From: Rudanella lutea DSM 19387
GTDB lineage: Bacteria; Bacteroidota; Bacteroidia; Cytophagales; Spirosomataceae
Length of the DNA: 64,000 bases
Direction: 5' to 3'
NCBI RefSeq assembly: GCF_000383955.1
Contig: NZ_KB913013.1
Location: 973,694 to 1,037,693 of the forward strand
A program made the translations under genes and the position numbers. This document shows positions 1 through 64,000 of this stretch, one piece after another (position 1 is the first letter of the stretch; each line of letters opens with the position of its first letter). The notes under the pieces are model-generated. The model had not been told where the DNA came from. It saw only the letters and a program-made list of their open reading frames with translations, and did no database searches.

Positions 1-434
1 GCAACAAGCATTAGGCCGCTCACGGGGCGGCTTGACCACAAAAATTCATGCTCTGGTGGATGCCTTAGGCAATCCTATCCGCATTGAGTTAAGTCCTGGC
101 CATGCGGGTGATGCGCCTTGCGCAGCCACCTTACTGGCTGACTGTGAGGCTTTTGCTGTGATTGCCGATAAGGCTTATGATGCCGATTGGTTGCTGGAAG
201 GGTTGGCCCACAACGGTTGTGACGCGATCATTCCCTCCAAAGTGAATCGGGTGGAGCAGCGGGTAATCGATGAGAATTTGTACGCTGATCGCAACAAGAT
301 TGAACGCTATTTTAACCGCTTGAAACAGTATCGCCGGGTAGCAACTCGCTACGAAAAAACAGCCAGCAGCTTCTTGGCGATGGTTCATCTGGCTTCAAGT
401 ATGATTTTGTTGCTCTGATTGTCCACACACTCTA
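1..434 (+). mobile_element. IS5-family insertion sequence, right part
   Basis: The transposase frame is already open at base 1, so the left end of the element lies outside the window. The stop is at 416-418. Just beyond it, bases 432-435 read CTAG; IS5-family elements commonly target YTAR or TA, so the right terminus probably lies here. The other inverted repeat is not visible, so the exact end is an inference. The sequence after about 435 becomes sharply AT-rich and belongs to an interrupted HNH gene. Confidence 0.75.
2..418 (+). CDS. IS5-family transposase, C-terminal part
   Basis: C-terminal portion of a DDE transposase. The frame is open from base 2 and begins with ALGRSRGGLTTKIHAL, the block that normally follows the first catalytic Asp region in IS5-type enzymes. 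A later ADKAYDAD supplies the second acidic residue, and the final YADRNKIERYFNRLKQYRR block holds the catalytic Glu. It catalyses cut-and-paste movement of its element. The internal TTG at 32 is not the real start; the N-terminus lies left of the window. No frameshift is seen in the visible part. Confidence 0.9.
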   Translation, partial: QQALGRSRGGLTTKIHALVDALGNPIRIELSPGHAGDAPCAATLLADCEAFAVIADKAYDADWLLEGLAHNGCDAIIPSKVNRVEQRVIDENLYADRNKIERYFNRLKQYRRVATRYEKTASSFLAMVHLASSMILLL

Positions 435-1021
435 GACCTTCGGGTAATTTTTATTTAGTAAAAAGCGAGAGATTTAATAAGTATGGCGGTGAAAGTGGTT
501 ATCTACAATTTTTAGAAAAAGAATACACATTAGGTGAAGGAAATTCTTCTTTTGAAGAACCACGTGAAAATTACTCAGTAGACTCTAAAGAAATTAGAGA
601 AATTGAAGAAAATACAGATTCTCTTTCAAAGACAGAAAAAGAGCAATTGATAAAGATTAGAATAGGTCAGTCTTCATTCAGAGAAAGACTCTTGTCACGG
701 CATAAAGATTGTTTACTTTGTGGAATTGACAAAATAGACTTATTAGTGGCAAGTCATATTAAGCCATGGAGCCAATGCAAAAATTATGAAAAATTGGATG
801 TAGAAAATGGTTTGATACTTTGCCCTCATCATGACAAGCTCTTTGACAAGTTTTTTATTAGCTTTGATTCCGAAGGAAATATTGCTATTTCCAAACATAT
901 TACCCTGAGTAATCAGGCCTTACTTAACCTCAAGGCAAGTATCAAAATTGAGTTATCCGATAAACAAAAGGAATATATGAAATGGCACTATGCTAATTTC
1001 AAACATAAGAATGTAGATTAA
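419..1021 (+). pseudogene. HNH endonuclease, 5' end replaced by IS5 insertion
   Basis: The 200-residue frame carries an intact HNH nuclease core: a CxxC pair (residues 98 and 101), ASHIKPW with His113, then an NGLILCPHH block with Asn130 and His137/138. Proteins of this HNH_2 type are usually longer at the N-terminus and often restriction- or defence-related. The only possible start is a TTG at 419, directly after the transposase stop and inside the presumed IS end, and there is no in-frame ATG before residue 187. So the first residues come from IS DNA and the native N-terminal part is missing. The gene is much more AT-rich than the chromosomal genes, which suggests transfer. Activity of the remnant is unknown. 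Confidence 0.75.
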
Positions 1022-1078
1022 GGTCCGTCATGGGCAGTTATCCGTGGACAGGATGCTCGCCCCGCAGGAAAGTGTGCA

Positions 1079-1165
1079 GCCCAACCCAGCAGCTGTGTAA
1101 AGGTATCAGATACGGTAGTTCATTTTAACTTATGGGGTCGCTATCAACCCCTGCGGTCGTTGGGT
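1079..1165 (+). repeat. attC-like recombination site, copy 1
   Basis: 87 bp bounded by GCCCAAC (1079-1085) and GTTGGGT (1159-1165). These fit the integron attC end boxes RYYYAAC and GTTRRRY and can pair over 7 bases with one wobble. GCAG just inside the left box can pair with CTGC near the right box. The internal word TGTAAAGG (1096-1103) recurs in other copies. It lies 57 bp after the HNH stop, as an attC would at the 3' end of its cassette. The attC identity is inference; no integrase gene is visible. Confidence 0.5.
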
Positions 1166-1192
1166 GAACATTCAAGCATGTTCGTAGGCAGC
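1158..1192 (+). repeat. 35-bp exact repeat, copy A
   Basis: Identical to 2631-2665. It starts on the right attC-like box and runs into the next unit. It contains a small palindrome, GAACAT-N6-ATGTTC. Both copies are followed by TTCCGGC one base later. Identity past the putative crossover point means the repeated unit is longer than a bare attC. Confidence 0.85.
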
Positions 1193-1244
1193 TTTCCGGC
1201 GGCAGGTAGCGGGCCGCAGAGATCAGGCTTTCTTTGGGTATTGA

Positions 1245-1274
1245 GCGGGTTTCGGTTTGTCAACCGAAACCCGC
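1245..1274. other. perfect 13-bp hairpin upstream of beta-barrel gene
   Basis: GCGGGTTTCGGTT (1245-1257) pairs exactly with 1262-1274 across a 4-base loop. No T tract follows on either strand, so it is not a convincing intrinsic terminator. It sits 47 bp before the start at 1322 and could be a 5' leader hairpin. The rest of the 1022-1321 gap holds the attC-like copy 1 and the 35-bp repeat. Confidence 0.6.
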
Positions 1275-1321
1275 AAAACACGTGCTTATTGTTATTAGCG
1301 TAAACATTTTAACTCAATAAT

Positions 1322-1912
1322 ATGAAAATTCTCTTCTCGGCTTTGCTGTGTATCAGCACATTATCAGGTTTTTCTCAGCAAAAATCGTTCGACATCGCCG
1401 TTAGCTATGGTGCTTATTATAGCCCCTCGTTTAAGCTTAACGAAAGAGATGAGTATTATGCTGTCGATTTTGACTATCATCTTACTGAGAGGTGGACGGT
1501 CTCATCCGGCTTTCTCAGAGGACGATTTAGGTATTATGACGACGTTCGTTCTAATGCACCTACAGCCGTTATTTACACCCGTGGCAATACAAACGCCCGA
1601 GGTTTCGACATACATGCCTACGGGATGGCCAAATATTCAGTTATTGCTTCCAGAGTTTTCACGGTACAGTTGGGCGCAGGTGTTGGACTGCTCACCCAAC
1701 GGTTGGAGTACCCTTATCGTGAGCAATCAGGTCGGGGGGATGCGTTTATTATGCAACGTACAACGTCAAACATAGAATTTCCTTTGAGTGCAGAAGCTTA
1801 TTATTTCATCGGAAGTCGATTAGGCATCGGGTTAAAAATAGGTAGCATTCTCAGGCCAAACTATCCGGTTGTGGGTATCCATCTGGGTCCGCAACTTAGG
1901 CTTCGTTTGTAA
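1322..1912 (+). CDS. small secreted outer-membrane beta-barrel protein
   Basis: 196 residues. A Sec signal peptide (about residues 1-18, ending near GFSQQ) is followed by alternating hydrophobic/polar strands rich in Tyr, Phe and Gly, e.g. FDIAVSYGAYYSPSF and FTVQLGAGVGLL, and the protein ends in an aromatic-poor strand LGPQLRLRL. This pattern fits an 8-stranded Bacteroidota outer-membrane barrel. No specific function is recognisable. The ATG at 1322 is the only sensible start because the signal peptide begins there. It lies between two attC-like repeats, so it looks like the gene of a cassette. Confidence 0.7.
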   Translation: MKILFSALLCISTLSGFSQQKSFDIAVSYGAYYSPSFKLNERDEYYAVDFDYHLTERWTVSSGFLRGRFRYYDDVRSNAPTAVIYTRGNTNARGFDIHAYGMAKYSVIASRVFTVQLGAGVGLLTQRLEYPYREQSGRGDAFIMQRTTSNIEFPLSAEAYYFIGSRLGIGLKIGSILRPNYPVVGIHLGPQLRLRL

Positions 1913-2279
1913 GGGATTTCGTTTCCGCTCCGCGTGGGGACCGTCTTGTGCGACAGGAAGCACGTCCCAAAGTCAGACATTCAGCCCAAAAGGTGCAAGT
2001 GACTCGCGTTCAGGCAACTGACTCGCTCGCCATCAGCCCTTTCGGGCGTTGGGTGCGTCGCCTAAGCAGTGCGTATTCGGCAGCTTCGTGCGACAAACAG
2101 CGCGGCTCAAAGACAGGCTTTAGGTCTCTATTTCCGGGTCGCGGCCGACAGGTTGCAGGCCGCAGAAGTTAGGTTTTTTCCTCGTTCAGCGGTTCGCAGT
2201 TGATAGGCTAAACGCCACGGGGAGAAAAGCGATGGGCTACGCGCTCGGTACAAAAGAAAAATTGCCAGCCGATAAAGAT
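1913..2279. other. non-coding spacer with cassette-type repeats
   Basis: After the beta-barrel stop comes the word CTCCGCGTGGG at 1928-1938, which recurs 11-16 nt after three stop codons in this cluster (also 2496-2506, 2929-2939 and 5175-5185). It is followed by attC-like copy 2 (1984-2054) and then about 220 bp that resemble the other spacers only loosely. An open frame covers 1948-2172 but its protein is Arg/Ser-rich repeat translation, not a gene. Confidence 0.6.
1984..2054 (+). repeat. attC-like recombination site, copy 2 (degenerate)
   Basis: 71 bp from GCCCAAA (1984-1990) to GTTGGGT (2048-2054). The left box has lost its final C. Just before the right box, GCCC-TTTC-GGGC forms a local hairpin, the same place where copies 1, 3, 4 and 5 have a CACCC or CAACCC arm facing GGGTG. 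Shorter and less regular than copies 1 and 3, so possibly inactive. Confidence 0.4.
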
Positions 2280-2483
2280 ATGAAAAGACCTAACCATCTA
2301 GAAGAAACCTCTGAAAACAATGAAAGTAACAAACTTCGTTTACCTTCTGATGAAGACTATGAAAGGTTTTGGGCAGAAGTATTGGAAGAAACAAAAAGGC
2401 GTGAAATACAGGAGGGAGAAAGATTGCGGAAGATACGAAAGAATTTACCTCCTGATAGTGAGTTGACTAAGTCGTTAGAATAG
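2280..2483 (+). CDS. small charged hypothetical protein
   Basis: 67 residues from the ATG at 2280; the frame also opens at 2232, but that part overlaps repeat-like spacer DNA. The protein is very rich in Glu, Lys and Arg and predicted helical, with no signal peptide or membrane segment. The stretch ERFWAEVLEETKRREIQEG looks like an amphipathic helix. I recognise no family. AT-rich compared with chromosomal genes, and flanked by attC-like repeats on both sides. Confidence 0.5.
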   Translation: MKRPNHLEETSENNESNKLRLPSDEDYERFWAEVLEETKRREIQEGERLRKIRKNLPPDSELTKSLE

Positions 2484-2551
2484 ACGATTTGTTCGCTCCG
2501 CGTGGGCAGGTTGCCTGGTGACAGGTTGCCCGTCGTAGAAGGAAGGTTTCA

Positions 2552-2638
2552 GCCCAACTCAAACAAGGGTGCAAAGGTCAGCGGCACGTTGTTTGCGTTC
2601 AGTAGAGTTACGGCCATCAACACCCGTTGGCGTTGGGT
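2552..2638 (+). repeat. attC-like recombination site, copy 3 (best copy)
   Basis: 87 bp, the same length as copy 1, from GCCCAAC (2552-2558) to GTTGGGT (2632-2638). Inner arms also pair: CAAGGGTG (2564-2571) against CACCCGTTG (2621-2629) with one unpaired base, which is the layout of attC L boxes with an extrahelical base. The shared word TGCAAAGG is at 2570-2577. CTCCGCGTGGG precedes it at 2496-2506. Confidence 0.55.
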
Positions 2639-2665
2639 GAACATTCAAGCATGTTCGTAGGCAGC
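2631..2665 (+). repeat. 35-bp exact repeat, copy B
   Basis: Exact duplicate of 1158-1192, again starting at the right box of an attC-like site and leading toward the next small gene (2730). Confidence 0.85.
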
Positions 2666-2729
2666 ATTCCGGCAACCGGGCAAACGCCCATAGTAAACGA
2701 GTTAACAGAACCTGTAAATTCATAAGAAA

Positions 2730-2918
2730 ATGAAAGAGTATAAAGTTGAAATCGTGCGTTACATCCAAAACACATTCGATTCGAATAAGGCCATCTTGGA
2801 AGCCAAAGCCGAAGCTCAAACAAAACTTGATGAATATGCTTCTAAAGGGTATAGGTTAGTCTCCACAACGGCCTCGGATTCAGCTACGATTTATCTGTTC
2901 TTTGAAAGAGACATTTAG
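2730..2918 (+). CDS. DUF4177-like small protein
   Basis: 62 residues. It begins MKEYKVEIV and continues with a helix (about residues 17-37) and then the strand-turn GYRLVSTTAS before a final strand IYLFFER. This beta-alpha-beta-beta pattern with KL(D/N)E and G(Y/W)xLVS is what DUF4177-type small proteins show. Function of the family is unknown. No export signal. Sits as a single gene between attC-like copies 3 and 4. Confidence 0.6.
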   Translation: MKEYKVEIVRYIQNTFDSNKAILEAKAEAQTKLDEYASKGYRLVSTTASDSATIYLFFERDI

Positions 2919-2973
2919 CAGGGCATTGCTCCGCGTGGGCGGCTCGTAGAGCGACAGGCCGTCAGGCCCGTCA

Positions 2974-3054
2974 ACTCAACCAGCAAGGGGGCAAAGGTGG
3001 TAACTTACCTGCGTTTAGCTTATCTTGTGTCTAACACCCTCATTAGTGGTGGGT
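2974..3054 (+). repeat. attC-like recombination site, copy 4 (right box mutated)
   Basis: 81 bp. The left box can be read as ACTCAAC (2974-2980). The right box reads GGTGGGT (3048-3054) where GTTGGGT is expected, losing the conserved GTT at which integron recombination takes place. The internal GGCAAAGG (2990-2997) aligns with the shared word, and CTCCGCGTGGG occurs at 2929-2939, 11 nt after the preceding stop. Probably a dead copy. Confidence 0.4.
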
Positions 3055-3100
3055 GCTGACAACGAGTCGTTTAGAAGCCATCATCTTCCTAGCCGCGAAT

Positions 3101-4828
3101 ATGACACGATTACTCATCTTGTTGAGTGGGGCACTATTGGGATTGGGTCCGCTACTAAGTTGCCAACCGAAGCAGAAACCGGCTGACAATCCACCCACCT
3201 CGATCGTCGTTTGTGGTACCATGCCAACGGACAAGGACTGGTACGGCGCTAACGAAAAAGCCATGCTCTTCGACAGCATAGGCAATATCCATTTCCCCAT
3301 CACAACCCGGAGTCAGGAAGCGCAGCGGTATTTCAATCAGGGCCTTATGTTGGCGGTGGGGTTTAACCATGCCGAAGCCGCCCGGTCGTTTTACGAAGCT
3401 ACCCGGTTAGACTCAACCTGCGCGATGGCCTACTGGGGGTTCAGCTACGTGCTGGGACCAAACTACAATGCGGGCATGGAACCGGACAACTACGAGCGGG
3501 CCTATACGGCTATTCAGCAAGCAATCAGGTTGTCCGGCCATTGCACCGATAAAGAAAAAGCGTTGATTCAGGCACTGGCGAAACGCTACCCAGCCACACC
3601 CGTCGATGATAGGAAGCCATTTGATGAGGCCTATTCTACCGCGCTCAGGCAAGTCCACGAACAGTTTCCCGACGACGCGGATATTGCCGGGTTCTACGCA
3701 GAATCGTTGATGGACCTGCATCCGTGGGATTTGTGGGAAAAAGATGGGCGCCCGAAGCCCTGGACGCCCGCTATCGTGACGGTGCTGGAAACGTTGATGG
3801 CTCGCAATCCCGACCACATTGCCTTGAACCACTATTATATCCATGCCGTAGAGGCCTCTCCAACACCGGAACGCGGACTACGAAGTGCGGCTATTCTGGG
3901 TAAGGTAGCTCCGAGGGCCAGCCATCTGGTCCATATGCCGTCGCACATTTACATCCGAACGGGCAACTACCACGAAGGGTCGATACGCAACCAGCAGGCC
4001 GTAGCCATTGATAGTATCTACCTGATGAACAAACACGCTCAAGGCGCGTTTCCCTTGGTCTACTTTCCGCACAATTACCACCTGCTGGTTGCCACCGCCA
4101 CGCTCGAAGGCAACTACGCCTGGGCTATGCGCTCGGCGCAAAAGACAGCCGAAAACACGAATAAAAAATGGATGGCTCAGCCTGCCTGGTGCGCCCTTCA
4201 GCATTACTACACCATTCCCTACCACGTAGCCATTAAGTTTTCCCGATGGGATGAAGTCCTTCGGATGTGCAATGCCGACACGGTCCGGTTGGCTTATCCC
4301 ACCGCTATCCGTCATTACGCCCGTGGATTAGCGTTGGTCGGTAAAGGGCAACTGGCCCAGGCAAAGCTGGAATTGCAACAACTTGACCAGTTAACCGCCA
4401 ACCCTGACATGGGCAAGCTGCTGGTTGGGCCCGTCAATTCGATGCGTTCGATTCTGGAAATCGCCCGTCGGGTGTTGAAGGCCGACATTCTGGCGAACGA
4501 AGGTCAGTTAGATCGTAGCATTGGGATATTACGGGAAGCCGTTGCGCTCGAAGATGCTCTGGGCTATAACGAGCCACCCGACTGGTTTTTCCCGGTGCGC
4601 CACACCTTAGGGGCCACGCTGTTGAAAGCGAAACGGTATGCGGAGGCTGAAGCCGTTTTTGCGAAAGACCTAACGATATTTCCCCGCAATGGCTGGGCAT
4701 TATCGGGCCTGCATCAAGCTCAATTAGGGCAGGGATTGACCGATAAAGCCAGGCAAACGCGGGTTACCTTGACACAGGCCTGGAAATGGGCTGATAACGA
4801 CCTGAAGGCCAAAATAGGTCTGATGTAA
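3101..4828 (+). CDS. TPR-repeat lipoprotein
   Basis: 575 residues from the ATG at 3101. The frame also opens at TTG/ATG-like codons from 3053, but the earlier part overlaps repeat DNA. The N-terminus is a lipoprotein signal with lipobox LLSC at about residue 22, so it should be anchored in a membrane on the periplasmic or outer side. The body has tetratricopeptide-type helices (e.g. YFNQGLMLAVGFNHAEAARSF, AEAEAVFAKDLTIFPRNGWAL) at both ends, consistent with a protein-binding scaffold. A His-rich segment HLVHMPSHIYIR lies near residue 280. The specific partner is unknown. GC content is close to chromosomal genes, unlike the smaller genes before it, although it lies between attC-like copies 4 and 5. 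Confidence 0.8.
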   Translation: MTRLLILLSGALLGLGPLLSCQPKQKPADNPPTSIVVCGTMPTDKDWYGANEKAMLFDSIGNIHFPITTRSQEAQRYFNQGLMLAVGFNHAEAARSFYEATRLDSTCAMAYWGFSYVLGPNYNAGMEPDNYERAYTAIQQAIRLSGHCTDKEKALIQALAKRYPATPVDDRKPFDEAYSTALRQVHEQFPDDADIAGFYAESLMDLHPWDLWEKDGRPKPWTPAIVTVLETLMARNPDHIALNHYYIHAVEASPTPERGLRSAAILGKVAPRASHLVHMPSHIYIRTGNYHEGSIRNQQAVAIDSIYLMNKHAQGAFPLVYFPHNYHLLVATATLEGNYAWAMRSAQKTAENTNKKWMAQPAWCALQHYYTIPYHVAIKFSRWDEVLRMCNADTVRLAYPTAIRHYARGLALVGKGQLAQAKLELQQLDQLTANPDMGKLLVGPVNSMRSILEIARRVLKADILANEGQLDRSIGILREAVALEDALGYNEPPDWFFPVRHTLGATLLKAKRYAEAEAVFAKDLTIFPRNGWALSGLHQAQLGQGLTDKARQTRVTLTQAWKWADNDLKAKIGLM

Positions 4829-4833
4829 AGGCA

Positions 4834-4919
4834 ACTCAACCAGAAAAAAGGTGTAAAGGCATAACATACCTGATAATTAGCTACCTTAGGGTCACCCTCA
4901 GCCTCCAGGGGTGTTGGGT
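4834..4919 (+). repeat. attC-like recombination site, copy 5
   Basis: 86 bp starting only 5 bp after the TPR gene stop. Left box ACTCAAC (4834-4840), right box GTTGGGT (4913-4919), shared word TGTAAAGG (4852-4859 region), and a CACCC arm before the right box. It is the last recognisable copy; the spacer after 5160 keeps CTCCGCGTGGG but has no paired boxes. Confidence 0.45.
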
Positions 4920-5009
4920 GCAGTTCCTGAAATTGTGAAGCCGCATTTTGCCGACCTGTCAGCAAACAGTGTGTTGGTTACATCACAGAACTTTCACCTT
5001 TATATTTTT

Positions 5010-5160
5010 ATGAGACGGGATTATATTGCCTTTATAGGCCTTGGTCGGAGTCGTCTTCTTAGGCTTAGCCGCTTCGGGCCGGAGTAATGTCTACTATGGC
5101 ATAGCTGTTATTTTCTTCATTGTTGCTTTTATCCGTAAACGTCGGCTCACAAAGCAGTAA
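5010..5160 (+). pseudogene. small membrane protein gene with a +1 frameshift
   Basis: Starting at ATG 5010 the frame reads MRRDYIAFIGL and then shifts. Skipping one base near 5043 gives GVVFLGLAASGRSNVYYG followed by a second hydrophobic helix and a basic tail ending RLTKQ at the stop 5158-5160. The whole interval is 151 nt, one base more than 50 codons. The predicted product would have two membrane helices. Either a genuine mutation or a sequencing error; the protein quality in both frames argues it was once one gene. Confidence 0.55.
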
Positions 5161-5298
5161 TGGCATTGTGTCCACTCCGCGTGGGCGGCTAGCCGGGCAA
5201 CAGATCGTTACTATTGTCGCTGTTGGTCCACGTATAGACATCTACGACTTGTTGAAGCGACGTGTAGATTAACCTGCTTACCCTCCATCCCCAACACC

Positions 5299-5415
5299 AT
5301 GTTTACCCTCTCGTTATCCCCGCTCGAAGTCCTGTTTGCGTTACTGATTTTGCTCAATGTAGCTGGCATTGCCAATCTGATCTGGAGCTACAAAACGAAA
5401 AACAAATCATCTTAG
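5299..5415 (+). CDS. 38-residue single-span membrane protein
   Basis: Reads MFTLSLSPLEVLFALLILL and continues to a polar Lys-rich tail ending KNKSS. One hydrophobic helix covers about residues 9-29. Too short for homology by eye. It follows the last CTCCGCGTGGG motif and belongs to the run of tiny membrane genes between 5.0 and 5.8 kb. Confidence 0.4.
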   Translation: MFTLSLSPLEVLFALLILLNVAGIANLIWSYKTKNKSS

Positions 5416-5526
5416 GCAAAACGGTTTACCTGCGGCTTATTTTCATATCTTGTCAGAAACTAAGCAGCTAATTATAGAACAAAAGCTATTTACGTTTCTG
5501 TTAGCGGCTCCAGCTGACCACACCGT

Positions 5527-5766
5527 ATGTATATGCCCAAACTATTACCTACCCTGATTTTTATCCTTCTCTGCGCAAACATCGCCCTTGGCCAATCTGC
5601 TCTACCGGGCCAACAAGTTGTTGTCAACAACGGGATTGGGTTAGGCTCGGCCATTGCCGTTGCTATTTCATGGTCGCGCAACAAGTCGATTCTGTGGGCC
5701 ATTATTCACGGGATTCTGGGTTGGCTAGATGTCATTTTTTACTTTTTTACCCGCCCCGACAAATAG
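5527..5766 (+). CDS. small membrane protein
   Basis: 79 residues with two hydrophobic segments: an N-terminal signal-like helix (about residues 5-22, ending ALGQS) and a second around residues 50-73 (ILWAIIHGILGWLDVIFYFF). The central SxxxxxISWSRNKS loop is typical of small Bacteroidota proteins that place a short charged motif before a helix. An in-frame ATG at 5533 is an alternative start. Function unknown; GC content similar to the chromosome. Confidence 0.6.
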   Translation: MYMPKLLPTLIFILLCANIALGQSALPGQQVVVNNGIGLGSAIAVAISWSRNKSILWAIIHGILGWLDVIFYFFTRPDK

Positions 5767-5825
5767 CCACCTGTGGCCCCGGTGGCGTTTTTATCCATTC
5801 TGTTTAACCAAACCGTTTGTCAACC

Positions 5826-6167
5826 ATGAAAGCAACACTGCTGGGGTTACTCTGTTTCACCCTAAGTTCTACAGGCTACGCCACCGGCGACCCGGTTCTA
5901 CGAGTTGAAAAAACATTCACCGATTCACAGATTCGTGCGGTTGAGCGTCAGGCAAGTCAATCGTACGGTGTGAAGGTGCAGGTTCGCGTCCTGTCGCGCA
6001 ACGCACGCAACGAGATTACATACCTGTCGTTTGTCCGGTACGGGCAGGATGGCAAGGAAGGCGGTGGTTGCTCATCGGATAAGTTTGGGGTATTGATTAT
6101 CACAAAGTCGGGCTGCCAGATTGCCGACGCGGGCTTTGAGTCCCAGTTACCGATGCCGGAGAAGTAG
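5826..6167 (+). CDS. small exported hypothetical protein
   Basis: 113 residues from ATG 5826. The first 19 residues are a Sec signal (ending GYATG). The mature part has a helix TDSQIRAVERQASQSYG followed by beta strands (VKVQVRVLSRN, ITYLSFVRYG) and two cysteines (GGGCSSD and SGCQIAD) that could form a disulfide. Function not recognised. It is the last gene before the lyase at 6263 and is not flanked by the repeats. Confidence 0.6.
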   Translation: MKATLLGLLCFTLSSTGYATGDPVLRVEKTFTDSQIRAVERQASQSYGVKVQVRVLSRNARNEITYLSFVRYGQDGKEGGGCSSDKFGVLIITKSGCQIADAGFESQLPMPEK

Positions 6168-6262
6168 GCAGGCGAAAGTCATGTGCCGCAACAGCCAATA
6201 GCGATAGAAACCGGCCCCATTTGGCTTTATCAATCAGCCAATTGTAAACCGCTCCCTACTCG

Positions 6263-8428
6263 ATGAAATCCATCCGCCAACGGCTGTTGATCGCTCCCCT
6301 ACTCGTATTGCTGGCCTCGCTTTGCTTTGCCCAGAATGATAGTAAGCTCATTAAAGAACGTGTCGTAGCCGACCTCATGGCCGAGCGGGTCAACGACAAC
6401 CAGGTCGAGACCATTCTGGCCAAAATGAACGAAGACGGCAGTTTTAAGGGCATCAACTACGCCGACCTGAGCCGCACGGCGAGTTTCCCCCACGGAGGGC
6501 ACACCCGCGACCTGGTCACGATGGCGAAGGCCTACAAAAGCAAAGCCTCGAAATACTACCGGAGCAAAGCCCTGAAAGATCAGATTATCAGGGGACTTAC
6601 ATTCTGGGTGGAAAACGATTTCGTGGGCGACAACTGGCACGACAATCAGATTACGACCCCGACCAACCTCGGCAACCTGATGCTCGTGATTGGCGATGAA
6701 CTCCCCAAAGACCTTGTAGCCAAGGCCCAACCCATGATTGGCCGCGCTAACATGAATGCGTCGGGCGCGCGGCCGAGTGGCGACCGCGTGGTAATTGCCG
6801 GTATTCTGGCCAAAAACCTACTTTTTCAGGGTAACTTTCAGGAGTTCGACAAAATCATCAAAATCATTGAGGGCGAGCTGAAGTTTTCGACCGGCGAACG
6901 GGGTATGCAGCACGACTACAGCTTCCACCACCGCGTCGACCGGGTCAACAACACCTCGTCGTACGGGTACGGCAAATATGCCAACGCATTTGGCGAATGG
7001 TCGTATTATGTGTCGGGTACGAAGTATGCGTTTGCGAAAGAGAAAATAAACCAACTGATTGATTACTACCTCGATGGTATCTACAAGCAGATGGTGTACG
7101 GGGTTTACGAAGACATCAGCGTAAAAAACCGGAGTATCTCCAGCAAAGCCAATTTTGCGCCCCATAGCACCCTCGAAATCGAACGGGTGATGGTCAGCAC
7201 CGACTACCGCAAGGCCGAACTCGAAGAGATTATCCGGCTGCGCAAAGGCACGGCCAAGCCCTCGGCCTCGTTTGCCAAATTCTTCTGGCAGAGCGAACAT
7301 TTTGTATTTCAGCGGCCCGGTTTTTACACCACCGTTCGGATGTACTCGACCCGGAACCGCAACATGGAAGAGCCCTACAACGGGCCGGGCAAAACCACCC
7401 ACCACCGGGCCGACGGCACCAACTACCTTATGCTCAAGGGCAATGAGTACCACAACATTTGGCCGGTTTACAACTGGCAGCGAATTTCGGGCACGACCAT
7501 CCTGCAAAAACCGGAGCTACCCGGCCCCGATGCCATTCAGAAAGATGGCCTGACCGATTTTGTAGGGGCCGTAACCGATGGGCTGTACGGGGCCGTTGTG
7601 TTCGATTTCAAGAGCCCGCACGATGGCGTAGAAGCCCAGAAATCGTGGTTTTTCTTCGATAACGAGTACGTATGTCTCGGCTCCGACATTAAGTCTAAAC
7701 CCGACCTGCCGGTAGTTACGACCGTCAATCAGGTTCTGATGCGGAGCGATGTGCGTCTGATGCAGACCGGCGCGCCCGTCACCCTGCCCAAAGGCAGCCG
7801 GCCGCTCGACAATGTCAAATGGGTACACCACGACAACGTGGGCTACATTTTCCCGAACCCCGCCAAGGTTCACCTCTCGAACCAGGCCGAAACCGGGCGA
7901 TGGTCGGATATCACCGATCAGAAAAACATCAGCAAGGAACTCGTTAGCGAGGATGTTTTTGCGTTATGGTTCGATCACGGCAAGAAACCGACTGGGGCTT
8001 CGTACGAATACATTGTGGTGCCCGGCGTGACCGAGCAGCAACTAAGCGAGACAGCCGGCACGAACCGGTCGATTGAGATTCTGGCTAACACCTCGGATGT
8101 GCAGGGCGTACGACACAAAGGATTGGGCCTTACGCAATTGGCCTTCTACAAGGCTGGTACGCTCGACATCGAAAAAGGGGTACAAGTAAGTATGGACAGT
8201 CAGGGTATGGCTATGCTGAAGCTGGAAGGCGGTCGGCTGAAAGAGCTGACCGTAGCCGACCCATCGCGGAAGCTGAACCGAATCGGGATCTCAGTAACGG
8301 GCATTTACACCGGCAAAGGCGACCACTACCGCACACTGGTCAATGAGGGACAGAACAGCACTTTGTTTATTGTCGATCTGCCCCAGAACGTGTACCTCGG
8401 CAAGAGCGTACATCTGAAGGTACAGTAA
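6263..8428 (+). CDS. polysaccharide lyase family 8 (hyaluronate/chondroitin/xanthan lyase-like)
   Basis: 721 residues with a Sec signal (about 1-23), then an (alpha/alpha) toroid and a C-terminal beta-sandwich domain, the usual size and order for PL8. These enzymes cleave uronic-acid polysaccharides by beta-elimination. Visible family signs are NWHDNQ (about 124-129), HDYSFHH followed by SSYGYG (218-237) holding the likely His/Tyr pair, and, in the sandwich, HHRADGTNYLMLKGNEYHNIWPV-type sequence around residue 375-395. The last part (GASYEYIVVPG) matches the PL8 C-terminal domain. Substrate cannot be decided by eye. No SusC/D partner is adjacent. Exported, probably periplasmic or surface. Confidence 0.82.
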   Translation: MKSIRQRLLIAPLLVLLASLCFAQNDSKLIKERVVADLMAERVNDNQVETILAKMNEDGSFKGINYADLSRTASFPHGGHTRDLVTMAKAYKSKASKYYRSKALKDQIIRGLTFWVENDFVGDNWHDNQITTPTNLGNLMLVIGDELPKDLVAKAQPMIGRANMNASGARPSGDRVVIAGILAKNLLFQGNFQEFDKIIKIIEGELKFSTGERGMQHDYSFHHRVDRVNNTSSYGYGKYANAFGEWSYYVSGTKYAFAKEKINQLIDYYLDGIYKQMVYGVYEDISVKNRSISSKANFAPHSTLEIERVMVSTDYRKAELEEIIRLRKGTAKPSASFAKFFWQSEHFVFQRPGFYTTVRMYSTRNRNMEEPYNGPGKTTHHRADGTNYLMLKGNEYHNIWPVYNWQRISGTTILQKPELPGPDAIQKDGLTDFVGAVTDGLYGAVVFDFKSPHDGVEAQKSWFFFDNEYVCLGSDIKSKPDLPVVTTVNQVLMRSDVRLMQTGAPVTLPKGSRPLDNVKWVHHDNVGYIFPNPAKVHLSNQAETGRWSDITDQKNISKELVSEDVFALWFDHGKKPTGASYEYIVVPGVTEQQLSETAGTNRSIEILANTSDVQGVRHKGLGLTQLAFYKAGTLDIEKGVQVSMDSQGMAMLKLEGGRLKELTVADPSRKLNRIGISVTGIYTGKGDHYRTLVNEGQNSTLFIVDLPQNVYLGKSVHLKVQ

Positions 8429-8476
8429 TAGCCCATCGGCTACGACCCGATTCTGCCTTACGGCTCTATGTACCAA

Positions 8477-8519
8477 CGGACCTGTCTCGCCCGAATAGTT
8501 TGGTGCGGGAACAGGTCCG
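8477..8519. terminator. hairpin after the lyase gene
   Basis: CGGACCTGT (8477-8485) pairs with ACAGGTCCG (8511-8519); the 25-base loop has a short inner CCCG/CGGG pairing. No clear T tract follows, so termination would be weak or factor-assisted. Confidence 0.4.
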
Positions 8520-8599
8520 ATGTATTTCGGTGCCCAGCTATGAAATACGGCGCAGATTTAACGGCAGTTTCTACGTATTTCTTGACTTAAGTTAACGAG

Positions 8600-8626
8600 T
8601 TGAGCGGGTCGGCCGTCCTAATTTTG
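8600..8626 (+). promoter_or_regulatory. candidate Bacteroidota promoter for the dehydrogenase operon
   Basis: TAATTTTG (8619-8626) fits the -7 consensus TAnnTTTG; a TTG lies 16 nt upstream (8600-8602), slightly closer than the usual -33 spacing. It sits about 30 bp before the ATG at 8658. Confidence 0.4.
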
Positions 8627-8657
8627 TACGAACAGACCAATCTGCAATGCGTTGACA

Positions 8658-10217
8658 ATGAAAGCTGTTATGTACCGTACCTATGGTCCACCTTCAGTAC
8701 TCCATGTGTCGGAACTGGAAAAGCCGGTTCCGAAGCCCCACGAAATGCTGGTTCGGGTGTATGCCTCGACCGTTACGTCGGGGACTATCTGGCTGCGACG
8801 TGGTGTTTTTCCCGGTTCCAGACTGTTTACGGTAATGCTTCGGCTGATGGCGGGCATCTTCCGGCCCCGTCGGCCCGTACCCGGCATTGAGTTTGCGGGC
8901 GTAGTGGAGGCCGTTGGCGACCGGGTCACTAGGTTCCGCCCCGGCGATGCGGTGTACGGCACCACTACGGGCTTACAACAAGGGAGCTATGCCGAATACC
9001 TATGTGTGCCCGAATCGTGGCGCGGTGGCGTAGTAGCCCCCAAACCAGGCCGCCTGACGTTTGCCGAAGCCGCTGCCCTGCCCGTTGGTGGCATGACGGC
9101 CCTCGCTTTGCTCAACCGGGTGGGCAACCTGCATGGCCGAACCGTGCTCGTCTACGGGGCGTCGGGTAGCGTGGGTACGTATGCCGTGCAACTGGCCACC
9201 TACCTGGGGGCATCGGTGACCGGGGTGTGTAGCACGGCGAACGTAGCCCTCGTTCGGTCGCTGGGCGCCGACGAAGTGCTGGACTACACCCAGACGGACC
9301 TTACCCAACTGGGCCGTCGGTTCGATGTAGTGGTCGATGCCGTGGGCAAACTACCGACCTCCTGCCGAAACGCCCTGCTAAACCCAAGCGGACGGTTTGT
9401 GTCGGTCCTGTCAATAACTGGTGAGCGCACTCATTATCTGGAGAAGTTGCATCACCTGGTAGAAGAAGGCCGGCTCAAGCCCGTCATTGACAGCACCTAC
9501 CCGCTGGACCAAATTGTGGCGGCTCACGACTATGTCGATTCAGGCCGGAAGAAAGGAAACGTAATAGTCGACATCCTGGCGGCTGGCCGGAAGCCGCTCA
9601 TGCATGCGCTGTATGCGTTCGGCTTGTTCATCGTAGCCGTAAGCTGTGCTCCCGGCAACGTTCGGCTGAAAAGTGGGCACCCGGACAACCCGCTCCTGGA
9701 GAGCCTTTATCGGAAAGACGTAGCCATCCGGAAATTAGATGCCGAAACCGATACGGTTAATCTGGAGCGGTACGATAAGGTGCACCGGGAAAGCGTGTTT
9801 GCACTGATTGCTGACAATAAAGTCAGAACCCCGCTGGATAAGCTGCGGGCCGCCTGGATTTTACAGCATACGGCGGCCAAACTGTGTGAGGGGGTCTTAA
9901 CCAGTTTAAGCCCGGAGAATTTTTTGTTAGCCTACAAGCTGTCTTCCAGCAGCCTGCGCGATCTTGAACAACAAAATGACACGGCCACCCTTCGGACCTA
10001 CAGCGTAGCCAGAGTGGTAGCGTTGAACTATGACAGGTATCTGTTGTACACAGCTGGCTACCAGAAGTTTGGCACTCAGTTTGTCTTTGACGACAAAACG
10101 GGGGAAATGTTGCTGGCACCCATTGACACCACCCTGGCCACGGATGAAGAACGAAAAAAGTATCAGGTAGCCCCGTTACAGCAGTTACGGGCCACTTATA
10201 AGGTAAAATCGAAGTAA
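8658..10217 (+). CDS. MDR-family NAD(P)-dependent oxidoreductase fused to lipoprotein-like domain
   Basis: 519 residues from ATG 8658. Residues 1-about 308 are a zinc-independent quinone-oxidoreductase-type MDR enzyme: GroES-like part with PGIEFAGVVEAVG, then a Rossmann domain with the dinucleotide motif VYGASGSVG (about 166-173), ending at KKGNVIVDIL where such proteins normally stop. The frame runs on without a stop into MHALYAFGLFIVAVSC (Met at base 9600), a textbook lipoprotein signal with lipobox VSC, and then about 190 residues of unknown family. As one chain the second signal would be an internal membrane helix. The two parts may be separate genes with a lost stop codon, the second starting at 9600. 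The next gene starts one base after this stop, so they are co-transcribed. Confidence 0.75.
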   Translation: MKAVMYRTYGPPSVLHVSELEKPVPKPHEMLVRVYASTVTSGTIWLRRGVFPGSRLFTVMLRLMAGIFRPRRPVPGIEFAGVVEAVGDRVTRFRPGDAVYGTTTGLQQGSYAEYLCVPESWRGGVVAPKPGRLTFAEAAALPVGGMTALALLNRVGNLHGRTVLVYGASGSVGTYAVQLATYLGASVTGVCSTANVALVRSLGADEVLDYTQTDLTQLGRRFDVVVDAVGKLPTSCRNALLNPSGRFVSVLSITGERTHYLEKLHHLVEEGRLKPVIDSTYPLDQIVAAHDYVDSGRKKGNVIVDILAAGRKPLMHALYAFGLFIVAVSCAPGNVRLKSGHPDNPLLESLYRKDVAIRKLDAETDTVNLERYDKVHRESVFALIADNKVRTPLDKLRAAWILQHTAAKLCEGVLTSLSPENFLLAYKLSSSSLRDLEQQNDTATLRTYSVARVVALNYDRYLLYTAGYQKFGTQFVFDDKTGEMLLAPIDTTLATDEERKKYQVAPLQQLRATYKVKSK

Positions 10218-12032
10218 ATGATACGCCATTACACGCTCTGGTTCTTCGTCCTGCTGGCCGGGGTGACCAACGCCCAAAACCCGGCGCTACTCAGGCAACA
10301 GATTAAGCGAGTGCTGGACGAAGAAAAGCTGGTGGGAGCCGTTTGGGCTACCGTCGATTCGGCGGGGCAAATCGCCGTAGATTGTGCAGGCTACCGAAAC
10401 AAACCTGCCGGGCAACGGCTCCGCCCCACCGACCGGGTGCATGTGGGGTCTGTTGCCAAGACCGTTCTGTCCGTGGGTATGCTGCGGCTGGCCACCGAAG
10501 GCAAACTCGACCTGAGCGCACCTCTTAGCCGCTATCTGCCCGACCTGCCCCTGCAGAACCCCTGGGCCGCTACGGACCCCGTGCGGGTAGAGCATCTGCT
10601 CGACCACAGGGCGGGGCTGGAAGACCTCCGGCTGTGGCATCTGTTCAGCAACAAAGCAACCCCCGATACGCCCCTGTCCGAGGTGTTCCGACGCGACCCC
10701 TCGGTGCTGCGGGTGCGCACCCGCCCCGGCCATTCGTTTTCTTACTCTAACATTGGCTTCACACTGGCCGCAATGGTGATTGAAGCCGTTACCAGCCAAC
10801 GCTACGAAATTTACCTCGACGAGCAGTTGCTCAAACCACTGGGCATGACGCAGAGTACGTTTCAGTTTGTGAGTCAGACCACCGACCCATCACTGGCCTA
10901 TGGGCACCTGGACAAGGGTGAACTGGCTCCGGCTATGCCCGTTTTTGTGCGACCCGCCACCCAACTCACCACCACCGGCCACGACATGGGCGTGCTGATG
11001 CGTTTTCTGATGGGCAACGGCAGCCTGAACGGCCAACCCTTTATTGACCCGGCTTTACTGGCGCAGATGGGCAGGCCTGTGGGCACCGAGTCGGCCCGGC
11101 GGGGCATCATAACGGGCGACCGGCTGGGGCTGGTCACTCGCGACCGGCACGGGGTAGTTGGGCTGACGCATTCGGGCAGTATGGTGGGCTACAACGCTAT
11201 GCTCTATCTGTTCCCGAAGCAGAAAAAAGCATTTTTTATCACCCATAACATGGACAGCGAAACCGCCAATTACGATCGCTCAAACCAGGTGCTGATTCAA
11301 TACATGAACCTGCCCCGGCATAGCCCGCAACCCGCCATTCAACCCCTGAGCCGTGATTTGGTGGAGTGGACCGGCTATTACCTCCCGGCGGTGGCCAAGC
11401 TCGAACCCCTGGCCCTGCTCGACCTGTATTTTAACGTCCGGCAGGTGCGGACGGAGGGGAATCAGGTGGTAATCGAACCGATGCAGAAGAAGGCCATCCG
11501 CCTGAATCAGGTAGGCGAAAACCAGTTTCGGATTGAAGGGCGGTTGTTCCCGTCGATGGTCGCTTTCCGTGACGATGAGGGGCGCATGACGCTGGTCACC
11601 GACGGTCAAATGCCCTACCGAAAAACGTCGGGGCTGGCCGTTTGGGGGGTTTGGCTAAGCCTGGGGCTGGGCGCGTTGGGACTGGTCTGGCTGCTGCTGT
11701 CGGGCTTTGTTCAGTGGTTCCGGCGGGGTGCGTCGGTTCGGCATCGGCCCATTGTCTGGGCATGGCTGGGTATCCTGCTGTTGCTGGTTCCGGTGCCGTT
11801 TCTGGCTACTCAGTCGTTCACGACCTGGGGCGACCTCACAGCGGGTAGCGGTCTGCTGGCCTTGGTAACGGCTTTGCTGCCCCTTTGCCTGCTGCTGACC
11901 GGCTGGCGGCTCTGGCGGGCAGGCTTTGCATCGTTTGGGGCCAAACTCGACGGACTGGCGGTGTTGCTATCGCTACAGGCTACTGGACTTCTGGTTTATT
12001 GGCATCTGATCCCGTTCCGGCTGTGGGTCTAA
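10218..12032 (+). CDS. serine beta-lactamase-family hydrolase with C-terminal membrane domain
   Basis: 604 residues. Signal peptide 1-19, then a class C beta-lactamase / DD-peptidase fold: SxxK as SVAK (78-81), YSN (176-178) and HSG (318-320), the three catalytic motifs of this family. A domain of about 100 residues follows, then at least four hydrophobic helices from about residue 465 to the end. Such membrane-anchored proteins hydrolyse esters, peptides or amides outside the cytoplasm; the substrate is not evident. ATG directly abuts the stop of the preceding dehydrogenase, and the next membrane gene follows after 11 bp, so the three form an operon. Confidence 0.85.
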   Translation: MIRHYTLWFFVLLAGVTNAQNPALLRQQIKRVLDEEKLVGAVWATVDSAGQIAVDCAGYRNKPAGQRLRPTDRVHVGSVAKTVLSVGMLRLATEGKLDLSAPLSRYLPDLPLQNPWAATDPVRVEHLLDHRAGLEDLRLWHLFSNKATPDTPLSEVFRRDPSVLRVRTRPGHSFSYSNIGFTLAAMVIEAVTSQRYEIYLDEQLLKPLGMTQSTFQFVSQTTDPSLAYGHLDKGELAPAMPVFVRPATQLTTTGHDMGVLMRFLMGNGSLNGQPFIDPALLAQMGRPVGTESARRGIITGDRLGLVTRDRHGVVGLTHSGSMVGYNAMLYLFPKQKKAFFITHNMDSETANYDRSNQVLIQYMNLPRHSPQPAIQPLSRDLVEWTGYYLPAVAKLEPLALLDLYFNVRQVRTEGNQVVIEPMQKKAIRLNQVGENQFRIEGRLFPSMVAFRDDEGRMTLVTDGQMPYRKTSGLAVWGVWLSLGLGALGLVWLLLSGFVQWFRRGASVRHRPIVWAWLGILLLLVPVPFLATQSFTTWGDLTAGSGLLALVTALLPLCLLLTGWRLWRAGFASFGAKLDGLAVLLSLQATGLLVYWHLIPFRLWV

Positions 12033-12043
12033 ACACAACTTAT

Positions 12044-12655
12044 ATGCGCCACCTTCACTACGTTGCCGGTCTGACGATCGCCGTGTTTGTCGGCTTTCAC
12101 CTGCTCAACCACCTCGCCAGCCTATACGGCCCTGAGCAACACATTGCTATGATGCACACGCTTCGTAGCGTATACCGCCATCCGATGGTAGAGATGCTGC
12201 TGTTGGGAGCGGTGTTGGTACAGATGGTGTCGGGCTGGCGGCTTTTCCGGGCTACAAGCCACACGGCTGTTACGTTCTTTCAAAAGCTCCACCGCTGGAC
12301 AGGCCTTTATCTGGCCGCATTCCTACTGATTCACCTAAGTGCGGTGCTGGGCGGACGGTTGGTGCTGCACCTCGATACCAACTTTTACTTCGGCGTAGCG
12401 GGGCTGAACACCTTCCCGTTCAACCTGTTTTTTGTGCCCTATTATGGCCTGGCCATCGTCTCGTTTTTCGGGCACGTTGCGGCCGTTCACCACAAGAAGA
12501 TGACCCGAACCGTTGCGGGCCTGTCGCCAACGGCACAGGCCGGGGCTATTCTGGCAGTGGGTGCGGTGCTGACAGTCGTAATCTTCTACGGGCTGACCAA
12601 CGGTTTCCGGGGCGTTGCAATACCGGCAGCGTATGGAGTACTGGTAAACCAATAA
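12044..12655 (+). CDS. haem-b-like integral membrane protein
   Basis: 203 residues from the ATG at 12044; the frame is open further upstream but overlaps the previous gene and lacks sensible sequence there. Five hydrophobic helices are visible. Histidines sit in the helices in the pattern of di-haem cytochrome b / succinate dehydrogenase anchor proteins: GFHLLNH in helix 1, LHRWTGLYLAAFLLIH in helix 3 and FGHVAAVHH in helix 4. No matching redox partner lies next to it. It could pass electrons across the membrane, but that is inference from the His pattern. Confidence 0.6.
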   Translation: MRHLHYVAGLTIAVFVGFHLLNHLASLYGPEQHIAMMHTLRSVYRHPMVEMLLLGAVLVQMVSGWRLFRATSHTAVTFFQKLHRWTGLYLAAFLLIHLSAVLGGRLVLHLDTNFYFGVAGLNTFPFNLFFVPYYGLAIVSFFGHVAAVHHKKMTRTVAGLSPTAQAGAILAVGAVLTVVIFYGLTNGFRGVAIPAAYGVLVNQ

Positions 12656-12658
12656 CCT

Positions 12659-14350
12659 ATGAAAAAGAACCATCGTGTATGCCTAAACCTGGCGTTGGCT
12701 CTGCTGAGCTGTTTTACAACCGCCTTCGCCCAACAACCGGCACCGGCCGACAGCCTTTACGCGATTCAGGACAGTGTGCCCATTCCGACGCGGAGCGGCA
12801 TAGCCATTTCGGCAATCATTGTCCGCCCAAAAGCGGCTACCGCTCCGCTACCCGCGCTGCTATTTTACACGACCTATCATCAAGGGGCGGGCGATGCCAT
12901 CTTCGGCAAACGCTCTGCCGATAGAGACTATGTCGGGGTAGTAGCCTATGCGCGGGGTATCCGAACGGACATTCGTCAGTACGCGCCCTATGAGCACGAA
13001 CAAACGGACGTTTACGACATCATCGACTGGGTGAGCAAGCAGCCGTGGTGCAACGGAAGCGTAGGGATGTATGGCGGAAGCTATACGGGTTTCTCGCAGT
13101 GGGCAACGGTCAAAAACCGTCATCCGGCCCTGAAAACCATTGTTCCGCAGGTGGCCGTTATGCCGGGTTTCGACACACCCATGGAAAATAATGTTCAGTC
13201 GAATCTGGGTTTGTACTGGCCGCACGACAACATCTATAAAAAAGAGCCTATCCGCCGAAGCCTGCCGTTCGAGTGGTTCGAGAGCGGTATTGCCTTTGGG
13301 AGCCTGGATAGTCTGGCGGGCTACCGGAACGAGATTTTTCAGAAATGGCTGCAACACCCCGCCTACGACAGTTACTGGCAATCGATGGTTCCGACGCCGG
13401 CCGAATACAGCCGAATCGACATCCCGGTTCTGACCACAACGGGCTATTACGACGGTTCGCAGCTTAGTGCCCTTGAATACTTCCGGTTGCACACGCGCCA
13501 TAACCCCAATGCCAACCACTACGTCGTCATCGGGCCGTACGACCATTGGGGCGGGCAACGCCGACCTGCCGAAACCCTGATGGGGTATGCCATTGACAGC
13601 GTAGCCAACGTAAGCATGCAGGAGTTGGCCTACCAATGGCTCGACTACGTACTGAAAGGAAAGCCCAAACCCGCCCTGCTCAAAGACAAGGTGACCTATC
13701 AGGTTATGGGAACCAACACCTGGAAACACGCGCCCTCACTGCGCGCCATGAACAACGATACGCTGACGTTTTATCTGGACCAGCAAACACTAAGCACTGT
13801 AAAGCCCAAAAAGCAGGGTGCCCAAAAACAGACGGTAGACTTTCGGGACCGGCAAAGCCAGAACAACTATTTCACGCCCGAAATCATGTTCGATACGCTC
13901 GATGCGAGCAATGGCCTGGTCTTCACATCAAAGCCACTGGCGCATGCCCTTGCATTGAACGGTGCGTTTTCGGGCAAGCTCTGGGCTACCATCAACAAAC
14001 GAGACATGGACGTGTCGTTGGCCCTCTACGAACGCCTGCCCAACGGCCGCTATTTTTTCCTGACTCGTTACGTTGGCCGAGCCAGTTACGCCAGGGACAA
14101 TACCAAACGGCAGCTACTGACGCCCAACAAGCGAGCAGAAATTCCCTTCGAAAAAACGCGGTTCGTGAGTAAGAAGATTAGCGCCGGCAGTCGGCTAGTG
14201 ATCCTGCTCAACGTCAATAAGCACCCTTTCGAGATCATCAACTATGGTTCGGGTAAGCCCGTATCCGCCGAGACAATCCGCGACGCCGGCCAACCGCTAC
14301 AGATACAGTGGCACAACGACAGCTACATTCAGATTCCGGTATGGAGGTAA
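12659..14350 (+). CDS. CocE/NonD-family (X-Pro dipeptidyl-peptidase S15-like) hydrolase
   Basis: 563 residues with a Sec signal (1-25). The alpha/beta hydrolase core shows the oxyanion strand LLFYTTYH, the DVYDIIDWVSKQPW helix and the nucleophile elbow GGSYTG with Ser141, as in cocaine esterase and glutaryl-7-ACA acylases. The acid/base pair is likely in TTGYYDGSQ and GPYDHWGGQ (about residues 260-300). A C-terminal jelly-roll domain, typical of the S15 family, follows from about 370. Exported esterase or acylase of unknown substrate. Starts 3 bp after the preceding stop, so it closes the operon that begins at 8658. Confidence 0.85.
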   Translation: MKKNHRVCLNLALALLSCFTTAFAQQPAPADSLYAIQDSVPIPTRSGIAISAIIVRPKAATAPLPALLFYTTYHQGAGDAIFGKRSADRDYVGVVAYARGIRTDIRQYAPYEHEQTDVYDIIDWVSKQPWCNGSVGMYGGSYTGFSQWATVKNRHPALKTIVPQVAVMPGFDTPMENNVQSNLGLYWPHDNIYKKEPIRRSLPFEWFESGIAFGSLDSLAGYRNEIFQKWLQHPAYDSYWQSMVPTPAEYSRIDIPVLTTTGYYDGSQLSALEYFRLHTRHNPNANHYVVIGPYDHWGGQRRPAETLMGYAIDSVANVSMQELAYQWLDYVLKGKPKPALLKDKVTYQVMGTNTWKHAPSLRAMNNDTLTFYLDQQTLSTVKPKKQGAQKQTVDFRDRQSQNNYFTPEIMFDTLDASNGLVFTSKPLAHALALNGAFSGKLWATINKRDMDVSLALYERLPNGRYFFLTRYVGRASYARDNTKRQLLTPNKRAEIPFEKTRFVSKKISAGSRLVILLNVNKHPFEIINYGSGKPVSAETIRDAGQPLQIQWHNDSYIQIPVWR

Positions 14351-14359
14351 TGCCAAAAC

Positions 14360-15448
14360 TCAGAACGGAAACGTCAACAACGAATGCCCGCTCGCGGTGT
14401 GTATATCGCGCCAAACCCGGCCCAGCTCCGTGCCAGCCTTAACGGTGTCCAGCCCCCCGTACGGAAACAACCGATCGACCACCTCCCGCGCCGTGTGCGC
14501 CAGTTGGCGACTTTGACTACTCACTTGCCGAAGCGTCGGCTCGGTTATCTCGCCCGAAGCGGCCAGTTGGCGGCACGACTCGGCCACCGCTTTGTAAAAC
14601 AGGTCCCGATGGGAGAGAAACAGCGCTCGTTGGGTGCTCATCGCCTGCTCCACGTACCGGACCTGCTCGGGGGTGAAGCTTCCGCCACGCACCCGACTTT
14701 CGACACGCTCACCGATCAACGCCAGAAAATGCCGGGCCATACCTGAGAAGTTGACCGCTAAGGTAGCCTCGGCCAATTGCAGAAACGGGTAGTTGCCAAC
14801 GTTGATCGGTTGTTTGAGCGGGCTGTTGATGTCGAAACTGTGCTCTTCGCGCACGGTCAGTCCGCGTACGGCAAACCCGTGACTACCTGTACCAACCATG
14901 CCCACCGCCGACCACGTAGGCAACCGCTCAACCTGATCGGCGGTGAACAGAAACGAGCGAATCAATGGCTGACCGCTTTCGGTGAGCACCGGCAGGCCGT
15001 TGGGCGTACGTATCCGGCAGTTGGCCGTAAAATGGGTTGCGTGCAGCGCGCCCGTTGCGTAGGGCCACGCCCCCTCCACCACGTAGCCCCCGGCGGTTTG
15101 GGTAGCCGTACCGCTTGCGGCCCCGCTTCCGGTTACGCAGGCATCGGACCGGTTAAAAACCTCCCGAACCAACGCTTCAGTCCAGAAACCCGCAAACCAC
15201 GATGCCCCACTGCATAGGGTCACTACCCAGCCCGTGCTACCATCGGCTTCGGCAATGGATTCAAGGATTCCTAACAACGACGGCAGGTCAATATCAACAC
15301 CGCCAAGATGGGCAGGCAAATACAGCTTGAACAGCTTTTGGGTGTAAATCAGGTCCAGAATCTGAGGGCTCAGTTGGCCCGCTTCTTCGGACGGAGCCGC
15401 GTAGTTGCGGACAACGGTGGCGTAGTCGGGGGCGAGGTAAGAGTTCAT
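14360..15448 (-). CDS. acyl-CoA dehydrogenase-fold flavoprotein
   Basis: 362 residues. The fold order is that of acyl-CoA dehydrogenases and group D flavin monooxygenases: an N-terminal helical part (EEAGQLSPQILDLIYTQKLF), a central beta domain from about residue 110 (ASGTATQTAGGYVVEGAWPYATGALHA), and a C-terminal four-helix bundle ending in GGLDTVKAGTELGRVWRDIH, which corresponds to the FAD-contacting end. The GWVVTLCSGASWFAGF stretch is characteristic of the oxygenase-like branch. No partner reductase is adjacent. Convergent with the CocE gene, with only 9 bp between stops. Confidence 0.75.
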   Translation of the reverse strand: MNSYLAPDYATVVRNYAAPSEEAGQLSPQILDLIYTQKLFKLYLPAHLGGVDIDLPSLLGILESIAEADGSTGWVVTLCSGASWFAGFWTEALVREVFNRSDACVTGSGAASGTATQTAGGYVVEGAWPYATGALHATHFTANCRIRTPNGLPVLTESGQPLIRSFLFTADQVERLPTWSAVGMVGTGSHGFAVRGLTVREEHSFDINSPLKQPINVGNYPFLQLAEATLAVNFSGMARHFLALIGERVESRVRGGSFTPEQVRYVEQAMSTQRALFLSHRDLFYKAVAESCRQLAASGEITEPTLRQVSSQSRQLAHTAREVVDRLFPYGGLDTVKAGTELGRVWRDIHTASGHSLLTFPF

Positions 15449-15637
15449 GCGTCAATCTGGGCAGATGGCATCCGTTAAGTTAACCAAACCCGAAAGAGAC
15501 TAACGAATACATGGGTATTCCGGGCTTCAACGCACGAATCTGGCTCGACAATAGCTACGAACCGACGATAACCCTTAAATTTACAATTTATCAGTCAAAT
15601 AATTACATCAACAACGCGATCAGGTTACTGTCTTCAC

Positions 15638-17170
15638 ATGAGCTGGGCACTCGTTCGGATGCTATTTTTGGCCTTACTTCTGCCGATCGGGGCAGCGGGG
15701 CAGGAGCTTATACCTAATGGTAGTTTCGAAACGTTTGACAACTGCCCGCAAAAAGACAATCTGCTGTTTGAGGCCCGCCCCTGGTATAACCCGAACAAGG
15801 CCACGCCCGACTTTTACCATTATTGTTTCCCGACCGCACAGATTGAGGTTCCGCCCCGAACCGGTAGCGGCTTAGCCCGTTTATTTATGGATTTTGGCTG
15901 GGCCGAATACCTCTCTACCCCGCTCAAAGAGCCACTGAAGGCGGGCGAAGCCTACCAGTTCGAACTGTACGTCAGCTCGGCAACACCCAACCGCTACCCG
16001 GCCGAGTCGTTTGGAGCTTACTTTTCAACACAGGCTCTGTCGTCGGCCGAAAAAGACCTGCTCACGCTCACAGGCAAACCCCAGTTCATTGACAATGTAC
16101 CGCAACGGCTCACCAAGCGGTTTGGCTGGGAGAAAGTGGGCGGCTGCCTAACCGCCAGGGGGGGCGAAAGCCACGTGACCATCGGCAACTTCAGCAAGCT
16201 ACCCGTTTCGCTCGGCCTGGGGTACTACTATCTGTTTGTCGATGATGTATCGCTGGTGCCTATTCGGATGAATCTGGGCAAAGACACCACGCTCTGCGGG
16301 GCCAAAAGCACCCTTCTGCTCAATGCCGAAACGCCCGGCGCGATCGAGTACAAATGGAATAATGGCAGCTCCGCCCCCACCCTGCGGGTAGCCAAACCGG
16401 GCAAATACTGGGTTGAGGTGACTACCCCCTGCAAAGTGCTGCGCGACACCATCACGGTGAACTACCGGCTCGATTTCAGCCTCGGTCCCGACACGACCCT
16501 CTGCGATGCCGCCACGCTCCCACTGCGCGTTTCCCAAACTGGTACGTACCAATGGCAGGACGGCAGTACCCAAAACAACTTTCTGGTGAAACAGGCCGGT
16601 ACGTACCGGGTGCAGGTGGCCGACGGGACGTGTACCGTAAGCGATACCATTCGGGTGCGGTACGTGCGTGCCCCCCGGCTCGATCTCGGCCCCGACCAAC
16701 AGTTGTGCGGTACAGAAGTGTACACAGTGTTGCCGACCATAGCCGAAGGCAAATTCCGGTGGCTCGACCCCTACGAGCAAGTCGACCGGGTAGTGGCCCA
16801 GTCGGGGGTGTACCGGGCGGCCGTCACCAACGACTGCGCCACCGTCACCGACTCGGTACGGGTCGACTACAACGGTTGCGAGTGCACTATTTTTACACCC
16901 GATGCCTTTTCGCCCAATGCCGACGGGCTCAACGATCTGTTTACGCCTGTTGCCTGCAACGACATCCGGGTGCAGTCGTTGGCGGTGTACAACCGATGGG
17001 GCGAACTCATTTTTCAGACCAGCCGCCCGCCGTTTGCGTGGGACGGCACCTTCCGGGGGGCACCCTGCCCCGCGGCCGTGTACACCTGGCACATCGACTA
17101 CCAGATTCAACAGGCCGACAAACCCGCCGAGGCCCGTAAAATGCAAAATAGGCTACTACTTGTGCGGTAG
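15638..17170 (+). CDS. T9SS-exported protein with CHU_C type B sorting domain
   Basis: 510 residues. Signal peptide 1-21 (ending GAAGQ), then a carbohydrate-binding-like beta domain starting LIPNGSFETFDNCP, common in cell-surface proteins of Cytophagales. Three repeats of about 75-85 residues follow (about 210-430), each opening with LGxDTTLC or LGPDQQLC and closing with GxYxVxV and DTIxVxY. The last ~85 residues are the gliding-motility-associated C-terminal domain: FTPDAFSPNADGLNDLF, then VYNRWGELIFQT and WDGTFRG, the type B signal for secretion through the type IX system. Likely surface-attached or released. No substrate is apparent. Confidence 0.88.
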   Translation: MSWALVRMLFLALLLPIGAAGQELIPNGSFETFDNCPQKDNLLFEARPWYNPNKATPDFYHYCFPTAQIEVPPRTGSGLARLFMDFGWAEYLSTPLKEPLKAGEAYQFELYVSSATPNRYPAESFGAYFSTQALSSAEKDLLTLTGKPQFIDNVPQRLTKRFGWEKVGGCLTARGGESHVTIGNFSKLPVSLGLGYYYLFVDDVSLVPIRMNLGKDTTLCGAKSTLLLNAETPGAIEYKWNNGSSAPTLRVAKPGKYWVEVTTPCKVLRDTITVNYRLDFSLGPDTTLCDAATLPLRVSQTGTYQWQDGSTQNNFLVKQAGTYRVQVADGTCTVSDTIRVRYVRAPRLDLGPDQQLCGTEVYTVLPTIAEGKFRWLDPYEQVDRVVAQSGVYRAAVTNDCATVTDSVRVDYNGCECTIFTPDAFSPNADGLNDLFTPVACNDIRVQSLAVYNRWGELIFQTSRPPFAWDGTFRGAPCPAAVYTWHIDYQIQQADKPAEARKMQNRLLLVR

Positions 17171-17194
17171 CTATCCACCTTCTCTTCCCCGGCC

Positions 17195-17536
17195 GTGTCT
17201 ATCCGCTCTGAACTCAACGCTATCACCCATCGCCTGCTCGACACGGCCCCGACCGATTACGGCACCCTGCATGCTGTTTGCCACGAACTGCATGACTTTT
17301 GGGTCCAGACAACCCGCATTGACCCACACGACCCGGATAATCGGAAAAACCGGGTGCATTCGGATATGAGCACCGAAATCACCGTTTATCAGGACGTCGT
17401 TCTCAATTTCAACCAAAGTGGCCTGACCATGCCATTCCCGTTGAGGCAGTTTTCGGGGAAGATTCCCGCGCAGATGCGTTTCGAGTACAACGTAGATCGG
17501 GTGCCGGGTTTGCGGGTTACGGCCCTGCCCGACTAA
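17195..17536 (+). CDS. hypothetical cytoplasmic protein
   Basis: 113 residues from a GTG at 17195; there is no usable ATG. The sequence has a helical start with two His-x-Cys-type segments (ITHRLL, HAVCHELHDFW) and a beta-rich end (EITVYQDVVLNFNQSG, AQMRFEYNVDRVPGL). No signal peptide and no family recognised. Same strand and close to egtB (39 bp before its ATG), so it could be part of that transcript. Confidence 0.5.
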   Translation: MSIRSELNAITHRLLDTAPTDYGTLHAVCHELHDFWVQTTRIDPHDPDNRKNRVHSDMSTEITVYQDVVLNFNQSGLTMPFPLRQFSGKIPAQMRFEYNVDRVPGLRVTALPD

Positions 17537-17575
17537 AGACCCGATCTGCCCTACTGATCCGGTCAATTTGTGTTT

Positions 17576-18772
17576 ATGTCTCCCATCACGCTATCACCAG
17601 CGTCTGCGCTCACCGAGACCTACGGGCAGGTCAGGGCGTGGACCGAACGGCTATGCGCTTCGCTCGAAATTGAAGATTATGTCGTGCAGCCCGCCCCCGA
17701 CGTCAGCCCGGCCAAATGGCATTTGGGCCACACAACCTGGTTCTGGGAAACGTTCGTACTGGTACCCCATGCGCCCGGCTACACCCTCTTTCACGACGAT
17801 TTCAGCTTTGTGTTCAACAGCTACTATGAGTCGGTAGGTCGGCGGGTGTTGCGCACGCAACGAGGCAACCTGAGCCGCCCCACGGTGGCCCAGGTGTACG
17901 CATACCGGGCCTACGTCGACCGGGCGATGGCTCAGTTTCTGGAGCAAAACTCACTCGCACCCGAGCTGGAAGCCCTCATTAGGCTGGGACTCAACCACGA
18001 GCAACAGCATCAGGAACTGCTGGCTACCGACATCAAATACACGCTGGGGCACAATCCACTGTTTCCCGCTATCGACCTGCCGGTGGCCGAACAAGCGCCC
18101 GACCGGCCAATCGAACCAATCCGGCTGAGGGCGGGGGTGTACCCGATTGGCTTTCGGGCAGGCGACGGCCCATTCTGTTTTGATAATGAGCTGGGCGCAC
18201 ACTCGGTGTATCTCAACGGGGCCACCCTGAGCGGCCAACTAGTGAGCAATGGCGACTACCTAGCGTTTATCGAAGCGGGCGGGTACGCACAGTTTAGCTA
18301 CTGGCTGGCCGATGGCTGGGCCTGGGTGAACACCCAGCAGATTACGGCTCCGCTCTACTGGCACCGGATCGACGGGGAATGGTACCACTATACCATTCAG
18401 CATGGCCTACAGCCTATTGACCCGGCGCTGCCCGTTTGCCACGTCAGCTATTACGAGGCCGACGCCTACGCCCGCTGGCGGGGCACACGCCTGCCTACCG
18501 AAGCTGAATGGGAAGTAGCCGCCCGCCAGCAGCCCGAACTGGCCTGGGGCCTGCGCTGGGAGTGGACGGGCTCGGCTTACCTGCCCTATCCCGGATTTAG
18601 CACCGCCGAAGGGGCCGTAGGCGAGTACAACGGCAAGTTTATGAGTGGGCAGATGGTGCTGCGCGGAGCTTCCGTAGCCACCCCCGAAGGCCACAGCCGC
18701 CCCACATATCGCAACTTTTTTCAACCCGACAAACGATGGCAGTACACCGGCATCCGGCTCATTCTGAGCTAA
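17576..18772 (+). CDS. egtB: EgtB-type sulfoxide synthase (ergothioneine biosynthesis)
   Basis: 398 residues from ATG 17576 (a GTG two codons earlier is possible). EgtB is a non-haem iron enzyme that joins hercynine to a thiol donor through oxidative C-S bond formation. Visible: an N-terminal DinB-like helical domain with the iron-ligand His in KWHLGHTTWFWE and the HxxxH pair in NHEQQHQEL; then the formylglycine-generating-enzyme-like domain with CHVSYYEADAYARWRGTRLPTEAEWE and a C-terminal SRPTYRNFFQPDKRWQYTGIR-type core. Length is normal. The 3' end overlaps egtD by 37 bp, showing translational coupling. Confidence 0.92.
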   Translation: MSPITLSPASALTETYGQVRAWTERLCASLEIEDYVVQPAPDVSPAKWHLGHTTWFWETFVLVPHAPGYTLFHDDFSFVFNSYYESVGRRVLRTQRGNLSRPTVAQVYAYRAYVDRAMAQFLEQNSLAPELEALIRLGLNHEQQHQELLATDIKYTLGHNPLFPAIDLPVAEQAPDRPIEPIRLRAGVYPIGFRAGDGPFCFDNELGAHSVYLNGATLSGQLVSNGDYLAFIEAGGYAQFSYWLADGWAWVNTQQITAPLYWHRIDGEWYHYTIQHGLQPIDPALPVCHVSYYEADAYARWRGTRLPTEAEWEVAARQQPELAWGLRWEWTGSAYLPYPGFSTAEGAVGEYNGKFMSGQMVLRGASVATPEGHSRPTYRNFFQPDKRWQYTGIRLILS

Positions 18773-19755
18773 CCGCTACCCCCGACGCCCCCAACCGGCT
18801 TGATCTGGCCCGGGAAGTACGCGAAGGGTTGAACAAGACTCCGAAGCGCATCTCGTCGCGTTTTTTCTACGATGCCGAAGGAAGCCGTCTGTTTGCCGAG
18901 ATCATGCACGCACCCGAGTACTACCTGACCCGGTCGGAGTACGAGATTCTGGATACCCACAAGGCTGATCTTCTGCACTGCTTTAGCCACGATGGCAAAC
19001 CTTTTGAACTGATCGAGCTGGGCGCGGGCGATGGTCTGAAAACCAAGGTATTACTGGCTCACTTTGGGGCGCAAAACGCTTCGTTTACGTACGCCCCCGT
19101 CGACATATCGGCCGATGCACTCCGGGACCTTACAACCGACATACAATCGCAGTGGCCACTGCTGGCCATTGCCCCCCAGCATGCGGAGTACCTCACGGCA
19201 ATTGCGCAACTGAGCCGACGGCGGGCCAACGAAGGCACCCGAAGCCGGTTGGTGGTGCTTTTTCTGGGCTCGAATATTGGCAACTTCGCCCCGGCCGACG
19301 CCATCGACTTTTTCAGGACCATCAGCGAGGCTTTACACCCCGGCGACCTGATTCTGACGGGTTTCGACCTGCAAAAACACCCGGCCGTGATTCATGCCGC
19401 CTACAACGACCGACAAGGACTCACCAGGGCATTTAACCTGAATCTACTCCGCCGAATCAACCGTGAACTGGGTGCCAATTTCGACCTGTCGGCTTTTGAT
19501 CACTACGAAACGTACAGCCCCGAAACCGGCGAAGCCCGTAGCTATCTGGTCAGCCAGAAAAAACAGACCGTGACCATTGACGACCTCCGCCAGACAGTCG
19601 TTTTTGAACCGGGGGAAGTCATTCATACCGAAATTTCGCGCAAGTTCACCCGGCCCGACATTGAGCACCTGGCCCGCCAGTCGGGGTTTGCGGTAACCGA
19701 GTGGTTTACCGATTGCAAGCACTACTTCGCCGACGTGCTTTTCCGGAAACAATAA
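18736..19755 (+). CDS. egtD: EgtD, L-histidine N-alpha-methyltransferase
   Basis: 339 residues. EgtD trimethylates histidine with SAM to give hercynine, the substrate of EgtB. Family signs are SSRFFYDAEGSRLFAEI and PEYYLTRSEYEIL near the N-terminus, the SAM motif IELGAGDGLKT (about 96-106) and FLGSNIGNF (about 177). The start at 18736 lies inside egtB; the first ~20 residues are poorly conserved in this family, so a slightly later start is possible. No egtA, egtC or egtE is visible, so the thiol donor and the lyase step must be supplied elsewhere. Confidence 0.92.
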   Translation: MAVHRHPAHSELTATPDAPNRLDLAREVREGLNKTPKRISSRFFYDAEGSRLFAEIMHAPEYYLTRSEYEILDTHKADLLHCFSHDGKPFELIELGAGDGLKTKVLLAHFGAQNASFTYAPVDISADALRDLTTDIQSQWPLLAIAPQHAEYLTAIAQLSRRRANEGTRSRLVVLFLGSNIGNFAPADAIDFFRTISEALHPGDLILTGFDLQKHPAVIHAAYNDRQGLTRAFNLNLLRRINRELGANFDLSAFDHYETYSPETGEARSYLVSQKKQTVTIDDLRQTVVFEPGEVIHTEISRKFTRPDIEHLARQSGFAVTEWFTDCKHYFADVLFRKQ

Positions 19756-19765
19756 ACACCCAAAA

Positions 19766-19810
19766 AAACTGAGGGCCGACCCGGTACTACCCAGCGTCGG
19801 CCCTCAGTTT
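19766..19810. terminator. bidirectional intrinsic terminator between egtD and TPR gene
   Basis: Perfect 15-bp stem (19766-19780 with 19796-19810), loop 15 nt, ending in TTT on the plus strand and preceded by an A tract that serves as the T tract for the minus-strand gene. It lies between two convergent genes. Confidence 0.85.
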
Positions 19811-19823
19811 TCCGCAACTCACG

Positions 19824-21164
19824 TTAATTACAATACTCGCTGATGACTTTGTAAGCGGGCGTGTATCCCAGCTCACCAGCCTTCGACAGATCCAGGCAAC
19901 CGGCATTGTCGTCGCCGAGGCTGTGCTTGATAATCCCCCGCACGTAGAAAGCCTCTCCGTAGCGTGGGTTCAGTTTGATGGCGCTGTTGCAATCCATGAT
20001 AGCCCCTTTCTGATCGCCCTGCTGCGAGCGGATGATCCCCCGCGTAAAATACGCTTCGGCATAGGTTGGGTTCAGTTCGATGGCGTGGTTCAGATCGAGC
20101 ATGGCCGCCTTGGAGTCGCCCTGCTTGTTGCGGCTCACGGCCCGGCTGAAATAAGCCTCCGAACGTTCGGCTGACAGATCGTTGATTTTATTCCGCTCCT
20201 GTACCACGTTGCGCAGGTTGTCCAGAATAGGCCGGGTAATCTTGCCCGTGTAGTACACCTTGCCTTCGGTGTTGCCGTTGTTCATTTCCACAGCCGTGTT
20301 GAAATCCTGAATGGCTCCTTTCTGATCATTCAGTTTGCTCCGGCACATGCCCCGGCCATAATACGCCCGGAAATTGTTCGGGGCCAGCGCGATAGCCCGA
20401 TCAAAGTCAGTGTAAGCTCCTTTATAATCTTCGAGTTTGCTTTTGGCAAAACCCCGGAAGTAGTGCGAGTCGGCATCATTGCTTTCAAACTCGATCGCCT
20501 TGTTCAGGTCCTGCACAGCCCCGGCAAAGTCGTTGAGGTGAATTTTAGATTCGCCCCGGCCCGCGTAGGCCTGCGCCCGCTTGGGGTTCAGTTCAGCCAC
20601 TTTGGTAAAGTCGGTGATGCTGCTGCTCCAGTCTTCGAGTTTCTGCTTGGTAATCCCACGGGCGTAGTACGCGTTGATGTTGTTGGGTTCCAGCTCAATG
20701 GTCCGGCTGAAATCCTGCAAAGCCCCCCGGTGCTGATCGAGCCGGGTGCGGCTGCTCCCCCGGTTGTAGTATGCCTGCGCATCGTTGGGGTTTAGCTCAA
20801 TGGCCCGTCCGTAATCGACAATAGCGGAGCGGTGGTCGTCCTGCTTGCTCTTGCTCAAACCCCGGCTCAGAAACGCGTAGGAGTCTTTCGGGTTCAGGTC
20901 GATGGCTTTGTCGTAATCCAGGATAGCCCCCCGGTGATCTTTCAGGTTGGCCTTGGCCAGACCCCGGTTGTAGTAGCTCGGTGCATTGTCGGGGTTCATG
21001 GTGATAGCCATACTGAACGCCTGTAATGCCCCGGCAAAATCGCCCGCTTTACTTTTGCTTATTCCGTTCTCGAAATAATCCGCGGCAGTTTGCTGGGCAG
21101 TAGCCGACATACTCAACCCGACAGCAATAACCCCAATCGACAACTTCAGGAAACGTCGCATCAT
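19824..21164 (-). CDS. secreted tetratricopeptide-repeat protein
   Basis: 446 residues from the ATG at 21164 (a second Met follows immediately). Signal peptide to about residue 24 (SMSATAQQ). The rest is an unbroken run of about eleven or twelve 34-residue TPR units, each with A-x-x-x-Y-x-N/F-R-G-x-x-x-x-x-x-D-x-x-G-A-x-x-D-x-x-x-A-I-x-L-N-P. Between the eighth and ninth unit there is a non-repeat insert of about 35 residues containing YYTGKITRPILDNL. Exported protein-protein interaction scaffold; the partner is unknown. Convergent with egtD across a terminator. Confidence 0.85.
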   Translation of the reverse strand: MMRRFLKLSIGVIAVGLSMSATAQQTAADYFENGISKSKAGDFAGALQAFSMAITMNPDNAPSYYNRGLAKANLKDHRGAILDYDKAIDLNPKDSYAFLSRGLSKSKQDDHRSAIVDYGRAIELNPNDAQAYYNRGSSRTRLDQHRGALQDFSRTIELEPNNINAYYARGITKQKLEDWSSSITDFTKVAELNPKRAQAYAGRGESKIHLNDFAGAVQDLNKAIEFESNDADSHYFRGFAKSKLEDYKGAYTDFDRAIALAPNNFRAYYGRGMCRSKLNDQKGAIQDFNTAVEMNNGNTEGKVYYTGKITRPILDNLRNVVQERNKINDLSAERSEAYFSRAVSRNKQGDSKAAMLDLNHAIELNPTYAEAYFTRGIIRSQQGDQKGAIMDCNSAIKLNPRYGEAFYVRGIIKHSLGDDNAGCLDLSKAGELGYTPAYKVISEYCN

Positions 21165-21614
21165 TGTTTTGTACAAAAAAGATGTTGGTAGGTACTAGTA
21201 ACTTTTAATGGCCCTAAAAATAGAGATTTAGGGGGTAGCGGCCAAGATTGACTTATGTTAAATTTGGTTGAGTGACGTTTTTGTAGCTTTTAATTCCCTG
21301 ATTAACACCTTATAGCTCACTCCGGCACTATAGCTGTAGGTAAGTCAGTGTGTTTGCCGGATACAGGCTCCGATGCATTGGCAACGTCCAAAAAGTGCTT
21401 TATTTTCTGGCCCTTTCTAACCGCTACTACGCCTTATTTTCTGACGTCTTGTACTTACTCAAAAACCAAAACAAGCCATTTTGTCCGTATTTACATATCT
21501 AAAACCAAAGAACAAGCCATTTTGTCACCTTAAATAAGACGAATTCGCAATGGCACAGGATTTGACTAAATAGGAGTGTAACTGATTTAGAAACACCCAA
21601 AACAGCAACATACA
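21165..21614. other. 450-bp regulatory spacer upstream of hsp20
   Basis: Divergent spacer between the TPR gene and hsp20. It holds a -7-like TAAATTTG at 21259-21266 without a well-spaced -33 partner, and the direct repeats listed separately. A 61-codon frame at 21348-21533 crosses these repeats and has no protein-like composition. Confidence 0.5.
21462..21526 (+). repeat. two direct repeats before hsp20
   Basis: ACAAGCCATTTTGTC occurs at 21471-21485 and again at 21512-21526, each preceded by AAAACCAAA (exact matches, second copy with one extra base). Centre-to-centre distance is 41 bp, about four helical turns. Each copy is itself partly symmetric (ACAA...TTGT). The second ends 89 bp before the hsp20 ATG. 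Binding by a regulator is inference. Confidence 0.6.
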
Positions 21615-22040
21615 ATGGCAACGCTTGTTCGTTATAACACCTTACCTACTTTGTTCGATTCGTTTTTTGGCCGCCCGGCCATCGTTCGCTACCAGAAACC
21701 GGCTACGGCAGTTCCGGCGGTGAATGTCAAAGAAACCGAGACGACTTACCAGCTGCAACTGGCCGCGCCCGGTCTCAGAAAAGACCAATTTACGGTAAGC
21801 GTAGAGCAGAATAAATTGACCCTTGCGTTTAAGCACGAGGCCCAAACCGACGAGAAAACCGAAACCTACACCCGGCAGGAGTTTGGCTACTCGGCATTCG
21901 AACGTAGCTTCCGCTTACCCAAAAACGTCGACACGGAGGCCATTCAGGCATCGTACACCGACGGTATTCTGAACGTAACACTACCTAAAGTAGCTCCCAA
22001 AGTGGAGGAACCCACCGTGAAGCAGATCGCCATCAGCTAA
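21615..22040 (+). CDS. Hsp20/alpha-crystallin family small heat-shock protein
   Basis: 141 residues. The alpha-crystallin domain spans about residues 34-125: VPAVNVKETETTYQLQLAAPGLRKDQF at the start and the closing signature DGILNVTLPK, followed by a short tail with the I-x-I-like KQIAIS that docks into neighbouring subunits. Holdase chaperone that binds unfolding proteins without ATP. N-terminal region short (MATLVRYNTLPTLFDSFFG), as in other Bacteroidota members. It stands alone with its own terminator and a repeat-bearing upstream region. Confidence 0.95.
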   Translation: MATLVRYNTLPTLFDSFFGRPAIVRYQKPATAVPAVNVKETETTYQLQLAAPGLRKDQFTVSVEQNKLTLAFKHEAQTDEKTETYTRQEFGYSAFERSFRLPKNVDTEAIQASYTDGILNVTLPKVAPKVEEPTVKQIAIS

Positions 22041-22086
22041 TCGGATATACGGCCACCGGCTACAAACCGGGGCGTATCTGAACCGA

Positions 22087-22119
22087 ACGAACCGCTCAAT
22101 TTGGGCGGTTCGTTTTTTT
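22087..22119 (+). terminator. intrinsic terminator after hsp20
   Basis: ACGAACCGC (22087-22095) pairs with GCGGTTCGT (22105-22113), loop 9 nt, followed by seven Ts. Confidence 0.9.
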
Positions 22120-22303
22120 GTATCTATTCTTCCCAAAAGGTACGAATCGTTCATGGGCTTTATCCGCAGCCACAACACACAACTTTCGTCGGATACCCCG
22201 TACTATGTATTTTTTCCTCTTGTATCTTTGATGGTTATAATTTGTCGGTTTCGGCGTTTTAAGAATATAATTCTGAGTTTGCACTTTCTACGTTTTATAA
22301 TCT

Positions 22304-25300
22304 ATGTTTAAATCCTTTCGCCCCTGGCGGTCGGCGCTTCTGGCCGGATGCCTGATGGCCACTACGGTCAGCTGGGCGCAACAAGCTGCCCCGGCCCTCA
22401 ACCGGGTGCTGGTATTCTCCAAGACCAAGGGCTTCCGGCACTCGTCGATTCCGGCCGGTCAGCGTGCGCTGATGAAGCTGGGACAGGAAAACGGCTTTGC
22501 CGTCGACACGACCGAAGATGCAGGTAAGTTTACCGAGACCAACCTCAAGCGGTATGGTCTGGTCTTGTTTCTGAGCACCACCGGCGACGTGCTCGATGAT
22601 GCGCAACAGGCCGCTTTCGAGCGGTACATTCAGGCCGGCGGGGGATATGTGGGTATCCACGCAGCCACCGATACCGAGTACAACTGGCCGTGGTACACCA
22701 AACTCGCAGGTGGTCAGTTTGCCAGCCACCCCGGCAACCCCAACGTGCAAACTGGGGAGGCTTACGTGGTGAATAAAGAGCACCCGTCGATGTTTGGATT
22801 CCCCGAGCGCTGGAAGATTAAAGACGAGTTTTACGACTTTAAAAATTTCAACAAAGACGTAAACGTACTCGTCAAGATCGACGAGACCACCTACAAGGAT
22901 GGCAAAATGGGCGCCGACCACCCCATGATCTGGTATCATGAGTACGACGGTGGCAAGGCGTTCTATACCAACTTTGGCCACCCCGACGAAACCTACACCA
23001 ACCCGGTGTTCCTGCAAAACCTGCTGGGCGGTATGAAATGGGCCATGGCGAAGCAGCTGAAATACAGCGCGGCCAAAACCATGCCCTACCCCGAAGAAAA
23101 CCGATTCAACCAAGAGGTGCTGGCCGAGAAGCTCGACGAGCCTACCGAACTGGTGGTGATGAACAGCGGAAAGGTTTTGTTTACCGAGCGTAAAGGAGCG
23201 GTTAAACTCTACAACCCCAAAACCAAAACCACGAAGCTGGTAACCAATCTGCCGGTTCACTTCGACCGGGAGTACGGCCTGATGGGGGTTAACATCGACC
23301 CTAAATTCAACGAGAACAAGTGGGTGTACCTGTACTATTCTGCCATGAAGCCCGACTCCAACAACCGGCTTGTGCGGATGAAGTGGGACGATGCAAAAGA
23401 TGAGCTGCTCCTGAACACCGAGCAAATTCTGCTCACCGTAACTGAGCACCGTACGTACGACAAAGACGATTGCTGCCATACCGGTGGTTCTATTGCCTGG
23501 GACCGTCAGGGCAACCTGTACCTCTCGACCGGCGACAATACCAACCCGTTTTACTCGAATGGTTTCTCGCCGAGCGACGACCGCCCCGACCGCAAGAAAT
23601 ACAACGCCCTGACCTCGTCGAGTAATACGAACGACCTGCGCGGTAAAATTCTGCGGATTAAGCCCCGCCCCGAAGGTGGTTACGACATCCCCGAAGGCAA
23701 CCTGTTTCCGAAAGGAACCCCCGGTGCCCGCCCCGAAATTTACGTGATGGGCAACCGGAACCCCTACCGGATTTCGGTGGATCAGCGCACGGGATTCCTG
23801 TACTGGGGCGAAGTAGGCCCCGATGCCGGTGAAAACAGTGAGAAACGTGGCCCCCGTGGGCACGACGAGATTAATCAGGCCCGGAAAGCAGGGTACTTTG
23901 GCTGGCCTTTGTTCGTGGCCGACAACCGCCCCTATCGGCAGTATAATTTTGCCGACAGCACAAGCGGCCCGGCCAACGACCCGGCCAAGCCGATCAACTA
24001 CTCACGCAACATTACGGGACTGCGCGAGCTGCCCCCCGCTCAGAAAGCCTTTATCTACTACCCCTACGCCGACTCGCCTGAGTTTGGCTCAATTGTGGGC
24101 AAAGGTGGTCGTAACGCTATGGGCGGACCGGTGTACTACTACGATGACTATCCAGAAACGGCCGTGAAGTTCCCCCGTCATTACGATGGTAAATTCTTCG
24201 CGTACGACTGGATGCGCGACTGGATTAACCCGGTGACGATGACCAAAGAGGGCGATTTCGTGAAAATGGAGCGGTTTATGCCGGGCACCAAGTTCTCGCA
24301 CCCCATCGATATGCAGTTTGCCAATGATGGCTCGCTGTACGTACTCGAGTACGGTACGCGCTGGTTTGCTCAGAACGACGACGCCCGCCTGACCCGCATT
24401 ACGTACAATGCCGGCAACCGGAAACCCGTTGTGATGGCCTCGGCAAGCAAAAAAGTAGGCGCGGCTCCGCTGAAAGTGGCCTTTGATTCGAAAGGCACGA
24501 TGGACTACGACGGCGATGCGCTCAAGTATGAGTGGACGTTTGGCAAAGGACTCCCCAAGAGCACGCAGGCTAACCCAAGCTTTACGTACGCCAAGCCAGG
24601 CGTGTATCAGGCTACGCTCAAAGTAACCGACGCAGCCGGTAACGCAACCAGCCGTAACCTCGAAATCAAGGTAGGTAACGAAGAGCCTACAGTAGCACTC
24701 GCTGTGAAAGGTAACAAGACGTTCTACTTCGAAAACCGCCCCGTTGAATACGAGGTAGAGGTGGCCGATAAGGAAGATGGTACCCTCAAAGGTGGCAAAA
24801 TCAGCGCTGACGATGTGACCATGACCATCAATTACCTCGAAGGTTTCGACAAGACGATGCTCGCCCAGGGCCACCAGGCCAACACAGGCTTCTCAACAGG
24901 CCGTCGTTTGATCGAACTGAGCGATTGTAAGTCGTGCCATGCCATCGATAAGAAATCGATTGGACCTGCTTATACCGAAGTAGCCGACAAATACCGGAAA
25001 GACAACTCAGCCCTGAACAAGCTGGCCCGCAAGGTTATCACCGGTGGTGGTGGTGTGTGGGGTGAGCAGGCCATGAGCGCCCACCCGCAACTGAAAGAAG
25101 ACGAAGCCAAAGACATGGTTCGGTACATTCTGTCGCTGGGCGATAGCAAGGCCGTGCAGCGGCAACCCGTAAAAGGTGCTTACGTAATGGCTCCGCAGAA
25201 AAAACCCGGCTCGTACGTTTTCACAGCCTCGTACACCGACAAAGGCAATGGCTCGGTAGGTCCGCTCACGGGTAGCACAACCGTAGCTCTGCGCAGCCCG

Positions 25301-25693
25301 CGCCTGAAAGCCAGCCAGTACGACGGTGGCCGCAACATGATGAAGTTTGAGCTGCCCGGCACCAAAACGGAAGTGGCCATCGGCACGCAATCGGGTAGCC
25401 ATTTCCACTTCAACGACATCGACCTGACTGGTATCAGCGCCCTCAACGTAGCGGCTGTTGCGGGTGATGAGCGCCTGGCTGGTGGCAAACTCGAAGTTCG
25501 GTTAGGTTCCGAAACGGGTCAGCTTCTCGGTTCGGCGGTGGTGAAACCAGGTTCGATCGGTGCTGTTTCGGTACCGCTCACCAAGGCCCCCGACGGCATG
25601 CACAAGCTGTACTTTGTATTGGTGAACCCCGATGCCAAGCAGAAGCCCCTCTTTGCCGTCGACACGGTTGAGTTTATTGGATCAAGTATGTAA
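22304..25693 (+). CDS. ThuA / PQQ-type sugar dehydrogenase / PKD / cytochrome c multidomain protein
   Basis: 1129 residues, exported (signal to about residue 25, SWAQQ). Order: ThuA-like glutamine-amidotransferase-fold domain (about 32-250; KGFRHSSIP, GGGYVGIHAATDTEYNW, HPMIWYHEYDGGKAFY); a six-bladed glucose/sorbosone dehydrogenase propeller (about 265-690; LDEPTELVV, EYGLMGVNIDP, CCHTGGSIAWD, GNRNPYRISVD); a PKD domain (about 704-790; DSKGTMDYDGDALKYEWTFG); a class I cytochrome c with haem site CKSCH (875-879) and a distal Met near EQAMSAHP; and a C-terminal carbohydrate-binding-like sandwich (about 995-1129). Probable periplasmic sugar or sugar-derivative oxidation with the fused cytochrome as electron acceptor; the substrate is not known. 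Confidence 0.9.
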   Translation: MFKSFRPWRSALLAGCLMATTVSWAQQAAPALNRVLVFSKTKGFRHSSIPAGQRALMKLGQENGFAVDTTEDAGKFTETNLKRYGLVLFLSTTGDVLDDAQQAAFERYIQAGGGYVGIHAATDTEYNWPWYTKLAGGQFASHPGNPNVQTGEAYVVNKEHPSMFGFPERWKIKDEFYDFKNFNKDVNVLVKIDETTYKDGKMGADHPMIWYHEYDGGKAFYTNFGHPDETYTNPVFLQNLLGGMKWAMAKQLKYSAAKTMPYPEENRFNQEVLAEKLDEPTELVVMNSGKVLFTERKGAVKLYNPKTKTTKLVTNLPVHFDREYGLMGVNIDPKFNENKWVYLYYSAMKPDSNNRLVRMKWDDAKDELLLNTEQILLTVTEHRTYDKDDCCHTGGSIAWDRQGNLYLSTGDNTNPFYSNGFSPSDDRPDRKKYNALTSSSNTNDLRGKILRIKPRPEGGYDIPEGNLFPKGTPGARPEIYVMGNRNPYRISVDQRTGFLYWGEVGPDAGENSEKRGPRGHDEINQARKAGYFGWPLFVADNRPYRQYNFADSTSGPANDPAKPINYSRNITGLRELPPAQKAFIYYPYADSPEFGSIVGKGGRNAMGGPVYYYDDYPETAVKFPRHYDGKFFAYDWMRDWINPVTMTKEGDFVKMERFMPGTKFSHPIDMQFANDGSLYVLEYGTRWFAQNDDARLTRITYNAGNRKPVVMASASKKVGAAPLKVAFDSKGTMDYDGDALKYEWTFGKGLPKSTQANPSFTYAKPGVYQATLKVTDAAGNATSRNLEIKVGNEEPTVALAVKGNKTFYFENRPVEYEVEVADKEDGTLKGGKISADDVTMTINYLEGFDKTMLAQGHQANTGFSTGRRLIELSDCKSCHAIDKKSIGPAYTEVADKYRKDNSALNKLARKVITGGGGVWGEQAMSAHPQLKEDEAKDMVRYILSLGDSKAVQRQPVKGAYVMAPQKKPGSYVFTASYTDKGNGSVGPLTGSTTVALRSPRLKASQYDGGRNMMKFELPGTKTEVAIGTQSGSHFHFNDIDLTGISALNVAAVAGDERLAGGKLEVRLGSETGQLLGSAVVKPGSIGAVSVPLTKAPDGMHKLYFVLVNPDAKQKPLFAVDTVEFIGSSM

Positions 25694-25718
25694 ACAAATC
25701 CGTTATCCAACGGTTCCG

Positions 25719-25750
25719 AAAACGGCCTGGGGTTATCCTCAGGCCGTTTT
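25719..25750 (+). terminator. intrinsic terminator after the ThuA gene
   Basis: AAAACGGCCTG (25719-25729) pairs with CAGGCCGTTTT (25740-25750 region), loop 10 nt, ending in a T tract. Confidence 0.85.
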
Positions 25751-25799
25751 GGCTTTCAGGTCCGGCTTACTTATCTTTCAACAAAAACCCGCTTAACCG

Positions 25800-26474
25800 A
25801 TGCCCCTCTTTGTGTTGAATGCCTTGTTTTTGAGCACCCTGTTTCTGGCAAACCCACCAGCGAAAACATCGGTTACTACGCCCCTGCAAACCGACCACTG
25901 GAAGCTCGAAAAAGACAAAAACGGAATCCGGGTGTACTCACGACCAATGCCGGGTAGTCGGCGGAAAGAGATTAAGGTCAATTGCGAACTCAATGGCACA
26001 ATGGCCCAACTGGTGGCCTTTATCTCCGATATTGACCACTACAAAGAAGCCGTATTTCGGGTGGAACAGGCGTACCTGATCAAGCGCATCAACGACCACG
26101 AGTTTTACTATTACAACGAAACCGACATGCCCTGGCCCACCTCAAACCGGGATTTGGTTATGCACATGACGTTTCAGATGGACCCGGCCACCCACACCCT
26201 GCACATCCGGGCCAACAACGTGTCGGGTATGGTACCCGAACGCAAGGGCGTGGTCAGAATCCCGCATTGGCGATCGCTATGGACAGTTCAGCAGATTACC
26301 CCCCAACGGATGCGCATCGAGTACCTGTTTCAGGTTGACCCCGGTGGCGATTTTCCGATCTGGCTCGCTAATACCCTTATTGCCAGCGGCCCGTACCAAT
26401 CGTTTGCGGGCATGGAGGCTTTGCTCAAACGTCCATACTACCAGAACCGAACCTTCAGTTTCCTGCCTCATTGA
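25800..26474 (+). CDS. START-domain lipid-binding-fold protein
   Basis: 224 residues. An N-terminal hydrophobic segment (about 4-20) looks like a signal. The remainder matches the START/SRPBCC layout: WKLEKDKNGIRVYSRPMPGS, then FISDIDHYKEAV, the strand YYYNETDMPWPTSNRDLVM and a long C-terminal helix (WLANTLIASGPYQSFAGMEALL). Such proteins bind lipids or other hydrophobic ligands in a cavity; in Bacteroidota this family is common and its ligand unknown. Convergent with umuC. Confidence 0.82.
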   Translation: MPLFVLNALFLSTLFLANPPAKTSVTTPLQTDHWKLEKDKNGIRVYSRPMPGSRRKEIKVNCELNGTMAQLVAFISDIDHYKEAVFRVEQAYLIKRINDHEFYYYNETDMPWPTSNRDLVMHMTFQMDPATHTLHIRANNVSGMVPERKGVVRIPHWRSLWTVQQITPQRMRIEYLFQVDPGGDFPIWLANTLIASGPYQSFAGMEALLKRPYYQNRTFSFLPH

Positions 26475-26517
26475 GCAAGGGGTAATTGATCTTGAACTGA
26501 CCCATATAAACCCCAAA

Positions 26518-27807
26518 CTACACCGTTAGCAGATCGCTCCAGCGGGTGGTAAATTGCGCCGACAGATGATCGTGTCGTCCATCCCAGCGGGCTTTACCTG
26601 ACCTCACGGTTGGTCCCTCAGCCGCCAGCCGAACCGTTTCGAGACCCATTGCACCATTCAGTTCGTCCATCAGGGTCATCAGCCGGGCCTTGCGGGGGTC
26701 GGGTGGAAGGGCAAACAGGTCGGTTTGGCAATTGCCTTCGGGCACCAGCCCCGATACCATCACGCCCGCTTTCATGTATCGATGTCCGGACAGCCAAAGT
26801 GATTTAAGCAAGTACAAAGCCGGTTCAAGCAGGTCGGGCGTGTGGTTGGTGGCTACTGGCAACGTGATGGTACGGTAGGCCTGCTGCTGCGGTAAATCGG
26901 GCCGGTGTTTGTTGGTACGGATAAAGACCGTGAGTAAATTGGCCGCCGACTGCTGCGCGCGTAGTTTGCGCCCCACCCGCCCCACAAACGTCGCAACGGC
27001 TTCCGACAGTATTTCGTATTCGTTGGTAGGCTTGCCAAAACTACGCGAACAGGCAATCGCTTTTTTGGGGTCATGCGCACTACCCAGCAGATTCTCAGGT
27101 TCCCGGCACGATACCCCGCGCAACTCCATCACAAGCCGGAGTCCATCGACCGTCATGCTTCGGCGGACCCAGTCGTCGGTTTGGCGGGTTAAGTCACCTG
27201 CCGTCCGAATTCCGTGCTGCTCCATTAGTTTGCCGTACTGCCGACCAATCCCCCACACATTGCCCACGGCAAAGGCATCGAGCACGGGCGTAATCTGCTC
27301 CGGTTCCTGGAGCCAGCACACGCCACCGGGTATTTTCTGTTGCTTAGCCCATCGGTTAGCCAGTTTGGCCAGTGTACGGGTGGGGCCAATCCCGATGGAT
27401 ACCGGTATGCCCGTCCACTGTTTTACGGTTTGCCGCAACTGTCGGGCAAACTGCGCCAAATCGGGGTGAGTCCGTTCATAGCCCGACAGGTTCAGAAAAG
27501 CCTCGTCGATTGAGTACACCTCAACCTCGGCCACAAAATGCGCCAGGGTTTGCATCACCCGGTCCGACATATCACCGTACAGGGCATAATTGCTGCTGTA
27601 AACGGCAACATCGTGCTGTTTAACAAGGGACTGTATCTGAAAAAACGGCGCCCCCATAGCTATACCCAGGGCTTTGGCCTCGTCTGAACGGGCAATTACA
27701 CAACCATCGTTGTTGCTCAATACCACCACCGGCCGACTGTCGAGTTTAGGGTTGAATACGCGTTCGCAGGATGCGTAAAACGAGTTGCAGTCGACGAGTG
27801 CGTACAT
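26518..27807 (-). CDS. umuC: Y-family DNA polymerase V catalytic subunit UmuC
   Basis: 429 residues. Error-prone translesion polymerase. Motifs: palm start [18 protein letters not shown] with the first metal Asp (residue 6), [21 protein letters not shown], then [15 protein letters not shown] with the second acidic pair, and the helix-hairpin-helix [17 protein letters not shown]. The little-finger domain and the umuC C-terminal extension (DUF4113-like, from about residue 375) are present. Lies 3 bp downstream of umuD on the same strand. Confidence 0.95.
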
Positions 27808-27810
27808 AGG

Positions 27811-28281
27811 TTAGCCGTTGCCCCGGCGCCGGAGGTTACGAATGGAGAACGTGACTACCCCCCAGATTTCAAATTTCTGGCCGGGATGAACGTACTGGGG
27901 TTCATAGTCGGGATTTGATGGCAAAAGCACGATCATTCGGCCGGCCCGCTGCCACCGCTTCACGGTAAATTCGCCATCTACGCAGCAAATGACCACATCG
28001 CCCGGCTGAGCCGTTAATGACCGGTCGACCACCAGGATATTGCCATCGTGAATATCATCGTCAATCATCGAATCGCCCGAAACCCGCACGTAATAGGTAG
28101 CCATAGGATTGGCCACCACGAGTTTGTTCAGATCAAGTTTGAGGTCGATATAGTCGTCGGCGGGGCTGGGGAACCCGGCCGGAATAGAGCTGACAAAAAA
28201 CGGTAATTCGAGTTCCGTTTCGATTGAAGCCCGGTGCCAATTGGGCGGCACAGGCCCGTAGTGATTTGTGTTGAGGACCAT
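27811..28281 (-). CDS. umuD: UmuD-type self-cleaving LexA-family protein
   Basis: 156 residues. S24 peptidase fold with the autocleavage site Ala-Gly in SIPAGFPSPADD (about 34-36), catalytic Ser in SGDSMID (about 70) and Lys in FTVKRW (about 106). RecA filaments trigger cleavage to UmuD', which joins UmuC to make polymerase V. Longer at the N-terminus than E. coli UmuD by about ten residues, but with no DNA-binding domain, so it is not LexA itself. Repeats just upstream of its start may be SOS operators. Confidence 0.93.
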   Translation of the reverse strand: MVLNTNHYGPVPPNWHRASIETELELPFFVSSIPAGFPSPADDYIDLKLDLNKLVVANPMATYYVRVSGDSMIDDDIHDGNILVVDRSLTAQPGDVVICCVDGEFTVKRWQRAGRMIVLLPSNPDYEPQYVHPGQKFEIWGVVTFSIRNLRRRGNG

Positions 28282-28282
28282 G

Positions 28283-28335
28283 TTGTATCAGGAGAAGCTG
28301 CCATAATACAACAATACAGCATTTATATAATACAA
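28283..28335 (-). promoter_or_regulatory. repeated 9-mer upstream of umuDC, candidate SOS operator region
   Basis: Read on the minus strand, TTGTATTAT occurs twice (28327-28335 and 28303-28311), with the related CTGTATTGT between them, and a reverse copy TTGTAT on the plus strand at 28283-28288. The copies are 24 bp apart, on one face of the helix or close to it. The gene they precede is damage-inducible in other bacteria. LexA binding is inference; the sequence is not the E. coli box. Confidence 0.4.
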
Positions 28336-28395
28336 GTCAAATATATACGATAATCATTATTGTAATCAGAGACAGGCAAGCCGTTTTTAACCATT

Positions 28396-28438
28396 TAGGG
28401 GCGTTGCCGAAATCTTATTTGATTCGGCAACGCCCCTA
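28396..28438 (-). terminator. strong hairpin after susD
   Basis: Perfect 16-bp stem (28396-28411 with 28423-28438), 11-nt loop, located between the susD stop and the umuD promoter region. The T tract on the minus strand is weak (AAATGGTT follows), but stem strength and position fit a terminator. Confidence 0.65.
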
Positions 28439-28469
28439 TTACGCACGAACAAACACTCATTCAAACCAA

Positions 28470-29783
28470 TTAATTTGGATCGGTCGACGGCGTATTCGTG
28501 TTATTATCTCGCTCTGTAAACGGATAGGGCATGAAATTACGTGTCCGTTCGGCATTTGCCTGAGGGGTTGTATCGGGCCCGGAGCGGCCAAACCGGCGGC
28601 TGTCTTCAAGCCGGAAACCCTGAAAAGCCAGCTCAATCTGCCGGTTTCGGTAAATCTCCTGCAAGATCGCGTTAGCCGTATTGGCTCCGGCATACGCCGG
28701 TAAACCAGCGCCTACACCCCATGCATCCTGAGCAGGAGTTTTGGTAAGTACCCGGTTCAGTTCGGTTACGGCGTTGGTCAAATCATTTTTACGGGCAAAC
28801 GCTTCGGCCCGGATCAGTAGTATCTCACCGGGCAGATAAACCGGGATAGCTGTACTGTTTGAGGTATAAAAGCCTGTTCCGAGGTTCTGCGTAGCCGTGG
28901 GGTTCGTACGGAAATAGAACGTCAGCCGCCGGTCTGACGGATCGGGCTGAAGGGCTCCCGTCAGACCAAAACTGGTGTTGGTAGGCGCAAACACGTTCAC
29001 ATTGCCAAAGGCAGTCTCAAACACCGGATTGCGGGCATTTTCGTCAAATGAAAACGACGACCGAACCGTCAGGTTAACCCGCCCTGCGGCTGCAATGGCC
29101 TTGTCATAGTCACCGGCAAACAACGCATAACGGGCAATCAATGCCTGTATAGTATTCGGAATGTCAATGCCCGCCGGGATACGGGTCAGAAAACTGGCGG
29201 AGGGTGGCGTACTACTCACCAGCGTAGCAGCCGTTTCCAGCTGCTGAATGGCCTCCCGGAGCAACTGCTCGCGCGGTACAAAGGGCGCATTGGTGCCTGT
29301 AGCCACCGGAGCCTGCTGGAAAAACTGCGCAAGTGTTCCGAGCGAAAGAGCCTTAAAAATCGACGCGTAGGCCACCACCCCTGATTTGAGGCCAGCATCG
29401 GTAATGACCCGGTCGGCGTTTGTAAGCACAATGTCGGCACTAGCGCGGGTAAGCTGGCAGCTTGTCCAGAGATTCCGCACAACAGCGTTGGAGCCTTGCA
29501 CACTATTCAATCCCTGCTCCAGAAACAACTCGTCGGTGTTTCCGGCATTCAATACGCGCAATTCGCGGGTGGTCAGACCACCGGCCGCCACAGCGTTGTA
29601 GATAGCCCCGGCACGGGTGGTAGTGTAGCGAAATTGTAACCCGTTTACGAGCGTCACCAGCCCGTCGGGTGAGTTTATAACCTGCTGCTCGCTGGCCGCG
29701 CTGGGATTCAAAAACTCCTGCTGGCAGGCATTCTGAGTCACAGTCAGCGCCAACAGGGAGATCAGGATGATATATTTTTTCAT
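28470..29783 (-). CDS. RagB/SusD-family outer-membrane lipoprotein
   Basis: 437 residues, a little short for the family. Lipoprotein signal with Cys20 (TQNAC). Partner of the TonB-dependent channel encoded just upstream; SusD-like lids capture a nutrient at the cell surface. Visible family features are the TPR-like helices (LWTSCQLTRASADIVLTNADRV), the LLIRAEAFARKNDLTNAVTELNRVLTK segment before the C-terminus, and the terminal IYRNRQIELAFQGFRLEDSRRFG block. Substrate cannot be read from sequence; no glycosidase or peptidase lies in the same transcript. Confidence 0.92.
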   Translation of the reverse strand: MKKYIILISLLALTVTQNACQQEFLNPSAASEQQVINSPDGLVTLVNGLQFRYTTTRAGAIYNAVAAGGLTTRELRVLNAGNTDELFLEQGLNSVQGSNAVVRNLWTSCQLTRASADIVLTNADRVITDAGLKSGVVAYASIFKALSLGTLAQFFQQAPVATGTNAPFVPREQLLREAIQQLETAATLVSSTPPSASFLTRIPAGIDIPNTIQALIARYALFAGDYDKAIAAAGRVNLTVRSSFSFDENARNPVFETAFGNVNVFAPTNTSFGLTGALQPDPSDRRLTFYFRTNPTATQNLGTGFYTSNSTAIPVYLPGEILLIRAEAFARKNDLTNAVTELNRVLTKTPAQDAWGVGAGLPAYAGANTANAILQEIYRNRQIELAFQGFRLEDSRRFGRSGPDTTPQANAERTRNFMPYPFTERDNNTNTPSTDPN

Positions 29784-29831
29784 GTTGAATGTCGTTTGTA
29801 GTCATTCATTACCCGTAGCCATGACGGATTA

Positions 29832-32800
29832 TTAGAACGTTGCCGTCAGTTGGAGTTGGTACGTGCGCGGAATGGGTACGTTGCCGAAGTCGACGCCCCG
29901 CACCAGATCGGCGTTACCGCCCGAGTTAGTTTCTGGATCGAAACCGTTGTAGTTGTCCCACGAGATCAGGTTTCGGCCAACCAACGATACATTCCAGTTG
30001 CTAACCCCTTTGATCAAGCGCGGCAGCGCATAGCTCAATCCAACCTCGCGGAGCTTCACAAACGAACCATCGTCAACCCGGAACTCACCAATAGGCCCGA
30101 TGGCGAAGATGTAACCACGCTGCAACGTTCCGCGCATTTCCTGCTCAGCCAGTTTACCAATACCGACGTTTTCGCGCGTGCGCTTATCGGCGTTGAATAC
30201 CTGATTACCCTGCACAGCATCGAGCATGAACCGGAACGACAGTTTCTTGTACGTCAGGTTCGACGCAAACGAGCCGGTCCATCTCGGATTCGGGTCACCA
30301 ATAACACTGCGGATAAACGCGCCTGTTGGCTGCCCTTCGGCCGTACGCTGGGGCGTGTACGAAAGGTCGGCACCCGTGCCCTGCGTACCACGCTCACGCT
30401 GAGGCAGGCCCTGCGGTGTCAACAACAACGAACCATCGGCATTGCGGGCGTACGGGAACTCAAAAAATACACTGGCAGGCTGTCCTTCGATCAGGAATAC
30501 GGGTGCCCCCGAAACAGTAGCGATTTCAATACGTGGGCTACCCAGGGCCAGAATTTTGTTGCGGTTGCGGTTGAAAATCAATGTTACATCCCACGAAAGG
30601 TCTTTCCGTTTGACGGGCATCGCATTGAGCATCAGTTCAATTCCTTTGTTTTCCATGCTACCCACGTTGTTGATAATCCCCGTTCCACCCGACGATGGTG
30701 CCGTAGTCCGGTTTACCACAAGGTCGGTAATCCGCTGATTATAGGCAGTGGCGCTCAGGTTGATGCGGTTATTCAGGAACGACATATCCAGCCCCCCTTC
30801 CAGTTCGGCCATGCGCTCAGGCCGAACAGCAGGGTTGGCGAGCGTCGACGATGGGATGATCGTATTCCGACCGAGGAACGCCACCGGCTGGAACTGCCAG
30901 AAGCGGCTATACGATCCGATACCCGACAAGTTGCCCGACTCACCGTAGCTGGCCCGAACCTTCAGATCATTCCAGACACGGCCAATACCCGACGAGGCTT
31001 TCCAGAAACCCAGATCCGACACGACAAACGAACCGCTCACTTTCGGGTAAATCTGGTTGGTTTCGGAAGGCGAGAATTTAGACGAAGCGTCCCGACGCAG
31101 TGCGCCCGTCAGAAACGCGAGGTTCTTGTAGGCAAAGGTCGCCTGCCCAAAATACCCGCTCAGACTAAAGCGGTCGAGGCCGTACCCCAACTGGAACGTT
31201 GTACTGGCCGCACCACTGACCGTCTCGATAAAGGGCGCCAGGTTCTGCCCTTCGTTGCGGGTAAAGTCGGTACGGCTAAACTGGTAATTATACCCGGCAA
31301 TCAGGTTCATTTTCAGATCGTTGCTCAGGTTACGCTCATAGCCAACGGTAATATCGTTATTCAGCAAAAACACATTATTGTTGGCCGTAGCAGCATACCC
31401 ATTTGGATACCGCTCGAGCGGCAAACCAGCCTGTGCCTGATACGGATAAGGCCGGATGTAGTTACGGCCAAACTGCCCGTATGTGTCGACCCCCACAATC
31501 CAGTCGATGCTCATCCCTTTTATGGGCGTCAGGTTCAGTTGCATATCGCTGATAGTGCGGTTTACGGCCTGCGTAAACTGCATATCCTCGATAGTCGAGA
31601 GTGGGTTCACGCGCGTAGGCTCAACGGCCTGTAAGTTGCCAGCCGCGTCGCGCTGGGTAATGTTCCAGATATTGTTGGTGATATTGACCGAGTTGATAGG
31701 GCTATAAAACACATTACCGTTAGCCTTCTCATTAGCGAAGCTGTTGGCATAATTCAGACCCGCCGACAGCTTGGCCCAGTTGGTCAGCCGCTGATCGAGC
31801 CGGGCCCGGAAATTATAACGCCGGAAGTCGGTTCCCCGAATAATCCCCTGATTGTTCAGATAGCCAAACGAAACGTAATAGTTCGTCGTGTTGGCTCCGC
31901 CCGATACCGACAGCGTATTATCGGTGCCATAGCCGGTACGGAAAATCTGGTCGAAATAGTTGTAACGGGTTACGTCGACAAGATTGGTAGCCAACTGAGT
32001 CGTGGCTCCATCGCGCACAATTCCGGTAGTTGTCACACCGGGGTTAGCCGCGATCTGCGCTGCCGAGATACCGCCGATCGTGTGCAGCCGCAGTCCGGCA
32101 AAGCCAAACTGCTTACCGAACGTAGAAATAGGTACGCTTTTTCGCAGCTCATTTACATTGAAGCTGGTAGTGAGCGAAACGCGGGGTGCTCCCGTAGCCC
32201 CTCGCTTGGTAGTAATCAGCACCACACCATTGGCAGCCCGCGAGCCGTATTGCGCTGCCGCTGCCGCCCCATTTACTACGTTGATGCTGGCAATATCGGC
32301 CGGGTTAAGGTCGGCCAAACGGTTCTGTCCGGCATTGGCCCCGCCAATTTGATTACCTACTGCCTGTTGCGATACGTTATCGCTGGCGTTGCTGACAATC
32401 ACACCATCAATTACATAGAGAGGGTCTGAGGAACCCGACAGCGACTTTACTCCGCGCAGACGAATGGTGATGCCACCGGCCGGATCGCCCGAGTTTTGGG
32501 TAATCTGAGCCCCCGGCACACGCCCCTGCAACGAGTTGATGAGCCCACCCGTACCCGTTTGTGTAAGCTCCTGCCCCTTGATGGTGCTGATGGCATTACC
32601 GAACTGCCGACGTGGCCCCGAAATGGTTTGAGCCGCCACAATAACCTCATCGAGGGTCTGATTGACTTCAGACAGGGTGGCATCAGCCGAAATATTTTCC
32701 TGATTACCCAACGTAACGGGTACATCCTGGCCCGTGTAGCCAATGGATGTAAACGCCAGCGTGTAGGAGCCCGGGGCAACCGTTACGCCGAGGTTGTAAG

Positions 32801-33008
32801 AGCCATCGGCAACGGAGGTAGTACCAAGTTGGGTACCACGCAGCAGCACCGTTACACCGGGAATGGCCTGACCAGCATTGTCAGTAACTCGACCTTTGAT
32901 GGTGTAGCGTATGCCTTGTGCCAGCACATTACTACAAAGCAGTAGAGCCAGACAGAACACCCCAACCGGGAAGATCTGCCAATTAGCTCTTTTGTACAGA
33001 TTAGTCAT
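29832..33008 (-). CDS. SusC/RagA-family TonB-dependent outer-membrane transporter
   Basis: 1058 residues from the ATG at 33008; the frame extends to 33077, but the earlier part is non-coding in character. Signal peptide (GVFCLALLLCSNVLAQ), carboxypeptidase-D-like regulatory domain (GRVTDNAGQAIPGVTVLLRG), plug domain starting near LDEVIVAAQ with PLYVIDGVIV, then a 22-strand barrel ending in QLQLTATF. Imports nutrients bound by the SusD partner 48 bp downstream, powered by TonB. A -7-like element precedes it. Confidence 0.95.
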   Translation of the reverse strand: MTNLYKRANWQIFPVGVFCLALLLCSNVLAQGIRYTIKGRVTDNAGQAIPGVTVLLRGTQLGTTSVADGSYNLGVTVAPGSYTLAFTSIGYTGQDVPVTLGNQENISADATLSEVNQTLDEVIVAAQTISGPRRQFGNAISTIKGQELTQTGTGGLINSLQGRVPGAQITQNSGDPAGGITIRLRGVKSLSGSSDPLYVIDGVIVSNASDNVSQQAVGNQIGGANAGQNRLADLNPADIASINVVNGAAAAAQYGSRAANGVVLITTKRGATGAPRVSLTTSFNVNELRKSVPISTFGKQFGFAGLRLHTIGGISAAQIAANPGVTTTGIVRDGATTQLATNLVDVTRYNYFDQIFRTGYGTDNTLSVSGGANTTNYYVSFGYLNNQGIIRGTDFRRYNFRARLDQRLTNWAKLSAGLNYANSFANEKANGNVFYSPINSVNITNNIWNITQRDAAGNLQAVEPTRVNPLSTIEDMQFTQAVNRTISDMQLNLTPIKGMSIDWIVGVDTYGQFGRNYIRPYPYQAQAGLPLERYPNGYAATANNNVFLLNNDITVGYERNLSNDLKMNLIAGYNYQFSRTDFTRNEGQNLAPFIETVSGAASTTFQLGYGLDRFSLSGYFGQATFAYKNLAFLTGALRRDASSKFSPSETNQIYPKVSGSFVVSDLGFWKASSGIGRVWNDLKVRASYGESGNLSGIGSYSRFWQFQPVAFLGRNTIIPSSTLANPAVRPERMAELEGGLDMSFLNNRINLSATAYNQRITDLVVNRTTAPSSGGTGIINNVGSMENKGIELMLNAMPVKRKDLSWDVTLIFNRNRNKILALGSPRIEIATVSGAPVFLIEGQPASVFFEFPYARNADGSLLLTPQGLPQRERGTQGTGADLSYTPQRTAEGQPTGAFIRSVIGDPNPRWTGSFASNLTYKKLSFRFMLDAVQGNQVFNADKRTRENVGIGKLAEQEMRGTLQRGYIFAIGPIGEFRVDDGSFVKLREVGLSYALPRLIKGVSNWNVSLVGRNLISWDNYNGFDPETNSGGNADLVRGVDFGNVPIPRTYQLQLTATF

Positions 33009-33055
33009 AGGTTTAACATTTCGATGTATAAGGAATTTTACTGGTAATTCTGGGG

Positions 33056-33063
33056 CAAAAGTA
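33056..33063 (-). promoter_or_regulatory. -7-type promoter element for susCD
   Basis: Minus strand TACTTTTG fits TAnnTTTG and lies 48 bp before the susC ATG. No TTG at the usual -33 distance was found. Confidence 0.35.
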
Positions 33064-33088
33064 AGTACAAACAGCATACCTTATTGCC

Positions 33089-33123
33089 ATCGATCAGGCT
33101 GGTATTGTGCCGGCCTGATCGAT
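33089..33123 (-). terminator. 11-bp hairpin after the aldehyde dehydrogenase gene
   Basis: ATCGATCAGGC (33089-33099) pairs exactly with GCCTGATCGAT (33113-33123). It lies just after the minus-strand stop at 33135. No T tract, so read-through into susC is possible. Confidence 0.45.
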
Positions 33124-33134
33124 TCACACTCCTC

Positions 33135-34658
33135 TCAAATATCAAACTTGATACCCTGCGCCAGTGGCAGTGTCGTACCGTAATTGATGGTATTGGTTTG
33201 CCGACGCATGTAGGCTTTCCAGGCATCGGACCCCGACTCGCGACCTCCGCCTGTTTCTTTTTCGCCCCCAAACGCGCCCCCGATTTCAGCCCCCGACGTA
33301 CCGATGTTCACATTGGCAATGCCGCAGTCGGAACCGGCCGCCGACAGGAATTGCTCGGCTTCGCGGAGATTGAGCGTAAAAATTGATGACGAAAGCCCCT
33401 GCGGTACCCCGTTTTGCAGGGCAATGGCCTCATCGATGGTCCGATATTTCATCAGGTATAGAATAGGCGCGAAGGTTTCGTGTTGTACAATGGCCCAGTC
33501 GTTTTGCGCTTCGGCAATGCACGGGCGCACGTAGCAACCCGACGTGTAGGGTTCGCCCTCCAGCACGCCCGGCTCTACCACAAACCGGCCACCTGCCTGC
33601 CCTACGGCCTCTACTGCGGCCAGATACCCTTCCACTGCCGCCTTGTCGATCAGGGGGCCCACGTGGTTGGTTTCTTCGAGCGGGTTGCCAATGCGCAACT
33701 GCCCGTAGGCTTTCGCCAGCCGCGCTTTTACTTCTTCATACACGGTTTCGTGCACAATCAGCCGCCGGGTGGTCGTACAGCGTTGACCAGCCGTACCCAC
33801 CGCGCCGAACACAATAGCCGGAATAGCCACATTCAGGTCGGCGTGCTGTGAGACAATAATGGCGTTGTTACCGCCCAATTCGAGCAGGCAGTGGCCCATA
33901 CGCTCGGCCACGGTAGCGCCTACGGCCCGGCCCATTCGGGTGCTTCCGGTAGCAGAAACCAAGGCCACACGCGGGTCGCGGGTGAGCCACTCACCTGTAT
34001 CGCGGCCACCCGTCACCAGGCACGACACCCCTTCGGGCACATCGTTATTACGGAGTACATCACCAATAATTTGTTGGCAGGCCAGAGCGGTGAGCGGTGT
34101 TTTTTCAGACGGTTTCCAGACGCACACATCCCCGCAAACCAGGGCAATCATGGCATTCCACGACCAAACAGCCACCGGAAAGTTGAACGCCGAGATGATG
34201 CCCACCACACCCAGCGGGTGCCACTGCTCGTACATGCGGTGGGCCGGGCGCTCGGAGTGCATGGTGAGTCCGTACAGTTGCCGCGACAGCCCGACGGCAA
34301 AGTCGCAGATGTCGATGATCTCCTGCACTTCGCCCAGACCTTCCTGTAGCGATTTGCCCATTTCGTAGCTTACCAGCTTGCCCAGATCGGTTTTGTAGAG
34401 CCGGAACTGCTCACCCATTTGCCGGACAATTTCGCCCCGGCGGGGGGCGGGCACTAATCGCCACTGTTCAAAGGCCTGCCGGGCGGTCTCGACTACCCGA
34501 TCATAGTCGGCGCGGGTTGAGGTGTACACCCGTGCCATGAGTTTGCCGTCGACGGGTGAATATGAATCAATTGTTTTGTCGGAGGTGTGCCAGAACTGCT
34601 GGCCTGTACTGGTGCCTGGCTTTACGGCCTGGGCAGGAAGTGGAAGGATCGACTCCAT
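33135..34658 (-). CDS. ALDH7-type aldehyde dehydrogenase (aminoadipate-semialdehyde dehydrogenase-like)
   Basis: 507 residues. NAD-dependent oxidation of an aldehyde to an acid. Catalytic elements: NAD-site Asn in FNFPVAVWSWNAM, WKPSEKTPL, the Glu in LELGGNNAI (about 259), and the Cys in GTAGQRCTTTRR (about 295). The closing segment GTSGAEIGGAFGGEKETGGGRESGSDAWKAYMRR-type region, quoted here only in part, is diagnostic of the ALDH7/antiquitin branch, which handles alpha-aminoadipate semialdehyde in lysine breakdown. Substrate by family inference only. No lysine-pathway neighbour is seen. Confidence 0.88.
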   Translation of the reverse strand: MESILPLPAQAVKPGTSTGQQFWHTSDKTIDSYSPVDGKLMARVYTSTRADYDRVVETARQAFEQWRLVPAPRRGEIVRQMGEQFRLYKTDLGKLVSYEMGKSLQEGLGEVQEIIDICDFAVGLSRQLYGLTMHSERPAHRMYEQWHPLGVVGIISAFNFPVAVWSWNAMIALVCGDVCVWKPSEKTPLTALACQQIIGDVLRNNDVPEGVSCLVTGGRDTGEWLTRDPRVALVSATGSTRMGRAVGATVAERMGHCLLELGGNNAIIVSQHADLNVAIPAIVFGAVGTAGQRCTTTRRLIVHETVYEEVKARLAKAYGQLRIGNPLEETNHVGPLIDKAAVEGYLAAVEAVGQAGGRFVVEPGVLEGEPYTSGCYVRPCIAEAQNDWAIVQHETFAPILYLMKYRTIDEAIALQNGVPQGLSSSIFTLNLREAEQFLSAAGSDCGIANVNIGTSGAEIGGAFGGEKETGGGRESGSDAWKAYMRRQTNTINYGTTLPLAQGIKFDI

Positions 34659-34753
34659 ACTATGTGTAGATTGTTGATTCAGTTTGGATGCAAGATAATA
34701 CCTCTGCGGCAGTTGCCCGAACGCAATTAGCCAACCGCTTACATGTACTAAGC

Positions 34754-34855
34754 TCAGTACTGGACATTAGATGTTGGACATTAGGCGTTAGACCTCCATA
34801 CATAGAGGTAGCAAGTCTAAGGTCTAGTGTCTGAAGTCCGAATGTCCAGTACTGA
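34754..34855. repeat. heptad-built intergenic palindrome P1
   Basis: Outer arms TCAGTACTGGACATT (34754-34768) and its exact complement (34841-34855). Inside, the left arm reads in 7-nt words: GGACATT, AGATGTT, GGACATT, AGGCGTT, AGACCTC (34762-34796); the right arm has GTC every 7 nt at 34815, 34822, 34829 and 34836. The arms pair imperfectly along their whole length, with a small loop near 34797-34804. It lies between two minus-strand genes (HAD phosphatase and ALDH) in a 215-bp gap. Confidence 0.8.
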
Positions 34856-34873
34856 ATGTGCCTTTTACATTAT

Positions 34874-35572
34874 TCATTCACTTAGCAGTAGCGGCAGGCA
34901 ATCGCGCAGACTATCGAGCTGGAGGTACTGGATACCCGTATCGGGTGGGGTGACCTGCTCAATGTGCCAGGTGGTATGGTAGGGAATGTAGATGGCCTGC
35001 CCCCCCAAAGCCGCCACGGGCAAAATATCCGATTTGAGCGAGTTACCGATCATCAGAAACTCGGCCGGTTGCAACCCATACCGGTCCAATATTTTCTGAT
35101 AGGCGGCTTCGTTTTTTTCACTGACAATCTCCACATGACTGAAATAGGCCCCAATTCCTGAGCGAGCCAGCTTGCTTTCCTGATCCAGCAAATCACCCTT
35201 GGTCAGGAGCATCAGCGAATACTGGGGCGTAAGGGCATCCAGCACTTCTTCTACACCGTCGAGCAACTCAATCGGAAATCGCAGCAGTTTTTTTCCCTGA
35301 TCGATAATTTGCTGGATGGCCGCACCCGTCACCTGCCCTTCCGTCAGCTTGATGGCCACCTCAATCATGGAAAGCGTAAACCCTTTGGCTCCGTAGCCCA
35401 GCAGGGGTAGGTTTTCAATCTGCACCTGTCGCAGAGCCTCGTCGAGTTCGGTAGGCGTACCGTACTGGGCCAGAAACGCCTTGAGATCGGCTTCGGCCTG
35501 ATCGAAATGGGGCTGGTTGGCCCACAGCGTATCATCCGCGTCGAGGGCAATTAATTGGGGTTTGGTAATCAT
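34874..35572 (-). CDS. HAD-superfamily hydrolase
   Basis: 232 residues. HAD motif I LDADDTLW (Asp11 nucleophile, Asp13), motif II LLTKGD, a Lys in the segment after it, and motif IV MIGNSLKSDILPV. An alpha-helical cap lies between motifs I and II (about 20-95). Probable small-molecule phosphatase; the substrate is not predictable. Divergent from a second HAD gene, with 126 bp between the starts. Confidence 0.88.
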   Translation of the reverse strand: MITKPQLIALDADDTLWANQPHFDQAEADLKAFLAQYGTPTELDEALRQVQIENLPLLGYGAKGFTLSMIEVAIKLTEGQVTGAAIQQIIDQGKKLLRFPIELLDGVEEVLDALTPQYSLMLLTKGDLLDQESKLARSGIGAYFSHVEIVSEKNEAAYQKILDRYGLQPAEFLMIGNSLKSDILPVAALGGQAIYIPYHTTWHIEQVTPPDTGIQYLQLDSLRDCLPLLLSE

Positions 35573-35698
35573 TCGGGGTTGCTTGGCCCCAACGGGCCAC
35601 TGGTGTACGGTGCAAAGCTATACAACAACTACAGCCAACACGCCATATTGGGCAGGGCCTTCGCGATTTTCACCCGGTTTGCCTGTAACTTGTCCGTT

Positions 35699-36334
35699 AT
35701 GAAGTATCGACTCGTCATTTTCGATTTTGACGGCACCCTGGCCGATTCGTTCGCCTTGTTTTTGCGCACGTTCAACGACGTAGCGGGGCAATATGGCACC
35801 CGGCCGATTCTGGATACCGAACTGAATACCCTACGGACAATGGGAGCCCGGGGACTAATCCGCCATTTTGAGATTCCCCCGTGGAAGGTGCCTTTTATTG
35901 CCTACAGCGTTCGTCGGCGTATGGCTCGGTCTATTACCGACGTGCAGTTGTTCGAGGGCATTCCCGAACTATTGACACAACTGGCTCATGCGGGCGTTCG
36001 TCTGGCCATTGTCAGCTCCAACTCCGAAGCCAATATCCGGCGAGTGCTGGGGCCAGATTGTGCCGCAACCATCACCGATTACGTTTGCGGAACCGCCATT
36101 TTTGGCAAGGCGAAAGCATTCAGCAAGGTGGTTCGGCAAAGTGGTGTATCACCAGACCAAACCCTATGTGTGGGCGACGAGCTTCGCGATTGGGAAGCCG
36201 CGCTGGCTGTAGGCATCCCGTTTGCGGCCGTTGGCTGGGGTTACACTTATTTCGATGCCCTCCCTACCCTACCCGAGGGGCAGCTAATTAATCGAGTCGA
36301 GGCTATTGCGAGCGCAGTTTTAGCTCCAGCCTAA
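35699..36334 (+). CDS. HAD-superfamily hydrolase, phosphoglycolate-phosphatase-like
   Basis: 211 residues from the ATG at 35699. Motif I FDFDGTLADS (Asp9/Asp11), motif II IVSSNSE, Lys in FGKAKAF, motif IV CVGDELRDWEAA. The helical cap and overall size match phosphoglycolate phosphatase-like enzymes of the Gph type, though the substrate is not certain. The frame stays open upstream to 35555, but that sequence is part of the divergent promoter region. Followed by an intrinsic terminator. Confidence 0.88.
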   Translation: MKYRLVIFDFDGTLADSFALFLRTFNDVAGQYGTRPILDTELNTLRTMGARGLIRHFEIPPWKVPFIAYSVRRRMARSITDVQLFEGIPELLTQLAHAGVRLAIVSSNSEANIRRVLGPDCAATITDYVCGTAIFGKAKAFSKVVRQSGVSPDQTLCVGDELRDWEAALAVGIPFAAVGWGYTYFDALPTLPEGQLINRVEAIASAVLAPA

Positions 36335-36337
36335 GCA

Positions 36338-36370
36338 AAAAGCCCCGCTACGGAGGGTAGCGGGGCTTTT
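36338..36370 (+). terminator. intrinsic terminator between HAD and desaturase genes
   Basis: Stem AAAAGCCCCGCTA (36338-36350) with TAGCGGGGCTTTT (36358-36370), loop 7 nt, T tract at the end and an A tract on the left, so it can serve both convergent genes. Confidence 0.9.
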
Positions 36371-36391
36371 GGGTTCGGTACGCCGACCGGT

Positions 36392-37222
36392 TTATGCGTG
36401 CTCTTCGATGCGACGCTCGTGGCCGGTTTCAAATTCTTCCGACGCCCCTTTGGTCGGGCGCATCTTAATGATTTTCAGCTTCTCAAGGCCTTTGATAACG
36501 GGATACGTGGGGTCCATTTCGAACCACTTAGCTCCGAAGTTGGCCGAGTTGGGCCGCTTGTGGTGGTTATTCTGGAACAGCTCGCCCATCATCAGGAAAT
36601 CCAGCATGAGCGAGTTACGCGACTTATCGTGGTTGTCGAAGTTCTGGTAACCGTACTTGTGTCCGCTCCAGTTTACGATAGCACCGTGGATTGGTCCCAT
36701 CAGGAAGTGAATAGGCAGCAGGAAGAAAAAGGCCCAGTGCATATCCAGATACAGGAACGCGAAAATGTAGAACAGCGAGTAGGCAATACCCCAACCAGCC
36801 CGCGAAATCCACGAATCGCCCACCTTCTCGATCAGTGCCCACTCCGGGTAGTTGCGGTCAAACTGACGCTCCACCTTCTGGGTGCGGTGCAGCACAGCGT
36901 TGTAAATGTTTTTGGTTTTCCACATCATCGTCAGAAGGTTCTTCGTGTGATGGGGAGAGTGCGGGTCTTTGGGCGTGTCGCTGAATGCGTGGTGCATCCG
37001 GTGCAGCACGGCGTAAGCCCGCGGACTCAAATACGACGACCCTTGCGAGACGTACGTCAGGAAATAAAAGAAACGCTCCCAGAATTTGCTCATGGTGAAC
37101 ATCTTATGGGCAGCATAGCGGTGCAGAAAGAATGTCTGGCAAAACAGGGACAGATACCAATGCCCCACAAAAGCGACGATAGCAACCACAGTGGAATTGT
37201 TTTGAACGTTTATTTTAAACAA
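36392..37222 (-). CDS. acyl-CoA/fatty-acid desaturase
   Basis: 276 residues. Di-iron membrane enzyme that introduces a double bond into acyl chains. Three His boxes: HRYAAH (about 34-39), HRMHH (about 74-78) and NNHHKRP (about 215-221), with hydrophobic helices between them. The start is uncertain: the frame begins at a TTG at 37222, with a GTG at 37189 as alternative; the next ATG would remove the first His box. The first helix (VVAIVAFVGHWYLSLF) is shorter than in long desaturases. Supports membrane fluidity control by family knowledge. Confidence 0.85.
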   Translation of the reverse strand: MFKINVQNNSTVVAIVAFVGHWYLSLFCQTFFLHRYAAHKMFTMSKFWERFFYFLTYVSQGSSYLSPRAYAVLHRMHHAFSDTPKDPHSPHHTKNLLTMMWKTKNIYNAVLHRTQKVERQFDRNYPEWALIEKVGDSWISRAGWGIAYSLFYIFAFLYLDMHWAFFFLLPIHFLMGPIHGAIVNWSGHKYGYQNFDNHDKSRNSLMLDFLMMGELFQNNHHKRPNSANFGAKWFEMDPTYPVIKGLEKLKIIKMRPTKGASEEFETGHERRIEEHA

Positions 37223-37273
37223 AAATACGATTAAACCTTGAATATACCCGCTCTAATCGGTTTAAAGCCGGAT

Positions 37274-37942
37274 CTAATTGGACGTTGTCGCGTATTGCAA
37301 CAGATTGGCCCCCATCCGAAGTGCCTGTTGCCGAACGGGTTCAGGGTCGTTATAAACGCTCTGATCTTCCCAACCGTTGCCAAGGTCACACTCATAACTG
37401 TAAAAACAGACTAAACGTCCCTGATAGACCAAACCAAACCCTTGTGGGGCCTTACCATCATGCTCGTGAATCTTGGGCAAACCCGTCGAAAACTTGAACC
37501 GTTGGCTGTAAATGGGGTGATTGAAGGGTAACTCGACAAACGACAGCTCCGGAAAAACTTTTTTCATCTCACGCCGGATAAACTTGTCCATACCGTAATT
37601 ATCGTCGATGTGTAAAAAACCGCCCGACATCAGATACCGGCGCAGGTTCTGAGCCTCGGCCGTTGAAAACAGCACGTTGCCGTGCCCGGTGAGGTGCACA
37701 AATGGGTAGCTGAACAGGTCGGGGCTCCCTACCTCCACAATATCTTCTTCGGGAAAGATATTCATGCGCAGGTTCTGGTTGGCAAACTTGATCAGGTTTG
37801 GCAGCGAGGTTTTGTTGGCGTACCAGTCGCCCCCGCCGTTATACTTCAGTTTGGCAATTTTGTACGCATACTGCGCCTGAGCCGGGACAATGAAAAAGGC
37901 ACAATGCAGCATGAGTAAGGCTGGAAGCAGGATTCGTTTCAT
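37274..37942 (-). CDS. DUF4159 domain exported protein
   Basis: 222 residues with a signal peptide (to about 23, PAQAQ). The whole mature chain fits DUF4159: IAKLKYNGGGDWYANKTSL near the start, then FPEEDIVEVGSPDLFSYPFVHLTGHG, GGFLHIDDNYGMDKFIRREM and the C-terminal RQQALRMGANLLQYA. The fold resembles glutamine-amidotransferase-like domains without the catalytic triad, and is often found near MoxR/VWA clusters; such a pair lies 1.3-3.3 kb away on the same strand. Biochemical role unknown. Its start overlaps rsmE by 4 bp. Confidence 0.88.
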   Translation of the reverse strand: MKRILLPALLMLHCAFFIVPAQAQYAYKIAKLKYNGGGDWYANKTSLPNLIKFANQNLRMNIFPEEDIVEVGSPDLFSYPFVHLTGHGNVLFSTAEAQNLRRYLMSGGFLHIDDNYGMDKFIRREMKKVFPELSFVELPFNHPIYSQRFKFSTGLPKIHEHDGKAPQGFGLVYQGRLVCFYSYECDLGNGWEDQSVYNDPEPVRQQALRMGANLLQYATTSN

Positions 37943-38631
37943 GCGTTCAGTAAGTTTAGAATCTGACAGGCCGCGAGGGCTGCGGTTTCGGTACGAAGCC
38001 GGTTGTTGCCGAGAGTTACATTCTCAAAACCAGCCTGTTGGGCAATGATTAGCTCGGTGGGGGCAAAGTCTCCCTCCGGTCCGATTAACACCGTGTAGCT
38101 ACCGTTTATTGTGGCTTTTTTGAATAAATGTTCCGGCGGAGTGTTGACGGGCAGGTGGGCAATAAACCGTTGCCCCTCGGTGATGGTGGGCAGCAGCTTT
38201 TCGAGGGGCAGGGCCTCATCGAGCTGGGGCATCCAGCTTTGCAGCGACTGCTTCATGGCGGCCACGGCGATTTTTTCGAGCCGCTCCAGTTTGAGTACCC
38301 GCCGTTCGGAATGTTGCCCGAAGAAGAAACTGATTCGTTCGATACCCAGTTCAACGGCTTTCTCCACAAACCACTCGATCCGGTCGATGTTTTTGGTGGG
38401 TGCCACACAAATACGCACTGAAAAAGGACGGGCGGGTGTGTACTGTTCGTCGAGGACGCGAAAGGCGCACTGCCGGGCATCAGCTTTAGTGATTTGGGCG
38501 TCGAAGCGGGCGCCCCGCCCGTTGGTTACGGCAATGGAATCGCCCGCACCCAGCCGAAGGGTTTTAACGGCATGGCGGGAGTCGTCTTCGGTCAGTTGAG
38601 AAATGGAATCAGGCTGGTAAAAGAGATGCAC
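37939..38631 (-). CDS. rsmE: 16S rRNA (uracil1498-N3)-methyltransferase RsmE
   Basis: 230 residues from a GTG at 38631, chosen because the family normally begins with HLFYxP and that follows directly (VHLFYQPDS); a TTG at 38661 would add ten residues. SPOUT-class methyltransferase modifying U1498 of 16S rRNA. PUA-like N-terminal domain, then the knot motifs: IGPEGDFAPTE (about 185-195) and LGNNRLRTETAAL near the C-terminus. Coupled to the DUF4159 gene by a 4-bp overlap. Confidence 0.93.
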   Translation of the reverse strand: MHLFYQPDSISQLTEDDSRHAVKTLRLGAGDSIAVTNGRGARFDAQITKADARQCAFRVLDEQYTPARPFSVRICVAPTKNIDRIEWFVEKAVELGIERISFFFGQHSERRVLKLERLEKIAVAAMKQSLQSWMPQLDEALPLEKLLPTITEGQRFIAHLPVNTPPEHLFKKATINGSYTVLIGPEGDFAPTELIIAQQAGFENVTLGNNRLRTETAALAACQILNLLNA

Positions 38632-38777
38632 TTTGTACTGCTGGTTGGGCCTTTCGGGCAAGATAATGATTATTTTGGCTTAATTTGGAGTGACCGTCGG
38701 CCTCTTCTATGCCATAAGATAAATGCAATCTTAATCTACAGGGTTCCAATCTCTTTCATCCTACTTGACTTTACCCC

Positions 38778-39041
38778 ATGGCAACCAAAAAGAAACTTTC
38801 CGAAATGACATTAGATGAGCTGTATACTGAGGAACAACTTTTGAATAATACGTTCTTTGCCACAAGAAATTTGATTGGCAGTCTTTCCATTGTCGCCCTG
38901 ACCATTGCCCTGGCCTTCTATATCATGAAAGACTCGTTCAGCTACTTTTTTGCGGCCTTGATTCTCTGGTTAATCTATTCCGTTGCGAGCAAATTCATCT
39001 ACAGGAATCGACTTATCAACGAAATAAAGTCTCGCCAGTAG
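38778..39041 (+). CDS. small two-helix membrane protein
   Basis: 87 residues. Lys-rich start (MATKKKLSEMTLDELYTEEQ), then two hydrophobic helices (about 31-50 and 54-72) separated by a short polar turn, and a basic tail. Resembles the many small redox-independent membrane proteins of Bacteroidota; no family recognised. Divergent from rsmE, convergent with the VWA gene 17 bp away. Confidence 0.6.
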   Translation: MATKKKLSEMTLDELYTEEQLLNNTFFATRNLIGSLSIVALTIALAFYIMKDSFSYFFAALILWLIYSVASKFIYRNRLINEIKSRQ

Positions 39042-39058
39042 GAGGCCCAGAAACCACT

Positions 39059-40261
39059 CTACACATCAAACGTCACTTTCGGATTTTTCAGGCTTTTCAT
39101 GGCCCCGGTCAGGCCGTTGAGCGTAAGCGGAAACATCCGGTTGCCCGACCATTTCCGGATGATGTCGATGCTTTGCGTATACGACCAATACGCCGGAATC
39201 ATGGGGTTGAGCCACACTAAATGAGGGTACTGTTCCTTGAACCGATTGAGCCACACCAGGCCCGCTTCTTCGTTGTAATGCTCTACGCTACCCTTGGGAG
39301 CCGTAATCTCGTAGGGCGACATGCTGGCGTCGCCCACAAAAATGACTTTGTACTCTTTGTTATATTTGTGGAGCACCTCCCAGGTTGGAATACGGTCTTT
39401 CCGGCGCGAATTGTCTTTCCAGAGGGTTTCGTACACACAGTTATGAAAATACAGAAACTCCAAATGCTTAAACTGGTAGCGGGCCGCCGAAAATAACTGA
39501 TTGCAGAGGTCGATATGCTCGTCCATTGATCCGCCTACATCAAACAGCATCAGCACTTTCACCCGATTTTGGCGGGAAGGCTGCATCTGAATGTCGAGCA
39601 TACCTGCGTTGCGGCTTGTTCGGTCAATGGTTCCGTCGATGTCCAGTTCATTTTCGGCCCCTTCGCGGGTCAGAATCCGCAACCGGCGCAAGGCCATCTT
39701 GAGGTTTCGGGTATTCAGTTCAATATCGTCAGCGTAGTTTTTGTACGCCCGGTCTTCCCAAACTTTCAGCGCCCGCCCGCTCCCTTTGCCGGGGGCACCT
39801 TTGTCGGTTTTGAAGCCTTCGGGCGAATAGCCCCCTACCCCAAAGGGCGAAGTTCCGCCCGTTCCAATCCATTTGTTGCCTCCTTCGTGCCGCTCCTGCT
39901 GTTCGTCGAGCAACTTTCGAAAGCGCTCCCAGAGTGCATTGAGCCCCCCGGCAGCTTCCAGAGCCGCTTTTTCTTCGTCGCTCAGAGACCGCTGCATGGC
40001 ATCGCGGAGCCATTCGGGCGGAATATCAGGCAGGCCCTCGGCCCCGACCGACTCCCGACCCGTCACAAACAGACCAAACACCCGGTCGAACAGATCCAAG
40101 TGTTGCTCATGCTTAACCAGAGTCGTTTTACTCAGAAAGTAAAAATCGTCGATAGTTGGCTCGGCCACATCGCTCCGCAGGGCCTCAAGCAGCGTCAGGT
40201 ACTCTGGCAGCGTAACCGGCAGATGGTGTTGACGAAGCAGCAGAAAGAAGTCGAGAAACAT
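39059..40261 (-). CDS. CoxE-like VWA domain protein, MoxR partner
   Basis: 400 residues from ATG 40261; the longer open frame upstream runs through heptad repeat DNA and is not coding. N-terminal helical part (FFLLLRQHHLPVTLPEYLTLLEAL), then a Gly-rich linker (GGNKWIGTGGTSPFGVGGYSPEG), and a C-terminal VWA domain whose metal site reads DVGGSMDEH in place of the canonical DxSxS, as is usual for CoxE-like proteins. These work with MoxR AAA ATPases, remodelling or activating metal enzymes; the target here is unknown. Downstream of moxR on the same strand with only palindrome P2 between. Confidence 0.85.
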   Translation of the reverse strand: MFLDFFLLLRQHHLPVTLPEYLTLLEALRSDVAEPTIDDFYFLSKTTLVKHEQHLDLFDRVFGLFVTGRESVGAEGLPDIPPEWLRDAMQRSLSDEEKAALEAAGGLNALWERFRKLLDEQQERHEGGNKWIGTGGTSPFGVGGYSPEGFKTDKGAPGKGSGRALKVWEDRAYKNYADDIELNTRNLKMALRRLRILTREGAENELDIDGTIDRTSRNAGMLDIQMQPSRQNRVKVLMLFDVGGSMDEHIDLCNQLFSAARYQFKHLEFLYFHNCVYETLWKDNSRRKDRIPTWEVLHKYNKEYKVIFVGDASMSPYEITAPKGSVEHYNEEAGLVWLNRFKEQYPHLVWLNPMIPAYWSYTQSIDIIRKWSGNRMFPLTLNGLTGAMKSLKNPKVTFDV

Positions 40262-40263
40262 GG

Positions 40264-40421
40264 TAACAACGAACAACGAACAGTGAACAATCAACAACGA
40301 ACAGTGAACAACCAACAATGAACAACGAACAACCAACAGTGAGCAGTAAACAATAAGCAGTGAGCGTACAACACAACCTACTGATCACTATTCGTTGTTA
40401 ACTGTTGGTTGTTAATTGTCA
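40264..40421. repeat. heptad-built intergenic palindrome P2
   Basis: Left arm: fourteen consecutive 7-nt words (40264-40361) fitting N-A-R-C-A-R-Y, mainly GAACAAC, GAACAGT, CAACAAC and CAACAGT. Right arm: six consecutive words (40380-40421) of the complementary type R-Y-T-G-T-T-N, e.g. GTTGTTA, ACTGTTG. The right arm overlaps the MoxR stop codon (40419-40421), and the left arm ends 3 bp from the VWA start, so the element is the whole intercistronic gap. Confidence 0.9.
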
Positions 40422-41273
40422 ATACGGTCGGGTTCCCTTTCGTTTCAATGCCCCCAGCAAGTCAGAGTCCTGTTCATTTTTGAGCAGCGCCCCAAGGTAA
40501 GGCGGTAATTCATTGAGCGTGTCGAGGTCGGTGAGGTCGTCGTGCGTGACACCCGATGCCAGCAACAACCGCACCCAGTCGATCAGCTCACTTGTCGAGG
40601 GCTTTTTCTTGAGCGCTTTCACGTCGCGGATAGCGTAAAACACCGACAACGTTTTGGCTAGCAACTCCTGGGGCAAATCGGGGAAATGAACCGCCACAAT
40701 CTGCTCCATCGTTTCGCGATCGGGAAACCGGATATAGTGGAAAAAACACCGGCGCAGAAACGCATCGGGCAGCTCTTTCTCGTTGTTCGACGTGATAATC
40801 ACCACCGGACGGTGCCGGGCCGAAATGGTTCGTTGCAATTCGTAGCAGTAAAACTCCATCCGGTCGAGTTCCTGCAACAGATCGTTCGGAAATTCAATAT
40901 CGGCCTTATCAATCTCGTCGATCAGCAACACGGCCTGCTCTTCCGACTCGAAGGCCTCCCAGAGTTTTCCTTTGCGAATGTAGTTCGAGAGGTCATTGAT
41001 GCGGGCCGAATCGAGGCCCCGGTCGGCAAGTTGGGAGTCGCGCAGCCGCGAAACGGCATCGTACTCGTACAACCCCTGCTGGGCCGAGGTGGTCGATTTT
41101 ACGTGCCAGGTGTACAGGGGTTTCCCCAGCGAGCGGGCTACTTCGAACGCCAGCAGGGTTTTGCCGGTGCCGGGCTCCCCTTTGATCAGGAGAGGCTTTT
41201 GAAGCAGCACGGCCGCGTTAACGGCCGTGCTGAGTTCGCGCGTAGCGATGTATGAATCGGTTCCAGTGAACAT
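40419..41273 (-). CDS. MoxR-family AAA+ ATPase
   Basis: 284 residues. Walker A GEPGTGKT (32-39), Walker B VLLIDEIDKAD (about 115-125), sensor 1 VIITSNNEKELPDAFLRRCFF with arginine finger. The MoxR insert helices are present. Chaperone-like ATPase that acts with a VWA adaptor, encoded directly downstream. Its last codon, Tyr, is followed by a stop that is part of palindrome P2's right arm; its start codon abuts palindrome P6. Confidence 0.93.
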   Translation of the reverse strand: MFTGTDSYIATRELSTAVNAAVLLQKPLLIKGEPGTGKTLLAFEVARSLGKPLYTWHVKSTTSAQQGLYEYDAVSRLRDSQLADRGLDSARINDLSNYIRKGKLWEAFESEEQAVLLIDEIDKADIEFPNDLLQELDRMEFYCYELQRTISARHRPVVIITSNNEKELPDAFLRRCFFHYIRFPDRETMEQIVAVHFPDLPQELLAKTLSVFYAIRDVKALKKKPSTSELIDWVRLLLASGVTHDDLTDLDTLNELPPYLGALLKNEQDSDLLGALKRKGTRPY

Positions 41274-41282
41274 ATAACGTTC

Positions 41283-41363
41283 GTAGTTTTTGGCTCGTGG
41301 TTTATTGTACGTAATTACTTAATCCTCAGCAACCAAAAACAATAAACCAAAAACTAAAAACTC
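41283..41363. repeat. heptad-built intergenic palindrome P6
   Basis: Right arm in 7-nt words: AACCAAA, AACAATA, AACCAAA, AACTAAA, AACTCAA (41331-41365). Left arm (41283-41308) contains GGTTTATTGT and AGTTTTT, the complements of ACAATAAACC and AAAAACT on the right. Fills the gap between the MoxR start codon and the stop of the acidic protein gene. Confidence 0.75.
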
Positions 41364-41370
41364 AAAGCCT

Positions 41371-41931
41371 CTATTCTTCGCCGTCTTCGGAGAACGAGTA
41401 CAGCGTTGTGTCTAATTGCAGGGTGCCGCTATTGAATTTTTGAATAAACGCTTCGATCACCTCTTCGTTGATTTCTTCCACGTTGAGACACACGTCGAGC
41501 GCAATACCATAATCCGAATCCAGGTCGAGCTCTACATGCTCCTGCACTTTCACAGCCTCGGTTTCTTCCAGCTCTTCGATCAGCTCAGTCAGCGCGGTTT
41601 CGGCTTCTTCCTCGTCTTCAGGGCTGATTTTATAATTCGCCTTACGCTCCTCGGGGGGTACGTAGCTCGGAAACGACGTTTTGAGTTGCTCAACCGCCAT
41701 CTCGTACACCATGCTGCTATGATGCAGGCGCAACGTGTACACCAGGGCATCATAGATAACATCCTGGCCTTTGTAGGTACCCACAAACTGAATGTGCTCG
41801 CACTCGCCCGACTCCAGCATGTCCAGATCGGGATCTTCGATGTACACAAACGAGGTTTCACCTTCGCTGCACTCAGCACGCAGCTCTTCGATTTCTTTCG
41901 GGTCAAAGCCCGGATTCTGATTCGTTGCCAT
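41371..41931 (-). CDS. acidic hypothetical protein
   Basis: 186 residues with a very high Glu/Asp content, especially PEDEEEAETALTELIEELE (about 118-140). No signal or membrane helix. Predicted alpha/beta with an N-terminal GFDPKEIEELRAE helix. Found in the MoxR/VWA transcript, upstream of moxR, so it could be an accessory of that system; no family recognised. A gap of 4 bp separates it from the M28 peptidase gene. Confidence 0.7.
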   Translation of the reverse strand: MATNQNPGFDPKEIEELRAECSEGETSFVYIEDPDLDMLESGECEHIQFVGTYKGQDVIYDALVYTLRLHHSSMVYEMAVEQLKTSFPSYVPPEERKANYKISPEDEEEAETALTELIEELEETEAVKVQEHVELDLDSDYGIALDVCLNVEEINEEVIEAFIQKFNSGTLQLDTTLYSFSEDGEE

Positions 41932-41935
41932 ATAC

Positions 41936-43132
41936 TTACAAAGCTACAGACAATCGGCGGAAAACCGCTTCGGCCAAATCAACCGCTATATCTAACGGTC
42001 TCTGATCCACCGCACTAATCGTATCTTCAGGGCGATGAATCCGAGGCATTTCGCCGTTTTGGTCGAGCGCACACAACGCCAGAACGGGTATGTGCTGCCG
42101 CACAAACCAGACGCTATCAAAATCGGCTGTGTGCCAGCGTCCAGTCTGCACCTGCTCCCGAAAAGGCTCATTCTGAAGCAGTTCGCGGGCCGTTTGCGTA
42201 GCTATATTTTTGTACTGAATAACCTCCACGGTACCGGTTTGTTCGATTACCGTTAGTTTACCAGCCCCCAGGGTATCGAAGTTGATAGCAGCCGTTTTGC
42301 CCGTCGGCCAGCTTTGGCGGTGTTTTTCAACGTAATAATACGCACCCAGCATCCCAACTTCTTCAGCACTCGTTAGCACCACTTCCAGATCCACGTGGGC
42401 CGGTTTGTTATGCCGGAGCCGGTCGGCCGTTTGCAGAGCCGCCACCACACCCGTTGCGTTATCGCTGGCACCGTTGGTGTAGCCGTGCAGGTAGTAGCCA
42501 ATGGTACCCATCACCGCCTGCAACACAAAATAGAGGACCAGTCCGTACCGGGCATATGACAGCCACCCCCACCCTACCCCGGCAGCTTCGAGCGTAGCCA
42601 GCCCTGCTGCCAGTACCATGAGCATCAGCGAGACAATGAGCGACGCCCGAAATGTTCGCTGACTCGACCCGTACAGGGCCGATACAGGAGCCGTATCATA
42701 ATGAGCCATCAGAATCAGCTTCCTGACCGACTCGGGCCGGTTGGTAGTCGCCGGCCACCGGCCCACTACGTTATGGGCGGTGTGTAGCACCGGAAACTGC
42801 ACCACCGGTGAGTACCGCCAGTTGAAATATAGCCAGGCCAACCCCGCATACACCCACGCCAAAGCGGGTGTCCACCAGGCCCCCGGCCGCACCAGCAGCA
42901 GCCCAAGCACCAGCCCGCCAATGAGCCAGTACACCACGGTTACGTATGTTTTGGGCGTTCGAAACGGTTCGAGCCGGACCTCGGCCCCCATGTCGGTGAG
43001 GCATTGGCTCAGTAAAGCTGCGGCTTCCCGTTCGCAGGGGGTGGCCGCCCCGCGGTGGGGCAATCGGGTCAGGTGCGCAAGCAAGTCAGAATGCACAGGA
43101 TAAGGGAGATGGTCAGGAGGTCGGGCCGGCAC
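41936..43132 (-). CDS. M28-family membrane-bound zinc peptidase
   Basis: 398 residues from a GTG at 43132 (no early ATG). Metal ligands of the M28 fold: LILMAHYDTAP (His), GASDNATGVVA (Asp), TSAEEVGMLGA (Glu), AINFDTLGAG (Asp) and PRIHRPEDTI (His). Between the first and second halves of the fold there are four hydrophobic helices, two before the catalytic domain (about 60-95) and two within it (about 165-215). Aminopeptidase by family. It starts the transcript with the acidic protein, moxR and the VWA gene. Confidence 0.87.
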   Translation of the reverse strand: MPARPPDHLPYPVHSDLLAHLTRLPHRGAATPCEREAAALLSQCLTDMGAEVRLEPFRTPKTYVTVVYWLIGGLVLGLLLVRPGAWWTPALAWVYAGLAWLYFNWRYSPVVQFPVLHTAHNVVGRWPATTNRPESVRKLILMAHYDTAPVSALYGSSQRTFRASLIVSLMLMVLAAGLATLEAAGVGWGWLSYARYGLVLYFVLQAVMGTIGYYLHGYTNGASDNATGVVAALQTADRLRHNKPAHVDLEVVLTSAEEVGMLGAYYYVEKHRQSWPTGKTAAINFDTLGAGKLTVIEQTGTVEVIQYKNIATQTARELLQNEPFREQVQTGRWHTADFDSVWFVRQHIPVLALCALDQNGEMPRIHRPEDTISAVDQRPLDIAVDLAEAVFRRLSVAL

Positions 43133-43141
43133 CCAAAAAAT

Positions 43142-43176
43142 ACGGGTCCGGTGTTAATCAAAAACACCGGACCCGT
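43142..43176 (-). terminator. intrinsic terminator after glnN
   Basis: 14-bp perfect stem (43142-43155 with 43163-43176), 7-nt loop, followed on the minus strand by ATTTTTTGGG. It lies just after the GSIII stop. Confidence 0.9.
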
Positions 43177-43229
43177 TCAGAACTAATCATATCGGGCCGC
43201 AGAAATACTACAGCGGGCCGCTCCGTAGC

Positions 43230-45419
43230 TTACTTCACAAAGAGCATCTCGCGGTATTTCACCAGTGGCCAGTCTTCGTCATCGACAATCTGTTCCAGCT
43301 TATCTACCTCGTACCGGATTCCGTCGAAATACCCGATCACCTCGGTAGCATACAGGCGGGCCATCTCAGCCGTGTCGGCCTTGTTGTTGGCACGCTTACG
43401 GGCTTCGATCATCTCTTCCACGTTTTTCTTGATTACCGCCACCCGGGTCGAAATCTCCCGGAGAATGTCTTTCACGGGCTCTGCCTCGGTCACCATACCC
43501 AGATCGACCAGGTTTTTAGCCGTTTCGGCCAGTTTGGCCTGGTATTTCACCGCCGTCGAAACCACGTGGTTGATGGCCAGATCGCCCATAACGCGGGCCT
43601 CGATCTGCACTTTCTTTACGTACTTCTCCAGCTCAATTTCGTAGCGCGAATGCACCTCCGTATGGCCCATAACGCCTACCCGCTGGAACACATCGAGTGA
43701 CTCCTGGCTGAGGTAAACTTTGAGGGCTTCGGGCGTCGAGTTAATGTTTGACAGACCCCGGCGGGCCGCTTCTTCCACCCACTCATCTGAGTAGCCGTTG
43801 CCTTCAAACAAAATCCGCTTGCAGCCTTTATAATACTGCTTCAGGATGTCGACTATGGCCAGTTCTTTCTTCTCACCGTTGTTCAGCCGCACGTCGAGGT
43901 CGGCCTTGAACTGCTGCAGCTGAGCGGCCACAATGGTGTTGAGTACAATCATCGTCGACGATGAGTTGGCGGCACCACCCACCGCCCGGAACTCAAACTT
44001 ATTGCCCGTAAAGGCAAACGGCGAGGTACGGTTTCGGTCGGTATTGTCGCGAATCAACGACGGAATCCGGTTCAGGCCCAGCTTGTAGTACACGTTGTCG
44101 CCTTTGTTGAGCGCGATTTCGTTTTTGGTTTCGAGATCTTCGAGTGCCTTCGTGAGGGTTTCGCCCAGAAACACCGACATAATGGCCGGGGGAGCCTCGT
44201 TGGCACCTAGCCGGTGCTCGTTGCCGGCCGAGGCAATACTGGCCCGCAGCAGGTCGGCATGGTCGTGTACAGCCTTGATTACGTTTACCAGGAACGTGAT
44301 GAACCGGAGCGTTTCTTTCGGCTTGGTGCTGGGTCCGAGCAAGTTCACGCCCGTGTTGGTACCCATCGACCAGTTGTTGTGCTTACCACTACCGTTGATA
44401 CCGGCAAACGGTTTTTCGTGGAACAGCACCTTAAAATCGTGCCGCTCAGCCACTCGCTCCATCAAATCCATGAGCAGGGCGTTATGGTCTACGGCCAGGT
44501 TCACCTCTTCAAATGTCGGGGCTACTTCAAACTGACCGGGGGCTACCTCGTTGTGGCGCGTCCGAACCGGAATACCCAGTTTGAGGGCCTCGAATTCGTA
44601 GTCGACCATGAACGCGTTGACACGGGGCGGAATAGAGCCGAAATAGTGATCTTCAAGCTGCTGCCCGCGTGCTGGCGAGTGCCCAAACACGGTACGGCCC
44701 GCCATGACCAGATCGGGCCGGGCGTAGAACAGGGCCTTGTCGATCACGAAGTACTCCTGCTCGGCACCGAGGGTAGCCGTTACTTTATCAATATTCCGAT
44801 CGAAATACTGGCACACAGCCGTAGCAGCCTTATCGAGAGCCGACAGCGACTTAAGCAAGGGCGTTTTGTAGTCAAGAGCCTCGCCCGTGTACGAGATGAA
44901 TACCGACGGAATACAGAGGGTTTTGCCACCGGCCCCGTTGTCCATCAGAAACGCGGGCGACGACGGATCCCAGCCGGTATAGCCGCGAGCCTCGAAGGTA
45001 TTGCGCAGGCCACCGTTCGGGAACGACGACGCATCGGGCTCCTGCTGCACCAAAGCTCCCCCTTTGAATTTCTCAATGGCTTTTCCATCCATCGTCAGGT
45101 CAAAAAAGGCATCGTGTTTTTCGGCCGTCGAGCCGGTCAGCGGCTGAAACCAGTGGGTATAATGCGTTGCACCGCGCGATACCGCCCAAGACTTCATGGC
45201 GTTGGCCACCTCGTCGGCAATGTCGCGGTCAATTTTGCCACCCGTGTCAATGGCTTCGGTGATGCGGAGGTATGCTTCGGGCGAAAGCAGCGCCCGCATG
45301 GTTTCTTTATTGAATGTATTGACGCCGTAAAAATCGGCCACGCGCTCAGCAGGCGGAGTCACGGGTTTGGCATAACGATTCTGGGCTATTTCGAGGGCTT
45401 TGAAACGGTAATTCGACAT
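43230..45419 (-). CDS. glnN: glutamine synthetase type III
   Basis: 729 residues, the normal size for GSIII and about twice GSI per chain. ATP-dependent synthesis of glutamine from glutamate and ammonium. Signature blocks visible: GSTAEKHDAF, LGAEQEYFVIDK (glutamate/ATP site), GINGSGKHNNWSMGTN and AGNEHRLGANEAPPAI, with the family's C-terminal helical region (VAVIKKNVEEMIEARKRAN). Cytoplasmic dodecamer. Placed next to a GSII gene, and 14 kb from the ammonium transporter. Confidence 0.97.
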   Translation of the reverse strand: MSNYRFKALEIAQNRYAKPVTPPAERVADFYGVNTFNKETMRALLSPEAYLRITEAIDTGGKIDRDIADEVANAMKSWAVSRGATHYTHWFQPLTGSTAEKHDAFFDLTMDGKAIEKFKGGALVQQEPDASSFPNGGLRNTFEARGYTGWDPSSPAFLMDNGAGGKTLCIPSVFISYTGEALDYKTPLLKSLSALDKAATAVCQYFDRNIDKVTATLGAEQEYFVIDKALFYARPDLVMAGRTVFGHSPARGQQLEDHYFGSIPPRVNAFMVDYEFEALKLGIPVRTRHNEVAPGQFEVAPTFEEVNLAVDHNALLMDLMERVAERHDFKVLFHEKPFAGINGSGKHNNWSMGTNTGVNLLGPSTKPKETLRFITFLVNVIKAVHDHADLLRASIASAGNEHRLGANEAPPAIMSVFLGETLTKALEDLETKNEIALNKGDNVYYKLGLNRIPSLIRDNTDRNRTSPFAFTGNKFEFRAVGGAANSSSTMIVLNTIVAAQLQQFKADLDVRLNNGEKKELAIVDILKQYYKGCKRILFEGNGYSDEWVEEAARRGLSNINSTPEALKVYLSQESLDVFQRVGVMGHTEVHSRYEIELEKYVKKVQIEARVMGDLAINHVVSTAVKYQAKLAETAKNLVDLGMVTEAEPVKDILREISTRVAVIKKNVEEMIEARKRANNKADTAEMARLYATEVIGYFDGIRYEVDKLEQIVDDEDWPLVKYREMLFVK

Positions 45420-45457
45420 AACAAGTCAGTGGCATTTATATGCGGTGAAAACAAAGC

Positions 45458-45486
45458 CAAAACTAAACAGATTGGCTAAAAATCAA
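45458..45486 (-). promoter_or_regulatory. candidate promoter of glnN
   Basis: Minus strand: TTG (45484-45486), 18 nt spacer, TAGTTTTG (45458-45465) matching TAnnTTTG. The expected transcript start is about 30 nt before the ATG at 45419. Confidence 0.5.
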
Positions 45487-45501
45487 TGCAACTATACACA
45501 A

Positions 45502-45530
45502 AAACCCCACCTGCCAGGCAGATGGGGTTT
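45502..45530 (-). terminator. intrinsic terminator after the GSII gene
   Basis: AAACCCCACCTG (45502-45513) pairs with CAGATGGGGTTT (45519-45530) with one G-T pair; T tract on the minus strand. It separates GSII from glnN, so the two are independent transcripts. Confidence 0.85.
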
Positions 45531-45633
45531 GATTTTATGGGGTTGGTAATTGGATTCAACTGATTTACGACCGAAACGGGTTGTGATTACGTACCGCGAC
45601 CTGGGCGATTGTATAGAATCCTACCCCTACCCT

Positions 45634-46656
45634 TTATACGAGCACCTCAGCCGACTTCACGGTCTTGATGATACGTGAAGCCACTTTGTATGGATCAGCA
45701 GCCGAGTTGGGCCGACGATCTTCGAGCCAGCCTTTCCAGCCCCGCTCTACCGTTGCGATGGGGATACGAATCGAAGCACCCCGGTCAGACACACCGTATG
45801 AGAACGTATCAATCGACTGGGTTTCGTGCTTGCCGGTCAAGCGCATGTGGTTATCAGCACCATATACGGCGATGTGTTCTGCCACTACCGGTGCAAACGA
45901 CTGACAGATGGTGTCGTAAACGTCTTTGCTGCCTGCGGTACGGAGGGCCGTATTTGAGAAGTTGGCGTGCATACCTGAACCGTTCCAATCGGTATCGCCC
46001 AGGGGCTTGCAGTGCCAGTTGATAGCAACGTTATATTTTTCACCGATGCGCTCCAGCAGGTAGCGAGCTACCCAAATCTGATCGCCGGCTTCTTTAGCTC
46101 CTTTGGCAAAAATCTGGAACTCCCACTGACCGGTTGCCACCTCAGCGTTGATACCTTCTACGTTCAGGCCGGCATCGAGGCACACATCGAGGTGTTCTTC
46201 TACGATATGACGACCAAACGCGTTCATGGCACCTACCGAGCAATAGTATGGCCCCTGCGGACGCTTGGGGAAACCTTCGGCCGGGAAGCCCATCGGCTTG
46301 TCGATGGCCACATCCCACAGGAAGTACTCCTGCTCAAAACCAAACCAGAAATCATTGTCATCATCATCGATCGTAGCGCGACCGTTCGACTCGTGGGGAG
46401 TGCCATCGGCATTGAGCACTTCGCACATCACGAGGAAACCGTTTTTGCGCTGTGGGTCGGGGCAAACGAAAGCAGGCTTCAAGAGACAGTCTGATGAGCC
46501 GCCGGGAGCCTGCTCAGTCGATGATCCGTCGAACGACCACATTTCAGCGTCTTCTACCTTACCCGAAAAATCCGTTACGATTTTGGTTTTCGACCGAAGG
46601 CTTTGAGTGGGCTTGTATCCGTCAAGCCAAATGTACTCGAGTTTGCACTTTGCCAT
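45634..46656 (-). CDS. glnII: glutamine synthetase type II (eukaryote-type)
   Basis: 340 residues, the size of plant and rhizobial GSII and unlike the 470-residue GSI. Signature: EYIWLDGYKPTQSLRSKTK at the start, WSFDGSSTEQAPGGSSDCLL, FGFEQEYFLWD (glutamate/metal site), GINAEVATGQWEFQI, NGSGMHANFS, and VSDRGASIRIP. Catalyses the same reaction as GSIII but belongs to a distinct superfamily branch. No adenylylation Tyr motif is expected in this type. Own terminator and a palindrome overlapping its -7 box suggest separate control. Confidence 0.96.
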   Translation of the reverse strand: MAKCKLEYIWLDGYKPTQSLRSKTKIVTDFSGKVEDAEMWSFDGSSTEQAPGGSSDCLLKPAFVCPDPQRKNGFLVMCEVLNADGTPHESNGRATIDDDDNDFWFGFEQEYFLWDVAIDKPMGFPAEGFPKRPQGPYYCSVGAMNAFGRHIVEEHLDVCLDAGLNVEGINAEVATGQWEFQIFAKGAKEAGDQIWVARYLLERIGEKYNVAINWHCKPLGDTDWNGSGMHANFSNTALRTAGSKDVYDTICQSFAPVVAEHIAVYGADNHMRLTGKHETQSIDTFSYGVSDRGASIRIPIATVERGWKGWLEDRRPNSAADPYKVASRIIKTVKSAEVLV

Positions 46657-47091
46657 GATGATAAACGATATAGATGTTAGGTTTTGTTGCGATTAAACGG
46701 TAGCGGCAAACCGTTGATTATCTGTTGGCAAATGTAATAGCCAACAAGATAATAATAAAGTCAACCGCAAATCAAACCCCCATTTTTATTGAAATTTGCA
46801 AAAAATTCATAATTATAATTCGTACTGTACAAAAAATAGACAATAAAATTCGGAAGCATATCCCATAAATACCAAACATAAGTTTGGACTATTCAGCAAA
46901 AACCTCTCTAAAATTTGCCAATCTGGAAACCTGTTTCTCCGAAATCATGACTATTTCTCTTCCAAACACCCAAAAACGTACACCTACCTTTTACTAACTC
47001 TGTACACCGCTCTTACAAATAGTGTAGCGTTGTTGGGCACGCATCGGCGTATTTTGTGGTTATCATCAACATCTGTTTCCGTAACTTAAAC
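46657..47091. other. 435-bp divergent spacer between GSII and sulfatase-fold gene
   Basis: AT-rich and non-coding. It holds the GSII promoter region, a plus-strand TAAGTTTG at 46879-46886 without a matching TTG, and a second possible promoter (TTG 47030-47032, 17 nt, TATTTTGT) before 47092. No repeat or small gene was seen. Confidence 0.6.
46723..46746 (-). promoter_or_regulatory. palindrome overlapping the -7 box of GSII
   Basis: TGTTGGC (46723-46729) and GCCAACA (46740-46746) form a 7-bp inverted repeat with a 10-bp spacer. The minus-strand TACATTTG (46729-46736), a perfect TAnnTTTG, sits inside it. The start would be about 70 nt before the GSII ATG. A dimeric repressor bound here would block RNA polymerase; which regulator is unknown. 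Confidence 0.5.
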
Positions 47092-48915
47092 ATGATTACA
47101 CGCATACTCTGGTTGCTTCTATACGGCATTGGCTGGGCAATCTGGCTTCAGTTTAACCGTTGCATTTTTCTGATATACCAGGCATTTCACGGAACAGCCG
47201 ACCTGGCCCTCTGGCCCGACATTCTGCTGCACGGTCTCCGCATGGACCTGTCCGTAGCAGGGTACGCCGGTTTGTTGCCGGGGCTGGCGCTGGCTTTTTT
47301 GCCCTCGCGCTGGTTGCCAGGGTTCTTTGCCCGCTATACGTCGCTGCTGCTGATTCTGGTCAGTTTTATGACCACCATCGATATGGAGATGTACCGTACC
47401 TGGGGCTTCCGGCTCGACACGACCTTTTTACGGTACCTTAAAACCCCTGCCGAAGCGCTGGCTTCCATCGGGTCGTCGCCCCTCGAATGGCTCTCGGTTA
47501 TTCTTATCGGGCTGATTGTGCTGGGCCTTCTCTTTTTCAACCGGCTCAATCATCTGGCGTTTGTGCTGCTCCGGCCGGCACCGCGCTGGTCGTTTGTGCC
47601 GCTGCTGGGAGCTACAGCCGCACTCATTATTCCGATCCGGGGCGGCTTGCAGCAAATTCCAATGAATGTGAGTGGGGTTTTCTTCTCGCCGGTTGCGTTT
47701 GCCAACCACGCGGCTATCAATCCGCAATGGAATTTCATTTTCTCGGCTCTCGAAAAATCCGACGATAAAACCAACCCGTTCCAGTTTCTGCCCCAGCACG
47801 TAGCCAATCAGGCGGTGCAGTCGCTGTATCCAGTGGGTAGTCAGCCTCAATCGGCCCGGGTGCTGAACAATCCCCGGCCCAACGTGCTCCTCATTGTATG
47901 GGAGAGCCTGACGGCCAAGATTGTCTCGCCCGTGGGCGGTCGTACGGGGGTCACGCCCGAGTTCGATAAGCTCTGCCGCGAGGGGCTGCTGTTTACCAAC
48001 TACTATGCCAGTGGCGACCGCAGCGAAAAAGGGCTGGTGGCCCTGCTGAGTGGTTTTCCGGCTCAGCCACTAACCTCGATCATGACCGTGCCGCAAAAGT
48101 CGGCCAAGCTACCGACGCTGGCGCGCACGCTCCGCGAACAAGGCTACCAAACGGCATTTTACTACGGAGGAGAAACTGAGTTTGCCAACATCCGGTCGTA
48201 TCTGTTCCATAGCCAGTACGACCGGATTGTCTCGAAAGCTGACTTTCCACCCGACACCTGGAACTCAAAATGGGGCGCCCACGACCATGTGGTGTACAAC
48301 CGGGTACTGGCGGATCTGGGCAAGCAGAAAGCGCCTTTTTTTACGACCTTCTTCACACTCAGCAGCCACGAGCCTTTTGAGGTACCCATGCCCACGGCCA
48401 TACCCGGCAAAAACGAGGAAGCGCTGTTTCTGAACGCCCACTACTATGCCGACAAGAGTTTAGGCGAATTTATTGCGCAGGCTAAACAGCAACCCTGGTG
48501 GAACAATACACTCGTCATTATTGTGGGCGATCATGGCCACCGACTCCCTCATATAGGCACCAACAAAACCGCCGAGTTTCATATTCCGATGCTGTGGCTG
48601 GGTGGGGCGCTTCAAAAACCGGGCGTGATGGATCAGGTGGCTTCACAAACCGACCTGGCCGCTACATTGCTGCATCAGTTAGGTATTGAGTCGACCGCGT
48701 TTCGGTGGAGCCGCGATGCGCTGGCCCCCGTACCCGAGTCGTTTGCCTACTTTGCGTTTCATAACGGCTTCGGCTTTGTGCGACCGGGGCGGGCACTGGT
48801 GTTCGACAACGACGCCCGCCAGATTATAGAACAGCACGGAACCGTTTCGGACGCCGATCTCAAAACGGGTATGGCCTTTGAAGCCGTCAGCGTGGGCGAT
48901 TACCTGAGCAAATAG
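47092..48915 (+). CDS. LTA-synthase/MdoB-like membrane sulfatase-fold protein
   Basis: 607 residues from ATG 47092 (a GTG at 47056 is also in frame). Five N-terminal hydrophobic helices (up to about 190) and then an extracytoplasmic alkaline-phosphatase-fold domain: VLLIVWESLTAKIVSP (metal Glu), DRSEKGLVALLSG with the likely Ser/Thr nucleophile region, WGAHDHVVY, and IIVGDHGHRLP (Asp-His metal site). Members transfer phosphoglycerol or phosphoethanolamine groups to envelope glycans or lipids. Gram-negative bacteria lack lipoteichoic acid, so glycan or lipid modification is more likely. Single gene. Confidence 0.85.
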   Translation: MITRILWLLLYGIGWAIWLQFNRCIFLIYQAFHGTADLALWPDILLHGLRMDLSVAGYAGLLPGLALAFLPSRWLPGFFARYTSLLLILVSFMTTIDMEMYRTWGFRLDTTFLRYLKTPAEALASIGSSPLEWLSVILIGLIVLGLLFFNRLNHLAFVLLRPAPRWSFVPLLGATAALIIPIRGGLQQIPMNVSGVFFSPVAFANHAAINPQWNFIFSALEKSDDKTNPFQFLPQHVANQAVQSLYPVGSQPQSARVLNNPRPNVLLIVWESLTAKIVSPVGGRTGVTPEFDKLCREGLLFTNYYASGDRSEKGLVALLSGFPAQPLTSIMTVPQKSAKLPTLARTLREQGYQTAFYYGGETEFANIRSYLFHSQYDRIVSKADFPPDTWNSKWGAHDHVVYNRVLADLGKQKAPFFTTFFTLSSHEPFEVPMPTAIPGKNEEALFLNAHYYADKSLGEFIAQAKQQPWWNNTLVIIVGDHGHRLPHIGTNKTAEFHIPMLWLGGALQKPGVMDQVASQTDLAATLLHQLGIESTAFRWSRDALAPVPESFAYFAFHNGFGFVRPGRALVFDNDARQIIEQHGTVSDADLKTGMAFEAVSVGDYLSK

Positions 48916-48971
48916 GCAGGTGTGTGGGCGCTCACCGGAGCCGCAGAGACCGCCAATCCGACGTTTTTTTG

Positions 48972-48979
48972 TACTTTTG
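48972..48979 (+). promoter_or_regulatory. -7-type promoter element for mtaB
   Basis: TACTTTTG fits TAnnTTTG, 21 bp before the ATG at 49001. No TTG at -33 distance. Confidence 0.35.
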
Positions 48980-49000
48980 CAAGCCAATCGGCCGGAAATC

Positions 49001-50356
49001 ATGAAAAAAGTTGCCTTTTATACACTCGGCTGTAAGCTAAACTTCTCCGAAACGTCGACCATCGGGCGGTTGCTCGAAGGGCAGGGCTACCAACGGGTGG
49101 AGTTTAATCAGCAGCCCGACATATTCATCATCAACACCTGTTCGGTGACCGACAATGCCGACAAGAAATGCCGGAAGATTGTGCGTGAAGCGCAAAAGAT
49201 CAACCCCGACGGCTACGTGGCTATTCTGGGGTGTTATGCGCAGCTGAAACCGCAGGAGATTGCCACCATTCCGGGCGTTGATGCGGTGCTGGGTGCAGCC
49301 GAGAAATTCCGGCTCCATGAGCTGATCGATTCGTTTGAAAAGGCCCCTACCGGCCAGGCGCGGGTGTTCAACTCCAACATTGAAGAGGTGCTGGACTACC
49401 ACGCTTCGTATTCGCTCAACGACCGTACCCGCACGTTTCTGAAAGTGCAGGACGGGTGCGATTACCCCTGCTCCTACTGCACCATTCCGCTCGCGCGGGG
49501 CAAAAGCCGATCCGACACGGTGGCCAATGTGGTGCGGGCCGCCCACGAAATTGCCGGGCGCGGGCAGGGTGCCGCAGCCGTGAAGGAAATAGTCTTGACG
49601 GGCGTAAACATCGGCGACTTTGGCCTCGTCAACGGCGAACGGACCGAAACATTTTTCGATCTGGTAAAAGCCCTGGACGAAGTTGAAGGCATTGAGCGAT
49701 TCCGCATTTCGAGTATTGAGCCTAACCTGCTCACCGACGAAATTATCGAGTTTGTGGCTCAATCGAAGCGGTTTGTCCCCCACTTCCACGTGCCACTGCA
49801 ATCGGGGTCCAACAAAGTGTTGGGTCTGATGCGCCGTCGGTACAAGCGCGAGCTGTACGCCGAGCGGGTTGCCCAAATAAAGGAACTGCTGCCCCATGCC
49901 TGCATTGGGGTGGATGTGATTGTAGGGCATCCCGGCGAAACCGACGAGCTTTTCCGCGAAACCTACACGTTTCTGAATGAGTTGCCCATCTCGTACCTGC
50001 ACGTATTTACGTACTCGGAGCGGCCCAACACGCACGCCCTGAGCATCAGGCCTATCGTGCCGGGCAACGTGCGCGCCGAGCGGTCGAAGATGCTGCATAT
50101 TCTGTCAGACAAAAAACGCCGGGCCTTTTATGACAGTCAGATTGGGCGCCGGTGCACGGTCTTGTTTGAAGAAGATGCCGAAGACACCGACCGGCAATCG
50201 GGCCTAATGCACGGTTTTACGGAAAACTACGTGCGTGTAGCCGCTAAGTACGACCCGTTGCTAATCAACGAGGTGGTACCTGTGCGGCTCACCGGCGTCA
50301 ACCCCGACGGCCATATGGAAGTCGAGGATGTTGAGGCCGTACTCGTTCATCATTAA
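49001..50356 (+). CDS. mtaB: tRNA t6A37 methylthiotransferase MtaB
   Basis: 451 residues from ATG 49001. Radical-SAM enzyme adding a methylthio group to t6A at position 37 of tRNAs. N-terminal UPF0004 domain with three Cys ligands for the second cluster (TLGCKLN, INTCSVT, LGCYAQ), the radical-SAM CxxxCxxC in DGCDYPCSYCTIP (about 150-157), and a C-terminal TRAM domain (from about 375). The MiaB-type KCRK motif and length fit the MtaB subfamily. Followed by a strong terminator. Confidence 0.93.
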   Translation: MKKVAFYTLGCKLNFSETSTIGRLLEGQGYQRVEFNQQPDIFIINTCSVTDNADKKCRKIVREAQKINPDGYVAILGCYAQLKPQEIATIPGVDAVLGAAEKFRLHELIDSFEKAPTGQARVFNSNIEEVLDYHASYSLNDRTRTFLKVQDGCDYPCSYCTIPLARGKSRSDTVANVVRAAHEIAGRGQGAAAVKEIVLTGVNIGDFGLVNGERTETFFDLVKALDEVEGIERFRISSIEPNLLTDEIIEFVAQSKRFVPHFHVPLQSGSNKVLGLMRRRYKRELYAERVAQIKELLPHACIGVDVIVGHPGETDELFRETYTFLNELPISYLHVFTYSERPNTHALSIRPIVPGNVRAERSKMLHILSDKKRRAFYDSQIGRRCTVLFEEDAEDTDRQSGLMHGFTENYVRVAAKYDPLLINEVVPVRLTGVNPDGHMEVEDVEAVLVHH

Positions 50357-50400
50357 TTCGAAGCCCCGCGTAGGTTCGTACCGATATAGCCTACCCAAAC

Positions 50401-50440
50401 ACAGCCGCCCCGACCAACACCGGGGCGGCTGTTTGTTTTT
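50401..50440 (+). terminator. intrinsic terminator after mtaB
   Basis: 12-bp stem ACAGCCGCCCCG / CGGGGCGGCTGT (50401-50412 with 50421-50432), 8-nt loop, then TTGTTTTT. Confidence 0.93.
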
Positions 50441-50583
50441 AGACTGGGGGCGTGTGCGTTTTCGCACAGACCGAGCGGTTACGCACCTCACCTTATAGCA
50501 GACACGAACACAACTATCTCACTATTAACCAATTAAGCAATGGCACACGATTCGCACCTACAGTATGCGAAACCCGACACTGT

Positions 50584-51837
50584 ATGGACCGCGCCCTTGC
50601 TCCCGAACAAATTACCCGCTCCCGCCGTAAAAGCTGGACCGTTGGCCTGCTGGCTTTAGCTGCTCTGGTCGGTGCAGCCGTGGGCCTTCGCTCCCTGCTG
50701 CACACATCGGTCGAAGCATCCCGAATCCGAACGGCCGTTGCCCAAACCGGGCCCGTAGAAAATACCCTCACCGCCACCGGCGAAATTATCCCGGCCTACG
50801 AACAAATCATGACCAGCCCCATCCGGGCGAGCATCCGACGGGTACTCCTAACGCCCGGTGCGCGGGTGCGGCCCGGTCAGGCCATTCTGGAATTAGACAA
50901 ATCGCTCACCCAGATCGAGTACGAAAAACTACAGGACCAACTGGCGCTCAAACAAAACAGCATTGAACAGTTGCGGATGAAGCTCGACAAGAACCTGTAC
51001 GATGCCGACATCTCGGACCAGATCAAGCTTCTAAACATCAATCGGTTGCGCGCCGAAGTCGAAGATGCCCGGCGCTTGCTCAAAGTGGGCGGCCGAACCC
51101 CCGAAGATGTGACCCGTGCCGAAAACGCCCTCCGCATTGCGCAGTTGGAGAAAAAACAACTCGAAAACGATCTGGCCTACAACCGTCGGTCGATGGGTGC
51201 CAGCCTGAAGGAATCCGAATTGCAGGCCCGCATCGAAGGCACCAACCTCAAGGTACTGGCCCAAAAGCTGCGGCAGGCCGAGATCCTGGCCGACCGGGCG
51301 GGGGTACTCACGTGGGTAAACGAAAACGTGGGCTCGGCTGTGAACGAGGGCGAAATGCTCGTGAAAGTGGCCGATTTGGGCAGCTTCCGGGTCGAGGCTT
51401 CCTGCTCAGACACCTACGCCGACCAGCTCCGGACGGGCCTGCCCGTGATTGTGCGCATCAACGAGGTGGATTTGCGGGGCCTGATTACCCAGATCAAGCC
51501 GTCGGTGCAAAACGGCACGGTGAAGTTTGCCGTGTCCCTGGACGATAACCGGCACGCATCGCTCCGGCCTAACCAGAAAGTTGAGGTGTTTGTGGTCACG
51601 AGCCGCAGCCCGCAGGCCATTCGGATAGCCAACGGCCCTGCGTTTAAAGGCAAGCGGAAACAGTTTGTGTTTGTGATGGGCACCGACAACATCGCCCACC
51701 GGCGCGAAGTCGAGATTGGCCTGACCAACTTCGACTGGGTCGAGATCAAAAGCGGGCTGCAACCCGGCGAACGGGTAATCCTGACCGATATGAGCGAGTA
51801 CGAGCACGTAGATCAGCTCACGATTGTGAACCAATGA
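50584..51837 (+). CDS. HlyD/MacA-type periplasmic adaptor subunit
   Basis: 417 residues from ATG 50584; the open frame upstream contains stop-rich-looking leader and no signal. One N-terminal transmembrane helix (WTVGLLALAALVGAAVG), then the barrel-sandwich hybrid (VENTLTATGEIIPAYEQ... and RPGQAILELDKS), a long coiled-coil hairpin (about 105-210), the lipoyl half LADRAGVLTWVNENVGSAV and the beta-barrel domain. It links an inner-membrane transporter to TolC. First gene of a five-gene transport operon with its own two-component regulator. Confidence 0.9.
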   Translation: MDRALAPEQITRSRRKSWTVGLLALAALVGAAVGLRSLLHTSVEASRIRTAVAQTGPVENTLTATGEIIPAYEQIMTSPIRASIRRVLLTPGARVRPGQAILELDKSLTQIEYEKLQDQLALKQNSIEQLRMKLDKNLYDADISDQIKLLNINRLRAEVEDARRLLKVGGRTPEDVTRAENALRIAQLEKKQLENDLAYNRRSMGASLKESELQARIEGTNLKVLAQKLRQAEILADRAGVLTWVNENVGSAVNEGEMLVKVADLGSFRVEASCSDTYADQLRTGLPVIVRINEVDLRGLITQIKPSVQNGTVKFAVSLDDNRHASLRPNQKVEVFVVTSRSPQAIRIANGPAFKGKRKQFVFVMGTDNIAHRREVEIGLTNFDWVEIKSGLQPGERVILTDMSEYEHVDQLTIVNQ

Positions 51838-51870
51838 GCCAGGGCCGTTTAGACTAGAATCAACCCATCC

Positions 51871-53346
51871 ATGAACGCACGAAATACATACTGTCTGACG
51901 GTTTGGCTGATGCTGCTTGCCACGATCTGGGCCAAGGCGCAACCGTTGCGGCTGACACTCGAAGAGGTGGTTCAGATGGCCCGCGAGCAATCCATTGCGG
52001 CCCGGCAGGCGGCTACCCTCCAGAAAACCAATTACTGGAAATACCGCTCATTTCTGGCCGATTACAAGCCTCAGTTGAGCCTCAACGGGTCGTTGCCGAG
52101 CTTTACCCGTTCGTTTATTCAGGTACAGCAACCCGACGGAACCATTGCGTTTCAGCCCGTTTCGAACAACAACTCCCTGCTGAATCTGGAACTGAGCCAG
52201 AATATTCCGCTCACGGGCGGGGCCATTTACGTGCAGCATCAGCTTCAGCGGTTCGACAATTTTATGGCCCGCAACACCCTATACAACGGCATTCCGTTTG
52301 CCATTGGCCTGAGTCAGCCCCTATTTCGGTTCAACCCCATGAAGTGGGAGCGCCGGATTGAGCCGCTCCGCTACGCAGAGAGTAACGGACAATATGTGGA
52401 GGCCCTCGAACAGGTGGCGCTCGATGCCACCGGGCTTTACTTCGATCTGCTGGTGGCGCAGGTGAACCTGCAAATTGCCGAGACCAACCGGGCCAACAAC
52501 GACACCCTGTTTACCATTGCCGGGCACAAGCTCGAACTGGGTAAAATCTCGCGCAACGATTTACTGCAACTCCAGCTGAGCGTGCTCAATGCCCGCAAAG
52601 ACCTGGCGTCGGCCCGGCAAACGGCTGAGGTAGCCTCGCTCAAGCTGCGGGCATTTCTGAACCTTCAGGGCAACGAGGCCCTGCGTTCGTTTGACCTCGC
52701 TATTCCGGCTCAGATCAGCACCTTTCCGGTCGATATTCAACAGGCATTGAACCAGGCGTTTGCCAACCGGTCAGATGCCATTGCGTTTGGGCGTCGGCTC
52801 CTCGAAGCCGAGCGGGACATTGAAAAAGCCCGGAAAGAAAACGGCCTGAATGCGGTGCTAAACGCCGATTTTGGCCTGACCAACCGGGGGGCGCGGCCCG
52901 TTGATGTGTACCAACGCCCGCAGGATCGGCAGTTTGTTGAGCTTCGGTTTACAATGCCCATCATGACGTGGGGACGGGCCAAAGCCCGCACCGAAACCGC
53001 CGAGGCCAACGGGCAACTGACCATTCAGACCGTAGAACAGGCTAAACGAACCTTCGAGCAACAGCTGTACACGCAGGTGACCCTGCTCGATATGCTACGC
53101 CAGCAGGTGAAACTGACCGCCGAAGCCGACCAGATTGCCCAAAATCGGTACCAGATCGCCCAGGAACGATTTAAACTCAGCGACCTGACCGTAACCGACC
53201 TCGGCATTGCCATTCAGGACAAAGACCGCGCCCGCCGGGATGCCATTTTGGCCCTCCGCGACTATTGGCAGTCGTACTACACGCTCCGACTGCTCACCTT
53301 GTATGATTTTGAACGTAACCAGAAAATAGAAGGAAAAAGAGAATGA
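51871..53346 (+). CDS. TolC-family outer-membrane efflux channel
   Basis: 491 residues. Signal peptide (to about 24, WAKAQP), then the two-fold repeated OEP pattern: LTLEEVVQMAREQSIAARQA at the start of the first half and helices with KLELGKISRNDLLQLQLSVLNARKDLASA, repeated as RFKLSDLTVTDLGIAIQDKDRARRDAILALRDYWQS (quoted in parts only). Forms the exit duct for the tripartite pump. The last codons and stop lie in the purine-rich arm of palindrome P5. Confidence 0.92.
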   Translation: MNARNTYCLTVWLMLLATIWAKAQPLRLTLEEVVQMAREQSIAARQAATLQKTNYWKYRSFLADYKPQLSLNGSLPSFTRSFIQVQQPDGTIAFQPVSNNNSLLNLELSQNIPLTGGAIYVQHQLQRFDNFMARNTLYNGIPFAIGLSQPLFRFNPMKWERRIEPLRYAESNGQYVEALEQVALDATGLYFDLLVAQVNLQIAETNRANNDTLFTIAGHKLELGKISRNDLLQLQLSVLNARKDLASARQTAEVASLKLRAFLNLQGNEALRSFDLAIPAQISTFPVDIQQALNQAFANRSDAIAFGRRLLEAERDIEKARKENGLNAVLNADFGLTNRGARPVDVYQRPQDRQFVELRFTMPIMTWGRAKARTETAEANGQLTIQTVEQAKRTFEQQLYTQVTLLDMLRQQVKLTAEADQIAQNRYQIAQERFKLSDLTVTDLGIAIQDKDRARRDAILALRDYWQSYYTLRLLTLYDFERNQKIEGKRE

Positions 53347-53462
53347 AAGGAGAAGAGAGGAAGGAGGAAAAGGACAAAGAATCTCTTACATCTTACTTTC
53401 TCTTACTCCTACTCTTCCCTTTCCTCCCCCTCCTCCTTTTTCCCCCTCTTCTCCTTTCCCCC
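53331..53462. repeat. purine/pyrimidine intergenic palindrome P5
   Basis: Left arm almost pure purine (53331-53380, e.g. GAAAGGAGAAGAGAGGAAGG), right arm almost pure pyrimidine (53383-53462, e.g. CCCTCCTCCTTTTTCCCCC), able to fold back imperfectly. CTTAC recurs at 7 nt (53385, 53392), but the 7-nt register is weaker than in P1-P4 and P6. Fills the gap between the TolC stop (inside the arm) and the ATPase start at 53470. Confidence 0.75.
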
Positions 53463-53469
53463 AACAATT

Positions 53470-54171
53470 ATGATTAACCTCCAGAACATCGAAAAAGTGT
53501 ACCGGACCAGCACCATCGAAACGCTGGCCCTGAACAACATCAATCTGCACATCCGGACGGGTGAATTCGTCTCGATCATGGGGCCAAGCGGCTGCGGCAA
53601 GTCGACGTTACTCAACCTCATGGGCCTGCTCGACGCCCCCAGTGCGGGCCGGGTCGAGATTGGTGGCGAGACCGTCACGCAGTACCGCGACAAAGAACTG
53701 GCCCGGCTTCGGAACCAGAAAATTGGGTTCATTTTCCAGAGCTTCCACCTGATCAACGATCTCTCGGTGCTCGACAACGTAGAGATTCCCCTGTTGTACA
53801 GAAAGGGCGACGCATCGGGGTCGTCGCGTCGGCAACTGGCGCGGGAAGCCCTCGAAAAAGTAGGCCTGAGCAACCGAATGAACCATTTCCCGAACCAGCT
53901 GTCGGGTGGGCAAAAACAGCGGGTTGCTATTGCGCGGGCCATCGTGGGCCAACCATCCATCATCCTGGCCGACGAACCCACCGGTAACCTCGACAGCGCG
54001 ATGGGCAACGAGATCATGTCGATTCTACAACAGCTCAACGCCGACGGGGCTACCATTGTGATGGTTACTCACGACGAAACAATGGCAAAAAAAACCCATC
54101 GGCTGGTCCGTTTGTTTGACGGGGCTATGGTGGGAGACTCCGTTTTAATGAGCGAAAGAGTGAATGAGTGA
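53470..54171 (+). CDS. MacB/LolD-type ABC transporter ATPase
   Basis: 233 residues. Walker [10 protein letters not shown] (about 37-45), Q-loop IFQSFHL, signature LSGGQKQR (about 141-148), Walker [13 protein letters not shown] and H-loop VTHDE. The LolD/MacB branch energises FtsX-type permeases, encoded next. The final codons (ERVNE and stop) are part of the left arm of palindrome P4. Confidence 0.95.
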
Positions 54172-54257
54172 ATGAGTGAAAAGCGGCTTGCAATAAGAGC
54201 GTTTGTTTATCTATCCGGTCACTGTCACTCATCGTTCATCACTCATAACTCATCGCT
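54151..54257. repeat. heptad-built intergenic palindrome P4
   Basis: Left arm: TGAATGAG repeated with an 8-nt step (54161-54180). Right arm: TCACTCA, TCGTTCA, TCACTCA, TAACTCA, TCGCTAA in an exact 7-nt step (54225-54259). The arms are complementary in vocabulary (GAGTGA/TCACTC). The left arm contains the ATPase stop codon and the right arm ends just before the permease start. Confidence 0.8.
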
Positions 54258-54260
54258 AAA

Positions 54261-55508
54261 ATGCTACTGAACTACATCAAAATCGCTTGGAAGGTGTTGC
54301 TGAGGCATCCGTTCTACACCTTCATTACCCTGTTTGGCATCAGCCTGACCCTGACGGTGCTCATGGTACTGACCTCGTTTCTGGACCACCTGTTTGGCAG
54401 CCATTACCCCGAAGTCAACCGCGACCGGTCGCTGTATATTCAGATTATGCTGCGGAGCGATTCGAGCCGTAACGCGCGGCAAACGAGCCCCATGTCCTTC
54501 CGGTTTCTGACCGAGCACGTACGGCCGCTTAAAACCCCGGAACGGGCCACCATTTTTTCGTTTTTCAACGCATCCAACGCCTACGTGGGTACGCGCAAGA
54601 TCAAGCTCAACACCTCCTATACCGATGCTGAGTTCTGGCGGGTCAACGAGTTTACGTTTCTGGAAGGCAAGCCCTACAACGAGCAAACTATCAGCAGTGG
54701 CGAGCGCGTAGCCGTTATCACCAACGACTTCAAGGAGCAGTACTTCCCCAACCCCGAGGAGTCGGCCGTGGGGAAAGACATCGACGTTGAAAACACCCGC
54801 TACCGGGTCATTGGGGTGGTGAAAGGGAGCCCCATCACCCGGTTATTCACCCATGCCGATGTGTATTTTCCGTACACGGCCCCCAAGAGCAATTATCAGC
54901 GCGAAAGTATGAACGGTCAGTACAACGCCATTGTGCTGGCCAAAGACAAAAGCGACCTGCCCGCCATACAGGCCGAGTTTCAGGAGCGGATCCGCCGACT
55001 GCCAGTGCCGGGCGTCGATGGCGATTTCAAATACGCCTTCATCGATGTTAAAAGTGAGACCTACGTCAACAACTTTCTGAGTATTATTCTGGACGGCGGG
55101 CCGGGCCTGAAAGCCGCCCTGATCGGTGTCGTCAGCTTTATCCTGTTCATGCTCATTGGCTTACCGGCCATCAATCTGGTCAACGTCAACATCAGCCGGA
55201 TTCTGGAGCGAGCCTCCGAAATCGGTATCCGGAAAGCTTTTGGGGCACCGGTACGCACGCTGCTATGGCAGTTTATCATCGAAAACATCTTCATCACGTT
55301 TATCGGCGGGGCCATTGCGCTGGTCTTGAGTTTCGGCATCATTCAGCTCATCAACCAAAGCGGCTGGATTGCCCACGCCGACCTGACCATCAACCTGAGT
55401 GTGTTTCTGATCAGCGTCTTGGTCTGTTTGCTCTTCGGATTTCTGTCGGGCGTGCTCCCGGCTCTGCGTATGTCGAAACTCAATATTGCCGACGCCTTAA
55501 AAGCCTAA
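54261..55508 (+). CDS. FtsX/MacB-type ABC permease, first subunit
   Basis: 415 residues. One N-terminal helix (FYTFITLFGISLTLTVLMVL), a large periplasmic MacB-PCD domain (about 45-270), then three C-terminal helices in the FtsX domain (LIGVVSFILFMLIGLPAINLVN, IIENIFITFIGGAIALVLSF, FLISVLVCLLFGFLSGVLPAL) with the family segment RASEIGIRKAFGAP. Type VII ABC fold that moves substrates or signals by mechanotransmission and feeds a TolC channel. Likely dimerises with the next gene product. Confidence 0.9.
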   Translation: MLLNYIKIAWKVLLRHPFYTFITLFGISLTLTVLMVLTSFLDHLFGSHYPEVNRDRSLYIQIMLRSDSSRNARQTSPMSFRFLTEHVRPLKTPERATIFSFFNASNAYVGTRKIKLNTSYTDAEFWRVNEFTFLEGKPYNEQTISSGERVAVITNDFKEQYFPNPEESAVGKDIDVENTRYRVIGVVKGSPITRLFTHADVYFPYTAPKSNYQRESMNGQYNAIVLAKDKSDLPAIQAEFQERIRRLPVPGVDGDFKYAFIDVKSETYVNNFLSIILDGGPGLKAALIGVVSFILFMLIGLPAINLVNVNISRILERASEIGIRKAFGAPVRTLLWQFIIENIFITFIGGAIALVLSFGIIQLINQSGWIAHADLTINLSVFLISVLVCLLFGFLSGVLPALRMSKLNIADALKA

Positions 55509-55512
55509 ACCC

Positions 55513-56676
55513 ATGATACGCCACCTTTTTAAACTTATCTGGAACAAGAAAAAAGCCCATACGCTGCTCATCATCGAGATTTGGGCGTCGTTTCTGGTCC
55601 TGTTCGGTCTGTCGTCGCTGATTGTTTTCAACGTGTCGAATTACAATCAGCCGCTTGGTTTCGCCTATGAAAATGTCTGGGCCATCGACCTCCGAAACAA
55701 TCAGGACACAGTAGCCGTGACGGGCAAAACACAGGCGATTATGCAACGTATACGCAGCTACCCGGAGGTTCAGTCGGCCTCACGCATGAGCTCGAACTAC
55801 CCCTTTTCGGCCAATACGATGAACAACAACGTGACGCACGACAAAGCCACTACCCTGGCCTATTTCTTTGTCACGGATGGCGATTTTGCCAAAACACTCC
55901 AGATGCCCCTAACGGCCGGGCGTTGGTACACCCCCGCCGATAGCGTAGGTAAGTTCCGGCCTGCAGTAATCAATCAACTGGCTAAAGACGAACTGTTTGG
56001 CGACGAAGACCCGCTGGGCAAGGTCATCACGAGTGGAGACGGGCGGTATAAAGTGGTGGGCGTCGTGAACACGTTTAAATCGAAAGGTGAGTTTCAGGGT
56101 GACAAACCGACTATTTTTGAGCAGTTGAACGAAAATACCCCCTGGGACAAGACGGTGCTCATCCGGATAAAGCCGGGTACCGATGCCGTATTCGAGGCTA
56201 AACTCGTCAAAGATATTACGTCGATGGCACCTGAGTGGGGCGCCGAAATTACGTACCTCACCGACTCCCGGCAGAACCAGCACAATCTGGCCCTGGTACC
56301 CGTGACGATCTTCCTGATTGTGTGTGGCTTTTTGCTCATCAATGTAGCGCTGGGCTTATTTGGCATTCTGAACGTGAGCATCGCCAAACGCCGGGGCGAA
56401 ATTGGACTACGCCGGGCACTGGGGGCCACTGAATCGGGCATTTCGTGGCATTTCGTGGGCGAAATGTGGGTACTTGCTACTTTTGCTGTCGTACTGGGTT
56501 TGGTATTGGCCGGGCAGTTTCCGCTCATGAACGTATTCGATCTCGACACGGGTGTTTACCTCAAGGCCATTCTGATTTCGGTGGTGGTCGTGTACGCGAT
56601 TGTTACACTCTGCGCCGTGTATCCGAGTCGGCAGGCAGCTACCGTGCAACCAGCCGTCGCCCTGCACGAAGAATAA
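55513..56676 (+). CDS. FtsX/MacB-type ABC permease, second subunit
   Basis: 387 residues, same architecture as its neighbour: N-terminal helix (LLIIEIWASFLVLFGLSSLIVF), MacB-PCD domain (about 50-260), and FtsX helices with SIAKRRGEIGLRRALGAT. Only 4 bp follow the first permease stop. Two non-identical permeases imply a heterodimer. No palindrome lies between the two permease genes. Confidence 0.9.
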   Translation: MIRHLFKLIWNKKKAHTLLIIEIWASFLVLFGLSSLIVFNVSNYNQPLGFAYENVWAIDLRNNQDTVAVTGKTQAIMQRIRSYPEVQSASRMSSNYPFSANTMNNNVTHDKATTLAYFFVTDGDFAKTLQMPLTAGRWYTPADSVGKFRPAVINQLAKDELFGDEDPLGKVITSGDGRYKVVGVVNTFKSKGEFQGDKPTIFEQLNENTPWDKTVLIRIKPGTDAVFEAKLVKDITSMAPEWGAEITYLTDSRQNQHNLALVPVTIFLIVCGFLLINVALGLFGILNVSIAKRRGEIGLRRALGATESGISWHFVGEMWVLATFAVVLGLVLAGQFPLMNVFDLDTGVYLKAILISVVVVYAIVTLCAVYPSRQAATVQPAVALHEE

Positions 56677-56677
56677 A

Positions 56678-56857
56678 AGACAACGAACAACCAACGGTGA
56701 ACAACGATCAACTGACAGTGAACAACGAACAACCAACAGTGAACAACCAACAGTGGGATAACTGAAAACTGTCAGTTGCCATTTATAACTGCGTATTGCT
56801 CATTGTTCGTTGATCGTTGGTAACTGTTCACTGTTAATTGTTCGTTGATCACTACTG
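56678..56857. repeat. heptad-built intergenic palindrome P3
   Basis: Left arm: eleven in-phase 7-nt words (56678-56754), e.g. GAACAAC, CAACGGT, GATCAAC, CAACAGT. Right arm: nine in-phase words (56788-56850), e.g. ATTGTTC, GTTGATC, ACTGTTC, ACTGTTA. Left and right can pair along most of their length (e.g. CAACGAACAA with TTGTTCGTTG). The same word set as P2, 16 kb away. Fills the gap from the permease stop to the regulator start. Confidence 0.9.
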
Positions 56858-56867
56858 CTCAATGTGA

Positions 56868-58241
56868 ATGATTTTAATCATCGACGACGATAGCGCCATT
56901 CAGACGTCGCTCTCTCTGCTGTTTCGGAAAGAGGGATTTACCGTGCGCACCGCCGACGGGCCGTTTGAAACCCGCGATATTCTGGACTCAGAAACGCCCG
57001 AAGCCATCCTGCTCGACATGAATTTTTCGGTCGATACGTCGGGCGAGGATGGCCTGCGGCTGCTGCGGTACCTCCGCGAGCGGCTCCCCAACGTACCCGT
57101 TATCCTGATTACCGGCTGGGGCAGTATCGACCTTGCCGTGCAGGGCATGAAGGCCGGCGCGCATGATTTCATCACCAAGCCCTGGCAAAATAGCCACCTG
57201 ATTGGGTCGGTACGAACAGCGCTCAAACTGGCCGCTGGCGAACCCCTCTCGGCCAACCGGCGGCAACTGAACGAGCAGTTTCAGTTCGACAACATCGTGG
57301 GCGAAGACCCCAACCTGCTCGACGTACTAACCACGATTGGCCGGATTGCCCCGACCGACGCGCCGGTACTCATTACGGGCGAAAGCGGCACCGGCAAAGA
57401 GCTGATTGCCGAGGCCATTCACCAGAACAGCCGCCGAAAACGACAGCCCTTTGTGAAGGTGAACCTGGGGGGTATATCGAGCACGTTGTTTGAAAGCGAA
57501 CTGTTTGGCCACGTTCGGGGAGCCTTCACCGATGCCAAAACCGACCGGGTGGGGCGCTTCGAACTGGCGCACAAAGGCAGCATTTTTCTGGATGAAATCG
57601 GAGACCTCGACCCGGCCTCGCAGGTGAAATTATTGCGGGTGTTACAAGACCGCACGTTTGAGCCGCTAGGCAGCAGCAAAAGCCGAACAGTAGATGTGCG
57701 CGTGATCTGCGCTACCAACCGAAACCTGGAAGAAATGGTCGCTCAGGGCGATTTTCGGGAAGATCTGTACTACCGGATCAACCTGATTACGGTGCGGCTG
57801 CCTGCCCTCCGCGAACGCCCGGCCGATATTCCACGGCTGGCCAATTTCTTTATCAATAACCTCAAAACGCTGTACGGACGACCTAATTTACAGGTTAGCA
57901 AAGAGGCTCAACTCTGGCTCCGGGGGCTTTCGTTGCCCGGCAACATCCGTCAACTGAAAAACGTGGTGGAGCGGGCCGTGTTGTTAGCCCCTTCCGATAT
58001 GTTGACCATTGCCGACTTTGAGAAACACCTCGCTACCCGCCCGGCTACCTCGGCATCAACGACTCAGTTGCCCGCTGTGGGCACCATGACCCTCGACCAA
58101 ATGGAGCGGCAAATGATTGAGCGCGCCATGGCCTACCACCACAACCGAATTGCCAACGTGGCCCGCGCTTTGGGCATTACGCGGTTTGCCCTGTACCGGC
58201 GACTGGAAAAATACGGCATCGATTACCAAAGCGAGGAGTAA
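56868..58241 (+). CDS. NtrC-type response regulator of the efflux operon
   Basis: 457 residues. Receiver domain 1-about 120 (Asp pocket IIDDD, phospho-acceptor Asp50, Lys104), AAA+ domain with Walker A GESGTGKE (171-178), Walker B IFLDEIGDLD and the loop GAFTDA (218-223), and a Fis-type HTH (about 420-450, NRIANVARALGITRFALYRRLEKYG). The canonical sigma-54 contact loop is GAFTGA; here the fifth residue is Asp, which may mean altered or no sigma-54 interaction. Co-transcribed with the efflux genes and followed by its sensor kinase. Confidence 0.9.
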   Translation: MILIIDDDSAIQTSLSLLFRKEGFTVRTADGPFETRDILDSETPEAILLDMNFSVDTSGEDGLRLLRYLRERLPNVPVILITGWGSIDLAVQGMKAGAHDFITKPWQNSHLIGSVRTALKLAAGEPLSANRRQLNEQFQFDNIVGEDPNLLDVLTTIGRIAPTDAPVLITGESGTGKELIAEAIHQNSRRKRQPFVKVNLGGISSTLFESELFGHVRGAFTDAKTDRVGRFELAHKGSIFLDEIGDLDPASQVKLLRVLQDRTFEPLGSSKSRTVDVRVICATNRNLEEMVAQGDFREDLYYRINLITVRLPALRERPADIPRLANFFINNLKTLYGRPNLQVSKEAQLWLRGLSLPGNIRQLKNVVERAVLLAPSDMLTIADFEKHLATRPATSASTTQLPAVGTMTLDQMERQMIERAMAYHHNRIANVARALGITRFALYRRLEKYGIDYQSEE

Positions 58242-58305
58242 CTTCACCCTTCGCAACGGCTACGGGGCTTTTGGAGGTCTTCGCTCACCTTGCGGCAACA
58301 CAACC

Positions 58306-59595
58306 ATGCGTTTCACGTTCCAGACCCGATACCTGATCTACATCCTGACGGTACATGCCGTACTGGTGGGCCTTACGTTCCAGATTCTGGAGCAGAACAA
58401 GCCCCTATTTATCGCATCCGAGATTCTGATTGGGCTTTCGGTGCTAGTGGCAATCGGGTTATACCGCTCGTTTCGGAAACCGTCCGACTTTATCGCGTCG
58501 GGTATCGAGGCCATCCGCGACAAAGATTTTACGGTCAAGTTTGTCGCCACCGGCAACAACGAAATTGACCAGCTGATCCGGGTTTATAACCTCATGATCG
58601 ATCAGTTGCGGCAGGAGCGCACCCGGCAGGCCGAGCAACAGTTTTTTCTGGACAAACTGATTGAAGCAGCCCCTATTGCTCTGCTTATTTTCGACTTCGA
58701 CGAGCGTATATCGGCCGCTAACCCAAAGGCCCGGCAGCTGCTCAAACTGCCCGAATCGGCCTTGCTGGGCCGTACGCTGACGGGGGTGGCCCATCCTTTG
58801 CTCACCCAACTCGAAACCCTGGCCCCCGATCAGCCCCACACGATCCGGCTGGCGGGCGTCGAAACGTACCGGGTACTCCGGGGGCAGTTTATCGACCGGG
58901 GGTTTCGGCGGCAGTTTATGTTTATCGAAGAACTCACGGCCGAAATCATCGAAACCGAAAAAAAGGCATACGGCAAGGTGATTCGGATGATGGCCCACGA
59001 GGTAAACAACTCCATTGGGGCAATTAACAGCATTTTACACATTGCCGAACCCGACGTGGCCGACCCTGAGGTACGGCAGGCTGTACGGGTAGCCATCGAA
59101 CGCAACGACCGGCTCAACGGGTTTATGCGTCGGTTTGCCGATGTGGTACGCCTGCCCACACCCGTAATCGTACCCACCGACATGCTCGCGCTCACCCGCA
59201 ACGTTGCCCGACTCATGCAACCTCAGGCCGACAATCGGGCCGTTGCGCTACAGCTTGCCCTGCCTGATGAGCCCATGTTCTGGCCTGCGGATCGTAGCCA
59301 AATGGAACAGGTGCTGGTCAACGTGATCAAGAACGCTATTGAAGCCTGCGAGCCAGGGCAAACGATACGCATCAGGCTTTCGGGCAGTGAACTGACGGTG
59401 CGCAATAACGGTCAGCCTATCCCCGAATCGGTAGCTACCAATCTGTTCAATCCGTTTTTCAGCACCCGGCCTACGGGTCAGGGCATTGGGCTGACACTGA
59501 CCCGCGAGATTCTGCTCAACCACGGATTTACGTTCTCGCTGGGCACCGAGGCCGATGGCTGGACAGCGTTTAAGATTGGTTGTCAACGGCGGTAA
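58306..59595 (+). CDS. membrane sensor histidine kinase of the efflux operon
   Basis: 429 residues from ATG 58306; the frame is open earlier, but that part overlaps the regulator gene. Two N-terminal helices (about 8-25 and 36-53), a HAMP-like linker (SGIEAIRDKDFTVKF), a PAS domain (about 112-215), the H-box RMMAHEVNNSIG with His231, and the ATPase boxes NVIKNAIEACEPG (N), and PFFSTRPTGQGIGLTL (F/G2). Bacteroidota kinases of this NtrY-like type pair with Fis-HTH regulators. Closes the operon. Confidence 0.9.
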   Translation: MRFTFQTRYLIYILTVHAVLVGLTFQILEQNKPLFIASEILIGLSVLVAIGLYRSFRKPSDFIASGIEAIRDKDFTVKFVATGNNEIDQLIRVYNLMIDQLRQERTRQAEQQFFLDKLIEAAPIALLIFDFDERISAANPKARQLLKLPESALLGRTLTGVAHPLLTQLETLAPDQPHTIRLAGVETYRVLRGQFIDRGFRRQFMFIEELTAEIIETEKKAYGKVIRMMAHEVNNSIGAINSILHIAEPDVADPEVRQAVRVAIERNDRLNGFMRRFADVVRLPTPVIVPTDMLALTRNVARLMQPQADNRAVALQLALPDEPMFWPADRSQMEQVLVNVIKNAIEACEPGQTIRIRLSGSELTVRNNGQPIPESVATNLFNPFFSTRPTGQGIGLTLTREILLNHGFTFSLGTEADGWTAFKIGCQRR

Positions 59596-59664
59596 TGACG
59601 CATAACTCTCGACAAAAAAAGAAACCGCCCGCCAACGGCGAACGGCTTCCCGAGTACAACAAAA

Positions 59665-59686
59665 CCACAGGGATAATGACCTGTGG
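59665..59686. terminator. short hairpin between kinase and amt genes
   Basis: CCACAGG (59665-59671) pairs with CCTGTGG (59680-59686), preceded by AAA and followed by GTTTG; convergent genes on both sides. A modest stem. Confidence 0.5.
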
Positions 59687-59702
59687 GTTTGTCTCTGAAC
59701 CC

Positions 59703-61037
59703 TTATGCTTCAATCAAGAACTCGTCGTGCTGGCTAACGTCCAGACCCACCTTCTCGTCTTCTTCTGATACGCGGAGCGGCAGAATCAAATCGGTCACTT
59801 TCAGCACCAGGTACGACATGCCGAACGCAAAGGCCGACACTACCACCAGGGCAATCAGGTGCTCGATGAACAGGCCGGTCTCGCCAAACGCCAGACCTTC
59901 TACCGTTACAGCCGCATTGATCCCTTTCGATGCAAAAATGCCCGTCATTACCATACCAACCATACCGCCTACACCGTGGCAGGGGAATACGTCGAGGGTA
60001 TCGTCGAGGGTCGACTTGGTGCGCAGGTGAGCCAGGAAGTTACTCGTAATGGCTGCAATCGTGCCAATGAAAATTGCGGATGGCACCGTGACGAAACCGG
60101 CCGCCGGGGTAATGGCAACCAGACCTACTACGGCACCGATACAGAACCCGAGCGCCGATACTTTCTTACCCTTGGCGGCATCAAACAGAACCCAGGCCAG
60201 ACCAGCCGCAGCCGCAGCCGTGTGGGTAGTAGCCAGTGCAATAGCCGACAGCGAAGATGCTCCTACCGCCGAACCCGCATTGAAACCGAACCAGCCAAAC
60301 CACAGCAGACCTGTTCCGAGCAACACAAACGGAATGTTTGCCGGGGGAGCAATATTGGCTTCAACGTGTGCCCGCCGACGCTTCAGGTACAGGGCACCTG
60401 CCAGAGCCGCCCAACCAGCCGACATGTGTACGACGGTACCACCTGCAAAGTCAAGAACCCCACGCTTGAACAGGAACCCGTCGGGGTGCCACGTCCAGTG
60501 CGCCAGCGGAGCGTACACGAAGATGCAGAACAAGACCATAAACAGAACGTACGACCGGAAGTTGATGCGCTCAGCCATCGAACCTGTCACCAGCGCAGGG
60601 GTGATAACGGCAAACTTCAACTGGAAAAAGGCAAAGAGAACCAGCGGGATAGTAGAGGCCAGTGACCAGGGTTTCCCATCCACTACGCCGTTGAACATGA
60701 AAAACGTAGCCGGGTTACCAATAAATCCACCAATCGACTCACCGAATGCCAGGCTGAACCCGCAAACTACCCACAGAACCGAAATCACACCCATAGCGAT
60801 GAAGCTCTGGAGCATGGTCGAGATCACGTTTTTATTGTTGACCATACCGCCGTAGAAATACGCCAGGCCGGGGGTCATCAGAAGCACAAGCGCCGTGGCA
60901 ATAAGCATCCAGGCCATATCGCCGGTGTTAAGCCCTTCGGTTACGATCTGGGTCGGCACGCCCATAAACTGGGGAAGGATGGCAATCACTGCTAAAACCA
61001 GCAGTACGGCAAGTGGGATGTAGTTAGGCTTTTGCAT
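59703..61037 (-). CDS. amt: ammonium transporter Amt
   Basis: 444 residues, eleven hydrophobic helices. Conducts ammonium across the inner membrane. Conserved residues: pore Asp/His in LDFAGGTVVHMSAGWAAL (about 172-186) and the second His in FPCHGVGGMVGM (about 350). Also LAYFYGGMVNNKNV after helix 1. No P-II gene (glnK) is adjacent and none is fused to the C-terminus, unlike many Amt genes. Follows a porin gene with 27 bp between, in one transcript. Confidence 0.96.
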   Translation of the reverse strand: MQKPNYIPLAVLLVLAVIAILPQFMGVPTQIVTEGLNTGDMAWMLIATALVLLMTPGLAYFYGGMVNNKNVISTMLQSFIAMGVISVLWVVCGFSLAFGESIGGFIGNPATFFMFNGVVDGKPWSLASTIPLVLFAFFQLKFAVITPALVTGSMAERINFRSYVLFMVLFCIFVYAPLAHWTWHPDGFLFKRGVLDFAGGTVVHMSAGWAALAGALYLKRRRAHVEANIAPPANIPFVLLGTGLLWFGWFGFNAGSAVGASSLSAIALATTHTAAAAAGLAWVLFDAAKGKKVSALGFCIGAVVGLVAITPAAGFVTVPSAIFIGTIAAITSNFLAHLRTKSTLDDTLDVFPCHGVGGMVGMVMTGIFASKGINAAVTVEGLAFGETGLFIEHLIALVVVSAFAFGMSYLVLKVTDLILPLRVSEEDEKVGLDVSQHDEFLIEA

Positions 61038-61064
61038 AGCTGAAATTTTAGGTTTTTGTTGTAC

Positions 61065-62249
61065 TTAGAACTTGTAGATGAAGGCCATACCCACCGTAGT
61101 CTGCGAACTCTTGGTGAAATTGCCCTTACTGTCTTCAAACTGGAGGTTTCCTTCGGCGCTGCTGGCTGGTTTAGCGTAGCTATCTACCCGTACTTCTGGT
61201 TTGATGAGCAAGTGCCCATCGGCCGCCGTGATGTTGCCCGTAAATGTGATTGAGTTTACGCTTGTGCCATCGCCCAGCCGGTTGCGCAGTCCGCGCACAC
61301 CCGCCGTATTGTCGAAATATTCGTAACGAGCCCCAACTCCGAAGTTACTCGTCAGCGCGTAGTTGCTGTAGAGGGCTACCCCGCCCCACGATTTCTTACC
61401 GTCGGCAAATGTGTATCCCTGATAATCTCCTTTCTGCGAACCCATGGCAGCATTGAGACCCACAAAGAATTTCTCGGTGATCTGATAGGTTGTTGCCAGA
61501 TCGACAACGCCGTAGCTGGCTTCGGGCGTTACACCGAGCGAGTCGGGGGTTGCCTCATTGCTGTAGATACCGTTGAGGTAGATGTTCCAACCCGAGGCCG
61601 GCGACACAAAAAACTGCCCGATCAAGCCTTTTTTCCGGTTGTTATCATTGAGAGCGTCTACGTTATTCACCACACCCACCATGAGAGAGCTTTTGTCGGA
61701 GAAGGCATAGGTGGCTTTGGCACCGACGTGGTAGAAGGGGCCGTTATTGAAGAGGTTCGATAACGAATAATTGTAGTTGACAGGGGCGTCGATCACCTCA
61801 TACCCGATATGGGTACCAAACTGACCTACTGTAAACGTCAGCTTATCCGTCGCTTTCCAGTTGAAATACGCCTGCTTAATGGCAATCGAGCTACCGCCGG
61901 GGCCCAAAGGACCTATCAGGTTTCCGTAGTTACCTAAGTCGGCATTCGGGCCGAAGGTAAGATCAACCACCACATCCGATTTGGCCGTGCTGTAGCCAAT
62001 CTTGGTCTGAATTAACCCGAGCGAGAACTGTCCAGAGCGCTGATCAAAAACCCGAGCCGTACCAGCCGCTCCCAGGTTGCTGCGCGAAGCAGGCTTGTTG
62101 AGGTTGGCTATGTAATACGAGTCGATATACCCGGAAAAAGTAAATTTTCCCTTGCTATCATCGTCTGCATTTGGGGAAGAAACAGGATCACCTGCATACA
62201 CACCAGCAGACAAAACCAGAGCAGATAAAAGTAAAAATTCTTTTTTCAT
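61065..62249 (-). CDS. outer-membrane beta-barrel porin co-transcribed with amt
   Basis: 394 residues from the ATG at 62249. Signal peptide (to about 19, AGVYAGD). Barrel strands cover the remainder: KFTFSGYIDSYYIANLN, FSLGLIQTKIGYSTAK, VVVDLTFGPNAD, GQFGTHIGYEVIDAPVNYNYSLSNLF, and a C-terminal strand ending in VGMAFIYKF with terminal Phe, as in BAM-inserted proteins. Belongs to the Bacteroidota porin family that is often encoded with amt and may pass small nitrogen solutes; that role is inference from context. Confidence 0.82.
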   Translation of the reverse strand: MKKEFLLLSALVLSAGVYAGDPVSSPNADDDSKGKFTFSGYIDSYYIANLNKPASRSNLGAAGTARVFDQRSGQFSLGLIQTKIGYSTAKSDVVVDLTFGPNADLGNYGNLIGPLGPGGSSIAIKQAYFNWKATDKLTFTVGQFGTHIGYEVIDAPVNYNYSLSNLFNNGPFYHVGAKATYAFSDKSSLMVGVVNNVDALNDNNRKKGLIGQFFVSPASGWNIYLNGIYSNEATPDSLGVTPEASYGVVDLATTYQITEKFFVGLNAAMGSQKGDYQGYTFADGKKSWGGVALYSNYALTSNFGVGARYEYFDNTAGVRGLRNRLGDGTSVNSITFTGNITAADGHLLIKPEVRVDSYAKPASSAEGNLQFEDSKGNFTKSSQTTVGMAFIYKF

Positions 62250-62541
62250 AATTTCCTTTGGGTAATAAGTGGTTTTGCCAACTATAATTGAACACTGCAA
62301 AGGTTATTACAAAAATTTATTCAGTCAATAGACGACTTTTATCAAAACCTATATTTAGCTGATTTTTGCATTATTTTATAATTTGCACCATAAAACTGAA
62401 CCTAATAATCCTATTTTTAAAGAAATTTTTTAGAAAATTCTTCATTTTAAAACCTATACATTTCTGCTTTTCATTTCGTAAAGCCACAAAAAAAGCCGAC
62501 CCTACGTGGGTCGGCTCTTGGAAAAAGAGAATAAATGCGGT
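62250..62541. other. AT-rich spacer upstream of porin
   Basis: 292 bp with the porin promoter region. Minus-strand candidates for the -7 box (TAACCTTTG near 62300) have three instead of two bases between TA and TTTG, so no confident promoter. The ferredoxin terminator lies at its right end. Confidence 0.4.
62494..62516 (-). terminator. intrinsic terminator after ferredoxin
   Basis: AGCCGACCC (62494-62502) pairs with GGGTCGGCT (62508-62516), 5-nt loop, then seven Ts on the minus strand. Confidence 0.92.
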
Positions 62542-62988
<447 letters not shown>

Positions 62989-63070
62989 TGGGTTGAAACA
63001 ATACACCCACTTTACGCACTTCCCGGTAACCCGTAAAGTATTGGGTTCTTTTTGCCCCGGTTTTCTGACC

Positions 63071-64000
63071 ATGCAACAATCCGAACGACTCCATACGTTT
63101 ATTGCCTTAGGCGAATACCTCCGCTCCGACGAATCAGCAGCCGAGCGCGAACAAATTTGCCACCGTGCTAACTTTTACAACAACTGGTTTACACCCGAAA
63201 ACAACCACAAGGCGCTGAACGCAATTGCCAACGATATGCTCACGACCGAGTCGTTGACAAACTGGCTGGCTCAGTACAACCCGGAACCTGCCGAACCTAA
63301 AACCATTGGCGTAGCAATGGCTGGTAATATTCCGGCAGTTGGTTTTCACGATCTCCTGTGCGTTCTGATTAGCGGGCACAAACTGCTTGCCAAAACAAGT
63401 AGCCAGGATTTTGCATTAATTCAATATTTAATACAAAAAATCACGGAGATCAACCCCGCATTTGCCGAACGCATTACGATTGCTGAGCGGCTCAATGCCG
63501 CCGATGCGTTCATCGCTACCGGTAGCGACAATACGGCCCGTTATTTTGAGTATTACTTTGGTAAACGCCCCCACATCATCCGGCGCAACCGAACATCGGT
63601 AGGTATCCTGACAGGGCAGGAGAGCCCAGAGGAGTTTGCCAGGCTCGGCGATGATATCCTGACTTACTTCGGGTTAGGGTGTCGCAATGTCTCTACCCTA
63701 CTCGTTCCCGAAAGCATTCATGGCGCACCTTACGACTTTATTCCGTTGCTGCAAACCCTCGACCCACTGGCGCCGACGTACCGGAACCTGAGCAAGTGGG
63801 TCAATAACTACGATTACAACAAGTCGATTTATCTGGTCAATGGCGTGCCTCACTTTGATAACGGATTTTTGCTGCTAACTCAGCAGGACGGGCTCGTATC
63901 GCCTATTTCGGTGGTGTATTACCAAACCTACCGCGACGCCGACCATGCGGCTGCCCTGCTCGCCAGGCAGGCCGACAAGATTCAGGTGGTGGCCTCAGCA
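63071..64000 (+). CDS. acyl-CoA reductase (LuxC family), partial
   Basis: 310 residues visible; the frame is open at the right edge and runs on. LuxC-type reductases make aldehydes from activated acyl groups with NADPH. Recognised by the Bacteroidota signature: KTIGVAMAGNIPAVGFHDLLCVL (about 79-100, shown in part), SGSDN-like ATGSDNTARYFEYYFG (about 160) and GLGCRNVSTLLVP with the catalytic Cys (about 213). The family is unusually well conserved in this phylum and nearly always divergent from this ferredoxin. Its physiological role in the phylum is not settled. Confidence 0.88.
   Translation, partial: MQQSERLHTFIALGEYLRSDESAAEREQICHRANFYNNWFTPENNHKALNAIANDMLTTESLTNWLAQYNPEPAEPKTIGVAMAGNIPAVGFHDLLCVLISGHKLLAKTSSQDFALIQYLIQKITEINPAFAERITIAERLNAADAFIATGSDNTARYFEYYFGKRPHIIRRNRTSVGILTGQESPEEFARLGDDILTYFGLGCRNVSTLLVPESIHGAPYDFIPLLQTLDPLAPTYRNLSKWVNNYDYNKSIYLVNGVPHFDNGFLLLTQQDGLVSPISVVYYQTYRDADHAAALLARQADKIQVVASA

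Follow-up and report, generated by a model that had tools for sequence, protein, structure and literature searches.

The nearest known kind of sequence to the palindromes described here is the 7-bp repeat hairpin of cyanobacteria, together with the paired heptamers of Xanthomonas. The short tandemly repeated repetitive (STRR) sequences of filamentous cyanobacteria are mostly 7-bp repeats that lie between genes and can form hairpins. Their function is not known and no mechanism is agreed upon, with transcript stability or translational coupling being suggested (PMC2670836). In two Xanthomonas genomes, the intergenic heptamer GGGAATC forms convergent inverted pairs (70 in one, 75 in the other), and the type of pair is usually preserved between the two. 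Quadruplexes were proposed for GGGAATC and for GGGGATT of Nostoc, where inverted pairs are few (PMC4692102). Likewise, TAACTGA is an intergenic 7-mer direct repeat of Beggiatoaceae, Cyanobacteria and five Bacteroidetes. The direct repeats mostly precede start codons, and the main genome has 169 direct sets but a single indirect repeat (PMC4679880).

We analyzed a window of 64,000 nucleotides of Rudanella lutea DSM 19387 (contig NZ_KB913013.1, positions 973,694 to 1,037,693, forward strand). Positions without a contig label count from its first letter. A preliminary description had placed six intergenic palindromes built from 7-nt words in this window, and all six are present there:

P1, 34754-34855: a 102-bp MITE-like element with ends TCAGTACTGG...CCAGTACTGA and internal GGACATT/AGACGTT heptads, in the gap 34659-34873 between two minus-strand genes.
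P2, 40264-40421: an AACAAC/AACAGTG heptad array palindrome, carrying the stop of the minus-strand gene 40419-41273.
P6, 41283-41363: a GTTTAC/GGTTTAT-type heptad palindrome, with the minus-strand genes 40419-41273 and 41371-41931 on either side.
P5, 53331-53462: a palindrome of a purine arm and a pyrimidine arm, carrying the stop of the gene 51871-53346.
P4, 54151-54257: a palindrome with left arm GAGTGAAT (8-nt) and right arm TCACTCA (7-nt), carrying the stop of the ABC ATPase gene 53470-54171.
P3, 56678-56857: an AACAAC/AACAGTG heptad array palindrome, between the permease gene 55513-56676 and the gene 56868-58241.

As had been reported, co-directional genes flank all six, the upstream stop codon is inside three (P2, P4 and P5), and five take up nearly the whole gap. 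The exception is P1 (102 of 215 bp). Going by description, they resemble STRR in their tandem degenerate 7-nt words (P1, P2, P3 and P6, and the pooled lags 7, 14 and 21 given below). They differ in the Bacteroidota host, the many vocabularies per genome and the step of 7 or 8 nt. They also differ in a fixed arm order, in swaps at orthologous gaps and in a wobble test that speaks against RNA selection, STRR being taken here from their published description and not from a sequence comparison. The Xanthomonas and Nostoc repeats are one G-rich word as described, whereas most vocabularies here are not G-run words. The TAACTGA repeats share the intergenic 7-mers and the Bacteroidetes hosts but are mainly direct. 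In the accessible portions of the open-licence literature, we found no description of multi-vocabulary heptad palindromes in Bacteroidota, or of their swaps. Here, heptamer hairpins of this kind occur in Bacteroidota at high density, many vocabularies coexist, and the turnover can be seen in a sister genome.

Periodicity was measured by autocorrelation against dinucleotide shuffles, with peaks sought at 7, 14 and 21 nt. The 7-nt step announced for all the palindromes holds in four of them: at lag 7, z is 4.4 for P1, 9.1 for P2, 9.2 for P3 and 5.2 for P6. In addition, P2 reaches 9.7 at lag 21 and P6 4.9 at lag 14. P5 has no 7-nt period against these shuffles, its top lags being 16, 18 and 6. 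P4 lacks a peak at 7, 14 or 21 nt (z 2.1 at lag 7 and 4.2 at lag 4, dinucleotide shuffles). By eye, its step is 8 in the left arm and 7 in the right arm. Other vocabularies step by 8 nt. So, the step is 7 or 8 nt by vocabulary, which corrects the fixed 7-nt claim. Folding is stronger than in shuffles for P1, P2, P3, P4 and P6 (z -9.5, -3.3, -6.3, -4.1 and -5.2, respectively), and not for P5 against dinucleotide shuffles (z -1.1). The inverted repeat of P5 scores 15.5; when 250 gaps were each mononucleotide-shuffled once, one of them reached a score of 12. P2 has at least 64 local matches in its own genome, with 40 of 90 candidates scored.

The six palindromes are real. They are part of a large genome-wide class and are more than one kind of thing. 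We found 49 palindromic word arrays in 784 kb. In 404 kb, stems of at least 18 bp occur in 31 of 172 co-directional gaps, 21 of 35 convergent gaps and 2 of 43 divergent gaps; at the same threshold, shuffled gaps gave 1, 0 and 0. The pooled arms of these 54 stems match at lags 7, 14 and 21 with frequencies of 0.400, 0.406 and 0.388, against about 0.295 when shuffled, so the 7-nt enrichment over controls passes. Thirteen stems have 7 as their best single period, four have 8 and four have 4. Long stems number 38 in 464 kb and none in block-shuffled sequence, the first count being a lower bound, as stem counts here are, since the detector thresholds missed P1, P4 and P6.

With two species pooled, 27 arrays are in co-directional gaps, 11 in convergent gaps, one in a divergent gap and three in called coding sequence. 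They begin a median of 1 nt from the stop codon and end 15 nt short of the following start. The signature of an intrinsic terminator (a G+C-rich stem and a T run) appears in 1/40 co-directional array gaps and in 57/276 other co-directional gaps (p 0.004). For convergent gaps, the values are 0/8 with arrays and 30/57 without (p 0.006). It means that arrays and canonical terminators almost never share a gap.

P1 is a transposed MITE, a different kind of thing from P2-P6. It has terminal inverted repeats with fixed ends and a target-site duplication. Its type of element occurs in at least 40 places of its own genome, P1 included (40 of 78 candidates scored), the best copy among those scored being 93% identical. 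A flank word of at least 7 bp is common to both sides in 18/30 fetched copies, compared with 15/870 mismatched flank pairs, and the flanking duplications measure 7-11 bp. Among the 30 fetched copies, the start TCAGTACTGG is exact in 19, the end CCAGTACTGA in 12 and both in 10. Allowing two mismatches, the start is present in 29/30 and the end in 30/30. The element is kept at the orthologous gap in the sister species G001. P1 thus resembles MITEs in its inverted ends, its size of about 100 bp and its flanking duplications. On the other hand, an autonomous insertion sequence with matching ends was looked for in its own genome and not found: 65 end matches (at most one mismatch) gave no pair that faces inward at a spacing of 0.7-3 kb. 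The P1 ends at C1:4761855/4765958 form a pair with a spacing of 4.1 kb.

At least six array vocabularies coexist in one genome. Their words are degenerate with a constant core. The arms pair over 69%-100% of their length (median 84%, n 67 arrays), and their order is fixed per vocabulary, at unlinked loci and across genera (113/115 calls). The mean arm-versus-arm score is 21-28, against 16-19 with words shuffled and 6-7 with letters shuffled. Word order is shared beyond the word shuffle (p < 0.05) in 23/64 arrays, with arms picked by best alignment, a choice that favours shared order. Two candidate features were rejected. The loop motif GCTGACGC/GCGTCAGC is in several loops only and is not general (27 occurrences in 404 kb and 5 in 57 kb of intergenic sequence). 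Judged from the words, the supply of stop codons as source of arm polarity does not fit the purine and GTTTAC vocabularies.

Most gaps have a related counterpart in the sister species, often holding a palindrome with different words. At the P2 gap, G001 has GCAGTAG words and G002 a GAGACGCAA palindrome. The P6 gap conserves the P6 vocabulary in G001 and has the GCAGTAG vocabulary in G002. In G001, the P5 gap holds the purine/pyrimidine type, the P4 gap the GTAATGC vocabulary and the P3 gap an AACAAC palindrome whose loop contains a P1-type element; these three flanks were not found in G002. By hand classification against the sister species, 10/43 co-directional array gaps are swaps (5/19 in region 1 and 5/24 in region 2). 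The region-1 count started from 24 co-directional rows flagged by words. Five of them (769508, 868771, 1041926, 1060886 and 1081787) were dropped by hand for weak stems or chance words. Row 966662, flagged as empty in one species, was moved to the swaps by eye. Three additional flagged gaps (829337, 854511 and 934250) have same-kind words in both species and were not counted; including them, region 1 gives 5/22. Rows 784938 and 849768 were flagged too and resemble ordinary hairpins.

The source of the new words is clear in two swaps. For the G001 array at the P2 gap, the score is 31 with its ortholog and 87 with a GCAGTAG array from another locus. The own-locus score at C1:760975 is 94 and is due to flank sequence beyond the array; a GCAGTAG array from another locus reaches 101. 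At the swaps P4 and C1:966662, the sampled arrays gave no such source, the best scores being 27 and 22. Word drift in place was rejected as the cause: among about 70 arrays, the orthologous one ranks 4 (P2), 5 (966662), 16 (P4) and 24 (939671) at four region-1 swaps. The ortholog at 760975 ranks 2, due to its conserved flank. At P4 and 966662 drift is not well excluded, no other sampled array scoring high either. Most turnover events (10/13) fell in gaps already holding an array (hypergeometric p 1.3e-6, hand-classified; the background is 256 co-directional gaps of at least 40 bp, 43 of them with an array). A P1-type gain at 2790601 was kept out of these events. This landing of new vocabularies in array gaps is compatible, too, with selection favouring a palindrome at these sites.

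The preliminary description offered two causes, a copying process and a selected RNA structure such as an mRNA hairpin. The second would make the arrays hairpins at gene 3' ends, serving termination, 3'-end protection or unequal operon expression under selection indifferent to sequence. On sequence evidence, we consider this possible but rather unlikely. It agrees with the span of the arrays from stop codon to next start, the exclusion of terminators and the persistence of a palindrome through the swaps. However, arrays take up whole gaps, so the absence of terminators may be lack of room. Selection for RNA pairing is not supported, because the arrays have no G.U excess while terminators show it. 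More precisely, the sense-strand stems of 100 co-directional arrays have 164 G.T and 174 A.C mismatches (p 0.62), against 69 and 25 in the positive control of 125 canonical terminators (p 6e-6); the two sets differ by Fisher p 2e-5. Compensatory pairing with the sister species exists but is weak. In co-directional gaps, 15 double changes restore pairing and seven do not, which favours a hairpin, against 97 single changes. Convergent gaps, many of them terminators, show 24 single and 10 compensatory changes. Single changes produced 34 G.T and 25 A.C. Moreover, palindromic gaps diverge like other co-directional gaps (0.142 against 0.126). Nevertheless, some arrays are strikingly conserved, against a view of pure turnover. 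Three array gaps (132, 350 and 81 bp) have 0.00 divergence with flanking 4-fold sites at 0.07-0.22, and those at C1:757631 and 771431 have 0.01-0.02 with flanks at 0.22-0.29. The array gaps inside C1:2750582-2767495, identical between sister species, likewise favour a hairpin. Overall, the pattern resembles the outcome of DNA copying more than that of RNA folding under selection. The copying cause gains from the replacements and the G.T/A.C symmetry, and the hairpin cause loses from the wobble test. This test with its terminator control tells an RNA-selected hairpin from a DNA-copied palindrome by sequence alone, and it is applicable to any such family.

That all families are small MITE- or REP-like palindromes moved whole by transposases, with heptads as a product of arm decay, we judge improbable. 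P1 fits it exactly. It would also account for the arm order fixed across loci and genera, for the arrays placed directly after a stop codon in G001 only (C1:2639597 and C1:2876692), and for the GCAGTAG family. The G001 palindrome of this family at the P2 gap aligns full length with other copies, loop included (89% in G002), as for a mobile element. Conversely, end duplications of at least 7 bp are in 0/65 arrays (six vocabularies) and 3/7 of the P1 family by the same test, which is weaker for arrays because their ends are less sharp. Near-identical array copies of at least 60 bp are absent among the 40 candidates scored per genome: the AATG array of G001 reaches at best 81% in G001 and 82% in G000, and the GAGTGAA array 79% in G000, where P1 has 93%. 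Many GAGTGAA matches end at the arms, so the loops are mostly not common to copies. Gains in array-free gaps are few (three presence/absence cases, one ambiguous). REP/REPIN sequences are also interspersed extragenic palindromes, and this genome has Y1 transposase genes, which we take to be of the RAYT fold family. Mobilization of the REP/RAYT kind was rejected, as none of the four Y1_Tnp genes found in its own genome has a heptad array for a direct neighbour. Three of them have palindromes next to them that differ in sequence and are not 7-periodic. The Y1 gene at L187 has a purine palindrome at a distance of about 900 bp. Very improbable is a reading in which the words are bound by a protein that covers 7 or 8 nt (e.g., Csp- or S1-like), the pairing being incidental. 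The degenerate words with a constant core suit it, with a precedent in the proposal for TAACTGA repeats (PMC4679880). The number of vocabularies in one genome does not, nor does the tendency of complementary arms to share word order and not vocabulary alone. Chance or composition has next to no probability: the weak folding of P5 is in its favour, and for the class as a whole the long stems missing from block-shuffled sequence and the prominent lags have already refuted it.

We tentatively put copying at the DNA level, with just under an even chance, as the main process keeping P2-P6, palindromic word arrays at gene 3' ends. This is because orthologous palindromes can be replaced, in two cases clearly by words that match other loci, and the mismatches are symmetric. 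Counted against it are the arrival of new vocabularies mostly in array gaps, the terminator exclusion, the restoring changes outnumbering the non-restoring ones, the conserved gaps, the low best scores at the P4 and C1:966662 swaps, the full-length alignment of the G001 palindrome at P2 and the arm order, which a symmetric copying process does not entail. P1, as a transposed MITE, is outside this scheme. A palindrome is occasionally swapped for another vocabulary, as the observed replacements show, presumably by ectopic recombination or re-insertion. The incoming words, clear in origin at P2 and C1:760975, would come from other loci in the rest too. The space between a stop codon and the following start tolerates arrays; divergent gaps, which bear promoters, barely do. 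If copying holds, bacteria have a means of generating long inverted repeats by which gene ends and stop codons are reshaped. A wider version, which we find doubtful, makes the gene 3' ends of Spirosomataceae standing palindrome sites, where cellular copying writes inverted arrays of 7/8-nt words, exchanges vocabularies between loci and keeps arm order. Vocabularies being exchanged and arm order kept, the site would persist and the text would not. Such sites would amount to an intergenic element that renews itself in the manner of a satellite and differs from MITEs, REPs and terminators.

Under copying, the second arm may be an inverted copy of the first, made by fold-back template switching or arm-to-arm conversion. 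Slippage would presumably add and remove 7- or 8-nt units in the arms. One such difference was observed, at C1:965171, where one arm alone gained one 7-nt unit.

The six intergenic palindromes of the window lie at the coordinates first described:

P1, 34754-34855: MITE-like element with a 7-nt step.
P2, 40264-40421: array of 7-nt words.
P6, 41283-41363: array of 7-nt words.
P5, 53331-53462: purine arm opposite a pyrimidine arm, without a 7-nt period.
P4, 54151-54257: palindrome of mixed step; by eye, the words of its left arm recur every 8 nt and those of its right arm every 7.
P3, 56678-56857: array of 7-nt words.

The preliminary description ascribed a 7-nt step to these palindromes. It holds for P1, P2, P3 and P6, in P4 by eye for the right arm, and fails for P5; P5 also folds no more strongly than its own dinucleotide shuffles. 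The upstream stop codon lies inside P2, P4 and P5, and all but P1 nearly fill their gaps.

P1 is a mobile element. It occupies at least 40 places in its own genome, itself included (40 of 78 candidates scored), the others with 79-93% identity and mostly full length. The copies have sharp ends. A flank word of at least 7 bp is held in common in 18 of the 30 fetched copies, against 15 of 870 mismatched flank pairs. One copy sits inside the loop of the P3 palindrome of the sister species, Rudanella paleaurantiibacter, with GATAACTGCTT on either side. Two more (C1:2782678 and C1:2790601) are present in that species and missing from R. lutea. We looked for an autonomous partner with the ends of P1 and found none. 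At one locus of the own genome (L173), a P1 copy has an additional internal unit, resembling a 14-bp tandem step. Apart from this family, R. lutea carries at C1:778286 a 101-bp insertion absent from the sister species. Its inverted ends (AACGTGA..TCACGTT) and 4-5 bp border repeat suggest that it is apparently a second MITE family.

Our genus sample consisted of four genomes, including the 6.55-Mb genome of R. lutea, in which the window spans C1:973694-1037693. Long inverted repeats number 38 in 464 kb of R. lutea, the sister species and a further relative (G002), and 0 in block-shuffled sequence. Across 404 kb of R. lutea, with gap types resting on our own gene caller, strong stems occupy 31/172 co-directional, 21/35 convergent and 2/43 divergent gaps. 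Self-matching in the arms of the 54 stems stands well over shuffles at lags 7, 14 and 21. Many convergent stems resemble ordinary bidirectional terminators. Under a stricter definition of an array (a stem plus a 7- or 8-nt period), 49 were counted in 784 kb or, by extrapolation, some 400 genome-wide. Across 27 co-directional arrays of two species, the median start is 1 nt past the upstream stop, and the end is 15 nt ahead of the next start.

Each array is built from a vocabulary of words, whose first word is constant in 113 of 115 family calls. This count is not fully independent, since the words were picked after the arms were seen and the 30 GAGTGAA cases from outside the genus include orthologous gaps. 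Neither exception resembles an array. A short motif, GCTGACGC/GCGTCAGC, is repeated in several loops across vocabularies (for example the sister P2 gap, the G002 P6 gap and locus L025).

Vocabularies are exchanged at orthologous gaps. R. lutea and its sister diverge by 0.098 in coding sequence and 0.287 at 4-fold sites. At the P2 gap, the window carries AACAAC words, the sister species GCAGTAG words and G002 a GAGACGCAA palindrome. Likewise, the palindrome differs at the P4 gap of the sister and at the P6 gap of G002. The flanks of P1, P3, P4 and P5 were not found in G002. We counted swaps between the two species by hand in co-directional gaps, some flagged rows of region 1 having been dropped beforehand. 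Region 1 has 19 array gaps out of 123 (P1 counted in), with 5 swaps and, in one array, the loss of an arm; among these 123 gaps no array was gained in an array-free gap and none was wholly lost. Region 2 has 24 out of 185. Here 18 keep their vocabulary, 5 are swapped and one (C1:2605497) is without a comparable sister array, the upstream gene end differing there too. Two arrays were gained in the sister immediately past the stop codon (C1:2639597 and C1:2876692), where R. lutea has none. Six of the 10 swaps lead to another array and four to a non-heptad palindrome (C1:966662, 2613414, 2684927, 2775330). Convergent gaps show swaps at C1:817415, 2627979 and 2632430.

The 43 array gaps contain 10 of the 13 turnover events (hypergeometric p 1.3e-6 among 256 gaps at least 40 bp long; 2e-7 if 308 gaps are used). 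This clustering could also come from gaps tolerating insertion unevenly. The sister P2 array scores 87 against a GCAGTAG array at another locus and 31 against its own ortholog, and C1:760975 is similar. For the swaps at P4 and C1:966662, no source was seen among the sampled arrays. At the sister ortholog of C1:817415 (L123:8747-8829), a near-perfect AATG-type palindrome stands at the place of an older GTTTTTGG palindrome, one arm of which seems to persist alongside.

End duplications were found in 0/65 arrays, and the same test on the P1 family gives 3/7. Among 40 scored candidates per genome, out of more in some searches, the closest relatives of the sister AATG array reach at most 82% over at least 60 bp, and those of the GAGTGAA array at most 79% over at least 60 bp, with many matches ending at the arms. 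In the GCAGTAG family, the alignment runs through the loop, up to 89% in G002 (same candidate limit). Y1 transposase genes at C1:4.58, 4.13 and 3.48 Mb (L185, L186, L188) adjoin the non-heptad palindromes GTGCCGTAGGTACGCAACC, GAACTGCAAACCCCTACGGGG and GCTTCGCTGGGCCGATAGGCC; they likely form a REP system of their own.

DNA-level copying and turnover, at sites that tolerate palindromes, fits several results: the vocabulary and part of the word order common to both arms, the symmetric mismatches, a unit-sized difference between the two species (C1:965171) and the exchange of whole palindromes. The copying would run through enzymes and an exact route that we infer. Selection of the pairing in RNA, as hairpins at gene 3' ends, is rather unlikely. 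It predicts that G.U is tolerated over A.C on the transcribed strand. Canonical terminators (n=125) show this excess, 69 vs 25, whereas the count in arrays (n=100) is 164 vs 174, without such an excess (Fisher p 2e-5, with orthologous loci included more than once). A wider earlier count in co-directional gaps concurs (220 G.U vs 257 A.C). Palindromic gaps are collectively as diverged as other gaps (0.142 vs 0.126).

The arms had been described as staying complementary while their sequence changes. In co-directional stems, comparing the two species where gap identity is 0.66 or higher, 437 Watson-Crick pairs are unchanged, 97 have single changes (34 to G.T, 25 to A.C), 15 are compensatory and 7 are non-restoring doubles. 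Compensatory pairing is present, but weak beside the single changes. The convergent stems give 182, 24, 10 and 3, respectively. Nevertheless, some results favor selection in RNA. Arrays and canonical terminators are mutually exclusive, although arrays leave scant room for terminators: these occur in 1/40 array gaps vs 57/276 other co-directional gaps, and in 0/8 vs 30/57 convergent gaps. Conservation of some array gaps greatly exceeds that of their surroundings. Divergence is zero at C1:2750582 (132 bp), 2755565 (350 bp) and 2767495 (81 bp), with flanking 4-fold 0.07-0.22, and 0.01-0.02 at C1:757631 and 771431 (flanking 4-fold 0.22-0.29). Identity of 0.97 is reached by 4 of 65 comparison gaps (co-directional, at least 80 bp long and lacking a strong stem). 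In several genes near C1:2749235-2759248, 4-fold divergence is unusually low as well.

Palindromic gaps extend to other genera. The ABC-transporter operon with P5, P4 and P3 was compared in 80 genomes, the top-ranking ones among 104 relatives identified, and 115 of its 304 orthologous gaps are palindromic. Where the period is clear (n=84; 5 to 9 nt), the step is 8 in 46, 7 in 28, and 5 or 9 in 10. Words vary from genus to genus, with examples such as GACCGCC in Dyadobacter, TTGGGGC in Fibrella and Fibrivirga, ATAATGG in Spirosoma. The P3 sequence is matched in 10/101 family genomes, including all four Rudanella, which have the most matches. Heptamer hairpins are already described in a report on cyanobacteria (PMC2670836), and paired heptamers in one on Xanthomonas (PMC4692102). 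Two contigs labelled Flavobacterium sp. SUN052 (L029) and Cellulophaga sp. BC115SP (L073) encode the permease of the operon, with 68% and 55% identity. The two permeases fall among Spirosomataceae-like hits, and the contig labels may be wrong.
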